Assembly (NCBI GenBank): GCA_028554795.2
Contig: CM068828.1
Span: 9,495,314-9,559,313 of the forward strand
Direction: 5' to 3'
Length of the DNA: 64,000 bases
DNA from: Sinohyriopsis cumingii
Taxonomy: Eukaryota > Mollusca > Bivalvia > Unionida > Unionidae
Below the pieces are notes generated by a model that was not told the origin of the DNA, ran no database searches, and saw only the letters and a list, made by a program, of their open reading frames with translations. The position numbers and the translations under genes are program-made. Of this stretch, positions 1-64,000 are shown piece by piece; the first letter of the stretch is position 1, and every line of letters begins with the position of its first letter.

Positions 1-1175
1 TTCTGCAAACTGAAGTTCTACACGAATTTGGCCGGAATTTATAGGGTGGAATTGTCCCTCGTCGCTGTCTTGGTCTGGAGAAAAATCAAAGACCCACAAA
101 GCTTAGCCTCTTCCATAATCATAAATATGAAATACCGTGGCTGGTGTTGGTTCCTATCTGTCCCGTGGCTTCGCACATGGACAAATACGTTCTCAAGTAA
201 TTAATCTGTTTAAAGTAAGGCTAGAAGGGTCTGGTACACAAGGGTTTGCCATCTCGACTGACTTCCATCTTGGACACGGTGTAATGATGAAACTCGAAAA
301 GAGTTTGATTGTGAGCTCCGTTGAAGGCTTCATTGCTAAAGATACCAATGATTACACGCTTGGGTAACTGTCCATGAACAGATGATCTTCGATCTTAGAT
401 AGGAGTCCAGTGGCAATGGTGAAAGTTTTCACTTTCACTCGTCATATCGGATACTTGGCGGTCGTTCTGTTCAAAGTGTGACTGATGTCATTTCCCACTT
501 TAGGTAACACTTCCACGCGTCGCACGTGGGGTCTGGCTTCGTCGATGATGGTTGTGTTATCGGCAGTAGCAGTCATCAAGTGGAAAGCGGTACTGCTGAG
601 ATTCAGACTTAGGCTGAAATAAACTTCGTTCAGCAAATGCTTCACTTGTAACCGTATATCCAAATGCAAACGATCCACCTGTTCTAAACTACGGCTTAGT
701 TTGAATTTCTTTTGACGTTCGTCGAATCCCTAATTGGTGCATCTTATCCGCCACATCATCGAACTTGTCCGCAGGCATCCAGAGGGGTGTTGTTGGCTTC
801 TTTTCCGTACATCAAGAGATTTTCCAGGCTCGATAAGCGTAAGTATCTGCTGATGACCAGATTGTTATTCAAATACAAATCCATAATCCTGAACAAGTAA
901 TGCATTCAATTGTTGACGGGAGCTACTGCCTCATCGACATCTAGATCGATACCATCCGTTTCGTTCACTTTGACTTTCAAATACAAGTAACTGCTATTCG
1001 GATCGATGTTATCTTCGGACTGTCCATTGATTTCAAATTCGATATGAGCTGAAGTCGTCAAAGAGAAGATGGGATAAAATACTACCCATTGGGACTCTTG
1101 CATCATCATCATAGTGGGTGGCATGGCAACCAGATCCAGTTCCGACTTGAAACATGTGCAAGACTATCAGTGCAT
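1..1175 (-). pseudogene. Major capsid protein remnant (decayed Polinton)
   Basis: This is homologous to the capsid gene at 40129-41436. The first 130 bases match its C-terminal coding region, and 440-1130 match its N-terminal half. Frameshifts and stops are scattered through it, and the 3' end is beyond the window edge. Useful detail: where the complete element has a premature stop in this gene, the homologous codon here is a sense codon, so that stop is specific to the other copy. Confidence 0.8.
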
Positions 1176-1194
1176 ACTTTTTTCTCTCTGTGAT

Positions 1195-2475
1195 TTAATA
1201 ACCAAAAACGTCTAAGTCTCGGACGGTTCTTCTTTTCTTGGTCTCTCTAGCCCTCTGTGTGTGAAGGCCTCTGAAGGGGTGTCTTCGTTGTCGTCTCTTT
1301 CTGCATTGTCCTTGATGTGGTATCAGGGAAGCAGGAATGCCTGACTAAGCAGCGTCCGGGGCATTTATAGTAGTTTCTCTTCCGCCCAAAATGTCTTTTC
1401 CAGTTGAAGCAAGACATTTCCCTTGCTCTCAAGAAGGCTTCTTTGTGATTTTGTTTGTCGATGATGACATTTTAAAGAAATTCTTTGCCTTGCGTCAAAG
1501 CAGCATGTTTCAAGCCGTGCAATCCTTGCGTAACCATCGGTTTCAAAACGGGAGCCACCGAACGAAAGGCAGATTTAAGCATTTCTCCTAAACTATGCCC
1601 TCTTTGTCGAGTACCTCATCGGTACACAGGATATATGCTTTACAAGTCGTTAGAGAATCGTTTTCGAAAATGGAGTTTCACCATGACTTTCCCTTTGGAG
1701 AATCGAATGTTTTGTCCCAGATTTCCTTCTACAGCAATGTTGACACTGTCGAAATACGACGTAATTACAGATAATAGTGCACGTGATAGCTTGTTCCACC
1801 TTCCTCGTCATTGGTTGTGGCAGAATCCACTTTGGTAAGGATATGTCTCCCACCACGTTGTACTCCACAGCATCGGATTACACAAAGAATAATTTTAGTC
1901 CTCGGTTCAGTTCTACAATAGAATGAAAAGCCCTCGCAGGATCCAAATTGTTGGTGATGAGTGGAATCTAGTTATCCTTGACCGTCTTGAGGTCTCCGCC
2001 CAAAATGTCAAACAATTCAGGACAAAATTTAATGGCCAATATTTTTGGTGTCCGAAAATTTCATCAGTAGGCGACGAGCCACTTTATGGTACTAGAGTGT
2101 GACACATCTTTTGGTTTTGTCCAAGGTTTTCCCAAACAGCGCATTGAATCTGGCAGCAATCGTGTCCACCAAATTTTGATCGCTAAAGTAATAGCCTGCC
2201 GAATGTTTGAGGAGATAGATATACGGTGGGGTGTAGGGGACACTTGTCGTTTCATAGAAGCATCTACAGTTTCGGTTACGTTCAAGTATTCTTGCACTTG
2301 CTTGTCCAGAACTTCGACCTCAAAAGTGGTTTGATTTCCAGTGATGTCTTTGATTTTTGTTCAGTGAATCATTTCGCCCAAAACCACTTCCCAAAAGCCT
2401 TCGTGATCCAATTGGATGCCTGAGGAAATTTGGCCGTGAAACAGCATAAAGTATTGTGGGCAAATACATCCATGG
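1195..2475 (-). pseudogene. Penton-like capsid protein remnant (decayed Polinton)
   Basis: This is homologous to 41448-42553. Nucleotide similarity is clear at both ends, for instance the basic C-terminus around 1200-1330, and patchy in the middle. No reading frame longer than about 75 codons survives on the coding strand. Confidence 0.75.
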
Positions 2476-2519
2476 AACTGTCAATGAGTAAAATTAAGTA
2501 AAATTGGTAATTTATACTT

Positions 2520-2935
2520 CTGGAATTCGGCTGTCCGATGGGTCACTGGAGGTCAGAGGAGTGTCCAAAAGAGGATTGTTGTGGGATGTTGTTTTGGTGG
2601 TGACTGTTGGAAAGGTGACTGACGTTGGTGGCAAGACTCCCGTTGTTACGGATAGAGCATTTCAGGAAAGGAATGGGTTGGAGGTAACCGATGCAACTGC
2701 TGAATAAAATGGTCCACAATTGTTTGTCTCTTTGTTGCAAATTCAAATTGGCAATGGTAGCACGGTCGACACATTACACCACAAAGATTTGGCAGAAAAA
2801 AGACGATTTGCTTTTTGGGCACACTTTCACCACATCACTCTCACAAGGGCTGCTTTTGTAGATCTTGCACAGAAGAACTGGGTGAAGAAGTGGTCAAAGC
2901 TGTGGTGGTTGAGGCTGTGTTGAAGCGCATAATGG
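2520..2935 (-). pseudogene. Two-helix membrane protein remnant (decayed Polinton)
   Basis: This is homologous to 42598-43005. An open stretch at 2543-2746 keeps the conserved hydrophobic core (QLWTILFSSCIGYL) found in the complete copy. The N-terminal hydrophobic segment has been frameshifted away. Confidence 0.75.
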
Positions 2936-4010
2936 TTACTTCTTTTTATAGCCGATGCCTTGCGAAGTGTTGATCCAAGAGTCAAAAGTGGGAGGATATC
3001 CTTTCCAACGTACTTTGACTTCTTTGACACGATGTTTTCCAACTTTACGAGGTCTTCGATCGAGAATGCTTTCGATATCGTACACCGCGTCGTCCTTTTT
3101 GGTTACACGTCGTAACTCGGGCAAGTAAAAAGTTCTTTTTATCACTTCCCCATTCATGTCTTCCAATTTATGATAGCATGATGACGACAACGCATTCGTC
3201 CATTAGACGAAACAATTCGGTGGTCCAGTTGGGTAAGTAACCTTTGGCGAAAGTGCGTCAACACTTCACCTTTCTTTGGGACCATCACAGTCGGGTACGT
3301 AACAAACAGGCGCTTAAAGACGGTCAGTTTGCTGTCGGGAGTCACTTCTTGGGGAGCACAACCGATGCTCCGATGTTAGTATTGGTTGTACGCTTGGACC
3401 AGGTGCGGTAAGACGTCGATGTACTTGAGAGTGTGCTAATGCGTAAAATATTTCCACATGAGTTCTTTCAATGTTCGTTGAAAACGTTCTACGATGCTGG
3501 CTTTGGTTTCGGGATTCTCGGTGGTGAAGCGATGAATGTCTCGTTTCTTTAATTCTTTTGGAACGCTTGGTTCAGAAATATGGTGCCTTTGTCGGTTTCC
3601 CATCGTACAGGGTGACGATCACTTTGTTTGAACACCAGTTTGAGGGCTCACGCTAACTCAGTGTTCGATTTGGAAGTCAATATCACGACACATGCACATT
3701 TGGAAAAGACTTCGATGACACAAAACAAATATTTGTAGCCACGAATGTAGGTGGCCAATTGAGAGACATCGGCTACATCGGCTTGCTATAGGTTTTCGAT
3801 GCCCTATACTCGGGTGCCATTTTTGGAAAATGTTCGTCAAATGGGTTTACATAAGATGCACGTGGCTTGTTCTTGTAACCATTGTTGCACTTGATGTAAA
3901 CAGACACTTTAGAGTCGGGTTTTGGCAGCACGATACAATATCAGAACTCCTCCGTATCCCACAGGATGAGCTGGATCGTAGTAAATATTAGCTAACACCT
4001 TCTCCATTTT
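2936..4010 (-). pseudogene. Integrase remnant with intact-looking chromodomain (decayed Polinton)
   Basis: This is homologous to the integrase at 43011-44130. The chromodomain-coding part (2936-3190) is still open and reads YDIESILDRR followed by KVRWKGYPPTFDSWI. The catalytic core is broken by several frameshifts. At the site where the complete copy has an in-frame stop next to the second catalytic aspartate, this copy has a sense codon, and it also lacks the 10-bp duplication that breaks the other copy. Confidence 0.8.
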
Positions 4011-4020
4011 TGATAATGAG

Positions 4021-4640
4021 TCACCCACTCTTTACTGATGCTACTCTTTTTTTCGTGTGGTTTTTTCTTGGATTGCAATGCTTTGCACATCTGAGGAGCA
4101 ATGGTGTAGAGGAGGAAGTCTGAACAGGGTTAATCAGTTCTTGTTTAACATCTGCCTTCACTTCTTTCCTTTCATCTTCTGATGAGGAAAGGGTTGCCAT
4201 CATCTATTTAATCCAATCAATTATGAATGTAGGTGGCGTTGTAAACTTGCGTACTTTCTCTGGTGGTGTTGTTCACTTGCATTAATTTCCTGGTGGAGTT
4301 TGAAACTCTTCGTGTTCTCTTTTTTCTGTCTTGGTCTCTGGGGGTAGTGGTGATGGACCATTCATCAGGGTCTTAAAATCTTTCAGAGTCGCAGTAGCTG
4401 TTTCGTCTAAAGCTTTCTGGTGAATGAGTTGAAATCGCTGAAAGACTTGTCCGTACCGTTGCTGTTTTTAGGTTTCTGACAGATCGCTGAGATCCATCAA
4501 TGTTAGCGATTCGTGTTGTAACTGGACATCTCGGTCAAATGAGGATTGGGAGGTAAATGCGGGATCCGTTGTTCTTGCCAACGACGTAATTCCATTTGTC
4601 ATTTGTGAGGCACTAAATTCAGGATTCTTCCTTCCATCAG
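4021..4640 (-). pseudogene. Remnant of the Polinton gene at 44149-44769
   Basis: Collinear nucleotide similarity to the 206-aa protein gene of the complete copy. Only short open pieces remain, such as the Lys/Glu/Thr-rich C-terminal part at 4021-4203. The product is unknown. Confidence 0.7.
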
Positions 4641-4734
4641 ATTCCAAAGATCACGTCTGAGATCTTTTGACCCAAGAGGTCTCTTTTTATCTTCTTGGTC
4701 CTACATATTTTTACCTATCCCTTGTGGATCTTCA

Positions 4735-4978
4735 GCTCCAACGAGTCCTGTAATCAGTGGTGCCAATGTGGCTTTTAGCATGGGTGCTAACAACAGGTGC
4801 ATAAATCACTCGCGTTGCACTAACATCTTTTTCTTTTAACAGATCGGTATTTTCTTTTGGACCATTTGGCGAAGAACTTTTAGATGCTTAGCTAAGCATT
4901 CTTTCTGATGTGGAGACAATGGTATCATTCCTTTCAAGACATTCAGGCAACATTCGCGAACGGTATCGACGACGTCTT
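4735..4978 (-). pseudogene. Remnant of the Polinton core gene at 44819-45208, cut by the deletion
   Basis: This matches the hydrophobic C-terminal part and the ECCLNVL-type region of the complete copy, then stops at the deletion junction. Here the codon equivalent to the premature stop at 44957 is a sense codon. That is the best evidence that the two halves of the gene in the complete copy were once one frame. Confidence 0.7.
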
Positions 4979-7150
4979 ATGGCATGTTGGATCCATTTTG
5001 TCTTCCTTGTCGCACAAATAATGTAGTCAGCGTAGAGCTTTGAGCGAGTATTGACGTTTGTCAAAGTTAATCGTCTGTAGACGGAAGACATCCATGGTGA
5101 TATTTGCATGAATCGTTGGCCGTACACTAAAGAGCACGCTTTGGCAATGGTGCAGGCTTCTTTCAGAGGATCTTTCCCTCCGTCTTCCAGGAACAGTTCT
5201 CGAAATTTTCCACAGCAATGCCGTAAAATGTGTATGTCGGAACGACAATATTTTAACATTTCTTCCTCATAGTCGAAGGGGTTCAAGGCATGATTGTGTT
5301 ACCAAGCGTCAAAAGTTTCTCGTCGTTTGATGCGCATGTTGTCGGGGTCGTAGTAGTAATCCTCAGCCAAATGGCGTAGAACGGCATGATGACTGGCTTC
5401 GGTATTGAAAAAGTGCAGGAAAGAGCCTTAAGCCATTACTGTCATTCCAAACATTTTAGGTATTCGGCTCAAAGGCATGGCCAAGTAACTCATCTAATAT
5501 TTAAACTGCACTTGTTCCACTTGCATGGAAATGATTTTGGCTTCGTTCAAAGTGACTTTAGGACGTTTGTGCTTTGTTCCGTATAGTATTTCAAAAGAAA
5601 TCGTATCCCGAGAAATTGTAAGCCATGACCGTAACATAGAGATGGCAATCTCCTTTCGATGTCCTCTTGGCTCCACGTTTCGTCGATAGGGTCTAAGGTC
5701 CATTTGGCAAAATCGGCTAGAGTGTTAGGTCCCAGAAAGATTTTTTCACGAACTCCAAAAATCTTGCTACAGTGAGGTAAATGACAAAAGATCGGTTCTT
5801 GGACGTACTTCTCGCACGCTCGGTGCATTGGAAATCGAAAACGATGAAATTGCCTTTCTTCTGGTCATCTTTCTTTTGATGTTTGGAATGGAATTTTAAA
5901 TGAAGCATTCGTATTCCAAGTCCACAATTTGGCGAAATATGTGACATCGCTTCTTTCCTGAACATACGTGAGCCTTTGAACTGTTGGTACGTATGCCATG
6001 TCCACAGGTAGGGCACAATCTCAGGAGCTGACAAGCACTTTTCCGCTGTGAACCTTGCGACTTCAGATGTTGTTGGTAACAGGCAAGGCTGATAAAAGTT
6101 CACTGACAAGCTGAGCAATGCTCTCGTTCTTGTTCTGCGTCAAGACAGGGTTTAGAGGCCAAAAATCCGTCACATTTCGATCCACAATGCTTGTGTTGCT
6201 CTCGATTGTTATAGCCTAAGTCACATTTCTCACAATAATATTTGTATCCCCGGAACCCAGTGATACTGGTAATGACATCCAAATGTTCATTGTGATAATA
6301 GACGTAAATGTAGTTTCCGTCTTTGAAAGTTTTCCCTCGAAAATACAGATGTCCGCGAACTTTTTGAGGGTGTACTTTCAAGATGTTGCGTGGAGCTAAG
6401 ACGTCTTTCAGTTTTTGTATTTCAGGAATGCCACAGGGTGTGTCTTTGGATAGCCGTGCTTGCTGTAACAGAAGTTCTGCTTCTTTTAGTTGATTGGCTC
6501 GGTCCGATTGTTGAATAGTTTTCCAGGCTCTTTTCCAATCTACCGTGTCGTTCGTGTCTGCATAGGTTGGCCCTATGACGATGGCACAGGCTAAAAACTT
6601 CTTGTCTTGAGGGTTGTTAATTTGGACGATGCTCGTTTTGGTGCTGCTAAGGTCGTCCACCAATAATACCTTTTGCGTCCGGTTCTATGAGGAAGAGACA
6701 CGTGAGCCACATACAGCGTCTCGTTTCCATCCGCGTTGTGAACCTTTGTCGTTGGATTACTGAACGCGTTGAATTCTGTCGATGACTTTGGAAGGTGTCG
6801 ATTCTGATGGTCTGCTAAACTCGATCCAAACAGGGGACTTCAAACTGTAGTGATAAATGGAGAGTGTCAAGCGATCGTCTTCGTTGGCTTCACATTATCG
6901 TTTCAATGTTGTTAACAAAGAGTCCCACATTTCGGTGATGAACTCTTCTGCTCTATCCAACGGTACGTCGTACGTGAAATCTTTAAACTTCACCATGTAC
7001 GTGTAGGCCGTGGTTTTAACTTTTCTAGAGAAGCCTTTACAACCTGGCAAGGTTTTGAGCCAAGACTTCAGCTACTGTGCGAGGCTATTTGTCACGTTTC
7101 TCTTACTTTCTTCTCATTTCTCTACGAAATGATGCGATCGTTTTATCTTG
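4979..7150 (-). pseudogene. Protein-primed DNA polymerase B remnant, N-terminal half (decayed Polinton)
   Basis: This is homologous to 51330-53620 of the complete copy. The longest surviving frame, 6100-6663, covers the region after the N-terminal domain and the first cysteine pairs (CEKCDLGYNNREQHKHCGSKC). Both parts are disrupted in the complete copy, so the two copies are damaged in different places. The exonuclease and fingers/palm motifs are broken or deleted. An open frame at 4888-5286 runs across the deletion junction and is a chance chimera. Confidence 0.8.
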
Positions 7151-7199
7151 ATGGCAAAACGTCAAATGACTACAGTTTAAACTCCATGGACCCGATATA

Positions 7200-7660
7200 T
7201 CAAAGTAAGGTCAGTGTCTTTCCTATATAAAGGACCAGTGTCTTCCCTCCAAGTATTGATTTCACACTCAATCCTACCAGAAAGATGGAAGAGCTAACAT
7301 AGATCGAACTTCTGATCAGAGCTTTGCAAGGTGTCATACGAATGTTTTCTTCAGAGAAGCCGCCGGACTACTCCCTCTCCTTTCCAGATAAAAGTCAAGA
7401 TACTTACTATATTGTCAAAAGAAAGGGCATTGGTCTTCTCAATGTCCACAATGTCAAAGCAAGACAGGTGTCAAAACAAACGTCAAACGTCAAGATACCT
7501 GTTATCATTGTTAAGATAAAGGACATTAGTCTTCAGACGGCCCTAAGAAAAAACTGGAACAGGATAAAGACAGAGGTTCAGAACAGAAAGAAGAGGTACC
7601 CTCCAAAAAGGAAGAACCCAGAAACGTCTAGAAATAGAAGAAAAGAAGACAAATAGAAAT
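7200..7660 (+). pseudogene. Zinc-knuckle gene remnant (decayed Polinton)
   Basis: This is homologous to 53660-54100. A TATA-like CTATATAAAGG lies at about 7222. The start ATG at about 7284 is retained but is followed by a stop within six codons. The knuckle cysteines are mostly lost to substitution. Confidence 0.65.
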
Positions 7661-7852
7661 TGAGGAATAAGGGGAGAAAATTGTGAAATTTGAGAAATTC
7701 AACACACAAAAAACAGAGAGGAAAACGACACAGAAGATAATGAACTTTTTAAAGTATCGTGTTGTGACAATGGATTGTAAATTTGTACCAGGATACACCA
7801 GGAAAAAAGGTGTCTCAGTTTTGATTTTTATAATTGTAGGGACCTATACTGA

Positions 7853-7855
<3 letters not shown>

Positions 7856-7933
<78 letters not shown>
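7856..7933. repeat. (CA)n microsatellite
   Basis: About 39 uninterrupted CA units. They lie between the zinc-knuckle and coiled-coil gene remnants, where the complete Polinton has no microsatellite. Confidence 0.97.
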
Positions 7934-7937
<4 letters not shown>

Positions 7938-7994
7938 GTCATGGGGCAAAAAGAGAGATATTGAGTTTTAATTGATTTTGGCAAATATTTAGTA

Positions 7995-8033
7995 GTCTCT
8001 TTTCCGGAGAGATGGTTGGCCCTGAAAAGGAAA
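7995..8033 (-). terminator. Degenerate histone-type stem-loop (decayed Polinton)
   Basis: On the minus strand, 13 nt after the stop of the coiled-coil remnant, the stem has lost its outer 5' bases but the loop and 3' arm (CTTTTCAGGGCC) remain. An AAAGAGA box follows about 15 nt later. It occupies the same position as 54400-54438 in the complete copy. Confidence 0.6.
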
Positions 8034-8045
8034 CAAAAAACAAAC

Positions 8046-8590
8046 TTAGGAACGGGAAGTAATGAGCTTTAACTGCCTTATCCCTTTGCTACGGCCCAGG
8101 CCTATATCTGGACCTGGTCCTGTCGTTGATTTGGTAGATATCTCTAGGGTGGGTATCTCAGGTGTAGTAGGGTTGCAAACGGGGTTGAGCTGTTTTGCTC
8201 GGGAAGGTCTTTTTCTCTTGGGTCGTATTAAAGAAGTCTGATACATTTCTTTCAGACTGCTCAACTCAGGCAAATTGTCTAAGAGTACCGTCACCGTTTG
8301 ACTTTCGCAATCCTCCTTCTCTCCTCGACCTTCTTTCTTCTCTGCTTCTTCTTCTTCCTGTCGTTTCCTTCTTGCCTCTTCTTCTCGCTGTTGCTGTTGC
8401 TGTTGAATGAGAAAGGCTTGTTCTGCTTCTTTCTGCTGTTGCAAAAATTTCTCCTATTCTTTCTTCTGCCTGTATCTAAAATCATCGACGTGAGGTAAAG
8501 AAGGAGAAGACGGCGAAGGTTTTGGCACCGGAACAAATTCTTGTGAAGACTAGAGAAATTCCACTAAATCCCAATTAAAATTGGTCTCTT
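8046..8590 (-). pseudogene. Coiled-coil protein remnant (decayed Polinton)
   Basis: This is homologous to 54454-55002. The frame 8046-8444 keeps the Gln/Glu-rich coil and the conserved tail (SLKEMYQTSL, then RPKRKRPSRAKQ) and ends in a stop just before the stem-loop. An in-frame stop separates the N-terminal third. The properly placed stop here contrasts with the complete copy, whose frame runs through the stem-loop. Confidence 0.75.
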
Positions 8591-8754
8591 TTTGGACGTA
8601 GAACCGTGTTTGCTTTGATAGCCGCTGCTATGCTATTACTTCCCGTCTCCACGGCCGGTGCATCCCAATTCATCGTATGCTTAGTTTCCGTCAATTTTCG
8701 AAACAATATTGCATTGATTCACTGCGCACAGACGCTAGCACACCGATATAAGGA

Positions 8755-8923
8755 ATGTCACGTCACAGACAGCTCTCTTGAGATTGGAAGACAGACTCCG
8801 TACTCTGACTGAATTTTGTAACGCGTGTTGTGATTGGTGAAAGAACTCAATCCGTTCCGATCTGCTCTTCCACTAAAAATAAGCGCGGTTCACTTCATTC
8901 TATTTACCTATTCTTGTCAAAAG
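8755..8923. promoter_or_regulatory. Remnant of the divergent right-end promoter
   Basis: This is homologous to 55039-55222. CACGTCAC (about 8759), two inverted CCAAT boxes (GATTGG near 8772 and 8829) and an A-rich TATA-like box before the downstream ATG are still visible. The intergenic region is about as well conserved as the coding DNA on either side, which suggests these sites matter. Confidence 0.55.
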
Positions 8924-9082
8924 ATGTGGACTAACGTAGAATCTGCTACCCTTCTATCGTCAATGCTGTTCAACCCGGTCTATCCCATGTATATCAGAAC
9001 GTCATGGGCAATTACCCAGATCACAGAGAGAGCCATTTGGAAACGAAGGACCTATGTAAAGAAGCAAGGTTGTCTGAAGTGA
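8924..9082 (+). CDS. Right-end small protein of the decayed Polinton (truncated relative)
   Basis: An open 52-codon frame starts MWTNVESATLLSSM and aligns without gaps to the 77-aa protein at 55223-55456 as far as QGCLK. There it meets a stop where the complete copy continues with a basic tail. That the frame survives when almost everything around it is broken fits a small, once-functional gene. The function is unknown; it is small and basic, with Trp and Tyr conserved between copies. It could be non-functional now. Confidence 0.55.
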   Translation: MWTNVESATLLSSMLFNPVYPMYIRTSWAITQITERAIWKRRTYVKKQGCLK

Positions 9083-9183
9083 GTCTTAATCTACGGTCCA
9101 GAGGTCAAACGAAGTTTCAGGGAGAGAAGATGATCCGTGCAATGTCCTCTATGTTAACTGAATGGTGTTAGCAAAATAATGAA

Positions 9184-9225
9184 AGCCCTTTTCAGGGCCA
9201 CTCCATTGCTTCGAAAAGATATCTA
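9184..9225 (+). terminator. Histone-type stem-loop plus purine box (decayed Polinton)
   Basis: AGCCCTTTTCAGGGCC (one outer mismatch) is followed by ACTCCA and then CGAAAAGATA about 9 nt further on. It is the counterpart of 55481-55520 and lies about 100 nt after the small gene at 8924-9082. Confidence 0.75.
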
Positions 9226-9240
9226 TTATCTTGCCTAAAA

Positions 9241-10905
9241 AATTGTAAACGATTTTTTATGTGATAGGTTTATGTTCATAAATTTGTCTATGTGTCATAT
9301 ATATATATGTCTTTGTCTATGTCTGTAAAGAAGTTACATGTCCCGCCCCTCCAGTCGATGTTTGTATTTTTTTGTATGAACAGTCAGTACCACGCGGAAG
9401 TTCTTTCCCTCCAAGCGTTAAAGCTTTTTGTTCCCCCGCTGTCCCTGTTTCGCCCGATTGAGGTAAGCCACTTGAAACATTGTTGCCAATGTCCAGTACC
9501 GTGGCGTCACCCCACCTGTTCAATTCATTTTGTCCGTATACAAACCCAGCCTATGTTAAATTTCCTATTAACGCCAATTTTGATATACCATTTACTCCAT
9601 GTTAAATATCCCATGTTAAATTCCCATTGACGCTAATTTTTATATACCTATTTTTAACGTTAATTTCCCAAAGACGCTGAAGTGGCCCCAATCACTATTT
9701 ATGATCATTATGCTCACAGCTATTGGATGAACTTTATTCCTAAACACTTACTTCTTATTATAGTAATTAACTCATTCAGCCAAAAATAAGACTCGAGAAG
9801 TGTTGTTAAAGAGTGTCATATTACAATTACACTTGCGATGAGCATCTATACTATTCGCACATTATCACGTTTGTTTGTACCCTCTATCGATTTGAATCAT
9901 GAAAAGCGACAAAGTATAAAAAATGAGCAAAACTTAGTCATTTCTTTCATCAGTTTATAATCTCTAACCTTATTGTCGCCAGGAGCTCCTTAACACTGTC
10001 AACATATTCGCGGTGCAAACTAAAGGGAAATTCTCTGTGTTAGCAAGGAGTCTTCTCACTAGCCTTTTCTGGTTTCTAGAATAGTCTATTTCAGTAAAAT
10101 ATGTGTCAGTATTTGCAATGTCTAATTTTAATACTTCTAAAGCAAATTCAACAAATAGAAAGGAGAAGCTTTTGCATGCGTGTGCTCAAAAAGATATAAC
10201 TCCAGAATGTAGGGAGTTAATGAAATTATTAAAGACGGTGAACTATATCTCATCTGTTGTTTGAAAATATGGACTGTCCTAATCAAAAATAAGGTAACCA
10301 TACTAAACAAACTCCCGTTTGATTCGAAAGGCAAACACAGTGTTTGAGACCCCATGACGACAGTCAAGTTAAAAATTATAAATTGATGAAATAAATGACT
10401 AGATTTCTAGACTTTTATATCCTTCATGCCGTGTGTGTTTGGAATCGGTAGTAGGGTACAAAAGAACCGGAAAGTATGTGAATACAATAGCATGCATGAT
10501 AAGTGTCTTTCTTAACTAAATAACGATGATGATGATGAAGATGATGACGATGATGATGACAATGCCTAGAATAATGAATAAGTACATTTTATAACTAAGT
10601 ATAGGAAATACAAATATGCTGTGTTGCGCATTTTCATTTATTTTATTGAATGGTCTGTCTTTTATGTACTGTGTCTGCATTTTAAAATCTTACGTGGTAA
10701 AAGTCGTTTGAATTTGCCATTATTTAAGGACTATATTATAAAAGCATTGCCCAATAGGATTATTTATAATCTTTTCATCAACGTGATATAAACTGATTTC
10801 CCTTATTGGTTCGAATTGCTCTGACAACATATTTTTCACTGGTAGAAATCCTTTCATTGAATAATAATATGAGAAAGAAAATGTGCTTGAATTTTATACA
10901 TTCAG
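9241..10905. other. Non-coding; host intron or upstream DNA
   Basis: I see no gene here. A few ATGTTAAAT/CCCATGTTAAA repeats near 9550-9620 vaguely recall the sub-repeats of the Polinton TIR, but not enough to call an end. A short (GAT)n run lies at about 10525-10560. Confidence 0.5.
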
Positions 10906-11007
10906 GGTAGAGAAGATAACCTATGATGGTCTTGGAGGAGGTTACGGCAGTGCAAGCGAGGACTCGCCGGGTGGATTCTACATTAACTTGTTCAGACCTC
11001 TTGAAGT
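10906..11007 (+). CDS. DUF885 gene, first visible exon
   Basis: Encodes [20 protein letters not shown] and the following INLFRPLE. The donor is GT|gttggt in phase 2, which joins cleanly to the next exon. Confidence 0.85.
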
Positions 11008-11475
11008 GTTGGTATATTTCAAAATTAGACAAATAGACAGATGGAGAGTTGATGTGCCTTTTGATTCAGTTTGTTTATTGCAAATCGTATTATAGATTAT
11101 GTTATAAGAATGTCATGTTATCAAATTTCAAGGAATATACTTAAAATTCCTAAGTTATTTTACAATTTGGAAGCTACTTTCATTAATGCACAGAATTTAC
11201 AGTCTTATTTTGTAAAATTCTATTTAATGTACATGCATGTTCTTTTTTTTCTTGAGATAAATCCTAAGATTGTTAGTATAAAACATTAATTACTTAACTG
11301 TACTAAATTATAAGTATAGCTGATTTTATGAGGCAAGTTTGACAACAATTTTACTAATTTTTTCAGACCTTTCTTCCAAATGATGCCACTTTCTCTACAT
11401 GAGGCTAATCCTGGGCACCATTTGCAGGTGAAATACATATGCATCTAGAATGTGTACCATAATCCTTCTCATTTA

Positions 11476-11561
<86 letters not shown>

Positions 11562-12694
11562 AAAGAGAAGAGATATGTTGTTTTCTTCTTCATTACTATG
11601 TTGTCACGTGTGAAAAACATACCCTTATATGTTCACGTTTGAAAAATATATCATTTTATTTTTACATGTGAAAATATAAGATTTCCCATCATGTCATGCA
11701 ACGGTTGAATTTTGTGCTGACAAAAATGTTACCACCAACAATAAAACACGATTGCCTAATGAGATAGGTCCCATAAATAGATTTTGTCTTACGTTTCAGA
11801 CATGGCAATTAATCTTTGATAATGAAGTTTGACTAGAGACGCGTGTCTCTGAGTTTATTTCCCCTAACTTCCTTGACAACAACGACAAACTTGCTGTGAT
11901 GCATTCTTGAATTAGATTTACATTATTTTCAGATAGGTTCCAATATTTTCATAAATGACCAAAAAAAATGGAATTTGCTCTGGTAGATTAGGACAACCCA
12001 ATCCAATCGCTTTATAAAACCACATATTTTTACATGACCAGCCTATGAAAGTGAGATGGATTGACGAAAAGGGGGTGGGGTTGAGTTTGTTGTGCAGAAG
12101 AGTGGGATTAATCTTCTAAACTTCTATTCTACAGCAAGTTTGGTATACAACTATAAGAGAATGTTCTTTCCGTATGTTGATAACGGATACATTTCATCTT
12201 GTGATACCAAAGCTATATATTTTAACAAGTCGCGAAGTCAAGAGTACTACACTGTGAAAAATATCCACTATTAACGTAGGAAAGGAAACTATACTCTACC
12301 TATATGAGTGGTCAGAAATGCTTTAATATTAGTTGTAACAGTTTACATCAATAACAACGAGATGGAACTAAAATTGAACTAACAGGTATTCATTTTAATA
12401 TTGTGACATTTATGTGTATGTTTGTGTATATCTGTTTATTTACTTTTGTATACTTCTTTTATTTTTAGCACAGTTACTCTATGCGTGCCAATTTACCGGA
12501 TTTCCGGAAGAACAGAATTCTATCATTCTACAATGTCCCTAACTGGTTTCCATTCTACTCGGCATACACAGAGGTAGGACATGAGACATCCTAATGTGCT
12601 CTTCATCACTGTTCTTCAGTTACGCCGGCGCTTTTTATTTTTCGTATTCTCTCATGTTAGAATGCTGTGTAGAATTAATTCAAACTTTAATGCG

Positions 12695-12737
<43 letters not shown>

Positions 12738-15700
12738 TGAACTGAATTCGATTCCTGCCAGTGCCCCAAAATTAGTGTTAATGGTCTTCTGCGCTGGTGG
12801 AAGTCAGACTTTAACCTTCCACTTTGCTTTGATGTGGTGCCATTTCGGAGTCATTCGGCACTTTTGGTAATCGTGAACACCGTATTAAAACATGAAAAGA
12901 AAATATATAACATAATTTCAAATCCCCTTGGTAAATGCTGTTCATTTTTTCTTGGAATGAATGTGTGGATCTTTGTACTATTCGCATTCGTATCACCACG
13001 TCTGTCTCAAAGCAAACCTTTTTTAAGTAGCTCAATGACTGGACGAAATACTTTGGAGTGGCAGCTATCTACGTACATTAAATGTATGATCGAAATGATT
13101 CACCACTAAGTTGCGAATGAGCAATGTGTAAGGTGTGATACTCAGGAGGTACTTAGGTTTATCTAAATCTGAATAGGAAACAGTAATCAGGCATGATTTC
13201 TCATAATAGATACGACTTGCGTGTTTTTACTGATCTAGGTTAAAGTCATCTTCTCCACTTAAACCTTTCGTCTCATCACGCGCGTGCAAACCCATGTTCG
13301 AACCCCTGATTGTAATGCACATATGTATGCAACAGGCGCTCCTCCAAGAAGATAGTCATAATGGGAAGAAGACTTCGACCTAGATTATTAATCAACAAAT
13401 CAGCTATGATTATAATACTTTATTTTTAAAGCCCATGATTACTTATTATACTCGTCTGTGAGAGTATCCATCGATGTGACAAGTACATACATGAAAACAT
13501 ACGTAAAGACAAGCGCCAATATACATCATTTGCATCAATGTTAGCGCGTTAAACAGATTGACTACTTTTCTTGGGATTGCATTACAGGCACTGATCGGAC
13601 ACAATAAAGTCGGTGCTCGTTGGATAAGTGGATTGACATTTTTGTGAACTGGCTATTCAAGCTCCGTATCTTTCCGGTTTTCCTTTACAATGTCTTCTGC
13701 AATATGTTTGCCTTCTTCTTCATATCGTCCTTCTGTAATAAAAAAACGACGTGAGTTTACAAAAATAATCTAGATTCTGCTGAATCCGTTGCAATTATTA
13801 AGAGCTAATTAAATGTCTCTAAAAGATTATATTCGATTTATGATAGCCTTTCATCAAGATTTTATATTTTAGTTCCATATCTTCGAATCCAAGAAACACT
13901 GAGCGAATATTCTCGTTTATACACTGTAGAGCTTTTTTGTCGATAGCAGATTTTTGTATGGACATAATGCTATCAATTACAGGTTGTAAATATAATATGG
14001 TCCCTTGGATTTTTTCCAGGAATGGAAGGATGCAGGCGTTGCATTTCCGCAATGGTTTGCGGTGGAAGGTCTACTTGTTTTCCTAGCATCAATATACATT
14101 TCATATTCTAAAAGGAAATTACTAGACGTTTACTGCCTGTAATTCTGTGATTCCCATCCTCGGTTCTCTGTTTGGAGTAGCCGGTGGTTTTCATGTCTGC
14201 CAGAACGGGCTCGAACTCAGGCATGATAATGGTCTTATAATCAATAGTTATCGAGTAGGTCTCGATAATTCTACTGAGACTGCTTTGTCTCGCTCCGAGA
14301 AATTCTGCAAGGGGATTATTTTACCAGCGTCGCCAGTAACACCGGTTATTATTGATTTTCTACATCAGCAATTTCGATTAATGAGCTTATAACAGTTGAT
14401 GTTGTTGCTATTTCCGCAACACCCAGACCAGTGGCGGTTGCGGCGGATATTTCGCAAATAGCATCGACGACTACACACACGCGTTTGTATTTATGAGTAT
14501 TACGCAGACGAAACCCAGTGCGTTCCAGGTTCTGTTGCTGAATTTAGGTTAATTATTCTGGTTTCCCTTGTGCGGGAAATCATCGCATGACAGCCTTTGT
14601 CTCTGCGTTCATCCCTAATAGACAGCTTGGAAATGTTTCAATGATTTTGTCCTAGCGAGTATATTAAAATAGGTGAATTGACGCAAAGCCGCCGTCAAAG
14701 GCGAGGCCACAACCGAAGACCACTTCCACCAGAGGACCATTGATACCCGTGCTAGGATAATCGAAGACCTTTTCCTATTTATTCGCTTTTTCTCAGATCC
14801 ATCCCTGACACAGGTTTGATGGCCCTTAACACAGCTTATTTGAACCGCAGGGCCCCAGCCACCAACAATGTTGGAAGGGCTGCGAATAAGAGAAATATTT
14901 AACTGTCGTGTTTCATCGCGACGACACTAGCCTTCTGAGAAATCAATAGCTATCGACTGCGTTGTTTTGCTGCTTCAATCCGTAACTCCTTCGTCGGTAT
15001 CAATATCAGTGCGGTAGTCCCGAACAACAAGTCAAGGGAAAGTTTAAAAAAAACTCCCGTTTAATATTTCATTGCATTCATCTTCTCTATTATTACCGTT
15101 GGTTCTTACGGGTTAACCTATGTATTGGGCATTGAAAGCAATTTTGGAACGTCTCTGCAAAATCCAAAAAAGTGTGATTGGAATTGTTCTGTAAAACCGT
15201 TAAGCTGTTTTCGCCGGACTGCAAAACCTTGTTTAAAATTGCGGTTAGGAAACGATAATATTCTAACTGATTTGAATCGGCGGAGATAACTGCAAGGTTC
15301 ATTGGCCTTTGTATTGTTTCCGTTAGATGATATGAATGCGAGTCTGTGTCTTTAACAAACACTCCAGACGGGTCAGCATATCTTGAATAATCTTAGCTGT
15401 ATCTGGCGGGACAAGAAATATTTCAGAAATGTCATCTTTGTCCGCAAATACTTCAACTTCTTTTCCACAGATGAGATATCAATGTCATATTTGTCTACAG
15501 ATACTTCAACTTCTTTTCCACAGATGAGATAGCAATGTCATATTTTTCCACAAATATTTCAACTTCTTTTCCATGGATGAGATACAATGTCATCTTTGTC
15601 CTCAAATAATTCAACTTCTTTTCCATAGATGAGATAGAAATGTCATTTTTGGCCACAAATACTTCAGTTTGTTTTCCACAGATGAGATAGCAATGTTATA

Positions 15701-18700
15701 TTTGTCCACAAATACTTCAACTTCTTTTCCATAGATGAGATCGCAATGTCATCTTTCTCCACAAATACTTCAACTCCTTTTCCATAGATGAGATAGCAAT
15801 GCCATCTTTTTCCACAAATACTTCAATTTCTTTTCCACAAATGAAATATCAATGTCATCTTTGTCCACATATACTTGAATTTCTTTTCCATAGATGAGAT
15901 ATCAATGTCATGAGGTCGTTGTGGGCAAATCCCAATTTATCAATCTCTCTGTGTACGTTATTCTTGTTCGTGCGGACAAGTTTACCAGACGCTCTATTGT
16001 CCATTCCTGGACAGACATCCTGGCTTTGTATACGTAATATTGATAATCTTGAACGTTTCTATCTTGGAACATAGGCACGTCCATGCTTAATGGGGGATCG
16101 GATACGTCTTTGAATTGGGCTGTCGTTTATATATTAAAGGTCTTATCCATTACTTTTGCGAGATAAATGTAATCGGTTCCCATCACCATGTTGGCAATCG
16201 TTGAAGCGGCTACATGGGGTTGAGCAAATTCATTGATAATTTTACTGACTTTGCCTGGCATTGCTCCTTGTTGACGTCAGCGTAACCGATATTCGCGTGA
16301 CTAATCATCGCAGTCCATCTCAAATTAGCTAAACCGCTTGTAATCCCAGAGTTTCAAACGATGCGTTGCTGTGATTATATTAAGCTATCAACGACCCGTA
16401 TGGCAACTTATTCAGCGATCGGTGCAACGAACGAAGACAAACCAGCGAGCATCTTTTGGAGTGTCTGTAAACAATCTCTGGACAACATCACCGAGATAAA
16501 TTCCGTAATATGTCGTGTAAACGGGTTTTATCGCATTAACAACACGCACAGTCCTACATGTCCACGTGCGAATGTCATTTTATTAAATATCAGGTCAATC
16601 TCTAATATACATTTACGCTGTCAAAATCTCACCGAGCAGGTCAAACGTGTGCACATCATGAACAACAAAGGTGAAACGAATGGTCACCAACCAGGGATTG
16701 TTGCATGGAAGATTACGGGTGTAACAGTAATCGATATCAGATTAATCGATGCCTCAGTCGGGGCAAACTCAAATAATATATACCCCTGTAGCACCTGCTT
16801 TATCGAGGCTTGGGCTTCCTTACTGCCACTTATAGCGTCATAGGTCACATTAGCAAGAGTCTTTCTGGTAATTTTGACAACGTATGGCGTTATATTGTAA
16901 CTTGTACCGTCATATCCTGCAAGCTGAAGATGTTCATCCTCTGCAGTCATAATAATATATTCAGGCCAACAAAGACCCGTTCTCGATGATGACTATGCCA
17001 TATCAACTGCATACGTAGAGATGCGAACGAGATGGCAGAGCTGATTGTAGGGTCGTGTTCGTGTATAAATGTTTAGAATATCGCTTGGTCACCAATATGA
17101 TCGGATCCTTTTACTAACTGATTCAAGCTTGTATAAAAGTACCAGTGACAATGTCAACAACATTCCAGGTACCTGCTCGAGACCTCCCAGACAAAAGCAT
17201 TCGCGGAAAAGCCCCCAACGGCCGCGATCGAATATTAGACCAACGACGATTAACGCACAACGACGCTAGTGCAATCATGGATGTGAGGGATTGGCAAGCA
17301 ATAATTGGTATTGGGAAGTTTACATAAAACTGGTGTTTCGTAAGTGAAATTGTAATTAAGGAGGTGATGCTCGTGTATATTTACAATGTTACACTGTATC
17401 GCAGCGTTGATTTCACGTGACATGTAAAACGCTTCAGAACTCACAATTGGTGTTATTCACATCATCAATGTCTTTAATGAGTGATGTTGTTGATGATCAA
17501 CCGCTGACAAATCAATGAGACCTAATTAATTACTTTTGATGCATTGCTATTTGCGCGAACCGACCCCACGAGAGTTTCTAGGCAATCTACAAATTCGTCA
17601 ACCATTTTGGCTATATCCACATTACAACGGCATTACCAGTGCTTTGGGCATTAAATTCTTCGTTGGCACTGTAAAAAGTTCACACTTTCTCGCCGCTGAT
17701 ATTTTGGTTTCCTTAAACTCTTTAAATAACATTATAGGTCATTCTGTATCGATGTTCTTTTGTTTCGTTTATAAGATTGTGTTTCCCAAAATACTTTTCG
17801 AGTTGGAAGGTCTTTAACAGTGAAACGAATCGGATTATTAAAAATAGGCCATCTTTGTCGTTAAAGAAATGAGATGGATGTCTCTCTTAGGGCTCTTCTG
17901 ATATTGTGTCATGTCATTATTATTATTGATCAGTTAGTTCAGACTCGACCATTCCAGCCGATTTGAGTGCCCTGACTGTTTCAGTCGCACGGAAAGTTTC
18001 GGTTTGTTAGATTCAGAGATTATTCTCTTGGATTTTAGTATGACCACAGGCTTTGGTTTGGCTTTTATGCTACTTGACCATTGCAGTTTAGAAACACCTC
18101 TGGCTATTTCCATGCTAGTCGCTTTAGTAAGTTCGGTTCTCCCTGGGATGCTTGCTGCCCTGGATAAAATCACTTTTGTTGGTTTAACCAGGGGTGCAAA
18201 CATTTGTTCAAACCCCAATGTAAGTTATTCCAAACAGCTTGATGTGATATAAGCATAAATGTCACGCGTTCACGGAGATAACTGTAACCGTGAAAATGTT
18301 TCAGTCGATTTGTCTTGTAGGTCGACATACTTTGCTATAACTACGCACTCAGTTTTTTAAAGCCTTTTTTGTTTTGTTTTTGACATGATATTTATCATAC
18401 TCGTTTAAATTCTCGCTTCCAGAGCTATGGGATACTTGTGTAGTCGACGAGTCATGTCCATAGTGAGGGTATTATGTGGGTTCTCGATGCCTTATACGAA
18501 TATACTCTGAAACTCGTCACACAAGAAATTAACAGCACACCAGGTCAGATAAAAGTTTGCAAGGACATGCGTGTCATTACAACGAAATATCATTACCATT
18601 GCAGTTGTGCCAAATCACTTTAGGTAAGTGCGCTTATCATTGAGTTACATAGATCTCGTCTGGCTGCTGTTGTTCCGAAAAATCAGGACAATATTCGAGG

Positions 18701-21700
18701 TTTTCTTGGTATTCAAGATTCATCATCGCACACAAGATCATCCCCTCTCGGATCATGGTCGACAATGGCAGCAGCTTCATCGACTGTAGAAAAAGAATAT
18801 ATGGCGGTCGATTTGCTTTTTAGCGATCACTGAAGCGCTAGCATAAAATCAACCAAATACATCATAAGACTATTGATCGTCCGCCTACAACTCAATTAAG
18901 CACAATCGACCTTACGTTAACCATCAGAAAACCATACACAACAACAGCTGACCTTTCCCTGATCCATCCTGATTAATAATCAATGCGCGAAATGATCTTT
19001 GAAACATATCAGTCCATCAATCGAAGAAACAATCGCTTGATGGAGGAGACATGAAGGCTAAGACGGTTACATTCGGTAGACAAAGTCCACCCATAGATAG
19101 TCAAATAACATTGATGTGAAAATGTCACCCACCGAGTTACTCAGATGATGTTGCCTAAACAAGCGCTGTGGAAAATGTACCTACCGCACTATGAACGATT
19201 TCACGTGGATAATTTGATGTCGAAACACTTAAGAAGATCAACAGGTTAATCTATTGCTTTTTCCAAATGCTCGATTACCAAGACGCGCATACATGTATCC
19301 GTTCAGTACTGTAAATGTTGCAGCAGGTGCAAAAAAGCTGTACAACTGATTCAACAAGTGTTGCAGATGCGCCTTAACATATTTATGTACGTTCATCGCT
19401 AACATGTCCGCAGCTGTTGAAAGTGGGCCTGAAAAAAGAATTTCTTTAAGTCGTTACTGCATTTTAAACAAAACATAAAGTTATTATACGTCGCTAGCAA
19501 GCCATTGTGAAACGATGTAACCGTGCACTTTAAGAAATAGTATTCAAACATCAGTACGTGCAGGAATTATTGATGTCTAGGAGTTGGAGTGCTAGCGATC
19601 ACATGAGTAAATAACGCGACTTCCTTAGCTGTGGATGGCAATGTGTCCACGGCTGGAGAGCTTAAAGAGCTCTCGAAACTGGAATGCTGGGACATCAATT
19701 AGCCTTCGAAACAGGTCTTGTTAACTATGCGGACAAGGTCCATTCTAATATAGTTTCCATGATTCCCCCCCCCTTAGTCTTCCCGTCAACAACATTGTTC
19801 ATGGGTGGAAAGAAATTTTTCTCAAAATCGTTAATGGCCTGTGTACGCAGATTAATATTCATTTGAATGTACGGTGATATTTATGCGCTCTGGCAAAACT
19901 TTAACACTGATTGGACTTTGTTTATACGCATACCCACCCGCAGATACAGCTGGAGGTTTCGTATGTGAACATTTTAGTTCTTAGATTGGGTACTAATGTG
20001 ATACATTCTGTATAATTGCGTCCAGTATCGTTTATAATCTCGTGCTGATTCGGGGACCGCCAATCCAGCGGTACCGCCAACTCTTCCGGTTCTAGCGAAT
20101 AATCATTATGGCTGATGTAAAGTTCGTCTTGAGTAATCAAATAAGTGTTTGATAGCACTGCCGCTTTTATACTATTTTATACTTATGCTCTCGATATCGA
20201 TCCACTGTAACCCACCAGCAAGCATATGCTGCATCATTGCCCACGCATACTAGTTGTTGTGTCAGTGAAGATTCATGATGAACGTTTTGGGGACTGGATC
20301 GTAGTCATCTACTCCTGGGTTATTGGCGCGCGCGTAACAGTAACTCCACAAGGAGATGCAGCCACGGATCACACGCTCAATAAATAAAAGTTTTACTTTT
20401 GTCCTTGACAGAAGTGCGTCCTAAGCCATAACCGGTGACGAAAGGTAGTAAGTTGAGTAGAGCTGAACAACATGCCAGAAATTGCGATTTAATACATCCA
20501 CATACAAGAGCCAGCACTTAGAGATACTATGTAACAGAGTCTACACTAAGTCTGAATGCAAATATTGATCGGTCTGCTGATAGTGTCTAGCAACGGCTGC
20601 ACTTATGACTGAGAATTCCACTCATGTGTATATACATTTCCAGTAATATTTGTCGAGTGATCTACCATACGAGCGTTCATGTAAATCGTGTACATTAGCG
20701 TATGTTTTACTGTATGTACTTGTCACATCGACGGAGAACGACAATGTATAGTGGATAGTGGTCAGTGGGCTGAGCTGAATCATAATAGCGAGCTCGTCGG
20801 TTACTGGTCTAGGTTGAAATATTATTCCCCCATGACCTTCCTTTTGCAGAGGCGCCTGTTGGATAAGTACGCGATTTACAATTGCAGGTTCGCGCGCAGG
20901 TTAGCATGCGTACCAGTATGAAGTGAGGATAACGTCATGTACGGAAGCAGGTTTTAACCTAAATCAGTAAAATATATAAAACTGCCATTCTCATATTACT
21001 TCTGATCACAAAATAATCTCGGTGCTTTAAAAATGAAAATCCGATTATCTTTTATAGCGACCTTAATTTGTTCTAGCCAATCAAATTAAAATTTATAATT
21101 AAAATTTTATTTTAAATTTGCCCAAATTCATCTTTTGCTGGTCATTAGTTTCAAGGGGCGTGTATTAAGTAAACGTTGTTTTTACATTCATCTAATTTAC
21201 CAATAAAAAGAACGTTTGACATTTTTCAGGGGTGGGCACTATACAGCGAATATCTCGGTGAAGAAATGGGTCTTTATAAGGACGAGTACGAGATGTAAGT
21301 ATATCATCTATGAGTACGTGTTTTTTGTTCAATGATTCGTCCGCAATACTCGGATTTCAATGTCTATGCATTCTGTATCCTCGACAAACTAACAATGCAG
21401 ATGGATTTTCATTGTAAGTACAAACATGATTAATTAGATTATGAAACGCCACAACTGTCTTAAGTGGCCTGTTTTGAATTACATATGGTGGAGACTCCAT
21501 TTTATATGCTATTGTCATATTTATTATCTTCTACGCGGTGTTTATTACATGCATTGTATTCCATAGTGCATTTTACGCTTTCCAGATAATATGCTAATCG
21601 GTATTTATTTTATGTTGTATATATTTATTTATGTTTTTTTTATATGTAATGATATGTTGTGCATTTTTTATGTTAGGCTGTGCAATTCAGTTAGATGCGG

Positions 21701-24700
21701 TTAATTTATAAATATATCCTGAGGATTTTTAGTTACATAAAGTACTTTCTTCATGATATCTTGAACATTTATAATATTATATGCTCATTTTTTTCTCCGT
21801 TAACTTTACATTGTCAGAATCGTTCAGTATTACCCGATACTGAACTGGCGCGGCAATACACATATAGCATTCACTTGCACAAAGGAACTACTTTCTATTG
21901 TAAACGATGGACGCAGACGCCAGCACTTTTGATTTGTAAACAAATCATGTACACTCGCGTAAGAGGCACTTTACGTTGTGGTTGTTAAAATTTGTTTCTG
22001 AATGGACTAAAACAGATGTTTCGTGGACTGCCAGATGCTTTGGCACATTCCTCATTAAATTTGTTGATACAATGTTTCGAATTTAGGCTAGCCTCAGTAT
22101 ACAAAAGAGACAAGAAAGGGTCCTTACAAATAACATACAAGTGACAAGTCATATACTACTGTCTATTTTAGCTGGTGATAAGAATGGCAAAAAAATATAC
22201 TTACAGTTTTACATCCTGAATTTCCTCAAAATGTACTTTCTAAGTTCTGCAAATCCGAATTACATGAGCCATGTCATATGTTATCAATCTTGATTACACA
22301 TTTCGACATTATACCGTAATTTCGATGATAAGTGCAATTATCCCCTCCTTACTGCACTCAAAATGAAATAAGCATTAAATTCCATAACGTCTTTTTGAAA
22401 ATTGCAATTGAAAGACTTCATATTTTTCCCACATTATGATTTAAAACATTCAATGACAGAAACAGAAACACATTTGCTGATGTCAACACGCTTCTCCCTC
22501 GCTTCTTCAATCCCATGTATTCATGTGGAATTGTCACGTATAAATCCAGTCCACAATCACGAAATTTCGTAGAATCGAGAAAAGTACAAAAATCTATTCA
22601 TTCCAGATCAAATGGAAAAGTTGTTGCAATGCGCATTCATTCACAATATGACTCCAAATTTTAATTTTAACTAGGCACGCCATTTTCTTTCGAAAGTTAT
22701 GTCGAGCGCGCGACTAAGTTCAAATTTATCTTGGCGGAATTATGTGCGCGATGATAAAGTTGTTGTTGTGTAATGATGAATATGCGATTGTGTATTTTGT
22801 TAGGAACGCGGCATACATTCAGTTACTGTGTTTCGTGTAGTGTATTTTGTTAATATAATTAAGCATTAGGTAGAATAATTATTTTTAGCATATAATAAAA
22901 AGGTTACTGCATTTATACGGGAAAATATGAACTCGTTTTGTCGGATGGATATACTGTACTCCCAAGTTCGTTCAGTATTTTTGAATGCGGATGATACAGG
23001 GCGATCACGAGTTGAATACGGCTGATACATGGCGATCGCGAGTTGAAAACGGCTGGTACAGGGCGATCATGAGTTGAACACCGCTGATACTGGGCGATCA
23101 CGAGTTGAACACGGCTGATACAGGGCGATCACGAGTTGAACACGGCTGATACAGTGCGATCACGAGTTGAATACGGCTGATACAGGGCGATCACGAATTG
23201 AATACGGATGATACAGAGCAATCACGAGTTGAAAACGGCTGATACTGGGCGATCACGAGTTGAATACGGCTGATACAGGGCGATCACGAGTTGAACACGG
23301 TTGATACAGGGCGATCACGAGTTGAACACGGCTGATACAGGGCGATCACGAATTGAATACGGCTAATACAAAATAATTACGAGTTGAACACGGCTGATAC
23401 AGGGCGATCACGAGTTGAATACGGCTGATACAGGGCGATCACGAGTTGAACACGGCAGACACAGGGCGATCACGAGTTGAACACGGCTGATAGTATTCTC
23501 TAGAGCGGCCTAAAGTGTTATGATGTTAAAACGGTCAGTGCGTTAGCTGAAAAAAAGTTTTAAAATTAATTATTACCTTTCACGTCGTCCTTGCTATTGA
23601 TGATAGTCGAGACCTATAGAAAAAGAGGTCCTTCGTTTAAGTAAGTAGACATGTAAAACAATTTATGGATGACAGGATACCAACCCTCTCATGGCAATAG
23701 TAGTGATGTGCTTGAGAAGGTAAGGTCTACATAGCTTTGGACACAACTATCACGGAACCTAAGATGACCATAAAAACTCTCTCATAGCTTGAACAAATAT
23801 TTCGTCGAAAAAGGTAAACAGGCTGCCAACCCACAATCACACCTCAGAGTCGAGAAAAATGCTTATGGAAAGCAGGATCCTCGTTCTCTGCCAGACCATG
23901 GGTAACTGTAATATGTTTCTGTAATTTAATTCATTGCAAGATAACTGCAATAAATTATGGTTCTTTATTATCACTACAATATTATATTTTACAAAAAAGT
24001 ACTGCTGTAATATGAACTTAGAAGTACATTTTTAAAAATAAAAAGAAACTGTGTAAATGGATTCATCTTTATGTGTTTGTACAGCAATTGCAGTTAAAGA
24101 ATATATGTTATTTTATAAAAGTCCGGTACGCATCCAATTTAAAATTGTATTTGTTATTTGATTGATATACAGGATTAAAACCATGAAATACATTTAATAT
24201 TAGTTGAAAAGTAATTTAATTAAAGCCCTTACTCTTCCCAAACGTGAGGAGTTTAATTTAAGTGTAATTGTGATTTTCAAAAATAATTTATTCATTTGAT
24301 GATTTTTGAGAAAGAAAATTTTGAGAAGAAAGATAACAATCAATGTGTATTCCTACACGTTGGTGGGGGGCATAATGCAATAGTATATGTTATTCCGTCT
24401 GTCGGATCTATATAGCATATCTGCCTAATCGGTTGGATATAAATTCACGAACCTTCATAGTTTTTGCTGGCCTAGGGTAACCATCATCAACATTGGTTAC
24501 ACTCTTGGTTCACATCTCTTGGTATCTTGGAGGGGACCAAATCTCAATAACCATGACTTTTCCGAGTATATTCCGATGACATGTTTTATATGCAGTCATA
24601 GCTCGAATAGTCATCAGACGTTCGACGGATTTTACATTATGACACATGGATCGATGTCAAGGGGTAGGATAATTACAGAGGGGTGAGTGTGTATGCGTGT

Positions 24701-27700
24701 GTGTGTGTGTGTGTTTGTGTGTGATTTGGATTTTTAACGTAGCTTTAACAATTTTTCAGTCATATCGCTACGATGTATGCAGTGTGGCAGCTCATATTGA
24801 TGTCTGGCACTGGGGCATCATGCCCCAGACATATAGCATGTCCCACCCAGTCACATTATCCTGACACCAGGCCGCCCAGTCCTAACACTAACCTCTTAAT
24901 GCTAAGAGCATAGCGAGGCAGCTGCTACTACCAATTATGTAAGTTTCCGTATGATTCGGCCGGGAAACGAACACGCAACCTCCCGCATCCGAGGCGGGCG
25001 CTCTAACCACTTAGGGAACAGGAGCATTCTGTGTGTGCTTGGGGTGGAGTGTATAGGATTGAACACCACATAATGACAATTCTGATTATACAGTGCAAAG
25101 AAAACGCTAATTAGTAAAATCTGTAAAATCAAATACCTTGTCAAAATACCAAGGAAGACGAACCGATTGTTGGCATGGGATTGTAGTATAGACATTTGAG
25201 ATGTCAAGCACTTGCATTTGCTCTAGTTTTAACTCGTCGATACAGAAATATAAAAATAACCTTACAAAGTCCTTGTTAATTTTTTTATACTGGTTGATAA
25301 TATCGGTGACAACGCATGTTACGGTTTGTAAGATTGGGTTATAAATTTCTAGACCCAACGTTATCATCGTCATTAAGAAGTAGACACATCATAGTACAAC
25401 AAATGTGCGAAATAATAACCTTCACGTCGTGTAGCACAGATTCAATAGCAACGTAAAGGTTTTATTTTCTTATAGCGTATAGGCTTACAATTCTTTGTGT
25501 AAAAACGTACATCCTATAACGAAAGAGGCACAACATATAATTAGAAATGCACAGCATATAATTTGAAAAGTAATGCATATAATTTGAAATGAGGAGAAAT
25601 TAAAAAGAAGTGTTATGTATATGTTTAGAAATGAACAACATCTATTAAAATGCTCGTCATATAACAAACATTTACATCATGTCATAAGAAGTACACATAG
25701 TATATAAAAATATACACAACCTATAACAATAAATTAATATGTAAATCATATAATATTACATGCATAGGATCTTGCATACGAGCAAAACGAACACCCTATG
25801 TCCGATATCTTAAGACAACAATCGTTGTCAGGTGAAGGATCTTAAACGCATATGTACTACAAATAATTTTTTCTCTAATCACCTACTAACCATACTCTCA
25901 CGAGACCTTAATATCACACTTGCATATATTTTCCTTCTTCGCATTTTTTGTTGTTGACTCATTAGCAAGTCTTGTCATGTCGAATATTGGTACTTCATGC
26001 CATGCACTATCCATCACGACCGTAACACCTAATACAAAGACTTATTTCTATCGCTAATTAGTGAACATGTGTACGTAAATCTATCCTAAGATTTTCTTAC
26101 GATGAGAGATTAGGGAGGGTCCATTCTACAATGCTAATTCGTGCTATTATAGAGACTGGTGAATATACTAGATTATAATGAATAATCCTAGACATTTTAT
26201 AAATACTCAATAGGAGAAATATATTTTCAGCGCCGATTCCCCATAATCAAACAAATGATCACTAAACTGTAACACAACTATCCATGGATACGTAAATGCA
26301 AATACCACATACACAACTTATCTTACAATACCAAGGAATGTATGTCAGATAAGAGGAACGTACACACTAACAATCTACAGCATATCATGGACTTTCCACC
26401 GTGTATTTTCAAAATAGCCACTTAAAACAGCACAAACTTTCTGTATTAGGTCCTGAAAGTTTAAGCCGCGCTTCTTCTTGTTCTTTCTTATACAGAAAAA
26501 TAAAACACTTATCAGCGCAACCACAAATTCCTTCGCCCTCCACAATCCATTTGGATGGCACAGCAAACCTACAACTTCATTTATGACAGCCTTTTACATG
26601 ATGTAGAAAACATACAAATTCATTTATCGCAACCTTTTTATACGACGTAGCAACCCTACAGTTTCATTTCTGACAGCCTTTCAACATCTCCTAGAAAACC
26701 TCCATTTTCATTTATGACAGCTTTTCAACATCTCCTAGAAAATCTCCATCTTCATTTTTGACAGCCTTTCAACATCTCCTAGAAAATCTCCATCTTCATT
26801 TTTGAAGCCTTTCAACATCTCCTAGAAAAACCCCGTCTTCATGTATGACAGCCTTTTGCATGACATGTAAATGCTAATTAAGAATTATTTCGAATTGCAT
26901 CCGGCAATCACAGGGAGGCTATTGTTATCAGAATTTAACAATAATGAAGACTTCATTTCAATACAATAATGAGACATGCATCGTTGTAGTTTATTTTTGT
27001 TGAATATTACAGGATGGGCCGCTACAGTTACGAAATCCTCCGAGCTGTCCGATTGGTTGTGGATACAGGAATTCATTATTACGGGTGAGTTGTCGGGAAA
27101 TCCTCACATTAATGTCCTCCCAAAAGGAGCAGTGTTTAATAAATTAAACGTTTACATGATATCCTATCACTGATGTCCTCTTTAAACGAGCAGTGTTTAG
27201 TAAATCCAAAGTCTGCAGGAACAATTAAAGAGACTTTCATAATGAAAGTCGCATCATGTACATGAATGCTTGGCGTTAGGAGTGTTTATAAGCACGAAGA
27301 GTACATATGGAAACAATCACATAATCTAATTGGAAATGAATTTGGATTCGGCACATTCCGCATTCGACAAAATACATATGTTAATTAGGACTGTAAATGC
27401 TACGTAAGTAGATTACTCGTACCTTGAAATGGCTTGTTTTCATGAACAATTCACCCATGCATCATGGTTTGCATTTTTTTTTCTCAGCTGAGTTGTATCT
27501 CATTGAGAATTATAAGCGGCAACATGACACATTTATGTTATGACTAAGTACATGTCGTGCTCAAATATTTAGATTTTTGTGAAATTACAGTTATCGGACT
27601 CACATTGATATTTGATATTTTGTCAAATGTCAAGTCCAGTCTCAGACGACAGTCGAACCTTTAAATTTCGGTTTCATTCACATGCGTCGAAGAAGAATAT

Positions 27701-30700
27701 TGCAGATTTTATCCGACTGAAAGGGAAAGAACGCTTAGACAAGAAACGATATGGTACAAACAAAAGATACGGTACATGCTTGACATATCATTTGTTAGGT
27801 ATATTTGACTTAATTATAACATTTTAATATATATTTATTTCAATTTCATTGTTTGTCAGTTTAAATTTTTTATTTCTTATTGCATGTTATTGCAATGTAA
27901 ATTTATTCTCTAGACATGATACTTTTTTTTCAGAAAATAGTTTGACCTTGACTGTTTGTTTTATAAACACCAGGTGTTGATCTAAATCCTGACTTTGTTT
28001 CAAAATGTGTAGCGTCCACGTAAACAAGTTCTATTTTATTTTAAAACTATTGGTTGTTGTCGAGGTCGTAATGGGACTTCGTGCTTAAGATGTAAACATT
28101 TTTTTTATTTCTTAGAGTAAAATGATTGGTTTTCGTCAGGGCCACACTGGGTGTACGTGACCTTTAACAAATATTTAAATTTCTATAAACTTTCAGAAGA
28201 TGATCACGAGACCCCTTGCTTACGTTTTAGGATACGATATAACCTTTGTTTTGGAGAGCTAATCTTAGTAGAAGCTGGGTTGCTAAACTGGAAGTTGTAT
28301 GTTTTGCTGTTTGGAGTTATTTTAAATTACTTGGATTCAAAATGATTAATTCTGTTATTTTTCTGGAAAATACATGTGCTCGTGTGAGATTCTAAATCAA
28401 ATACAGTTCTTATAAGAAATTTATTTTGATTTCCAAAACCGGAGTGATAATTCTTGTTTCTACAAGGAACTGTAGACTTCAGCACTACAGATTGCAGCAT
28501 ACGTCATTGTCTTCCATCTTGGATTCAAACTTGAAATCAATAGGACGTTTTGTCATTAGGACTACTAAAATTTTATTCCTGGATTGTTTTTGGATTTTAT
28601 TCTTAAAAGCGTAAGTTCGTATTTTTTCATTTTTACAGAAGTTTTCCAGAGAAATAAATTATTGTATATTTTCAAAGCTTGTTGTTTTCACTCTTTCTTG
28701 TGTTACTGTTTATACTGGCAAAGGATTGAAAGGTATTTTACCGCAGAAATTATTAATTGGCCAGAAATCATCAGCAAATGAACGATGGAGATTTAACCTT
28801 GGAGCTTCCTCCCGATCCACCGGACCTGAACAGAAATTACTGAGACATATATTGAGTAAATGAAGGGTTAACTGAAACAAATATTTCTGCATTTACATAC
28901 TGAGAGCTGGGTCATTATCTATGTGTTTAATATAATTTTAAAACCACCTCTGAGTAGGGTCTTAAAAATTGATCTTTAATTACCTTCTAGGGATTTTAAA
29001 CTTACATCCGTACATGCTGAACCCGAAATATCTTCCAACATTTAATCAGTCAAAACTGCGTCCAGCTTTGGTGTGTAGGGAAGCAATCTAGTGAAACCGG
29101 AACTCCAACAAGATTCATTTAGCAGCGCGCTTGTATTTATGTATTGTTGTTATTAAATATTTTTTTACCTGATTTTGATAATCGACTTTAAATCACTCTA
29201 ATTGAATTTTTCATAAACTGAAGTTCATTACGATTCCTAAAAGAAACAATAATTTCAAATTAAATGCTAGTTTCGGATAGAGAGAAATATAAATAATACT
29301 GAATAATTAATTGCTAGTTGAGGAACTTTATCAGCCGCTGTAGCTCAGTTGGTAGAACTTGTCTTTTATCAAACAGAGAAATAAGGATATACAGACGCAG
29401 TTGCTGAAAGTTTCGCATTCGCAATACAAGTACGTCAAGAGTGATTCCCTCTTAACAGCAAAGTAGAATGTCTTTCTAGTTAATTTAAGGTTTCTAAAGG
29501 GAATCAGCTTTTGGATAGACAGGTCCGATTTTGGCCTGTACACTATGTACGCTGATTAAAAATCAGTTTGCAAAATAAAAGATCTGGAATTAAATTTGTT
29601 ATGCAGATAAATATCCGCGTACCAGTATGTAAATGCAGAAATATCTAACAACAAAGCGATGTTTATTTACCATACGGCTCGTTAATTTCTGGAAATGGTC
29701 GACGATTCGGGTTTGGAAATGTGTATCGTAGCTTTGAGACTCAGGCCCGACAAGAGGGGGATGGGGCAACTGGGATAAATCCATGGGGCCCTGGCTGAAC
29801 AACTTTTTAATTTTATAAAAGAAATTTTTTTCTTGAACAAGGACTAGGGTGTTTCTTACGCCAGGGCCCGTGATCGATCTCTACGACCTTGTTTAGACTC
29901 TATCGACGATGGACCATGAGACGAAGTCAGAAAGAAACGATCTATGCCTACTTTCTTCGACACCTTGACATTTATGAATCAGGACTGTACCACTGAGTCA
30001 GAGATATCATTTTTGGTGATAAACATTACAGGTGGTCACGTGATAAAGCTATTGAATACATGAAGAACTACACAGGCATGGGACCCGGGAATGTAGCCAA
30101 TGAAATTGATCGTTACATCACATGGCCTGGACAAGCCTGCGCTTACAAGATCGGAGAAATTAAGATAAAAGATCTTAGGAAGACGGCAGAACTGCGGTTA
30201 GGTAGGTTTCTTGTTTATTGCATTATCGTCTACTACAGTGTACCAGCATTTTGATCCGAGGTGTACACTAATTCCTGCTTGCGTGATATTACTTTTGAAA
30301 TTTTTTAGCCAGTTTCTTTTGTTAAACTGCCCAAGATGGTTTATGTTTATTCGGTTCGCACAATTCAACTATATGCTTGTGTGCTCGTTTAAAGTGACAC
30401 ACTAATTATATCCTACCTTCTATATGTATACTGTTGGTTGTTACTTTTGATAAGGTATGATAATAACGCAATGTTTCCCACTTAAAATGGTTTGGAATAT
30501 AAAATATTCTGAATAATGTATGAATTTATGTATGCTGGTAGAGAATTGTTTAATCGAGGGTAAAGAATATACAAGAGATTAAATCCACCACGAAATATCT
30601 TGTTGCAGATTGAGAGTTAGGGTAACAAATATGACGGCACAAAATTGTATTCCCGTGTACTCCTCGATTACCAAACCACTTAATTTGGAGGGAACGAATC

Positions 30701-30959
30701 TTTGTGATTTTTCGGTATTTGCTTGACACGGAGAAGGATATTTGCTTATATTTTAGGTTCCAAGTTCGACATCAAGGAGTTTCATTCCGTGATTTTAGAG
30801 AACGGCGCAGTGCCTCTGAGTGTGCTTGAGAGACTGGTTACTAGATGGATACAGGATAAGGAAATCTCTGAACCAGCAGGGGCTGATAATACGTATCATA
30901 CACCTTTATCACTGTACATTGGTATTTTTATTTCAGTCTGTAATTTTTACTTTTATTAG
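10906..30959 (+). CDS. Host gene: DUF885-family protein, C-terminal seven exons
   Basis: Seven exons (10906-11007, 11367-11427, 12469-12573, 21230-21294, 27013-27084, 30032-30201, 30757-30959) have GT donors, AG acceptors and compatible phases throughout. They give 258 residues after a one-base leading partial codon and end in TAG. The order of motifs matches the C-terminal half of DUF885 (PF05960, which I recall as related to zinc metallopeptidases): [16 protein letters not shown], the [10 protein letters not shown] metal-site motif, [14 protein letters not shown], a [16 protein letters not shown] segment, [12 protein letters not shown] and a closing [13 protein letters not shown] block. The function in animals is not known; a hydrolase is plausible. 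Upstream exons must lie before 10906 or outside the window. The last 17 residues are hydrophobic, so either a tail anchor or read-through of a donor site is possible. Confidence 0.88.
11367..11427 (+). CDS. DUF885 gene, exon with HExxPGHH motif
   Basis: A 61-nt exon after a poly-T acceptor encodes [20 protein letters not shown]. The HEANPGHH residues are the presumed metal-binding and catalytic site. Donor CAG|gtgaaa. Confidence 0.92.
11477..11556. repeat. (TA)n microsatellite
   Basis: About 40 TA units in the intron after the HExxPGHH exon. Confidence 0.98.
11557..12468. other. Intron, no gene seen
   Basis: AT-rich intronic DNA between two DUF885 exons, with no supported feature. Confidence 0.7.
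12469..12573 (+). CDS. DUF885 gene, third visible exon
   Basis: A 35-codon phase-0 exon, with [16 protein letters not shown] followed by [16 protein letters not shown]. The intron after it (12574-21229) is the one that harbours the fossil polymerase element. Confidence 0.88.
12697..12734. repeat. (AT)n microsatellite
   Basis: About 19 AT units within the long intron. Confidence 0.97.
13819..14052 (-). pseudogene. Unidentified coding tract of the fossil element
   Basis: An open helical stretch of about 77 codons ([19 protein letters not shown] in part). A second frame just upstream ([18 protein letters not shown]) seems to belong to it through a frameshift. No family recognised. Confidence 0.35.
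14390..14480 (-). pseudogene. Ala/Val/Ile-rich hydrophobic tract of the fossil element
   Basis: The minus strand encodes [19 protein letters not shown] and a similar continuation, before a stop at about 14355. The composition suggests a membrane-active or inner virion protein, but no assignment is made. Confidence 0.3.
15093..15362 (-). pseudogene. Unidentified 89-codon tract of the fossil element
   Basis: An open frame beginning [13 protein letters not shown]. The DTDS string resembles polymerase motif C, but what follows is not polymerase-like and the tract is 4.4 kb from the polymerase fragment, so I treat the match as chance. Confidence 0.3.
15421..15905. repeat. 53-bp tandem repeat, about nine copies
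   Basis: The block containing CTTCAACTTCTTTTCCA and GATGAGATA recurs every 53 bp (for example at 15451, 15504 and 15557) with point changes. The period is not a multiple of three, so it cannot encode a simple protein repeat. It lies inside the fossil element. Confidence 0.92.
15908..16261 (-). pseudogene. Unidentified 118-codon tract of the fossil element
   Basis: It starts [17 protein letters not shown] and runs 118 codons with a single in-frame TAA at 16127, ending beside the 53-bp repeat. Protein-like composition ([20 protein letters not shown]) supports former coding use. An upstream frame ([14 protein letters not shown]) probably joins through a frameshift. No family recognised. Confidence 0.45.
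16684..16950 (-). pseudogene. Unidentified 88-codon tract of the fossil element
   Basis: ATG-initiated and rich in beta-forming residues ([18 protein letters not shown], then [20 protein letters not shown]). A capsid-type protein is conceivable from its composition and from lying downstream of the polymerase, but nothing in it is diagnostic. Confidence 0.4.
16951..17933. other. Degraded interior of the fossil element
   Basis: Short frames on both strands (for example + 17145-17327 and - 17250-17444) have protein-like composition but no recognisable domain. I cannot choose between them. Confidence 0.4.
17934..18219 (-). pseudogene. Basic Lys/Ser-rich tract of the fossil element
   Basis: A 94-codon open frame from [18 protein letters not shown]. 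Its basic, Ser/Pro-rich composition ([15 protein letters not shown]) would suit a DNA-binding core protein. This is inference only. Confidence 0.4.
18220..19237. other. Fossil element interior, no feature supported
   Basis: No open frame of note and no recognisable motif on either strand. Confidence 0.5.
19238..19405 (-). pseudogene. Unidentified 55-codon tract just downstream of the fossil polymerase
   Basis: It starts [20 protein letters not shown] and ends TGA. It lies about 370 nt past the polymerase fragment in the direction of transcription, roughly where later polymerase sequence would be expected, but shows none of its motifs. Confidence 0.3.
19780..20158 (-). pseudogene. POLB: Protein-primed DNA polymerase B fragment, second lineage
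   Basis: Three consecutive blocks, split by one frameshift and one stop, match a conserved run of family B protein-primed polymerases. First comes [15 protein letters not shown] with [10 protein letters not shown], then [19 protein letters not shown], then [13 protein letters not shown] ending in DGKT. In the family these correspond to the HNDYPLAPE, KLVPNL, HYRNLQLYL and FEKDFFKLMNN..FGKT signatures between palm motif A and motif B. The complete Polinton to the right has a different motif B (MLNCLWGKMAQR) and lacks this run, so the two polymerases belong to separate groups. Motifs A and C were not found. Confidence 0.82.
20171..21229. other. Intron, no gene seen
   Basis: A small + frame at 20688-20921 has no domain and no splice context. 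Nothing else is supported. Confidence 0.6.
21230..21294 (+). CDS. DUF885 gene, fourth visible exon
   Basis: Encodes [20 protein letters not shown]. The conserved Glu after GWALY is likely the third metal ligand by analogy with gluzincins. Donor AT|gtaagt. Confidence 0.9.
21295..22982. other. Intron, no gene seen
   Basis: AT-rich sequence without supported features. Confidence 0.65.
22983..23493. repeat. 31-bp minisatellite, about 16 copies
   Basis: A contiguous head-to-tail array whose unit contains GGGCGATCACGAGTTGAA and CGGCTGATACA, with one or two changes per copy. There are no unique spacers, so it is not CRISPR-like. It lies in the intron between the fourth and fifth DUF885 exons. Confidence 0.95.
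23494..24779. other. Intron, no gene seen
   Basis: Low-GC intronic DNA with a short (TG)n run at about 24697-24722. Confidence 0.6.
24780..25020 (-). repeat. tRNA-derived SINE, bivalve type
   Basis: On the minus strand a tRNA-like head has an A-box-like TAAGTGGTTAG (25004-25014), an anticodon-arm-like GCGCCCGCCTCGGATGCGGG and a B-box-like GTTCGTTTCCC (24962-24972). A non-tRNA body follows that includes GCAGCTGCCTCGCTATG and GTGACTGGGTGGGACATGC. I recall this head and body as common in bivalve genomes, which is the main reason for the host guess. A (TG)n run lies just beyond the body. Confidence 0.75.
25021..27012. other. Intron with minor repeats
   Basis: Imperfect ATATAATT-type repeats lie at 25490-25740, and the 44-bp tandem repeat listed separately. 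No gene seen. Confidence 0.6.
26575..26870. repeat. 44-bp tandem repeat, about six copies
   Basis: The unit carries GACAGCCTTTCAACATCTCC and recurs at 26677, 26721, 26765 and 26808. The flanking copies are more diverged. Confidence 0.9.
27013..27084 (+). CDS. DUF885 gene, fifth visible exon
   Basis: Encodes [19 protein letters not shown], then IHYYG completed by the next exon. The donor gtgagt is a strong match to consensus. Confidence 0.9.
27085..30031. other. Intron, no gene seen
   Basis: AT-rich. A tRNA A-box-like GTAGCTCAGTTGGTAGA at 29338 has no B box behind it and is at most a SINE fragment. Confidence 0.6.
30032..30201 (+). CDS. DUF885 gene, sixth visible exon
   Basis: Encodes [16 protein letters not shown], then [19 protein letters not shown]. 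The phases fit on both sides (donor G|gtaggt). Confidence 0.9.
30202..30756. other. Last intron of the DUF885 gene
   Basis: A 555-bp intron with a canonical donor (gtaggt) and acceptor (tattttag). No other feature. Confidence 0.8.
30757..30959 (+). CDS. DUF885 gene, last exon
   Basis: Encodes [20 protein letters not shown], then a helix typical of the family end. It continues to TAG through a hydrophobic tail ([14 protein letters not shown]) that is unlike the family and may be read-through of an unused donor. Confidence 0.82.
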
Positions 30960-31472
30960 ATATACAAGTTTTCTTTGGGGAAATTAATTGTGAACGTGAA
31001 AATATGTCTTGAAATTTAATTTTGATTACTTTTGCAAGTGTGATTTTGATACTTTTATATTATCTTGCTATTCAAAACTGCATTTCCAAAGTTTTACCAA
31101 ATCTTCTTATTAATAAATATATTTTCCTGTACAAAAAAAATCCATATATCCAACTTGTTAATAAACAATACATTTTCCTGTGAAAAATCCATATTCTGGT
31201 CAGGTCATTCGTGCAGGTCTTTTTAAAGACACAGTCAGTACCTGGTTTAGTCTAGTAGAGACTGCTGTACGATATTTTTCCTTACAGGCTTTTTGTTGGT
31301 CATGTAGCCTTCCATAATGTGAACAGCTTAATAAAATTACATGTTATGTAGGCACCCCTAGCCCTGTCCCAGCATATCTACCTAGTTAAGACGTGGGAAA
31401 TGTCCTCTTCTGGGTTATAAATAATAAAGTTTATTTATTTATTTTGTTTAGAAACCCTGTCGTCTTGTGTTT

Positions 31473-31562
<90 letters not shown>
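31473..31562. repeat. (TG)n/(TA)n microsatellite
   Basis: Six TG units run directly into about 39 TA units. Confidence 0.98.
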
Positions 31563-31565
<3 letters not shown>

Positions 31566-33769
31566 CTGCACAACGATACGCCAGTCATTTCCGTAAACAT
31601 TTGATCACGTGTTGTTTTTGGTTGAAAATCCAATTTGTGTCAAGAAAGAACGATCGTCCTTGAATAAAGGAAAGTGATATTAGTAAAGTGTACAAAAATA
31701 TCCGACACTATTTTAGATGCCTATGAAAATGTGCTTTCTAAATGTTGACATGAAGATCCACTCCATGATATTCTTGAACTTGATAACTCAGAAAAACCTA
31801 TTTAAAATGTATATTTTATAATCATAAAAATAAATACATAATTTAGAAATGTTTACCTTAAAACAGTACTCTTAATCCGAGTTTCTAATTTTGCAAGAAT
31901 TTGTCCCAACATACTTTATCGTCTGCTATCCAACTTGTCAACTCGAACGGATTCTCAAGAAATTCCCGGGCGTATCGCCTGTTTCTTTAGCAACGTTTTT
32001 CCATAAACGAGACTTTGTATGCATATTACATACTATTAATTGTTGTTTCTCTTCAACATAATACCTTATTTATATTTTTTAAAATGTTGTACTTTTACTA
32101 ATATGTTTTACAAGATCGGTTTAGTTTGCTTAATATCTCTGCCATCAGTGGCATTGTTACTATGAATTTTGTAAAACTAACTATAAACCTGACCTAGTTC
32201 CTCAGAAACATGCTGCCAAAAAGAGTCCAAAGTCATTTTCCCATAGCCCGATGCATAAAACATTACATCTTTTCAAAGCCTTGTGCAGAATAAGCAGATA
32301 TATCGCGAGTCATGAAAACACAGGGGTGGTATCCCGTGTGTCCAAAATTAGTACTGATTTAAACAGAATGTTCTGGTGACAATTTCCACTTTTCAGATGT
32401 TAAGCATTTCAGTATTATTTTTTCATCGGTCGGTTAAGTTCGGTATGCGTTTTGGGTCAATATTGGTGACAAAACTTGCATGCGCAGAAAAGAAGCCTGA
32501 CAGCAGTGCATATATAACGAGATAACCTGGTGGGATTTTGGATTTACAACAGAACACTTTTGATGGTGATACAAATGCAATGTTTAATGATAAATGAGAA
32601 AAGAATTATGATTAATACGTACGAATAATATCCAAATATTGGATCAATTAACATAATCCGCACGAACTAAATAAAAGAATACAATAAATGACTTTACACA
32701 GCACAAACACAAGTAGTGAATGATTCACAGTGATTTCACAACGAAAGAATGATGTGTTTTACTCAAATAGTAAAAGTTGGTATTTTACTCGTATAGTAAA
32801 AATGTATGCATTCAAATAGTGAAAATGATGAAAACAAAGGGACAGATGTACACGGCTAAAAGATTACATGTATGGATTTACACATTCCGTCACCAGCACA
32901 CTCGGCTACCAGTCACAATGGTCAATCAAGCAGTCAGTATTCCAGGTTGGTCAATAAAGCAATCAGCGTCTACCAATCTCGGTCAGCAACGCCCGATCAC
33001 CTGCTACTCTACCAGCAACATTTTACTGAGCTCTACGGCTGCTATGGTTCAACTTCACAGCTGCTACGGTCAGTTACTGTGGTTAGCTTTACAGCTTGTA
33101 CCACGACGACTCCGATCACTCCGATAACTCTGGTCAGTCCAACCACTCCGATCAGCTGAAAATACATCTAACACCGTGTACTATGCATGACACGGGCATA
33201 TACGACAAAACGTAATGACGTTATATAGGATAAGATATACAGATTCCATTATCGGCACAATAATTACAAAACAATACACAAGTTCAGAAATGAACCTAAC
33301 CGTGCCCGATGAGAATCCTATGGTATTAAACATTTCTTAAAATTGCAACTTTATATTGATAATATAAATCTCTTGCTAAGTCACAATCAAGAAGAGAAAA
33401 TATTTACATAAAACTACTTAAGCCGAAGCTACATAGAAAATATACTAAAATAAACGTGGTAGTACAATAGTTATAACTTATACACAAGAAATTAATAAAT
33501 AACTCACATACCTCTACAGCTGAAGATGTGCAAGTCCTTAAAGTACACCGCTCACTGACAATACGTTCCGTAATGTAAAGATTTAGTCCTACGGTGAAGC
33601 ATATATACACAGACGATGCCGCAATACATGTCTTTGCGCTGGAAGTATTCGGTTCTTCCCATCGAAAGTACTTCGCACGTGCGGCATAGGAAGAACCGAA
33701 CTCACTATTTCGAAATCTTTGTACAATATACATAAATCACCCTCGGGTATCATTGTAATCAAAAACGAA

Positions 33770-33770
<1 letters not shown>

Positions 33771-33847
<77 letters not shown>
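33771..33847. repeat. (TA)n microsatellite
   Basis: About 36 TA units with one interruption near the right end. Confidence 0.97.
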
Positions 33848-34421
33848 GAATTTGGTTTGATTTTGATTTTATTCTTGTACGAGGTTGCTTTATGTTTTGT
33901 TGATTGTATTATACTGATGGATTGTTTCACCGGTTTGAACTCTGGCTTATTCCTTCCTCTCTCCAATGTCAGTTTTGTCTTCTTTCTGTTGCATGATCGT
34001 GTCATCATTGTTGTTATTTGCATTTCTCTTGTTTGTGAACAAAGACTGGTATATCTAGATCATATTCTTAAGTTTACCTATCTAACACTATGACGTATAA
34101 ATAAAGAAATTTCTGTAAAGTTATATATTTTTATTTATATTGATTCTTTTAATTTTAGCATATCCGTAAATAAGGAAAATAAATAATGTGTCTAACGTAT
34201 TTTTGTATTTTTAGTGTATGAATGTGTGTGTGTGTGTGTGTTCTTCTGGTCGAAAAAAATCGTGTTTATTGCAAAGGTTATTCTGTGATTGACGACATCT
34301 TGAGTATTTGTTTAGTTTACCGTAAATGGTGGTTGGAATACATTGGTTTAAGAGAGTCATTAGTCTAGTGTCTTGGTTTGGGCAGTCACGTATGCGTCCT
34401 TTTATCTGTGGTCAAAACGTA

Positions 34422-34541
34422 ATTACTGTTATGATATTCAAATTATTGTTATAATATTCAAATTACTGTCATAATATTCAAGTTACTGTTATAATATTCA
34501 AATTATTGTTATAATATTTAAATTATTGTTATGATATTCAA
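34422..34541. repeat. 20-bp tandem repeat, six copies
   Basis: Unit ATTACTGTTATAATATTCAA with one or two changes per copy. Confidence 0.93.
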
Positions 34542-35236
34542 ATTAGATTACTTTAAAGCATATTCATTTAAAAAGATACAAAGAAAAGGCAATGGGCGGA
34601 ATGTAACATAGATTTAGAAACATAAATCCGTCTCCTTGTTAAATTGACGATGAAATAATTGGCTATTTCACAATATAAGTTATGTTTTAAATGGCATAAA
34701 TCTATCCTTTTTGCGATCGAATTGAAATCCGTTAAAAAAAATACTTACAAAAAAGTTTGTCCTTTTTGTGAATTACTGTGCCTGGTGCACTATCACTTCC
34801 GGACTAAATCAGTTGATAAGGTAGATAACTCGTGTGACACAAATCCTCTTTTACAGCATTATTGAAGGTAAATAACTCGTGTAACATAAATTCTCTTTCT
34901 TTCATTTTATTTCGTTAGAAATCACAACTCCTCACAATGAGATGCACTTATTTTCTATCATTTTTGGGACGGCTACTGTAACTGATTTTCAATCTTCACG
35001 TCGAGCATCATATGTATTGCATTACAATAGTAAAAGTCACATGGGTTATGTAAGCGCACTTACTGATTATAAATTTTAACAAATTATTTTAGTTTTTAAA
35101 TTGAACCGTAATATAGTCATAACAAAGTTTATTCAATCGTGATTTTTTAGTGATCTTCGCAATAATTGTCATAACAAAATTTTCAGACCAAAATTATCGA
35201 TGGCTATAGACATTTACAATGGCTGTTCGTCATTAG

Positions 35237-35242
35237 ACTAGG
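35237..35242. repeat. Target-site duplication, left (ACTAGG)
   Basis: A perfect match to ACTAGG at 55867-55872, directly abutting both element ends. Six bp is the duplication size known for Polinton integration. Confidence 0.97.
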
Positions 35243-35641
35243 AGTAGTAATGGGGGACGATTTAGGGACTATGGGACTTATCATTAAAAACACCCCTGGG
35301 ACGATATAGGGACTATGTAAATTTAACATGGAGAAAACCCCTGGGAGGATATAGGGACAAGGGGAATTAACATTAGGGAATAGTTCGTGGGACAATATAG
35401 GGACAAGGGTTAATTAACATGGGGAAAAATCGTGGGACGATATAGGGACAAGGGAAATTGAACATGGGGGAAAAAGTCTTGGGTCACTCTAGCCTCAAGG
35501 GAAATTGAACATGGGGAAAAATGTCTTGGGTCACTCTATTTTTTGTTTAAAATAAAAAATAAAATAAAAAATGGGGTAGGCAATTGAAAGTCAATCTCTT
35601 TTCGAGAGATGTGGGTGGCCCTGAAAAGGGCCTTTGGGTTT
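35243..35641. repeat. Left terminal inverted repeat
   Basis: 399 bp pairing with 55472-55866. The outer 200 bp hold five direct copies of a block of the form GGGACGATATAGGGAC, separated by ACATGG/ACATTAGGG-type spacers. The inner end contains the histone-type stem-loop and purine box, so the repeat supplies the 3' end of the outward-facing terminal gene on each side. Confidence 0.96.
35594..35632 (-). terminator. Histone-type mRNA 3' end signal (left TIR)
   Basis: The minus strand reads GGCCCTTTTCAGGGCC (6-bp stem, TTTC loop), preceded by CCCAAA, followed by ACCCACA and, 13 nt after the stem, GAAAAGAGAT. These are the stem-loop, cleavage flank and histone downstream element of replication-dependent histone mRNAs. 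It lies 18 nt after the stop of the gene at 35651-36247. Confidence 0.9.
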
Positions 35642-35650
35642 CTTCTTCTT

Positions 35651-36247
35651 TTATTTCCTCCACTTCTTCATCCATCCCCTTATCTTTTCTAATAATCCGT
35701 TCTTCTTCTTTATATCTGACTCCGGTAACCAGTCAGGATGGCCCAGCTCTCTAAACTTCGTCTGTATCTTCATCCAATTGTTGTTAAGCCTCTCAAACTC
35801 TTCCTTTTTCCTTTTGCTTTCCTCATCTTTTCTTTCTTCCCTCCATCTCTCTTTAATCTTCTCTACTTCTTCCTCCATTACTTTTCTCATCAGATCTTCC
35901 CCTTTCTTCATCTTGTCCAACCCCCATTTTACATTCCTCCACTCTGTCCAGTACAATATCTTTTCTAGGAAGCACCGGACTTGGATGACATGATCCAGTG
36001 CTTCCTTCAAACTACCCACTCTGAAGTAAGGTGGGTTAATGAAGCCTCTTGACTTATTGACTTCTTCTTCTATCATCCCTGCTATGATATCTCTTGCTGT
36101 CTTTAGGCCTTGAACTTGACTGGTTACTAAGTCTTTCATATCTCCATGCCTCCATTCCTCTTCTATTCTTCCTACAACATCTTCTACATCCATTATCCAA
36201 AAATAGATGTCTCTCAATAGATTAAATAAAACTGATACTTGAGTCAT
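35651..36247 (-). CDS. Polinton left-terminal gene, coiled-coil protein
   Basis: 198 aa with an ATG start and TAA stop. The N-terminal half is helical (DVEDVVGRIEEEW). The C-terminal half is a highly charged coil (EEEVEKIKERWREERKDEE) ending in a basic patch, KIRGWMKKWRK. No family recognised. The gene faces the left terminus, ends 18 nt before the histone-type 3' signal in the TIR, and has the shared promoter box 63 nt upstream of its ATG plus a second copy further up. Its frame is intact, unlike most virion genes of this element. It is longer than its neighbours in the cassette array and does not share their LAKL-type N-terminus. Confidence 0.75.
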   Translation of the reverse strand: MTQVSVLFNLLRDIYFWIMDVEDVVGRIEEEWRHGDMKDLVTSQVQGLKTARDIIAGMIEEEVNKSRGFINPPYFRVGSLKEALDHVIQVRCFLEKILYWTEWRNVKWGLDKMKKGEDLMRKVMEEEVEKIKERWREERKDEESKRKKEEFERLNNNWMKIQTKFRELGHPDWLPESDIKKKNGLLEKIRGWMKKWRK

Positions 36248-36309
36248 TTTGTCTCAGTTATTCCTTAGAATGGTTCCAACATCAAACTTTGTGGGTTCTG
36301 ATAGTGAAA

Positions 36310-36333
36310 GCGCGGACGTGATAGAAAACATCC
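36310..36333 (-). promoter_or_regulatory. Shared promoter box, gene 35651-36247
   Basis: On the minus strand this 24-nt box starts GGATGTTTTC and ends CACGTCCGCGC. It sits 63 nt before the ATG and just ahead of a weak TATA-like CACTATCAG. Confidence 0.65.
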
Positions 36334-36376
36334 CCCTAAAACAAAATTGATATTACCTAGATCATGACCAAACAAC

Positions 36377-36400
36377 GCGCGGACGTGAAGGAAAACATCC
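36377..36400 (-). promoter_or_regulatory. Shared promoter box, second upstream copy
   Basis: A second copy of the same box, 44 nt further upstream on the minus strand. A matching second copy, degenerate, lies before the third cassette gene (37988-38008). Confidence 0.55.
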
Positions 36401-36739
36401 CCTACTTTTCTCATTTCATATGATCTACTGTCCACATACGTGAACCAGCAATAAACAAACCCCAAATCTACTATTTACACACGCAAATCGTTAAAACGAA
36501 ATCCATAATCTACTATCCACACAATCGTACGTGAGCGGTTACAAAACCCAAACTATACTCTCTACATACGCTAAGAAACAATAAACAAACCCATAATCCA
36601 CTATTCACACAAATATACGTGAGCGCTTACAAACACAAACACACAAACACAAACAAACACATACCCTCACACTAGGAAAAAAAAGAGTCAGTGTTTATAT
36701 TCGCACTACTCTACATACACACATTGGCAAATAGGTTAC
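36401..36739. other. Intergenic spacer of the cassette array
   Basis: It contains repeats of CTACTATCCACA/ATACGTGA, CA-rich runs and AGAGTCAGTGTTTATATTC, all found again at 37220-37490 and 38040-38280. This marks the spacer as part of a tandemly duplicated unit. Confidence 0.7.
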
Positions 36740-36779
36740 TATATCTTTTCTAGAGATTGGGATAGCCCTGAAAAGGGCT
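36740..36779 (-). terminator. Histone-type mRNA 3' end signal (cassette 2)
   Basis: Minus-strand AGCCCTTTTCAGGGCT, then ATCCCA and AGAAAAGATA. It lies 31 nt after the stop of the gene at 36811-37119. Confidence 0.88.
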
Positions 36780-36810
36780 GTTTGTTTTTTTTGAACTCCA
36801 TGACACCTGG

Positions 36811-37119
36811 TTAATGATGGCACTTTCCAGGCCTGGCACCACACATACATCTTCTTCCCCAGTCTCTTTTCACTCTTTTTGGGGGGAGAGCAGAGGCGGG
36901 ATAAGTGGCTTCAGAATCCCAATTTTCTGTCTCTGGGATTCTGAAATTTCCTCTCTCCTCTTCTTTGTTTCTTCTCTCCTCCTCTTCTTTGTTTCTTCTC
37001 TCCTCCTCTTTCATCCTTCCCTCTTCTACGATGGCCTCTGCAGCCAGCTCATTCACTATACGCCTGGCATATTCCAGGTGTACATGAAGTTCAAGCAGTT
37101 TAGCTAGTCTGGTGTTCAT
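36811..37119 (-). CDS. Polinton cassette protein A, charged coil with CxC/CHH tail
   Basis: 102 aa from the ATG at 37119; the longer open frame upstream lacks an ATG. The N-terminus MNTRLAKLLELHVHLEYARR is shared with the neighbour at 37562-37858 and weakly with the one at 38355-38714. A Glu/Lys/Arg coil made of EERRNKEEE repeats follows, then RIPETENWDSEATYPASALP and a C-terminal cluster RRCMCGARPGKCHH that could bind a metal. Function unknown. The repeat between genes, the promoter box 77 nt upstream and the histone-type end signal show tandem duplication of a whole expression cassette. Confidence 0.75.
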   Translation of the reverse strand: MNTRLAKLLELHVHLEYARRIVNELAAEAIVEEGRMKEEERRNKEEEERRNKEEERGNFRIPETENWDSEATYPASALPPKRVKRDWGRRCMCGARPGKCHH

Positions 37120-37195
37120 TCTGGTGGTGTTGATCAATCAACAAGGGTAGCTAGACTGCCGAACGATTTTTAATTTATACTGATAACCTAACAAC

Positions 37196-37219
37196 GCGCG
37201 GACGTGAAGGAAAACATCC
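37196..37219 (-). promoter_or_regulatory. Shared promoter box, cassette protein A
   Basis: A perfect copy of the 24-nt box, 77 nt before the ATG, with AGTATAAATT (37170-37179) as TATA box between box and gene. Confidence 0.7.
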
Positions 37220-37369
37220 CCTACTTTTCTCATTTCATATGATCTACTATCCACATACGTGAAGCATCAATAAACAAACCCCTAATCTACTATTGACACA
37301 CGCAAAGCATTGAAATGAAACCCAAATCTACTATCCACACAAACCTACGTCAGCGCTTACAAACAAACA

Positions 37370-37420
<51 letters not shown>

Positions 37421-37492
37421 ACACAAGAAAAAAAAGAGTCAGTGTTTATATTCACACTACTCTACATACGCACACATTGGGAAATCGATTGT
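37220..37492. other. Intergenic spacer of the cassette array
   Basis: The second copy of the spacer unit, expanded by the (CA)n run at 37372-37416. Confidence 0.7.
37372..37416. repeat. (CA)n microsatellite
   Basis: About 22 CA units in a spacer whose sister copies have only short CA-rich runs. Confidence 0.95.
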
Positions 37493-37532
37493 TATTTCTT
37501 TTCTAAAGGTTTGGGTAGCCCTGAAAAGGGCT
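37493..37532 (-). terminator. Histone-type mRNA 3' end signal (cassette 3)
   Basis: Minus-strand AGCCCTTTTCAGGGCT, then ACCCAAA and AGAAAAGAAAT. It lies 29 nt after the stop of 37562-37858. Confidence 0.89.
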
Positions 37533-37561
37533 CTTTGTTTTTGAACTCCAGTGACACCTGG

Positions 37562-37858
37562 TTAATGATGGCACCTTCCAGGCCTGGCACCACACACACA
37601 TCTTCTTCCCCAGTCTCCTTTTACCTTTTTTCTTGGGAGTGCAGAGGCGGGATAAGTGGCTTCAGAATCCCAATTTTCTGTCTCTGGGATTCTGAAATTT
37701 CTTCTCTCCTTTTCCTCCTCTTCTTTTTTTCTTCTTTCCTCTTCCTCTTTCATCCTTCCCTCTTCGACAATGGCCTCCGCGGCCAGTTCATTTAGTATGC
37801 GCCTGGCATATTCCAGGTGCATCTGGAGTTCTAGAAGCTTTACAGTTCTGGTATTCAT
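37562..37858 (-). CDS. Polinton cassette protein B, paralogue of A
   Basis: 98 aa, ATG to TAA. It is nearly the same as protein A from MNTRTVKLLELQMHLEYARR through the shortened Glu/Lys coil to RIPETENWDSEATYPASALP, and keeps the RRCVCGARPGRCHH tail. Differences from A are mostly in the repetitive coil, while the N-terminal helix and the Cys/His tail are kept. That argues for selection on the protein after duplication. Promoter box 63 nt upstream of the ATG, TATA AGTATAAATT at 37907-37916, histone-type 3' signal downstream. Confidence 0.77.
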   Translation of the reverse strand: MNTRTVKLLELQMHLEYARRILNELAAEAIVEEGRMKEEEERRKKEEEEKERRNFRIPETENWDSEATYPASALPRKKVKGDWGRRCVCGARPGRCHH

Positions 37859-37920
37859 TGTCTTGTTAACGAATGAACAGGGTAGCTAGACTGCCCAGCG
37901 ATTTTCAATTTATACTAAAA

Positions 37921-37944
37921 GCGCGGACGTGAAGGAAAACATCC
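37921..37944 (-). promoter_or_regulatory. Shared promoter box, cassette protein B
   Basis: A perfect 24-nt copy, 63 nt before the ATG and directly ahead of the TATA box. A degenerate second copy lies at 37988-38008. Confidence 0.7.
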
Positions 37945-38008
37945 CCCTAAAACAAAATTGATCTTACCTAGATCATGACCAAACAACGCGCGGACCTAAA
38001 AGAAACAC

Positions 38009-38286
38009 TCACTCACTTTTTTATACTACCCATTACTAATTTAAAAATTTTCATTAATCACTTCAATATACTATCCACATACGCAAAGCAATTAAACCCC
38101 AAATCTACGCTCCCCACACCTCAAACAGCAAAAAAAACCATGATCTTAATCTACTATCCACACAAACGTACATGAGCACTTACAAACATACAATCATATA
38201 CACAAACACATACACTCACACTATAAAAAAAGAGTCAGTGTTTATGTTCACACTACTCTACATACACACATTGGCAAATCGATTGT
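38009..38286. other. Intergenic spacer of the cassette array
   Basis: The third, more diverged copy of the spacer unit (ACTATCCACATACG, TACGTGA-like and AGAGTCAGTGTTTATG blocks). Confidence 0.65.
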
Positions 38287-38326
38287 TATTTCTTTTCTAG
38301 AGTATTGGGTAGCCCTGAAATAGGCT
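38287..38326 (-). terminator. Histone-type mRNA 3' end signal (cassette 4, weakened stem)
   Basis: Minus-strand AGCCTATTTCAGGGCT (one mismatch and one wobble next to the loop), then ACCCAATA and AGAAAAGAAAT. It lies 28 nt after the stop of 38355-38714. Confidence 0.8.
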
Positions 38327-38354
38327 GTTTTTTTTTGTTTGCTATGGCAATTTT

Positions 38355-38714
38355 TTAGTTTCTAAGAATGCGTCGTCCTCTGAGGATAGACTTTCTGACG
38401 ATAGGTCTGCTTCTTCGGAAAGAGAAGAAGAACTCTTTGGTGTCGATACGACAATCGACAAAGCCTCTGTCAGGTTCAGGTTGCTGCTGCTGCTGCTGCT
38501 GCTGTTGCTGTTGCTGCTGTCTCTGAAGTCTGTACGTCTCTGTCCATTCTTCTTTCTCCCTGTTCACTTCTTCTCTGAAGAGCTCTTCTATCAGGTCTTC
38601 AGTGACTTTTAACATTCTCACATTCTCTATCTCTTCTGGCTTCGGTATCAGACTGTGTCTGACCCTATGCAAATTCACGTAGGCTTCGTTTAGCTTAGCT
38701 AGTTTGGAGCACAT
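38355..38714 (-). CDS. Polinton cassette protein C, polyglutamine-containing
   Basis: 119 aa from the ATG at 38714. The frame is open for 43 more codons with another ATG, but those codons overlap the promoter box and TATA-like TTTAAG, so the internal ATG fits better. The N-terminus MCSKLAKLNEAYVNLHRVRH aligns with proteins A and B. The middle has LIEELFREEVNREKEEW and then a run of about 13 Gln. The C-terminus is basic (FRRSRPIVRKSILRGRRILR) and lacks the CxC/CHH tail. It is probably a diverged member of the same duplicated family. Function unknown. Confidence 0.7.
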   Translation of the reverse strand: MCSKLAKLNEAYVNLHRVRHSLIPKPEEIENVRMLKVTEDLIEELFREEVNREKEEWTETYRLQRQQQQQQQQQQQQQPEPDRGFVDCRIDTKEFFFSFRRSRPIVRKSILRGRRILRN

Positions 38715-38780
38715 CTTCGTAGGAGGATGAGTCGACAATGGATGGTTAGATTGGAAACTTCCCCGGTTCTTAAAGTCAAA

Positions 38781-38804
38781 GCGCGGACGTGAAGGAAAAC
38801 ATCC
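38781..38804 (-). promoter_or_regulatory. Shared promoter box, cassette protein C
   Basis: The 24-nt box, 67 nt before the chosen ATG; its location supports starting the protein at 38714. Confidence 0.68.
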
Positions 38805-39049
38805 CTCTACGGTTTTCGAGCCGCAACGTTCAATGAGTGTCATGAGAGGGATAGTAAGAAGTCAAAGAGCATGAATCAGCATTCTTATAGCCAAACAAAA
38901 GACAAAGGCATTTTTTCTTCAAAACACAACATTTTTTTTAATTCAAAATCACTTAACACTAACAAACAACTCTAAGATTTTTAACAATAACTCAACAATA
39001 TAACATCAAACTTTTTTTCTAATGACAAACATTTTATTCAATTAACACT
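38805..39049. other. A/T-rich spacer with polyadenylation signal for the protease
   Basis: On the minus strand, 15-20 nt after the protease stop, AATAAA (about 39030) is present. There is no stem-loop here, so this gene appears to end by ordinary polyadenylation. Confidence 0.6.
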
Positions 39050-39610
39050 CTACTTTAAACAGGGTTGACAACGTTGTGAATGAAATTGTGATTTCCACTG
39101 ATGGAAGTCATTAGGCCATTGATGGACACTACGTTTCCTAGCTTGAGACAAAAGATAAGCATAATGGTCACAAAACCATCGATCTACTTTCACATCGTTT
39201 CTTGAAGAAGAACGAGGATCAAAATGAGTCACTAAATTTTCTAAGGAATAGCCCAGGCTGCGATGATGCAGAAAATACACACAATATTGTCCGCACACCA
39301 AGGAATCTGTGCCTTGTAATTTCGCATTATTGAATCGGGTGGTCTGAGCATATCTTCTCATAAAGTCGATGATATCGTCTTCCAAAGGGGGCAATCCGTA
39401 CGAATCGAAATATTCCACACATCCTTCTTGAGGAAAGTAGACGGCTACCCAGTGGATTCCTGGGAGATGACTGTCGTCCGTGTTGATCACATAAGCTTGA
39501 TGGTCTTGAGGTTTGCGATGAGGGAGTTCATCTTTAGCACAGACGACAGGATTCCAAGAAGCCGTGTACGAGCTGTGGTTCAAAAGGTAATAAAGTTCCC
39601 AGGTATCCAT
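39050..39610 (-). CDS. PRO: Adenain-like cysteine protease
   Basis: 186 aa, intact, ATG to TAA. It is the Polinton protease of the adenovirus-endopeptidase/Ulp1 (C5/C48) type that processes capsid and core proteins in viral relatives. The catalytic order His-Asp-Gln-Cys is visible: IHWVAVYF (His), YFDSYG (Asp), then LVCGQYCVYFL with the Gln and nucleophilic Cys. Its length is close to adenain. It sits first in the virion gene block, next to the 39660 gene and the capsid genes, as in other Polintons. It is one of the few core genes without damage in this copy. Confidence 0.92.
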   Translation of the reverse strand: MDTWELYYLLNHSSYTASWNPVVCAKDELPHRKPQDHQAYVINTDDSHLPGIHWVAVYFPQEGCVEYFDSYGLPPLEDDIIDFMRRYAQTTRFNNAKLQGTDSLVCGQYCVYFLHHRSLGYSLENLVTHFDPRSSSRNDVKVDRWFCDHYAYLLSQARKRSVHQWPNDFHQWKSQFHSQRCQPCLK

Positions 39611-39659
39611 GTTTTTTTTTTCTTCAAAAGTAATGATAAGTCATCAATTCGATCCTGAC

Positions 39660-40079
39660 TTATTGCTTGAAAATGTCTGACAAGTAACCGTTTCTTCGCT
39701 TCGTCTCCCCACTCTGATTCAGGAGAGCTTCGATACGATCGATCTCTTGAGTGGTTAATGGTGGACAAGAATGTTCACGCAAGTCTTTATACCACTGATG
39801 CAACACGACTTCGTCCGAGATGAGACTCCAAGCTTCGTCCAGATATTCGTCCAATTTTTCTTCTTGACTCAGCATCACGCATTTATCATGTTGAATTTGA
39901 CTGGGATGATCGTTTTGACATCCATAGCAATCTTTCTTGATCAATTCCGTCATCTTTTCGACCAAGTGTTTGGCAAAACAGGAGACTAAATGGGATTCTT
40001 GTTCTGGCCATCTTGACTTCATCATAACTTCATCGTCTTTGTCTTGGGATTCTCCTTCCACGGTCTCCTCACATTCCAT
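39660..40079 (-). CDS. Small Polinton protein with CxxC...HxxxxHxxxC motif
   Basis: 139 aa from the ATG at 40079. An acidic N-terminus (CEETVEGESQDKDDEV) is followed by a helix and then CYGCQNDHPSQIQHDKC, whose Cys/His spacing looks like a zinc site. Proteins with a CYGC..DHPSQ..H..C core are common beside the protease in invertebrate Polintons as I recall them. The function is not established. The frame is intact and lies between the protease and the capsid gene. Confidence 0.78.
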   Translation of the reverse strand: MECEETVEGESQDKDDEVMMKSRWPEQESHLVSCFAKHLVEKMTELIKKDCYGCQNDHPSQIQHDKCVMLSQEEKLDEYLDEAWSLISDEVVLHQWYKDLREHSCPPLTTQEIDRIEALLNQSGETKRRNGYLSDIFKQ

Positions 40080-40128
40080 CTCCAAAGTTCTCCACTAGGT
40101 AAAAAGGGATAACAGTATTCCATGGCTT

Positions 40129-41436
40129 CTAATAGTCTAGATTGACTTCTCTCAAACTGTTGATTTCTATGGTATTATCGAATTCGGCATACAGGAGGAC
40201 CTTCACCGTCTCTGTTAGATTTGTAGCAAACTGAATTTCCACACGAATCTGGCCAGATTTTATAGGGTGGAAATGTCCCTCGTCGCTGCCTTGGTCTGGA
40301 GTGAAATCGAAAGCCCACAAAGCGTAGCCTCCTGCGTAATCCTCGTACGTAATGCCGTGACTGGTTTTGGTTCCTAACTGACCGGTGGCTTCGTACAGGG
40401 ACAAGTACGACCTCAAGTAATTCTTCTTGTCAAAATTAGGTTCGAAAGGTCGGGTACACAAGGTCTTGCCATCGCGACTGACTTCGATCTTGGACACGTC
40501 AAAGTGTTTAAAGTGGAAAGGATTTTAAACCAAAGCTCCGTTGAAGGCTGCATTCTCGACGATACCAAGGATCAAACGTTTGGATAACTGTCCTTGGAAC
40601 AGATGATCTTCGATCATGGATCGCAGCCCCGTAGGAATGGTGAAGGTTTTCACTTCCACGCGTCGTATGGGATACTTGGCGGTCGTTCTGCTCAACGTCT
40701 GACTGATGTCGTTATCCACTTTAGGTAACACTTCCACGCGTCGTACGTAGAGCCTGGCTTCCTCGATGACAGTTTTGCAAGCACTAGTACCTATCAAATG
40801 GAAAGCGGCACTACTACGATTCAGTCTCAGGCGGAGATTCACTACGTTCAGCAAATACTTTTCTTGTAACCACATGTCCAAATGCAAACGATCCATCAGT
40901 TCTAAACTATCTCCACTTTTGATTCTGTCTCTTCGTTCTACAAATCCCGTATTGTGTTCTTTGGTTGTATTAATTTCGAATTCTTCAAACTGGCCTGCAA
41001 CGTCAGCTTCCCATACCACACAGGCATTGAGATGAGTGTTCTTGGCGTCTATTCCGTACGTCAAGAGATTTTCCAGGTACGCTCGATAAGGGTAAGTATC
41101 CATGCTGTTACTGACTAGTTTGTTATTCAAGTACAAGTCCACTCCACTGAACAAGGAATGCATGAAATTGTTGACGGGAGCTATTACCTCATCACCATCT
41201 AGGGGCGTATTATCCTCATCGACAACTTTGACTTTCAGGTACAAGTAACTGCTATTCAGATCGATGTAATCTTCGGGCTGTCCTTTGATTTCAAACTGGA
41301 TGGGAGCTGAGGCTGTGAAAGAGGAGACGGGGTGAAATTCCACCCACTGGGATTCTTGCATGATCATCATGGTGGGGGGCATAGCAAACAGATCCAGTTC
41401 CGACTTGGAACAAGCGCAAGATTCTCGGTGCATCAT
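40129..41436 (-). pseudogene. MCP: Major capsid protein (double jelly-roll type), one premature stop
   Basis: 435 codons from the ATG at 41436, homologous to the Polinton protein family annotated as F54H12.2-like, which I take to be the major capsid protein. Family hallmarks are SELDLFAMPPT at the N-terminus, YIDLNSSYLYLKVKV, VNNFMHSLFSGVDLYLNN, TYPYRAYLENLL, AKYPIRRVEVKTF and, near the end, YALWAFDFTPD. A single in-frame TAA at 40525-40527 truncates it after about 303 residues, and the same frame then continues to the normal end. The decayed copy at the left of the window has a sense codon there. The penton gene stops 12 nt before the ATG. No clear TATA box lies between them. Confidence 0.82.
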
Positions 41437-41447
41437 TTTGTTCTTTC

Positions 41448-42553
41448 TCAATAATCGAAAACGTCTAAGTCTCGAACGGTTCTTCTTTTCTTTGTCTTTC
41501 TAGAAGGGTGAAGTCTGGTGAAAGGGTGTTTTCTTCGTCGTCTCTTTCTACCTTGTCCTTGCTGAATGCCTGACTCGGTAGCGTGCAGGGCATTTATAGG
41601 TGTTTCTCGTCGGTCCAAAAGGTCTTTACCCGTTTGCAGCAAGACATTTTTGCCTGCCCTCATGAAGGCTTCTTTAGGGTTTTGTTTGTCGATGATGACA
41701 TTTTGGAGAAATTCTTTGCCTTGCGTCAGTGTCGCATCTTTCAAGGCGTGCAATCCGCGTGTCACCATCGGTTTCAAATACGACTTGCTGACCGGCAAAT
41801 AGTGAGGATGTACAAATTCGCGGTGGACGTGGTAAGTGTTTCCACCTTCCTCGTCAGCGACCGTGGCAGAATCCACTTTGAAAGGAATGACACGCAGTAA
41901 CGGTACGGAGGTGTGTCCCACCACGTTATACTCCACCACATCGGAGTACACAAGCATCAAATTCACTCCTTGGTTCAGTTCTACCGGGGCACGAAAAAAC
42001 GTGCTAAAAGAATCGTTGTCGTAAATAAATGCTGATTCGCCTTTTTGTTGTTCTACCTTCTTCCTCAGTTCCATGTCTCCGCCCAACATGTCAAACAATT
42101 CAGGACAAAATAAAATGGACACGATTTTACTCCTGTCAAATTTCATCAAGATGCGACCAGCTGTTTTGTGGCATTCCATAGTGACACTTTTTTTGACACT
42201 TTCCAAAGCTTTCAGAAACACGACATTAAACCTGGAGGCAATGGTGCTCACCAAATGTTGACCACTAAAATAATAGCCTGGGGGAATGAACAAGTGAGAG
42301 GTGGTGTACTTTTGATTTTTTTGTGCCAGGAGTTTTCTTGTCATATTTGCCATCGGTATCCAAGTACTGTTGCATTTGCTGGTCATAAACTTCCACATCA
42401 AAAAAGTTTTGATTGGGAGGGACATTGAGGACTTGGGTCGGGTGAATGATTTCCACTAAAGCCACTTCAAAATGAGCTTCGTGATCTAATGGAATGGCCT
42501 GAGGTAATTTGGCCGTGCAACAGCACAAAGTGTTTGTTGGAAAACTCCTCCAT
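41448..42553 (-). pseudogene. Penton-like minor capsid protein, frameshifted
   Basis: The N-terminal part (frame from about 42564: LPQAIPLDHEAHFEVALVEI) and the main part (HLFIPPGYYFSGQHLVSTI to a very basic C-terminus GRKRRRRKHPF) lie in different frames. The switch falls near a run of seven A at about 42312-42318. The first ATG (42553) is in yet another frame, so the start is also unclear. The N-terminal EVALVEI.HP pattern and the position directly before the major capsid gene match the single jelly-roll penton-like protein of Polintons. A programmed shift at the A-run is a formal alternative, but the many other lesions make decay more likely. Confidence 0.75.
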
Positions 42554-42597
42554 GGAACTGTCACTAGGTAAGGTTAGGTAAAATTGGTTTTGGTGAC

Positions 42598-43005
42598 TCA
42601 TAATTCCAGAGTTCTGTGGCTGTCCGAGGGGTTACTGGACGTCAGAGGCGTGTCTCCGCCCAAAATACGGTTGTTGTTGTTGGAGTGGTGACTGACACTG
42701 GCACTGGACACAAGCTTCCCGTTGTTCCCGTTCGAGGAGAATTTCAGGGAGGGATTCGGAAGCAGGTAGCCGATGCAACTGCTCAATAAAATGGTCCACA
42801 ATTGTTTGTCTCCTTGTTGCAAACTCAAATTGGCAATGGCTGCCCCGATGACACAATACACCACGAAGATTTGGCAGAAAAAGACGATTTGCGTTTTAGG
42901 CACACGTTCTCCACACCACACCCACAAGGGTTGTTTTTGTAAATCTTGCACAGAAGAACTGGGTGAAGGAGTGGTCGACGTAGCTGCGTCTGTGTGAAAG
43001 GGCAT
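42598..43005 (-). CDS. Small membrane protein with two hydrophobic helices
   Basis: 135 aa from the ATG at 43005. It has a polar N-terminus, a first hydrophobic segment VFFCQIFVVYCVIGAAIANL (about residues 41-60), a second QLWTILLSSCIGYLLPNP (about 68-85) and a Ser/Asn-rich tail. The LW..LLSS.IGYLLPNP block also survives in the decayed copy and is found in other Polintons. A virion membrane or scaffold role is possible; the function is unknown. A good TATA box, ACTATAAAAAG, lies 12-22 nt before the ATG and overlaps the 3' end of the integrase. Confidence 0.8.
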   Translation of the reverse strand: MPFHTDAATSTTPSPSSSVQDLQKQPLWVWCGERVPKTQIVFFCQIFVVYCVIGAAIANLSLQQGDKQLWTILLSSCIGYLLPNPSLKFSSNGNNGKLVSSASVSHHSNNNNRILGGDTPLTSSNPSDSHRTLEL

Positions 43006-43010
43006 GATGG

Positions 43011-44130
43011 TCACTTCTTTTTATAGTCGATGACTTGCGAAGCGTCGATCCAAGAATCGAAACTGGGTGGATATCCTTTCCAACGTACTTTGACTTCTTT
43101 GACACGTCGTTTGCCCACTTTACGGGTTCTGCGTTCGAGAATGCTTTCGATGTCGTACACGTCGTCTTCTTTTTTGGTGACACGTTGTAACTCGGGCAAA
43201 TAAAACGTTCCTTTGAGCACTTCTCCGTTCATGTCTTCCAATTTATAGACGGCAGGATGACGGCCATGCACTCGTCCAGTGACACGAAACAATTCGGTCG
43301 TCCAGTTAGGTAAGTAACCTTTGTCGAAAGTGCGTTTGGTTTTGCCAATTCGCACCCAATCTCCTACGGTCAACTCTCCACTTTTCTTGGGGACAGCCCT
43401 CGTCGGGGACGTACCAAACAGGCGCTCAAACACCAGCACTTCGTTGTCGGGAGTCACTTCTTGCGGGGCACGTCCAATGCTTCGATGGTAAGATCGGTTG
43501 TACGCGGTTGTACGCTTGCACCAGGTGCGGTAAGATGTCGATGTACTTCAGGGTGTGGTGATGCGTAAAATATTTCCACATGCGTTCTTTCAAAGTGCGT
43601 TGAAAACGTTCCACGATGCTGGCTTTGGTTTCAGGATTCTCGGTAGTAAAAAAATGAATGTCACGTTTCTTTAATTCTTTTTGGAAAGCTTGGTTCAGAA
43701 ATTCGGTGTCTTTGTCCGTTTACCATCGAAGAGGGTGACGACCGCTTTGTTTCAACACTCGTTGCAGGGCTCGCACTAACTCGTTGCTGGATTTGGAAGT
43801 CAAGGGCACGACCCAGGCAAATTTGGAAAATACGTCGATGACACAAAGCAAATATTTGTAGCCACGATTGTAGCTGGCCAAATGAGAGACATCGGCTAAA
43901 TCGGCTCGCCATTGATGATCGATGTCTTCCACTCGGGTGCGACTTCTGGCAAACTTGCGTCGAATGGGTTTGTGTAAAGTGTAGGTAGCTTGTTCTTGTA
44001 ACCATCGTTGCACTTGAGGTAAACGGAGACTTTTCAGTCGCATTTTGGAAGCACGATACAATTTTTGAACTCCTGCGTAACCTGCAGGATGCGAGGGATC
44101 GTAGTAAATGCTGGCTAAGACTTTTTCCAT
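43011..44130 (-). pseudogene. INT: rve integrase with C-terminal chromodomain, two lesions
   Basis: The ATG at 44130 begins MEKVLASIYYDPSHPAGYAG. The retroviral-type core shows the first Asp in WRADLADVSHL with YKYLLCVIDVFSKFAW, the second in a TDKDTEFLNQ segment and the Glu in ASIVERFQRTLKE. A chromodomain (DVYDIESILERR, then KVRWKGYPPSFDSWI) closes the protein. It would insert the element with 6-bp duplications, as seen at the ends. Two breaks: an in-frame TAA at 43720-43722 immediately before the second Asp, and a 10-bp tandem duplication at about 43495-43514 that shifts the frame before the chromodomain. The decayed copy has neither. Confidence 0.9.
43017..43027 (-). promoter_or_regulatory. 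TATA box of the membrane protein gene
   Basis: ACTATAAAAAG on the minus strand, overlapping the last codons of the integrase gene. Confidence 0.6.
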
Positions 44131-44148
44131 TTTTTTTGTGTTGGTGTG

Positions 44149-44769
44149 TTAATAAGACACCCACTCTTGGAGGATGCTATTCTTTTTCTCTTGGGGTATT
44201 TTCTTGGATTGCAATGTTTTGCGTGTGCGACCTGCAATAGGTGTCGCAGAGGGGGATGTATGAACAGGGGATATCGGTTCTTGTTTCACTTCTGTCTTCA
44301 CTTCTGTCTTCACTTTCTTTTTCTCTTGTGATGAAGAAGGGGTAGCCATCACCTTATTAATCCATCCAATTCTGGAGGTAGGTGGTGTTGTTAACTTGTG
44401 TCCTTTTTCTGGTGGAGTTTGAAACCCTTCTTCTTCTTCTCCTTTTTCTGTCTTGGTCACTGGTAGTGGTACTGGTGATGGTGCTGGACTTTTCATCAAG
44501 GTCTTAAAATCTTTCAGAGTGGGTAGAGCTGTTTCGTCTAAAGCTTTCTGGTGAAAGAGCTGCAGTCGTTGCAAGAGTTGACCGTACTTTTGCGATTTTT
44601 CTGTTTCGGACAAATCTTGGCGATCCATCAAGGACTGCAGTTCGTGTTCTAACTGGGACATCTCGCTCAAATGGGGATTGGGAGGTAAATGCGGGGTGCG
44701 TTGTTCTTGCCAACGATGGTATTCCATCCATCGTTTGTAAGGCACTAAAGCTAGTTTTCGTCCTTCCAT
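44149..44769 (-). CDS. Polinton protein of unknown function, 206 aa
   Basis: Intact, ATG to TAA. It begins MEGRKLALVPYKRWMEYHRW, has a helical middle (HELQSLMDRQDLSETEKSQKYGQLLQRL in two pieces) and ends in a Pro/Thr/Lys-rich disordered tail with repeated KTEVK. The KLALVP start and the RxDLSxxEKxxxYxxxLxR pattern recur in proteins next to the integrase in other Polintons, as I recall; none has an established role. A TATA-like GATAAAAAGG (44814-44824) precedes it. The integrase ATG follows 18 nt after its stop. Confidence 0.75.
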   Translation of the reverse strand: MEGRKLALVPYKRWMEYHRWQEQRTPHLPPNPHLSEMSQLEHELQSLMDRQDLSETEKSQKYGQLLQRLQLFHQKALDETALPTLKDFKTLMKSPAPSPVPLPVTKTEKGEEEEGFQTPPEKGHKLTTPPTSRIGWINKVMATPSSSQEKKKVKTEVKTEVKQEPISPVHTSPSATPIAGRTRKTLQSKKIPQEKKNSILQEWVSY

Positions 44770-44818
44770 GGGGTTGTCAGGGGTCGATTCTGAGATCTTG
44801 GGACTTCAGAGAGCCTTT

Positions 44819-45208
44819 TTATCTTGCTCCCACCAGTCCTCCCAACATGGTTCCCAAGACTCCTTTCAGCAAGGGGCCTAACAAGAGAGGTAAAATGCCT
44901 CCACGTTGGACCAACATCTTCTTCTTTTGACGAAGGGGAATTTTCTTTTGAACCATTTAGCGAAGAACGTGACGATGTTTGCCTAAGCATTGTTTCTGGT
45001 GTTTGGACAAAGGGATCGTGCCTTTTAAGACGTTCAAACAACATTCGCACACGGTATCGATGACCTCTTTGGAGGCTGTTTGAATGAGTTTTTTTCGTAG
45101 GGGTGGAGAAGCTTTGGACAGGACAGATAACATGTCCCCATGTTTGACTAAACGAGGAGGCAGTCCTTTCCTTTTCTTTCCTTGGGGATGTTTTCTGGAG
45201 GGTGACAT
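44819..45208 (-). pseudogene. Polinton core protein, split by one stop codon
   Basis: The 83-codon first part (ATG at 45208) has a basic N-terminus and VIDTVCECCLNVLKGTIPL, and ends at TAA 44957-44959. The same frame goes straight on through a 45-codon stretch beginning with ATG (LVQRGGILPLLLGPLLKGVL, glycine-rich hydrophobic end). In other Polintons these are one protein (EC..NVL.G.. followed by KK..LVQ.GG). The decayed copy in this window has a sense codon at the stop position. Re-initiation at the ATG touching the stop is possible but unproven. Hydrophobic Gly-rich ends of this kind resemble small adenoviral core or membrane-lytic proteins; that is only an analogy. Confidence 0.72.
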
Positions 45209-45263
45209 CTTTGAGTCTTCAGGAGCACCAAAAAAACACTGATACCCCCGACTTGGTCACAGA

Positions 45264-45274
45264 CCTTTTTTATA
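45264..45274 (-). promoter_or_regulatory. TATA box of the core protein gene
   Basis: TATAAAAAAGG, overlapping the stop codon of the next gene upstream and about 56 nt before the ATG at 45208. Confidence 0.6.
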
Positions 45275-46216
45275 CTGGAACGCGTCGCCACTGATTGTCT
45301 TTACGTCGTATCAGTTTGAGGACAGGCATGACACGTCGTGGAGGGGTTCGCAACGGACTAAATCGAGTCAGTTCTTGCTTGGACAAATCCAGTAAACTTT
45401 GTAACATGCCCGATCTTTCTTGGACTTTGATTTTGGGAGAAGGTACTTTGTGAGCAGCAGCCACTGCCACTAAATTGGAGGGTCCTGCCACTGGGGAAGT
45501 TCTTTTTGGGGTCATCAACGGAGAAGTTCTTGGTGTGATCAACGTCTCCAAGTACTCTTCAGTTATTGGTGTCATCAACGGAGAAGTGGATGAACGTGAG
45601 GCTGCCGGAGACGCAGTCACCGCCGTGGCAGGTCGTGGTTTGCGAGTGTAAGGTTGCGTCCTGGCCGAAGTGCCTCTCTTGCAAGTAGTTTTCTTCTGTG
45701 GACTTTTCTTTTTCTGGGGACGTTTTCTCTGTTTCTTTTTCTGGGGGCTTCTTTTTTCTTCTGGGGTGGTGTCTGGTAAGAGGAGGGTCCCGCCACTGGA
45801 GATGTTCTCCTTGGGGACCTGGTCTTTTTCTTCTTCTTGGAGCTTCGTTTGACTTTTTTCTTGGGGAGAAGTTTGGGGGCATTATGATCCCATCTTAAGA
45901 GAGAGCGAATGATGACCCCTACTAGAGTACCGCTCCCTCCAGGTTTCAAAATGATTTGTTTTTTGGTTTGAGTGTCGATGCGGGGATCGGCCAGTTGGGT
46001 CAAAGCGACTTTGTTTCGATCAAAAAAGCGTTTGGTTTGATGAGGAATCTGAATGATTCCTTGGAGTAATTGACGTGTCGTCACCGTGAACCATCGTAAG
46101 ACTTCTTTGAGACTAGCTTCTAAGACACGAGCTCGTATTTGTGAATTTTTTTCTCGACTGATGCCATACAAGGCACGAATCAATTTGACAGGAAGATGCG
46201 ACTGAAGGGACGTCAT
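45270..46216 (-). pseudogene. Lys/Pro-rich core protein, probable frameshift
   Basis: The ATG at 46216 starts MTSLQSHLPVKLIRALYG. A helical domain (LEASLKEVLRWFTVTTRQLL) and TKKQIILKPGGSGTLVGVII follow, then a long Lys/Pro-rich region with RTSPVAGPS. That frame ends at 45617. A second frame, 45270 to about 45760, continues with another RTSPVAGPS and a SPLMTP repeat and has no ATG of its own at the right place, so I read the two as one gene shifted in the Lys-rich repeats. The N-terminal domain looks like a diverged paralogue of the 44819-45208 protein (same helix, then KK..I/LV..GG). A TATA box lies at 46256-46263. Confidence 0.6.
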
Positions 46217-46255
46217 GTTCAAAATGTGTGTGAGACAGTCGAAAAGGGTCTGAGG

Positions 46256-46263
46256 TTTTTATA
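46256..46263 (-). promoter_or_regulatory. TATA box of the Lys/Pro-rich core gene
   Basis: TATAAAAA on the minus strand, 40 nt before the ATG at 46216. Confidence 0.6.
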
Positions 46264-46283
46264 GATTTGTTTGTTGAGTGAAA

Positions 46284-46928
46284 TTAAGTCGAGGACGGAG
46301 ACGTGTACAGGACAGGCCCTCCGTCTTGGCACCAGTGGTGAAACAAGTGGGTACGAAATCGCAAATCATCGGGGGTCGTAGGTTTCAAATCGACGAGTAA
46401 ATAGGCGTGTGGAGTTTGAGTGGCATCGTCGTACGCCTGAGTCAGCCAAGGCGTTCCTAAGTGTTTGGCTAAGACTTGCACTTTCGATTTATCTCGAGGG
46501 CTTTTAAACAAGACCACGTAATGCGCATTGAGACTGATGGTGCGATGGGCTTTACTTTGTTAAAACAAATTTTGGGTGATGTAAACGACACTGGCATTAC
46601 GGTGATGCCCTTTGCGCGTGAACCACAGTTTAATTTCTTCGTCGTCTTCTCCTAACATGTCGTCGAAAAAGACCAAATGGGGTTGACGGGAGTCAGAGAC
46701 GATGCCGTCGTCTTCTTTAGGAATGCCTTCCACAAACACGATGGAATCGCCTTGACGTTCTCGCAAGAGGCTGTACGCCGATTGCCACTCTTTGTAACAC
46801 CACACGATCCGCTGAGTTGGTCGATCGATCAAATGATGTTTATGTTCGATCAAACGTTTGACGAATTCGGTTTTGCCTGAACGGCTAGGTCCAGCAATGA
46901 GCATGTTAAAGGGATGGCGCAGATACAA
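46284..46928 (-). pseudogene. ATP: FtsK/HerA-type DNA-packaging ATPase, one premature stop
   Basis: The Walker A GPSRSGKTEF comes near the N-terminus, Walker B is PHLVFFDDML, and a VVYITQNLF segment follows, as in the A32-like packaging ATPases of Polintons and large DNA viruses. An in-frame TAA at 46560-46562 comes directly after QNLF. The frame then continues with HRTISLNAHYVVLFKSPRDK, family-typical sequence, to 46284. The first ATG in frame (46904) lies only a few residues before Walker A. Upstream the frame stays open without an ATG to near the TATA box at 47053, so the true start may be lost, non-ATG or spliced. The decayed copy has this gene deleted. Confidence 0.87.
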
Positions 46929-47052
46929 AGCCTCCCAACTGGCACGATCTAAGTGTTCGTCGATGACTTTGACAGTGGAGGAAGAGGGAGCAGAGACAGC
47001 AGAAGTAGTGTCAGGAATGTCACTTGTGACACGAAAACAAACAAGACGAGAG

Positions 47053-47060
47053 TTTATATA
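47053..47060 (-). promoter_or_regulatory. TATA box of the ATPase gene
   Basis: TATATAAA on the minus strand, between the ATPase and the tail-anchored protein gene. An AATAAA for the upstream gene overlaps this spacer at about 47087. Confidence 0.6.
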
Positions 47061-47089
47061 CTTTTTTCAGAACACGTTTATTGAATGTT

Positions 47090-47392
47090 TCAAACATGAA
47101 TACGAAAGACAAAAATACATAAAAGCCAAAGGCTTAAGTACAACGATAAAAGGCACATGAAAATCATTAACGTGGAATAAAAACAAGTGTCTGTACAACA
47201 TGTTTTGGGTAATGTTCTGACCAGTTCTATAGGGGGTAAGGTCACACAAGTGTCCTCCCGAAAGGGTCTTTCAGGCCTGTCCACGACAGTCCTGTGCTGG
47301 GTGACGGGTTCTTCTGTCACCGTCACTAACACAGGTTGAAAAGTAACTTTTTTCTTTGGACGTTGAAAGGAAGGATCACAACTCTCGAGCAT
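47090..47392 (-). CDS. Small protein with C-terminal membrane anchor
   Basis: 100 aa from the ATG at 47392, chosen because it overlaps the preceding gene by only 17 nt. An earlier in-frame ATG at 47449 would overlap it deeply. The N-terminal part is polar and Pro/Thr-rich (FQRPKKKVTFQPVLVTVTEE). One long hydrophobic segment, TLMIFMCLLSLYLSLWLLCI, ends near the C-terminus, which suggests a tail-anchored membrane protein. No family recognised. An AATAAA overlaps the stop. Confidence 0.6.
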   Translation of the reverse strand: MLESCDPSFQRPKKKVTFQPVLVTVTEEPVTQHRTVVDRPERPFREDTCVTLPPIELVRTLPKTCCTDTCFYSTLMIFMCLLSLYLSLWLLCIFVFRIHV

Positions 47393-47621
47393 ACTGGGCC
47401 ACTTCTTGGGTCCAAGCCTCAAAATCCCATTTTTTCCAGGCACGGTCATCTGTCCAGTTGGGGTGTAAGTCACAAGCTACACACACATCGTCATACACGT
47501 CTTGGGTAGCTAAAAGTTGACGAATCTTTTTTTCCCGTAGAGGTCGAGAAGTATCCAGATGAAAACGTAAGGCTTTGAGCAAAAGGAGTCTCTCGTGAAC
47601 ATTTAAAGGCACCACTTTCAT
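47376..47621 (-). CDS. Small unknown Polinton protein
   Basis: 81 aa from the ATG at 47621, whose ATGA overlaps the stop of the gene before it. A helical first half (NVHERLLLLKALRFHL) is followed by KKIRQLLATQDVYDDVCVAC and a Trp-rich end (WTDDRAWKKWDFEAW). No family recognised. The ATGA overlap implies translation by re-initiation, or else that the two were one gene before a frameshift. I cannot decide which. Confidence 0.5.
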   Translation of the reverse strand: MKVVPLNVHERLLLLKALRFHLDTSRPLREKKIRQLLATQDVYDDVCVACDLHPNWTDDRAWKKWDFEAWTQEVAQYAREL

Positions 47622-47842
47622 GTTGAATGGGGTGGTAAATACTGTTCGTAAAGAGTCCACAAGGAATCGGCTGGTAAACGAAATCCCAGAAAACAAGTCA
47701 CTAAGACACACACCACTTGTCGACCCAAATTGAATGGATATAGTTCTTGTAATAATCGATGGTAATGATCCACGGTTTGAATATGGTCATTGAGTTCCTT
47801 CCACGGAATCTGTTGGATTACATGTGATAAAAGTCGTGGCAT
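47618..47842 (-). CDS. Small unknown Polinton protein
   Basis: 74 aa, ATG at 47842 only about 10-17 nt after a good TATA box (TATAAAAA, 47852-47859). It starts MPRLLSHVIQQIPWKELNDH and carries a moderately hydrophobic segment, QVVCVLVTCFLGFRLP. The short distance from TATA to ATG leaves room for little or no leader. No family recognised. Confidence 0.55.
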   Translation of the reverse strand: MPRLLSHVIQQIPWKELNDHIQTVDHYHRLLQELYPFNLGRQVVCVLVTCFLGFRLPADSLWTLYEQYLPPHST

Positions 47843-48305
47843 GGCAGCTTGTTTTTATAGTCTCTTTGTTTCGGAAAGAATACACGTACTTTCTAGCCAG
47901 AGATCTTCGTTTTCCAGTGGGGAATTTAAATGTTGCATACTGTAACCGAAACGTCAGAGTTTGTTTAGAAGTTTCTTCTTCCGCTAAGTAGATTCCACGT
48001 AAAATATGTCGGTAATCCTTTACCTTGTCTTCCTCAATGGGTTGTACTAGGTGAATCTCGAAGTAACCAAAATAATCAACACGTGGATCATCGGGGCCCT
48101 GGAAGTATTGAACAAGGTCTGACCACTGAAACAATTTCTGACGAATCAGTTCTCTTATACCATTCAGGTACCAGTGGTTAAAGATCTGGTGACGTAACGA
48201 ATGCAACTGTTCTTTACGTTTGACTTGTATTTTGACCAGGTCTCGGTAAATGCGTTCTCTCAACTCCAGAGGCAAGGCACGAATGTTCTTTTGTAAAGTA
48301 TCCAT
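47787..48305 (-). CDS. Unknown protein with F-box-like N-terminus
   Basis: 172 aa, ATG to stop, intact. Residues about 10-23, ALPLELRERIYRDL, resemble the LP.E....I...L core of F-box proteins, which recruit targets to ubiquitin ligases. The rest (RHQIFNHWYLNGIRELIRQ, later YFGYFEIHLVQPIEED) matches nothing I know. The match is short, so an F-box role is only a suggestion. Its last 56 nt overlap the start of the next gene. Confidence 0.55.
   Translation of the reverse strand: MDTLQKNIRALPLELRERIYRDLVKIQVKRKEQLHSLRHQIFNHWYLNGIRELIRQKLFQWSDLVQYFQGPDDPRVDYFGYFEIHLVQPIEEDKVKDYRHILRGIYLAEEETSKQTLTFRLQYATFKFPTGKRRSLARKYVYSFRNKETIKTSCHATTFITCNPTDSVEGTQ
47852..47859 (-). promoter_or_regulatory. TATA box before the 47618-47842 gene
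   Basis: TATAAAAA inside the 3' coding end of the neighbouring upstream gene. Confidence 0.55.
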
Positions 48306-48327
48306 AAACAGATTATGGTAAGTTACT

Positions 48328-49080
48328 TCAATGTCTCGGTCCCACTAAGGGTAAGTAATGACAATTCGGTGACCATCGAGCATGTTCTACGTAGGCCGAA
48401 TCTTGCGGTTCCCAGTGATGAAGTGACACACCGCAACTGAAGCACTTGACTTTATCTCCTTCGCCCAAGTAGAACAATCCGGCTCTGGCTAATTCTTCGA
48501 GGGTCGGTCCTCCCAGATACTTAGGCCATTTTCCTTTGAACGATTGAAGACGATTTTCAAAGTCGCAGTATTCCGACAAACGCACAGGAAACGAATATTC
48601 GTCTTTCACAGGTTCGTTTCGATGAGGGTTGGGTGACATGGACAGGAGTTTGCTCAGGGCTGGATGACATCCGTAGGGAGGTAAACGTGAAGGTCGACAT
48701 TCGCCTTTAAAACGAAACCCAGTAAAATGTCCAAGAGGACGAGTGGCATCGCTTTCGCATCCCTCAGGTTTGACACGCACAGCATCACTTTCCATGATAG
48801 GGGTAGTGAGAACAAAGTTCCCATGATGCTTTACGGCATCGCTAAGGTCACAGCGTACAGCATCCTTCCCATCGCAAGGCTCACAGTTGCACTCGTCTGC
48901 AAACTCCGTTACGCAATTACAATGGTAACCACATGGACAATTGCAGTTTCCTTCCGGACATTTTTCGTCGCAATGCCTGGGTCTTATCCATCCAATATTA
49001 GTCACACTAGAGGAAGATACAACTTTTTTACAATCCCCAAACTGGAACGATGTCTCTTTCAAAGTAGTCACCTTGTTCAC
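48328..49080 (-). CDS. BIR-domain (IAP-like) protein 1, with Cys-rich N-terminus
   Basis: 250 codons, open. The C-terminal 80 residues are a BIR domain: RLQSFKGKWPKY, ARAGLFYLGEGDKVKCFSCG and VEHARWSPNCHYL. The zinc ligands are complete (C-x2-C, then H and C in EHARWSPNC). BIR proteins bind caspases or related partners and block cell death, a plausible way for a virus-like element to keep its host cell alive. The N-terminal part has a dense Cys cluster (CDEKCPEGNCNCPCGYHCNC). There is no RING. The frame has no ATG before residue 96, and the TATA box at 49124-49134 implies a start nearer 49080, so the initiation codon or an intron is unresolved. Confidence 0.85.
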   Translation of the reverse strand: MNKVTTLKETSFQFGDCKKVVSSSSVTNIGWIRPRHCDEKCPEGNCNCPCGYHCNCVTEFADECNCEPCDGKDAVRCDLSDAVKHHGNFVLTTPIMESDAVRVKPEGCESDATRPLGHFTGFRFKGECRPSRLPPYGCHPALSKLLSMSPNPHRNEPVKDEYSFPVRLSEYCDFENRLQSFKGKWPKYLGGPTLEELARAGLFYLGEGDKVKCFSCGVSLHHWEPQDSAYVEHARWSPNCHYLPLVGPRH

Positions 49081-49123
49081 TTGGTCTTGGTAGTCACAAT
49101 GAACTATCGATCTTGACCATAGT

Positions 49124-49134
49124 CCCTTTTTATA
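49124..49134 (-). promoter_or_regulatory. TATA box before BIR gene 1
   Basis: TATAAAAAGGG on the minus strand, next to the stop of BIR gene 2. Confidence 0.6.
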
Positions 49135-49138
49135 CTAG

Positions 49139-49588
49139 TCACAATGCAGTCTCAAGATTGTACATCGTTCCATTTTTATGTTTTTTATGTCTAGTTTTGG
49201 AAGGTACCGTCTCTAAGGTGCCGTCATCATTGTACCGTAGTGCCATGGGTGGAAAGGCCATAGAAAGGTAAGGATAGTGCGGAGACCATCGAGTATATTC
49301 CAGAATAGCTGAATCTTTGTAAATACATAGATCCATTCGTAACTTCAGTCCGCAAGCGAAACACTGTACTTCGTATCCCAATCCTGACTCAGGTCCCAAG
49401 TAGACAAATCCTGTTCTAGCTAAAATATGCGAAGAAGGTAATCCTTTCCTATCCGTAGGCCATGCTTGAAACGTGTCCAATCGACGGGCACAATCACAAT
49501 AGTCAGGCAAGAAAACCGGAAAATGGTAGAGTTTGAACTTGGAGTTCTCATCGGGTTTCTCACTCGATTCTTGCTGTGGCGAAGTCAT
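49139..49588 (-). CDS. BIR-like protein 2 with two zinc ligands missing
   Basis: 149 aa, ATG to TGA, intact. It shares the BIR layout with its neighbour (PDYCDCARRLDTFQAWP, ARTGFVYLGPESG, VQCFACGLKL). However, the segment that should hold the His and last Cys reads LEYTRWSPHYPYL, so His and Cys are both replaced (Y at the His position, Y at the Cys position). The first two Cys remain. The fold may still form, perhaps with the nearby His, or the domain may have become a zinc-free variant. It precedes BIR gene 1 in transcription direction and has its own TATA box at 49624-49630, inside the end of the polymerase gene. Confidence 0.83.
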   Translation of the reverse strand: MTSPQQESSEKPDENSKFKLYHFPVFLPDYCDCARRLDTFQAWPTDRKGLPSSHILARTGFVYLGPESGLGYEVQCFACGLKLRMDLCIYKDSAILEYTRWSPHYPYLSMAFPPMALRYNDDGTLETVPSKTRHKKHKNGTMYNLETAL

Positions 49589-49611
49589 CCTTCTGGTGGG
49601 TGGCTATCCGC

Positions 49612-52600
49612 TTACAACCAATGTTTTATACCAACATGTCCATACGGCAAAGTAAAGTGGTTGGGCAGTCGCACTCGCTTCTGGTACACGATTTGATAGA
49701 CTTTTTCCAAGGGTCGACTGACGATGTGGTGAGTGGGTAAACGTACAATTTTGTTCGGTTGATAGGTGGTTACTTTAAAGTTTCCATCCTCTCCGGATTG
49801 CAAGGCTTCTTCCAATACCCCAAAGTTGACCACACGACTGGTACGATAATTCAGAGTCAATCCTTTCACTTTGCACGTCGTGTGCACTTCTCCTTGTGGG
49901 TCCCGGTATTCGTAGACGTAATTTTTAGGACCGCCACTGACGAAACTTAGAATCTTGTCGTCGGGATGCTCGTCTGTCCAGGCTCCTAAACGGTCTCCTT
50001 CGATGTCAGGGTGCTGTTGACTCGGGTGATGGATGTAAATGCAACTGTCCGTGTCAAAGTACAGGACGCGTTCTCCTAACAGTTCTAAAGCTTCGTACAA
50101 TTTTAAGCGAGCATGAGCTGTCACGTAAGCCGCAATGATGACATTTCCAAAAAGGTCGTCTTGTACAAAGTCCAGATCTTCTTCGTAATTGACCAAGATC
50201 AAATCCTCGCGAACGACGTCCACGTGTTTTATGTATTTGGTTTTGTCGTGAATCATCTGGAAGTAGCGGGAAGGTTCTGTCAAATACTCCGTCTTGGGTA
50301 AACACAGTCGTTGTGCCATTTTACCCCACAAGCAATTTAACATCACTTTGGCAAACGATCGCCTGCCTTCGTTTTTCTCGATGTGGTCTAAAGAGATGCC
50401 TTCTTGTTCATAGTATTTCCCTTTGAATGTCTTTTCGTCTTCGGGAGTGTGACACCAGGAAGGATAGCCGCTGGCTTCTTGCTTCAGTTTCAAAAAGGCA
50501 TCCACGTTGTCGGCGAAAATGCCTTTCTGACTGGGGTCACCCTTGTGGTATTGTTCTGTCTTGGGAAAGTGACAAATTTCGTACACTTCTAACAGTTGGT
50601 ATCCCATGTCCAGAGCTTTGAACAATTCTACGTTGACCCAGGTTCCCGTCAAGGCCCGTTCTTCCTGGGTGTGCTGACAAGGCTGATCTTGGTTGCACTT
50701 TTCGGCACAAGTACGGCACAAAGGAAACATCAGTTTGCCTTAGCAATGGTGAGGTAAGACGGGATGGTACAAGTCCGTGGGAGGCAAAACTTTACACTTG
50801 ATCAAGCCTTTGTATTGTCGAATGTTTTTGGGGTCGATGTGTTCCGTGAACAATTGTGGGTGCCCTGTAGGAAAGCGACAATAGTTGCACACGTAGGGAT
50901 ACAGCGAACATACGTCCAAGTATTTGATTTCTTCTCCGTTCTCTTCGTCGGCTTGGTACAGCAAACAGGTGGCATTGGTTCTTCCTCCGTACAAACTATC
51001 CCTCGGGTTCAGGGGGTCCATGAACTGGTAACTTTCCACGAGGCGTTTAAACTCGGGATCGGTTTTCAAACGGTGATCGTACTCGTGTTCCCACATTTCC
51101 ACCACTTGGTATCCTTCTTGTTCTAACTTTAGGCGTCGCTGACAAGTGGCCTGGTACAAGTCTTCCATGGTTCGTTGTAAAAACTGATTTTTAGTGTCAC
51201 GGTCAGGGTAACAGACGGGACATCTGTGAAAAAAGCAACCGTTAAACTCGTACACGATCTTGGGGTTTTCTAAGTTCCAACCATAGGCCGAATGCGTTCC
51301 GATGGTCTTTTCGCCTCCTCCGTTGCGGGCATGCTGAATCCATTTGTCTTCCTTGTCGCACAAGTAATGTAACCAGCGTAGGGCTTTGACCGAGTATTGA
51401 CGTTTGACATAGTTGGTCGTTTGAGGACTGATGACAGCCACGGTGTTTTCAGGCATGAATCGTTGCCGGTACACTAAGGAACACGCTTTGGCAATGGTGC
51501 AAGCTTCTTTCAAAGGATCGACCCCTCCGTGTTCCATGAACAGTTCTCGAAATTTTCCACAGCATCGCCGTAAAATGTCCACGTCGGAACGACAATACTT
51601 TAACATTTCTTCCTGAAAGTCGAAAGGGTCGGAGGCATGAGCCTGGTACCAAGTGTAGAAAGCTTCTCGTTGTTCGGTACGCATGTTGTCAGGGTCGTAA
51701 TAGTGAGCCTCAGGTAAATGGGGTAGAACGGCGTGTTGATTGGCTTCCGTATTGAAAACGTGTGGAAAATACCCTTTAGCCATTTCTGTCATTCCAAACG
51801 TTTTAGGCATTCGACTCAAAGGCATGGCCATGTAACTCATCGAATCTTTAAACTGTACTTGTCCCACTTGCATGAAAATGATTTTGGCTCCGTTCAAAAT
51901 CACTTTAGGACGCTCGGTGCCTTTTTCCGTATAGTATCTCAAAAGAAACTGTCCTCGTATCAGGAGAAATTGTGAGCCATCACCGTGGCATGACAATGAC
52001 AATCTCCGTAACGTTCGATGTCCTCTTGGCTCCACGTCTTGTCGATGGGGTCTAAGACCCATCGGGCGAAATCGGCTAGCGTGTTCGGCCCTCGAAATAT
52101 TTTTTCACGTCCTCCAGGAATTTTGCTGCAGTGAGGACAATGACTGAAGATAGGTTCTTGAATGCACTTCTCGCACGCTAGATGAGCTACGCAGAAATTA
52201 GGAATGTGAATGCCAGTCTCTTGCATGCATTCGAAATCGAAAAAGATGAAATTGCCTTTCTTCTTGTGTCCATCCTCTTTCTCTGGTGGGGGTTGGTATT
52301 TTTGTGGTGACAAATGTGACATTTTTTCTTTCCTGAACATACGTGTGCCTTGGCATTATTGGTACGTAGGCCTTGTCCACACGTGGGGCACAATCTCAGC
52401 AGTTGACAAGCACATTTCTGCTGTGAACCTTGCGTCTTCAGATGTTGTTGGTAACAGGCAGGGCTGACAAACGTGCGCAGACAAGTTGAACAATGCACTG
52501 GTTTTTGCCCTTCGCTCAGACATGGTGGAGAGACCAAACATCCTGAGCATTTCGATCCACAATGTTTGTGTTGCTCTCGATTGTTATAACCATGATCACA

Positions 52601-53603
52601 TTTCTCACAGTAATAACCGTATCCCAGGAATGCAGTGATACTGGTAATGGTATCGAAATGGTCATCGTGATAATTGACATGAATGTATTTTCCATCCTTA
52701 AAGTCTTTCCCTCGAAACAACAAAGGTCCGCGCACTTCTTGAGGGTGCACTTTCAAGGTGTAGAATGGATAAAGGACATCTTGCAAATTTTGCATTTCAG
52801 GAATGCCGCAGGGTGTGTCTTTGGACAGGTCGGCTTGTTGCCACAGGAGTTCTGCTTCACTTCGTTGTTTGACTCTTTTCTCTTTTCCATTCTACCGTGT
52901 CGTTCTTGTTGGCATAGGTTCATCCCACCACGATGGCTCGGGCTAAACACATCTGGTCTTGAGAATTGTGAATTTGGACGAGACTCTTTTTGGTGCTGCG
53001 AAGGTCGTTCACCCATAACACCTTATTGCGTTGTCCGGTCCCTTGAGGAGGAGAGACGTGGGTCATGTCCAATGTGGCTTTTCCATCGGTGATGTCAAAC
53101 TGGTCATTGGATTGTTGCACGTGTTGAATCTTGTCCATGACTTTGGAAGCGGTCAATTCTGCAGGGGTGCTAAACTCGATCCAAATAGGGGATTTCAAAC
53201 CGTCGTGTTGTATGGAGAGTCTCAAGCGATCATCTTCTTTGGGTTGACATTGTCGCTTGAGTGTGGTGAGTAAAGAATCCCACACCCCAGTGATGAACCC
53301 TTCTGCTTTCTCTAACGGTACTTCGGACTTGAAATCTTTAAACTTCACCGTGTATTTGTAAGCTGTGGTTCTAAATTTTCTAGAGGAGCGCTTTTCGGTA
53401 TCTCGAATGGAATAGTATTTATCAGGGTTGACTAAGGGTGGCGAACTTTGTTTAGAGGGTTTGGATTCTGGTTCACTCATGTCCCCTTCAAAATCACTGG
53501 CATGAATTTGTGCCAAGACTTCAGCCCTGGTACGAGGTGATAGATCACGTTTCTGCCTCTTACTTTCTTCTTCTTTCTTCTCAAATGAATTGGATCGTTT
53601 CAT
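49612..53603 (-). pseudogene. POLB: Protein-primed DNA polymerase B, several lesions
   Basis: About 1,330 codons from the ATG at 53603. Order: N-terminal domain of unknown role; Cys/His-rich zinc region (CEKCDHGYNNREQHKHCGSKC in part); exonuclease Exo I FIFFDFEC (about 52240) and Exo II AHNF (about 51975); palm motif A YLDVCSLYP (about 50910); motif B AKVMLNCLWGK (about 50335); motif C LYFDTDS (about 50055). These motifs define the family B polymerases that copy DNA from a protein primer. Lesions: stop at 52920, a deletion of about 23 bp near 52880, a frameshift near 52300, a stop plus 1-nt shift near 51960, and a stop at 50740. The TATA box is at 53652-53657. Confidence 0.92.
49624..49630 (-). 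promoter_or_regulatory. TATA box before BIR gene 2
   Basis: GGTATAAAAC context on the minus strand, 36 nt before the ATG at 49588 and within the last codons of the polymerase. Confidence 0.55.
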
Positions 53604-53737
53604 CTTGAGTGTAAAACGTCAAATGACTCAAGTTTAAACACCATAGACTAATTTATAGTCATGGCAGACCAGCGTATATAAAAGGGGGTGTGTCTTGTCC
53701 TTTCACTATTCATTTCACTCTCAAACCGAGCACAACG
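53604..53737. promoter_or_regulatory. Divergent promoter, polymerase (-) and zinc-knuckle gene (+)
   Basis: Minus-strand CTATAAATT (about 53650-53658) faces the polymerase and plus-strand TATATAAAAG (53675-53684) faces the zinc-knuckle gene. The two boxes are less than 30 nt apart, so the two genes are likely to compete or be expressed together. Confidence 0.7.
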
Positions 53738-54158
53738 TTGGAAGAGACTAGCCAAATCGAACGTTTCATCGGAGCTTTGCGAGGGGTCATTAGAAAATTC
53801 TCTTCAGACCAGCCGACGGACTACTCTCCTTCCTTTCAAGATAAAAGTCAAGATACTTGCTATATCTGTCAAAAGAAAGGGCATTGGTCTTCAGAGTGTC
53901 CAGACCGTCAAAAAAAGAAAAACAGGGGCTAGAAAAGACAAAAGTCAAGATACCTGTTATTATTGTAAAGAAAAAGGACATTGGTCTCCAGATTGCCCAA
54001 AAAAGAAACAAGAGGAGTCAGAAGAAAAGAGGGATTCTTCAGAAGAAGAAAGCAGCCAGGTGAAGAAAAAGAAACAGGAGAAGAAAAGAAGAAGGGAAGA
54101 AAGTGAGGAGGAAGAGGAGGAGGAGGAGGAAAAGAATGTGACGGTGAAGAAATTTTAA
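53738..54158 (+). pseudogene. Two-zinc-knuckle nucleic-acid-binding protein, start and frame damaged
   Basis: Two CCHC knuckles, CYICQKKGHWSSECP (about 53858-53902) and CYYCKEKGHWSPDCP, lie in different frames. An A-rich stretch near 53914-53928 probably holds the indel. Behind them is a Lys/Glu-rich acidic tail (EEEEEEEEKNVTVKKF). The codon at 53738, where the decayed copy has an ATG, is TTG here, and no other ATG precedes the first knuckle. Zinc knuckles of this spacing bind single-stranded RNA or DNA. The gene lies between the polymerase and the coiled-coil gene. There is no stem-loop at its 3' end. Confidence 0.72.
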
Positions 54159-54399
54159 AAACAGAGAGACTAAACAATGAGACAGAAGAAGTGTATGAAC
54201 TTTTTAAAGTGCTCTGTTGTGAATTGTGAATTGGATTGTAACTATTGATAAAAGAATACATTAATTATATAAGGTAAGTGTCTTTGGGTTTTGATTTTAA
54301 AATAAGAACGTACACTCACGTACTCATACACAGACACGTACTATAAGGGTAAAATGTTTTTTTTGTGTGTTTTTTTGAGTTATTGGCAATTGAAAGTGT
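54159..54399. other. Spacer between the zinc-knuckle and coiled-coil genes
   Basis: A/T-rich. The minus frame of the coiled-coil gene extends through the stem-loop into this spacer as far as 54316. Confidence 0.6.
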
Positions 54400-55002
54400 A
54401 TCTCTTTTCGAGAGACGTGGGTGGCCCTGAAAAGGGCCTTTTTTGGTGTAGGGGTGAGTATAAGCAATCAACTTTAACTGTCTTAAGCCTTTGCCACGGC
54501 CGAGGCCTACTTCTGATGATGATGATTTGGTTGAAATCATTAAGGGTGGTACGGTAGGCTTAGTCACAGAGTTGGCGTGTTTAGCTCGGGAAGGTCGTAT
54601 TCTCTTCGGTCGTGATAAAGAAGTCTGATACATTTGTTTCAGACTTCTTAACTCCGCTAAAATGTCCAACAGTACCGTGATGGTTTGACTTTCACCCTCT
54701 TGTTTCTTTGCTGCTTCTTCTTCTTGTTTTTTTCTTACCTCTTCTTCTTGTTGTTGCTGTAAAAGAAAAGCTTGTTCCGCTTCCTTTTGCCGCTGTATAA
54801 ATTTCTCCAATTCTTCTTTCTGTCTCTGTCTAAAATTCTCCACTTGCGGTAATGAAGGTGACGAAGGTTCCGGAACAAATTCTTGCGAGGTAAGAAAATC
54901 CACAAAATCCCAATTCACCTCTTCTGAAAGTAAGTCCGGGTTCCCTTGTGTAGTCTCAACGACTGGTGCACCCCAGTTGATCGTTTTCTGAGTTTCCGTC
55001 AT
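54316..55002 (-). CDS. Polinton coiled-coil protein, stop codon apparently lost
   Basis: From the ATG at 55002 (50 nt after a TATA-like CTATATCG; an upstream ATG at 55038 is too close to it) the protein starts MTETQKTINWGAPVVETTQG. It has a Gln/Glu-rich coil (QEEEVRKKQEEEAAKKQEG), a leucine-rich segment ILAELRSLKQMYQTSL and a basic tail ending GRGKGLRQLKLI. In the decayed copy a stop follows at once. Here the frame reads on through the stem-loop to 54316. If the RNA is cut after the stem-loop the message would have no stop codon. The natural end is therefore about 54460; the extension is probably a defect of this copy. Confidence 0.72.
   Translation of the reverse strand: MTETQKTINWGAPVVETTQGNPDLLSEEVNWDFVDFLTSQEFVPEPSSPSLPQVENFRQRQKEELEKFIQRQKEAEQAFLLQQQQEEEVRKKQEEEAAKKQEGESQTITVLLDILAELRSLKQMYQTSLSRPKRIRPSRAKHANSVTKPTVPPLMISTKSSSSEVGLGRGKGLRQLKLIAYTHPYTKKGPFQGHPRLSKRDTLSIANNSKKHTKKTFYPYSTCLCMST
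54400..54438 (-). terminator. Histone-type mRNA 3' end signal inside an open frame
   Basis: Minus-strand GGCCCTTTTCAGGGCC, followed by ACCCACG and CGAAAAGAGATA: an almost exact copy of the TIR signal, but not in a TIR. The coding frame of the coiled-coil gene passes straight through it. Confidence 0.88.
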
Positions 55003-55038
55003 GTTGAAAAAACTGTCGCATGGATTGACTACACACAT

Positions 55039-55222
55039 GCGCTAGCGAATCGATATAGATCACGTGACGTCACAGACTGCTCTCTTCCGATTGGACGTGG
55101 GCTGACTGAATTTTGTAACGCGTGTTTGGATTGGTCAATGCACTCAATCCGTTTCAATCCTTCCTCTACCTATAAATAAGTGCAGTTCACTGCATTGATT
55201 CACCTGTTCTCGGCGCCTCAAG
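55039..55222. promoter_or_regulatory. Divergent right-end promoter with CRE/E-box, CCAAT and TATA
   Basis: CACGTGACGTCAC (55061-55073) combines an E-box and a CRE. Inverted CCAAT boxes GATTGG lie at 55089-55094 and 55139-55144. TATAAATA at 55171-55178 is 45 nt before the ATG of the + gene, and a minus-strand CTATATCG (55051-55060) serves the coiled-coil gene. CCAAT plus TATA is a usual arrangement in replication-dependent histone promoters. Most of these sites are kept in the decayed copy at 8755-8923. Confidence 0.7.
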
Positions 55223-55456
55223 ATGTGGACCGATGTGCAATCTTCTACGCTTGTGTCTTCGATGATGTTCCGGACGGACATACCCATGTATGTCCGGTCC
55301 AAGTGGACAGTTGTCCACAGGACAGACACCAGTCTGTGGATACGTAGGATCTACGTAGAAAGACAAGGATGCCTCAAAAGAGTCCTGATTTACGGTCCTA
55401 CAGTGAGGCGCAGCCTAAAGACAAGAAGAAGACCAATGCGGTGCCCCTTATGTTAA
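55223..55456 (+). CDS. Polinton right-terminal gene, small basic protein
   Basis: 77 aa, ATG to TAA, beginning MWTDVQSSTLVSSMMFRTD. It has conserved Trp/Tyr positions (PMYVRSKWTV, LWIRRIYVERQGCLK) and a strongly basic end (RRSLKTRRRPMRCPLC). The decayed copy keeps the same frame for 52 codons with many replacements but no indel, which argues for a real gene. Function unknown; its size and charge would fit a DNA-condensing or RNA-binding peptide. It faces the right terminus and its mRNA would end 40 nt past the stop at the histone-type signal in the TIR. Confidence 0.72.
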   Translation: MWTDVQSSTLVSSMMFRTDIPMYVRSKWTVVHRTDTSLWIRRIYVERQGCLKRVLIYGPTVRRSLKTRRRPMRCPLC

Positions 55457-55471
55457 TGGATACATTAACAT

Positions 55472-55866
55472 AAACCCAAAGGCCCTTTTCAGGGCCACCA
55501 ACATATCTCGAAAAGAGATTGATTTTCAATTGCCTACCCCATTTTTTATTCTTTTTATTTATAAAAAAAAAGAAATAGAGTGACCCAAGACTTTTTTCCC
55601 CATGTTCAATTTCTCTTGAGGCTAGAGTGACCCAAGACTTTTTCCCCCATGTTCAATTTCCCTTGTCCCTATATCGTCCCACGATTTTTCCCCATGTTAA
55701 TTAACCCTTGTCCCTATATCGTCCCACGAACTATTCCCTAATGTTAATTCCCCTTGTCCCTATATCGTCCCAGGGGTTTTCTCCATGTTAAATTTACATA
55801 GTCCCTATATCGTCCCAGGGGTGTTTTTAAAGTCCCATAGTCCCTAAATCGTCCCCCATTACTACT
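55472..55866. repeat. Right terminal inverted repeat
   Basis: 395 bp, the inverse of 35243-35641. It lacks 5 bp present in the left copy and differs by a handful of substitutions. Confidence 0.96.
55481..55520 (+). terminator. Histone-type mRNA 3' end signal (right TIR)
   Basis: GGCCCTTTTCAGGGCC preceded by CCCAAA and followed by ACCAACA and CGAAAAGAGATT. It lies 24 nt after the stop of the small basic protein gene. Confidence 0.9.
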
Positions 55867-55872
55867 ACTAGG
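55867..55872. repeat. Target-site duplication, right (ACTAGG)
   Basis: Identical to 35237-35242. Confidence 0.97.
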
Positions 55873-58231
55873 TCAAGAAAATTGATATTGGTTAGAACTA
55901 TTAGTAGTGCGGGGGGGGGGGGTCAATGTACGGTCGCGTGAAAAAGAAGTCGCGCGCCTTTTCATTTATCTCCCGTATTGATGGTCAACTGTGAATGGGA
56001 TATAAGGGTAACACACATTTTTGTATGAACGATTTATTTTTAACTTGTAAACAGGTACATATCACAGTTCTTCACAATTATAATTTAGCGTCATGTAAAA
56101 TTAATTAAAATAATTCTGAATTGACAGAAACGTTTCTATTGTCTTTTACGTGTATGAAGAAGATATTTATATGGGAAAAATAGTTATTATATACGAATTT
56201 AAATATAGGACACTACATACCTTACATAAGATATATACGACGTAACATAATTACCTGTAATATATTGGACTTGTGTTCCTCTTATTATTTTTCCCAGGCT
56301 TTGTTTATACATGACATTGTCGCGTCTGTTTATGTTTGTAGTAAAACTTGCCAACAGCAGGCGCTTTCCCTGTTATATCATTGCGCGCAACATAAACCGG
56401 TTTAAATGGGATCACCCCGCTTGGGTCACTGCGTCTACAAATGTCGACCTTCGTTATTAATAAATTTGCAGTTAAGCATTTCTCGAGGAATTTAGACAAT
56501 AATTTTCAATGGAATTTTGATGGACAAGGAACGAAATAAAGGGAATTACCGCCATTTAAATGTATGTGTAATCAAATTCCCCCAAATGACACCTATTGTT
56601 TCAAAAAGTGACTCGCGTACACGACCTATGTGAATTGTAATTTAGGTATTATAACTTTCTCCAACTTCACATCGAGGTACGTAGATATCCCATTACCTGA
56701 GGACTAGTCATACATATTCGATGACTTGGATAAGGATATTGTAAGTGATTGTTGATCCTCACATCGAGATGAATGTATATTCCATTCACAGATCTTCCAG
56801 AATGGCTCAAACGTCACCAACAAATTGATACAAATGTATATTCTAAACAAAATCCATGGCGTATGCTCATGAAAATGTGGCCTGTCTCATTTTCAATCTC
56901 GCGATTTTTCCAGTGTGGTTCCTACACCCACTGCCAATTAACTCTTTAATTTCTGTCAAAGTAACAAGTCATTATGATGTCTCCAGTCAAAGGTTATTTT
57001 TATTTGAAAGGTTATTATTCTGTCAAAGGTAATTATTATGTCAAGGTTAATTATTAGGTCAAAGGTCATTATTATGTCTCCAGTCAAAGGCTCAAAACTC
57101 GTATCCAACGCGCAATACGCACAGAAGAGCATGCTCTCCAAGTCAACATAGGATTGAAGCAACGGACGTATACAGCACATTATGTTATCAATCTTGCCTG
57201 GAGCATATTTCTCACCTGGCTAGCGTTTACTTCAACACTTCATATGGATACAGAGTAATTTAACGACTGGATCGCGCTGCATATGCAACACTCGAAAGTG
57301 TACCACGACATACGATGATGGCTGACAAAACAATCTGCGTATACTTTGCTTTAATCGATTCGACGCAGATTTCTGCCAAGTCAGACGGTAGTTGCAGGCA
57401 TCGATCATCAAAGGTAGGCAGATGTGGCTGATACTTCACACTTGGCTTGTTTTTATCGAGGTTCAAGCATTTGTTTTGTGTGATCGGTGTGTTTTAAAAG
57501 CACGTGTCTTATTTGAAAAGTTCTAAATAATTTGAGACAATGACAATCAATTGTTTCTTTGAACATGCCAACAACTTTAATACCGATTGATAGATAAAAT
57601 AATGTTCTATGCAATGATATGCATATCCACGTGCTGCACGCCGGAGACCTGCAGATACATCCTTATAACGCAACACAGATACTTGATAACGACGAAAAAT
57701 GTAGAAGGACAACAATTCTGTTAGTGAGCAAAGAACATACTGTAATATCCAGACGCGTTTAAGGTACATTCCGACTGATATCAAATCCAGCATGGATACA
57801 GTTAGATCTCATAACTTTGAGGTGGATTCATCAAGCAAGATGAACTACGTTCTGGAAGACCAGCGGCTGCGATTGGTAAACAAAAACGTGGATGCTGTGA
57901 AGAATAGAATTCATGAAGATACTCGAGTCAGAGTGGAAGATATTTATATTGTCACGGCCATTAATTTGTGGGTTATTTTTAATAAAAATGAAAAATCATT
58001 TTAAGCTGAGAAAGGTTTGCGCAAGATGGGTCCTACTGCTATCTGCAACTAGGGATTTTTAGAAGACGATAAGCAACTGTGGATGAATTTACTTAGCAGT
58101 TTTATTGGTTGTCTTCTTTCCAACCGATTGTTGAAATAGATCAATCTTCAATTAGGAGTCGCAGCAACGGTAGCTGAAGCACAAACAGCACCACAGTAAA
58201 AGTATCACATTATAACATTTGGAAAGTAGCC

Positions 58232-58318
58232 TTTTGAAACCAAGCGAAAGTACTATTTTGAAACCAAGCAAAAGTACTATTTTGAAATCAAGCGAAAGTA
58301 CTATTTTGAAACCAAGCG
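58232..58318. repeat. 24-bp tandem repeat, nearly four copies
   Basis: The unit TTTTGAAACCAAGCGAAAGT plus four bases recurs at 58232, 58256, 58280 and 58304. Confidence 0.92.
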
Positions 58319-59680
58319 ATACCGCGGACATACGAATGATTGAAATATTAATCGATTGCATTTCACTTGCACAGCAATGGTTCTATGGATGTATTTCCAC
58401 CAAGAAACTGTATTGATTTACCACGAAATTAATGAAATACATGCAACAAGAGAACGAAGCCTTTTGTTCAGTAGTCTTGGAAAAGATCATTTATCCAAAC
58501 AAGTCTTAAAAATCACCTAGAATTAAACCATTTCATCAATGAATTCCATCACAAACAAGTGCAAGAACAGTTTTAAAAGGATCCTAGGTTTTAGGAATAG
58601 TAAGAAGTTGTATATCAAACGATGATGCCTAAAAAATCTTACGATTGTTCCCATACCGATATTGGCCTCTTTGACATGCCACAGACCATGATTACCATGC
58701 AATATTCTCATTGGGTATAAACCATCGAGGTCGACCATCAGTACGACAGGAGTTTGAAATCTAGGGAGAAACGAAGACTGCATCAACCTGAATAACAGTT
58801 ACCTTTACCTAAAAAGAATCACAGAGTTAAAAAGCGACAATACAAATCCAAACCAAGCTGTTAAAATCTCTTTCGCAGCTGTTTCATGCATATTTGTACA
58901 GTAGAATGGATTTTTCACCAAACAACGCATTAGTAAAATGCAGCAAGGACACAGGCCTACATTGAGCATTCACTCACTTACGAAAAAGAAGCCATGTCTA
59001 CACACAGTCATGCCTAAATAGCATGAAAATCCAACACGCTCAGCCTTGATTCCTGATGACCTCACAGACCACACAGACCACAATCAAGCATGTAACGACC
59101 GACAAAACAATACAAATCGCAGTCTGGAAATAGTGGATGGCTAGCACTTAGAGATGTGGCTGCATAGCAATCATTTGTTGAACGAAGTGGAATGTTTTTC
59201 CCAGCGTAAATCAAAGGAAAACCGTCATCCATATGATTTTAAGCGAACGTCGAAGAAGCCAGGTTAGGTTGCACATAGTATTATGGTCTGTACTAGGATA
59301 TTCCCTCATCAAAATCCAAAGACGTTTGAGTCTACGTCAACAATGCAGACGACTGTCATTAACCAGGAAAACACTAGTCAGCTGTTAGACCTAGTTTCCT
59401 CTGGTTTTCCCATCCAATTTGAGATATTTTTACTTTTTGTTGTACTTTGGAGTCAAAGCCCATTACCTATTGAAAATATTTGAATTCGCCACCACCGCAC
59501 GGGGGCGGCATAGGCTAGTTCCTTATTAGAAAACTCAGCAAATTTAAACAACCTTACATCAGGCCATACCTGCAAGAAATCAATAGGAAGATGATTTATT
59601 TTCTCATAAATAGAACGCATATAATATTATCTGATCTGTCTTTAATCCGAAGACAAACAAGACCTAACTATCTCGTTGAT

Positions 59681-59714
59681 GAAATTTGACCTGGTACTCG
59701 CCATTTGTACTGCT
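59681..59714. repeat. Inverted repeat arm, left
   Basis: GACCTGGTACTCGCCATTTG and about 14 flanking bases occur in inverted form at 61007-61040. Confidence 0.8.
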
Positions 59715-60278
59715 GGCCATGTTTGTGATGGTATCACGTGACTATAGCGTTGACATATACTCTCTGCTTGATGAATCTCCATTTTCCCAAGCTGCTGCGA
59801 CAGCGACAGGTGTTTGGTCGTTGTTCTCGTGTAGGTCTTAAAATATTTAACAGAAAGAAAGTGAAAACAACCATTTAAACAAAATTCAACAGACAATTTA
59901 TTTCCCTGGAATATAAAGTTAAAATTAAAAGGATACTTACAGTATTGTGAAATTAAATTCCAAGTAATCCTAATTGTCCTATCACAAGTCAAAAGTACAA
60001 AATGTTCTAAATGAATTCCAGCATGCAATAATAGTCTTAAATGTCTTAATGCACTAATAATGTGGTCTAGAATGTTTTTAAATTAGTTCAAAATAATTCT
60101 AAAATAATGTGTAAATCCAGTCAATGAGCACTTAGTAATTTCAACGAGTGAATTAAATAAATAGTTCTTCTCGAATTATATCTGAACACAGCTGTAAATT
60201 ATTCCACATACTGATGTTAAAAACAGCAATGAGTAATTGCTGATGTTAAAAACAGCAACGAGTAATTGCTTACCATAC

Positions 60279-60389
<111 letters not shown>

Positions 60390-61006
60390 AGCTGACCTAC
60401 GTTAGGATAGAAAGTTTTGTAGGTCTGGAAGACTAATCATTTCAAGAAAAATTCAACTTACCCTTGAAGTGAAATTCGAGTAAACATCTTGTTTACTACT
60501 TAAAAGTTATGACAAAAGTCAGGTAGGCAAACACGTTATTCACAACCACAATCACGATCATGGCTAAATCACGTATGCATAAACTCTCTCCACAACCCTC
60601 AACCACGGACAAAAATCAAGCGCACAAAATCATTCAACATGCATAACACTCGGCATAAATATTTTAAATTGAAGTGTCCATTCGTTTCCTTACAAACATT
60701 AAGTGACTTTCATTTAACATTTTCGATTTTTACCAACAACATTGTACAGCCGAATGTGACCTCCACTATCGCACATGCTTGGGTTCGGGGAAAGAATTTT
60801 GTATTAATGAGGTTCCCCGTGGGATATATACATAATTCAACAAAAGCATAACGCTTTAATGGTTCAACATTTAACTCATCAAGCATTATGCCAGTTACAT
60901 ACATTTACAACGAACTTTACTGTTGATATGGCGTGACCATTGGACCACTAATGTCATGAACACTTTGGTTGATAGATTTTGTGCAGTCATGTGACTCGCA
61001 ATTCAA

Positions 61007-61040
61007 ATGGCGAGTACCAGGTCAATTTTCATCAACGCTT
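61007..61040. repeat. Inverted repeat arm, right
   Basis: The inverse of 59681-59714 with one or two mismatches. Confidence 0.8.
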
Positions 61041-62320
61041 TCATCTCGCCTGTCACCGGATCAAAGAAAGAACGAATGTTATACACGCAGTTTTGTGGAC
61101 AATAACTCATCTTCCTATCGATTCCGTGCATGTATGGCCCTAAAGAACGCCGTTTAAGCTTGTTATTCCCGCTGGTAAGCGGCAACCCCATGCCAGTGGC
61201 GGCTAATTTCAACATTTTTATAGGCAAATGGCTCTGACCCCACACCAACATGAATGTAAAAATATCTAAAAATGGGCTAGGAAAGGTCGGAGAAAATTCG
61301 GACTAGGGCGCTGTCTGCTATTACATGGTGTTTTGGTTATCGTTATATAGAGGATAAAGGACCAAGGTGTTATTGCCCGAATGGAGTTAATAATAAAATA
61401 AAATACGGAATTACTGGATGGAATCGTATGAATCTGAGCAGAGATATAGAATAGAACAGCACGAGCCCCCGTGTGTAAAATACAATAATTTAATCACCTA
61501 TATAAACAAAATGAAACTGAACATGACCTTGGAATGATACAATTCCTCATAGAAAAAAAAAATACCAATTGTAATAGCATATACAGTTAGCCGTTCTCTT
61601 TATACCTAAAAGACGAATTTCCTTATGAAATCGAATAAACGATCGAACTCAATTGCCCAGCGTTGGCGGCATAACCTGGATGCTTGCCGGTACTTCCAAA
61701 TTCAACGTTGGTGACAGGTTAGAGTCGACGTATTCCTTTTGCTCTTCTCTCTCCAGCCACCTTTCGGATAATCAACCGTAATTTTTCTCCTCTTTTTGAC
61801 TCTCTGAGGGTACGTATATATGTAACTATTTTCCCTTATTAAAATGACTAATAGACAAACAAAACATTTGTCAAGTTTTTTTTCCGGTAACGAACACTAT
61901 CTCCTCTCTCGTTACGTCAGATTTCGTCTTATCGTTATTCAACTTAAACTAAGGCTAATATGGGTCAATTCGCAGCCTGACAGATGATACACAAATCCTA
62001 GTAAAAGAAGATTCACGTCTCTCATTAGCGGCTACTCGGTATTCCTAATTGGGCTATGACATAAACAATTACAAATCACTTCATATCGTAACAAAAATGT
62101 GGGTTAACTAACGATTTATTGGCATAACATTTACATGTATGATAATCTCTCGATCGATCGATCGATGGATCAACACTGTGTTTGTGATTTCGTGTTTCTA
62201 CGAAGAAAACAAAATAGCATGTCCTGCTCTATCATCAGTGTGTTTGTATCGGTAGGTCTTAGATTTGAATAATGTATGTGTATGTCATCTAATAATATTA
62301 TAACACCTTTACCTTATCAC

Positions 62321-62322
<2 letters not shown>

Positions 62323-62360
<38 letters not shown>
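62323..62360. repeat. (TG)n microsatellite
   Basis: About 17 TG units with one interruption near the left end. Confidence 0.95.
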
Positions 62361-62364
<4 letters not shown>

Positions 62365-63652
62365 ATGATGCCAAAGTTAGTCGTTTTGTTTGTTAGTCTT
62401 AACGGCACTTTTAACACCTTGTTAACTATATCGTACCAAGGAAATGGGAGCAAAGTACCTTCCTACAAGAGAAACATGGGGAAAATGGTATTTGCCGACT
62501 CTATACATTCTCTTAAACTGCTATGTTTGATGCTACAAATGCAAATAAGCCGCCATAATAACAAATGTGATTCAATACATACTTTTAACCCTCAACCGAT
62601 TCCATCCCCACAAGCTGACCTTGAAAGAGTTTAAACAACAGAATATTGCTGTAGATTATTGTGCATTTTGACACAACTTTACTGTACCCAATATAAAAGC
62701 TTGCCAATCGCTTCCCGTGTAGGTCGGTGGTTCTTCCTGGGATTTCCGTTATCAAACATACTGGCTGCCATATGTGACCTATCGTGTGCAGGAAAAGGGC
62801 GTTAAAGCCCACAAAACTAAACCTAACCAATCGTATCCGATATATTCATAAATTATTATACTCCTGAACATTATTATTCTTTAGTCATGCGAGACTATTT
62901 GCAGACGATTGATCTTTGACATATAAATGCTTATGAAACAATATGTTCAGATCAATGATCTTCAAACTCTAAAGTCATGGTCTAACCAATAGCTATGATC
63001 TTTAATCCCAACAAAACTGATGCTACGCTGTTAAATATTAAATTGTCCGGTTCTCTCCGATGTATTGTCTTTAATAACGAATAATTAGCTTTACACAATA
63101 TAATAAATATTTGGCTGTAATTCTTTTTGGTGTTTGAAAATGGTCAACACAAATACAGTATGTATCCACAATGATAGGATCACTTAAGGCACTAAAAGTC
63201 TTTAGAAATACTAAACTTCTCATTCACACTAATACATTTTTTGTATGGCCTTTATAAATTTATTCTGAAAATCACACAAACAGATTAAAGATGGTCCAGT
63301 TTGATCTAGAACAAATAGCTACTGAACTCGTTAGGAATACCAGAACTTAAATATTGTATTTGGGGAAATTGATTTGTCAGCATTACACCAAGACGTAAAT
63401 TCCGTAAACTATGTAAATCGTATAGAATTCTTAACAGTTACTGTCCCGTTTCATCTTTGTCATCTTTAATCACCTCCTACAGACAGTCTGCCAAATTAGA
63501 AAGTAAGAAATTGATTTGATTTCGAAATTCGAAACTTTTAATTAGTAGTATCAAAGAGGCATTTAATACTTTGACCCTATAGTTCCTGAAAATGTACGAC
63601 TTTCCCTCAACCTTTTGTGAATTTAGAAGAGTTATAACTTGAGATATATAGA

Positions 63653-63802
63653 ATCTATGTTGTGGTTTGGACCGAGACAAGGAAATCTCAGTCAAAAGTT
63701 TATATTTTTTTGTCTCCCCACGAGGCTTACCGGAGTGGTGAGACATATAATATAAACCCGCGACTGCGATTTCCTTGTCTCGGTCCAAGCCCCAACGTAG
63801 AT
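63653..63802. repeat. Foldback repeat with 35-bp arms
   Basis: The left arm 63653-63687 and right arm 63768-63802 are inverse copies around TTGGACCGAGACAAGGAAAT with three mismatches, enclosing 80 bp. It could be a MITE or a hairpin-forming transcript. Confidence 0.85.
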
Positions 63803-64000
63803 TTTTTTCTCACCCAATATTTTCCTTTAAAGTAAAAAGAATTCTGCACTAGTGTTCACGTACAATGTTTACATGATGCGCATGAATATAAATATGTTAA
63901 TGAGGGCTGTGGCGTGACCGTTGCGTCCGACGTACACAGTTTATACTCGTGAGCAAAGAAAAACAACAACATAAAACGTCGCATAATAATGAGATATTAT

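Follow-up and report, generated by a model that had tools for sequence, protein, structure and literature searches.

The window, a stretch of 64,000 nucleotides from Sinohyriopsis cumingii, contains a 20.6-kb Polinton that lies between two copies of the target-site duplication ACTAGG (35237..35242 and 55867..55872) and is bounded by terminal inverted repeats (TIRs) at 35243..35641 on the left and 55472..55866 on the right. On the minus strand of its central part are an adenovirus-type protease (39050..39610; Peptidase_C5 at E 0.0012, narrowly missing the Pfam cut-off, and 178 homologs, some of which bear the PF00770 label), two ORFs without a Pfam match (40525..42425), which from their resemblance to such proteins may be capsid proteins, and an integrase region (43011..44130) with a chromodomain (43011-43232, E 1.1e-8) and an rve domain (43720-44130, E 3.8e-6, yet short of the Pfam cut-off). 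These are accompanied by a possible piece of a packaging ATPase (46560..46904; weak FtsK-type match, under the cut-off), two BIR-domain genes (48328-48795 and 49139-49588), and a type B DNA polymerase of the organellar and viral family PF03175 (49612..52795, E 3.5e-25), which in this copy is damaged and split across several ORFs. AATAAA hexamers follow two central blocks on the same strand: the one at 39033..39038, shortly past the protease stop, could provide the structural block with a poly(A) signal, and the one at 47077..47082, shortly past ORF 47090-47449, could do so for the polymerase/BIR block; further hexamers occur elsewhere inside the element.

Six genes near the element ends are each associated with a histone-type 3' signal composed of a stem-loop, an ACCCA-like flank and the purine element GAAAAGA. 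At the left end, on the minus strand, these are a gene of 198 aa (35651..36247; no Pfam match and one homolog at 52% identity), the signal of which (35592..35637) lies in the inner end of the left TIR and the stop codon of which is overlapped by an AATAAA hexamer (35650-35655), followed inward by genes of 102 aa (36811..37119; signal 36738..36784), 98 aa (37562..37858; signal 37493..37537), and 162 aa (38355..38843; no Pfam match), the last with a weakened signal (38287..38326) in which GAAAAGA is still at 13 nt. The products of the 102- and 98-aa genes resemble each other by eye, and both genes have TATAAA upstream. At the right end, a minus-strand gene (54316..55038; signal 54399..54443), the frame of which continues through its own stem-loop in the window copy, and a plus-strand gene (55223..55456; signal 55476..55521) flank a divergent promoter region (55009..55222), which contains two GATTGG boxes as well as a TATA box serving the plus gene and is partly kept in an older copy of the element. 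The plus gene encodes an arginine-rich protein of 77 aa and is under purifying selection as judged from a median dN/dS of 0.13 in intact copies. None of the six terminal genes has a histone Pfam match; they are not histone genes and are histone-like in their ends only.

The six sites lie at the coordinates given in a preliminary description of this DNA, and all are in the sense orientation of the gene upstream. The genes that end in the two TIR stem-loops both point toward the outside of the element. Three sites share the stem GGCCCTTTTCAGGGCC (35617-35632 and 54423-54438 on the minus strand, 55481-55496 on the plus strand), two share AGCCCTTTTCAGGGCT (36764-36779 and 37517-37532, minus strand), and the weakened stem, AGCCTATTTCAGGGCT (38311-38326, minus strand), has one mismatch and one G-U pair, in line with the earlier account of one weakened stem. 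The flank, previously described as ACCCA-like in most cases, is ACCCA at four of the six sites and ACCAA and ATCCC at the remaining two. The downstream element, previously placed about 12–15 nt past the stem as AAAAGA, proved to be GAAAAGA starting exactly 13 nt past the stem at all six sites and at both sites of a second copy (8/8), with a linker that varies among these sites, while the stop-to-stem distance at five sites, given before as 18–32 nt, is 18, 31, 29, 28, and 24 nt. Neither AATAAA nor ATTAAA occurs within 300 nt downstream of any of the six stems.

The Rfam model of the histone 3' UTR stem-loop, RF00032, matched three of the six sites at or above its gathering cut-off of 34 bits (right-plus gene, 41.8 bits, E 5.7e-9; 198-aa gene, 39.6 bits, E 3.9e-8; right-minus gene, 36.7 bits, E 4.8e-7) and the sites of the 102- and 98-aa genes below it (29.2 and 25.8 bits, respectively); the site at 38287 was not listed at E <= 1, and the central genes of the window Polinton had no such signal by this model. 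Allowing one mismatch, the stem pattern, which was defined after six of its sites had already been seen, matched seven times in the window against 0.02 expected from 100 shuffles, and within the window all seven matches sit 3' of terminal genes rather than being scattered away from gene ends. The six sites are not independent of each other, because two lie in the TIRs, the one at 54400 shares a 57-nt block with these two, and three are in near-repeated units. The first base pair of the stem changes from G-C to A-U with pairing preserved; overall, covariation is weak, its score being reached by 58 of 500 shuffles.

An older second Polinton in the window contains two sites beyond those six, at 9184 on the plus strand and, damaged, at about 8015 on the minus strand. 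The former belongs to a signal (9179..9224) that follows the homologous plus gene and scored 17.9 bits with RF00032, below the gathering cut-off. Between the two copies, the stem-loop and purine element are identical at 29 of 36 positions compared with 49 of 108 in the remainder past the stop (Fisher p 2e-4, for regions hand-picked by the analyst).

A search of the 2.9-Gb host genome with RF00032 listed 75 places, all above the cut-off, and the 60 that were fetched all matched Polinton terminal regions by blastn, which bears out the expectation that related elements have such matches; of 14 control genomes, one, a bacterium, also gave a signal, under the cut-off. AAAAG was in the same 13-nt register at 59 of these 60 places, and so was the ACCCA flank present at 59, the latter because RF00032 had selected them. 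Copies chosen by protein similarity, independently of the signal, were also considered, 20 being sampled out of 150 protein matches. All 20 have the signal 23–28 nt past the stop, sometimes damaged: at least five of the six stem pairs are kept in 19, GAAAAGA is at 13 nt in 17 and altered in 3, and the flank is ACTCA in nine, ACCCA in five, AGCCA in five, and ACTCC in one. Being young, with proteins 96–100% identical, these copies share descent. Similarly, at 23 partner-gene loci, the sites of which were not selected on the tested signal, the gene end is missing in two and is followed in all 21 others by a stem-loop with GAAAAGA at 13 nt, 15 of them with a perfect stem; the right-minus gene stops about 19–26 nt ahead of the stem in 20 of the 21 other loci that have its end.

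As a comparison, we used one host histone cluster, represented by two stretches. The H3, H4, and H2B genes of its unit have the stem layout GGCCCTTTT(T/C)AGGGCC with GAAAAGA at 13 nt, and H2A and H1 share this layout, with the purine element at 14 nt. Their flanks are ACACA, ACAAA, ATACA, and ACTTT, and the flank after the stem is thus loose in the host too. A purine core, AAAGAG, and a fixed-distance rule for the histone downstream element are described in a passage of PMC7026596. Searches of the host genome for the processing factors, neither of them informative, gave no match for U7 (RF00066), though just 65 of 801,960 candidates were scored and no control genome matched, nor for SLBP (PF15247), for which introns may split the gene and again no control genome matched; a U7-like pattern occurred at six places, none of them U7-like when inspected.

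Hairpins at gene ends could have other meanings. In mimiviruses and virophages, which are relatives of this virus lineage, hairpins direct transcription termination or polyadenylation, and the almost palindromic stem would suit a viral-type signal of that kind, unlinked to histone processing. We regard this as very unlikely because a generic hairpin needs neither a TTTC loop in sense orientation nor GAAAAGA at exactly 13 nt, because the identical feature set is found in a host histone cluster, and because the signal is missing from the central genes of the window element. It is just as improbable that the signal is a non-functional hitch-hiker, a histone 3' end acquired in a single event that resides in the TIR and is passively duplicated: the window sites are partly duplicates, TIR copies move with the element ends, and in the young protein-chosen copies the signal is expected by descent, but the signal is better conserved than its flanks between the two diverged copies, column identity is 0.98–0.99 in the signal and 0.61–0.63 in the flanks (in an alignment anchored by the motif), and the signal is retained at internal gene ends and behind differing leftmost genes. 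A role of the sequence at the DNA level, such as one in terminal replication or packaging, might be suggested by the two sites inside TIRs; with four of six sites internal, all in sense to the upstream gene, five of them 18–31 nt past the stop, and a base-pair change that preserves the stem, we consider this hardly credible.

Not so remote, but still doubtful, is a variant of the histone-type reading in which SLBP/U7 processing occurs without S-phase restriction. The benefit would then lie in export or translation that needs no poly(A), or in a clean stop to transcription that protects the ends of the element. The TIR stem-loops that serve outward-reading genes and the lack of a nearby downstream poly(A) hexamer are consistent with this variant. 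Against it, the supply of SLBP is bound to the cell cycle in the animals studied and, if SLBP is needed, expression would be restricted as a consequence.

We conclude that the terminal genes of this Polinton family, on either side of the element, very probably end in working 3' signals like those of replication-dependent histone mRNAs, with processing by SLBP/U7 to a non-polyadenylated mRNA as the predicted outcome. That the terminal genes use the 3'-processing signals of host histones, as proposed in the preliminary description, is strongly supported by the RF00032 matches, the independently chosen copies, and a host histone cluster that matches in stem layout, in spacing, and in purine core; the Polinton probably borrows the RNA-processing machinery that handles these host signals. 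From the sequence features, we infer as further steps the lack of poly(A), the dependence on SLBP/U7, the coupling to S phase, and the polyadenylation of the central blocks. Specifically, host RNA polymerase II would transcribe the short terminal genes, host SLBP would bind the stem-loop, the U7 snRNP would pair with GAAAAGA 13 nt downstream of the stem, and CPSF73 would cut between the two elements, leaving an mRNA that ends just past the stem-loop without poly(A). The proteins of the terminal genes would accordingly be produced chiefly where histone mRNAs are being processed (S phase, embryo, and germ line), and the polymerase, integrase, capsid, and protease would come from polyadenylated transcripts. 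On balance, we slightly favor a model with two RNA programmes, in which the terminal genes, probably early or regulatory, are histone-type, SLBP/U7-processed and bound to S phase, perhaps at histone locus bodies, and the core replication and virion genes are polyadenylated.

If correct, this family, which is large and apparently recently active, would to our knowledge provide the SLBP/U7 pathway with its first client outside the histones, one of viral or mobile nature. Such use of the histone pathway would suggest how Polinton expression is timed to host DNA replication, and would explain terminal genes being missed by poly(A)-selected RNA data. As of 2009, according to a passage of PMC2781718, SLBP had never been implicated in the direct regulation of non-histone genes. 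Apart from one count of stem-loops, our search of the literature did not find histone-type 3' ends on Polintons. That count, published in 2025 for 8300 genomes of polinton-like viruses (PLVs) and virophages scanned at the RF00032 gathering cut-off, comprises six histone 3' UTR stem-loops, none of them in cryptophyte PLVs, and the section concerned gives it as a bare number among non-coding RNAs, with no discussion of where the stem-loops lie, of a downstream element, of the host signal, or of function (PMC12220804). Here, by contrast, the family is probably an animal Polinton and the signal is at terminal-gene ends in the copies examined; use of the histone pathway by Polintons would give meaning to the six PLV stem-loops. 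Coronavirus matches to the same model, Histone3, are reported in PMC7786107 at 14.7 bits, far below the gathering cut-off and within a coding region, unlike the Polinton sites with 36.7–41.8 bits at gene ends. The element itself is the same as Polinton/Maverick (adintovirus-like) elements in its 6-bp target-site duplication, long TIRs, type B DNA polymerase, rve integrase with chromodomain, and adenovirus-type protease, and differs from them in the histone-type 3' ends of its terminal genes. These ends share with replication-dependent histone mRNAs the 6-bp stem, the 4-nt loop, the CAAA-like and ACCCA-like flanks, the fixed 13-nt spacing of the purine element, the short 3' UTR, and the absence of a poly(A) hexamer within 300 nt, yet they belong to genes without a histone Pfam match that are part of a mobile virus-like element.

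The element at 35243–55866 is a Polinton, flanked by the 6-bp target-site duplication ACTAGG (35237–35242 and 55867–55872) and bounded by terminal inverted repeats of ~400 bp (35243–35641 and 55472–55866), which hold internal sub-repeats around GGGACGATATAGGGAC. Its domains include a type B DNA polymerase, rve, chromo and an adenovirus-type protease, together with two BIR (inhibitor of apoptosis) genes at 48328–48795 and 49139–49588. As its polymerase is split among several ORFs, we regard this copy as decayed.

Histone-type signals, i.e. a 6-bp stem with a TTTC-type loop, an ACCCA-like flank and a downstream purine element, follow the four leftmost genes (35651–36247, 36811–37119, 37562–37858 and 38355–38843, all on the minus strand) and the two rightmost genes, of which one lies on the minus strand (54316–55038; right-minus) and the other, encoding 77 aa, reads outward on the plus strand (55223–55456; right-plus). 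All six sites were found where the preliminary description had placed them (35594–35632, 36740–36779, 37493–37532, 38287–38326 and 54400–54438 on the minus strand; 55481–55520 on the plus strand), each in the sense orientation relative to the gene immediately upstream, and the purine element that it had described proved to be GAAAAGA starting exactly 13 nt past the stem at 6/6 sites, with a variable linker. The stem-loops themselves were borne out by RF00032 (the Rfam histone 3' UTR stem-loop; gathering threshold 34 bits) at three sites, 55476–55521(+) with 41.8 bits, 35592–35637(−) with 39.6 bits and 54399–54443(−) with 36.7 bits, which are the only above-gathering Rfam matches in the 64-kb window, but two further sites fell below gathering (29.2 and 25.8 bits) and the weakened site at 38287 was not listed at E ≤ 1. 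A stem pattern, composed after six of its matches had been seen, matched seven times in the window vs 0.02 expected (100 shuffles). A second small hairpin around CGAAAAGAG at some sites was rejected as part of the signal (AGCC-type sites keep only GAAAAGA), and covariation was rejected as main evidence for being too weak.

In the 300 nt downstream of each of the six stems there is neither AATAAA nor ATTAAA; gene 35651–36247 has an AATAAA overlapping its stop codon, and further copies of the hexamer occur within the element. AATAAA directly follows two central blocks, after the protease stop (39038) and after ORF 47090 (47082). Because histone-type signals are on the terminal genes and AATAAA follows the central blocks, the Polinton seems to specify two kinds of mRNA 3' end, as far as poly(A) hexamers in the window copy indicate. 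Promoters do not decide the matter: a TATAAA is found no more than 160 nt upstream in 3/6 terminal genes and also in 6/14 central ORFs, and a TATA box was accordingly rejected as a mark of terminal genes. The divergent right promoter (55009–55222), which resembles parts of histone promoters, contains two GATTGG (CCAAT) boxes and TGACGTCA.

A second, older Polinton occupies window positions 5 to ~9237, truncated by the window edge; it is 68–78% identical in long aligned pieces, carries the same terminal gene pair and has a partly conserved divergent promoter region in which the GATTGG boxes are kept. A signal at 9184, which RF00032 scores below gathering at 17.9 bits, comes after the plus-strand terminal gene of this copy (from 8924), and a damaged stem comes after its minus-strand gene; both sites still have GAAAAGA at exactly 13 nt. 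Between the two plus-gene copies, the stem-loop and purine element are identical at 29/36 positions vs 49/108 in the rest after the stop (Fisher p 2e-4; regions delimited by us). Of note, a plus-strand ORF of the older copy (7303–7656) matches FliW weakly, below threshold, and is preceded by a TATA-like box, and the right flank holds, at 57317–58814, integrase and capsid pieces from a third Polinton that is more distant.

For comparison with the host, two stretches of its tandem histone cluster were examined. The unit of ~8.27 kb holds H3, H4, H2B, H2A and H1, all with RF00032-type ends; among at least 120 homologs of the H1, the animal-named ones are from molluscs, e.g. Mytilus, Saccostrea and Crassostrea. 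H3, H4 and H2B end in GGCCCTTTT(T/C)AGGGCC with GAAAAGA 13 nt beyond (H4 by eye), and H2A and H1 share this layout, except that GAAAAG comes at 14 nt. These ends score 35.0–39.4 bits, below 69/75 of the places listed in the genome search described next, and the examined stretches are absent among the matches listed there.

Searching the 2.9-Gb host assembly with RF00032 gave at least 75 places above cut-off; this is a lower bound because only 75 of 589,472 first-look candidates were scored. Of 14 control genomes, one (a bacterium) matched, below cut-off. Sixty of the 75 places were fetched and 15 left out; 60/60 had a Polinton match by blastn with the stem near the centre. Their stems comprise 54 perfect GGCCCTTTTCAGGGCC, three with a G-U pair and three with one mismatch, while the flank ACCCA and AAAAG at the 13-nt position are each present in 59. 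By gene class, 26 follow right-plus, 12 right-minus and 20 left genes, and two were unassignable. The leftmost gene varies by subfamily (MASN.. in loci L011, L015 and L030; MDVE../MVVA.. in L014, L038 and window gene 35651–36247), and a histone-type signal follows each.

Because these 60 places had been chosen by the stem-loop itself, two tests were added in which the site examined had not itself been the basis of selection. First, right-minus gene ends were inspected beside right-plus signals at 23 loci, of which two (L087 and L097) were left out for want of the gene end. Starting thus from elements holding one intact signal, the stem-loop and GAAAAGA at 13 nt were present in 21/21, with 15 perfect stems. 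In 20/21 of these loci the right-minus protein ends in ..RQLKLIA or ..RQLKLIV, with the stop ~19–26 nt before the stem; the window ORF 54316–55038(−) continues in frame through its own stem-loop and, therefore, departs from the family. In the second test, a search with the 77-aa protein scored at least 150 matches (of 18,262 candidates) with 96–100% identity, 147/150 without internal stop, reflecting a large, probably recent expansion of the family. Twenty, spread down the list, were read: 20/20 carry the signal 23–28 nt after the stop, with at least 5/6 pairs in 19, a TTTC loop in 18 and GAAAAGA at 13 nt in 17. Their flanks are ACTCA (9), ACCCA (5), AGCCA (5) and ACTCC (1), so that ACCCA ceases to predominate when the copies are not picked by RF00032; the idea that an ACCCA flank marks the signals as other than recent host histone copies was not borne out and was rejected. 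At least four types of linker after the stem (ACTCATAGGTCTC, ACCCACATTTCTC, AGCCATATTTCTC and ACTCCAATCACTC) represent sublineages of the family. Because the protein-chosen copies are young, shared descent accounts in part for the signal's presence.

A median dN/dS of 0.13 (159 of 210 pairs, dS 0.1–2, from 21 intact ORFs of 70–82 aa at RF00032-chosen loci and the window) points to purifying selection on the 77-aa gene, with dS near saturation (median 1.06). Conservation of signal columns across loci, calculated without L086 because of a mismatch between its gene end and the marker, has supporting weight only, as the alignment was anchored by a motif-containing pattern, with the frame displaced by one base.

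Animal cells use SLBP to bind the stem-loop and U7 snRNA to base-pair with the purine element, the core of which is AAAGAG in the mouse substrate, according to the relevant passages of PMC7026596. Family searches of the host assembly, which carry no information either way, listed no U7 (RF00066; 65 of 801,960 candidates scored) and no SLBP (PF15247; perhaps intron-split). The U7-like pattern TCTTTTC-N(0-6)-AATTTGTCTAG occurs at six places vs one for a reversed control; because all six lack a U7-type 3' hairpin and none is matched by RF00066, we claim no U7. Two of the six (L106 and L107) look by eye like Polinton integrase coding sequence, a chance resemblance.

Judged by sequence, the Polinton sites contain every processing element at the host's own spacing. 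The preliminary description had proposed that the terminal genes borrow host histone 3' processing, tying their expression to DNA replication. On this proposal, these genes would likely yield short mRNAs that lack poly(A) and are produced at the same time as histone mRNA; we infer the processing, the poly(A) absence and the S-phase timing alike. The element's gain may also be merely poly(A)-free processing rather than timing. That the stem-loop is instead a viral-type termination hairpin is very improbable, as this would leave the loop orientation, the 13-nt spacing and the match to host histone ends unexplained. We give similarly little credence to a captured histone end carried along passively: the young copies fit it, but conservation between diverged copies does not, nor does the occurrence of the signal at internal genes and behind leftmost genes of different types. 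Least probable of all is a role of the sequence at the DNA level, which misfits the four internal sense-strand sites.

Turning from these alternatives to related elements, IMG/VR viral contigs queried with the protease, the capsid protein and two stem-loop patterns gave no relative with the signal. A protease profile found one distant locus there (L001) and one in bacterial genomes (L002), the latter a Polinton fragment in a MAG of a tubeworm endosymbiont and probably tubeworm host contamination. RF00032 matched neither, although L002, at 3.6 kb, has little bearing on terminal genes. The examined passages of PMC5799277 contain nothing on histone-type ends, a coronavirus Histone3 match is reported in part of PMC7786107 at 14.7 bits within a coding region, and a 2009 statement in PMC2781718, as excerpted, has SLBP never implicated in non-histone genes. 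The stem-loop is already counted in the wider polinton-like group: the pertinent section of PMC12220804 tallies six histone 3' UTR stem-loops from an Rfam scan covering 8300 genomes of polinton-like viruses and virophages, cryptophytes having none. Whereas that section gives a bare count, the S. cumingii Polintons are described here by position at gene ends, purine element and histone match. As far as we have seen, the new points, in one host, are that the stem-loops come after terminal genes, are accompanied by the purine element and match the host histone genes, together with the use proposed for them.
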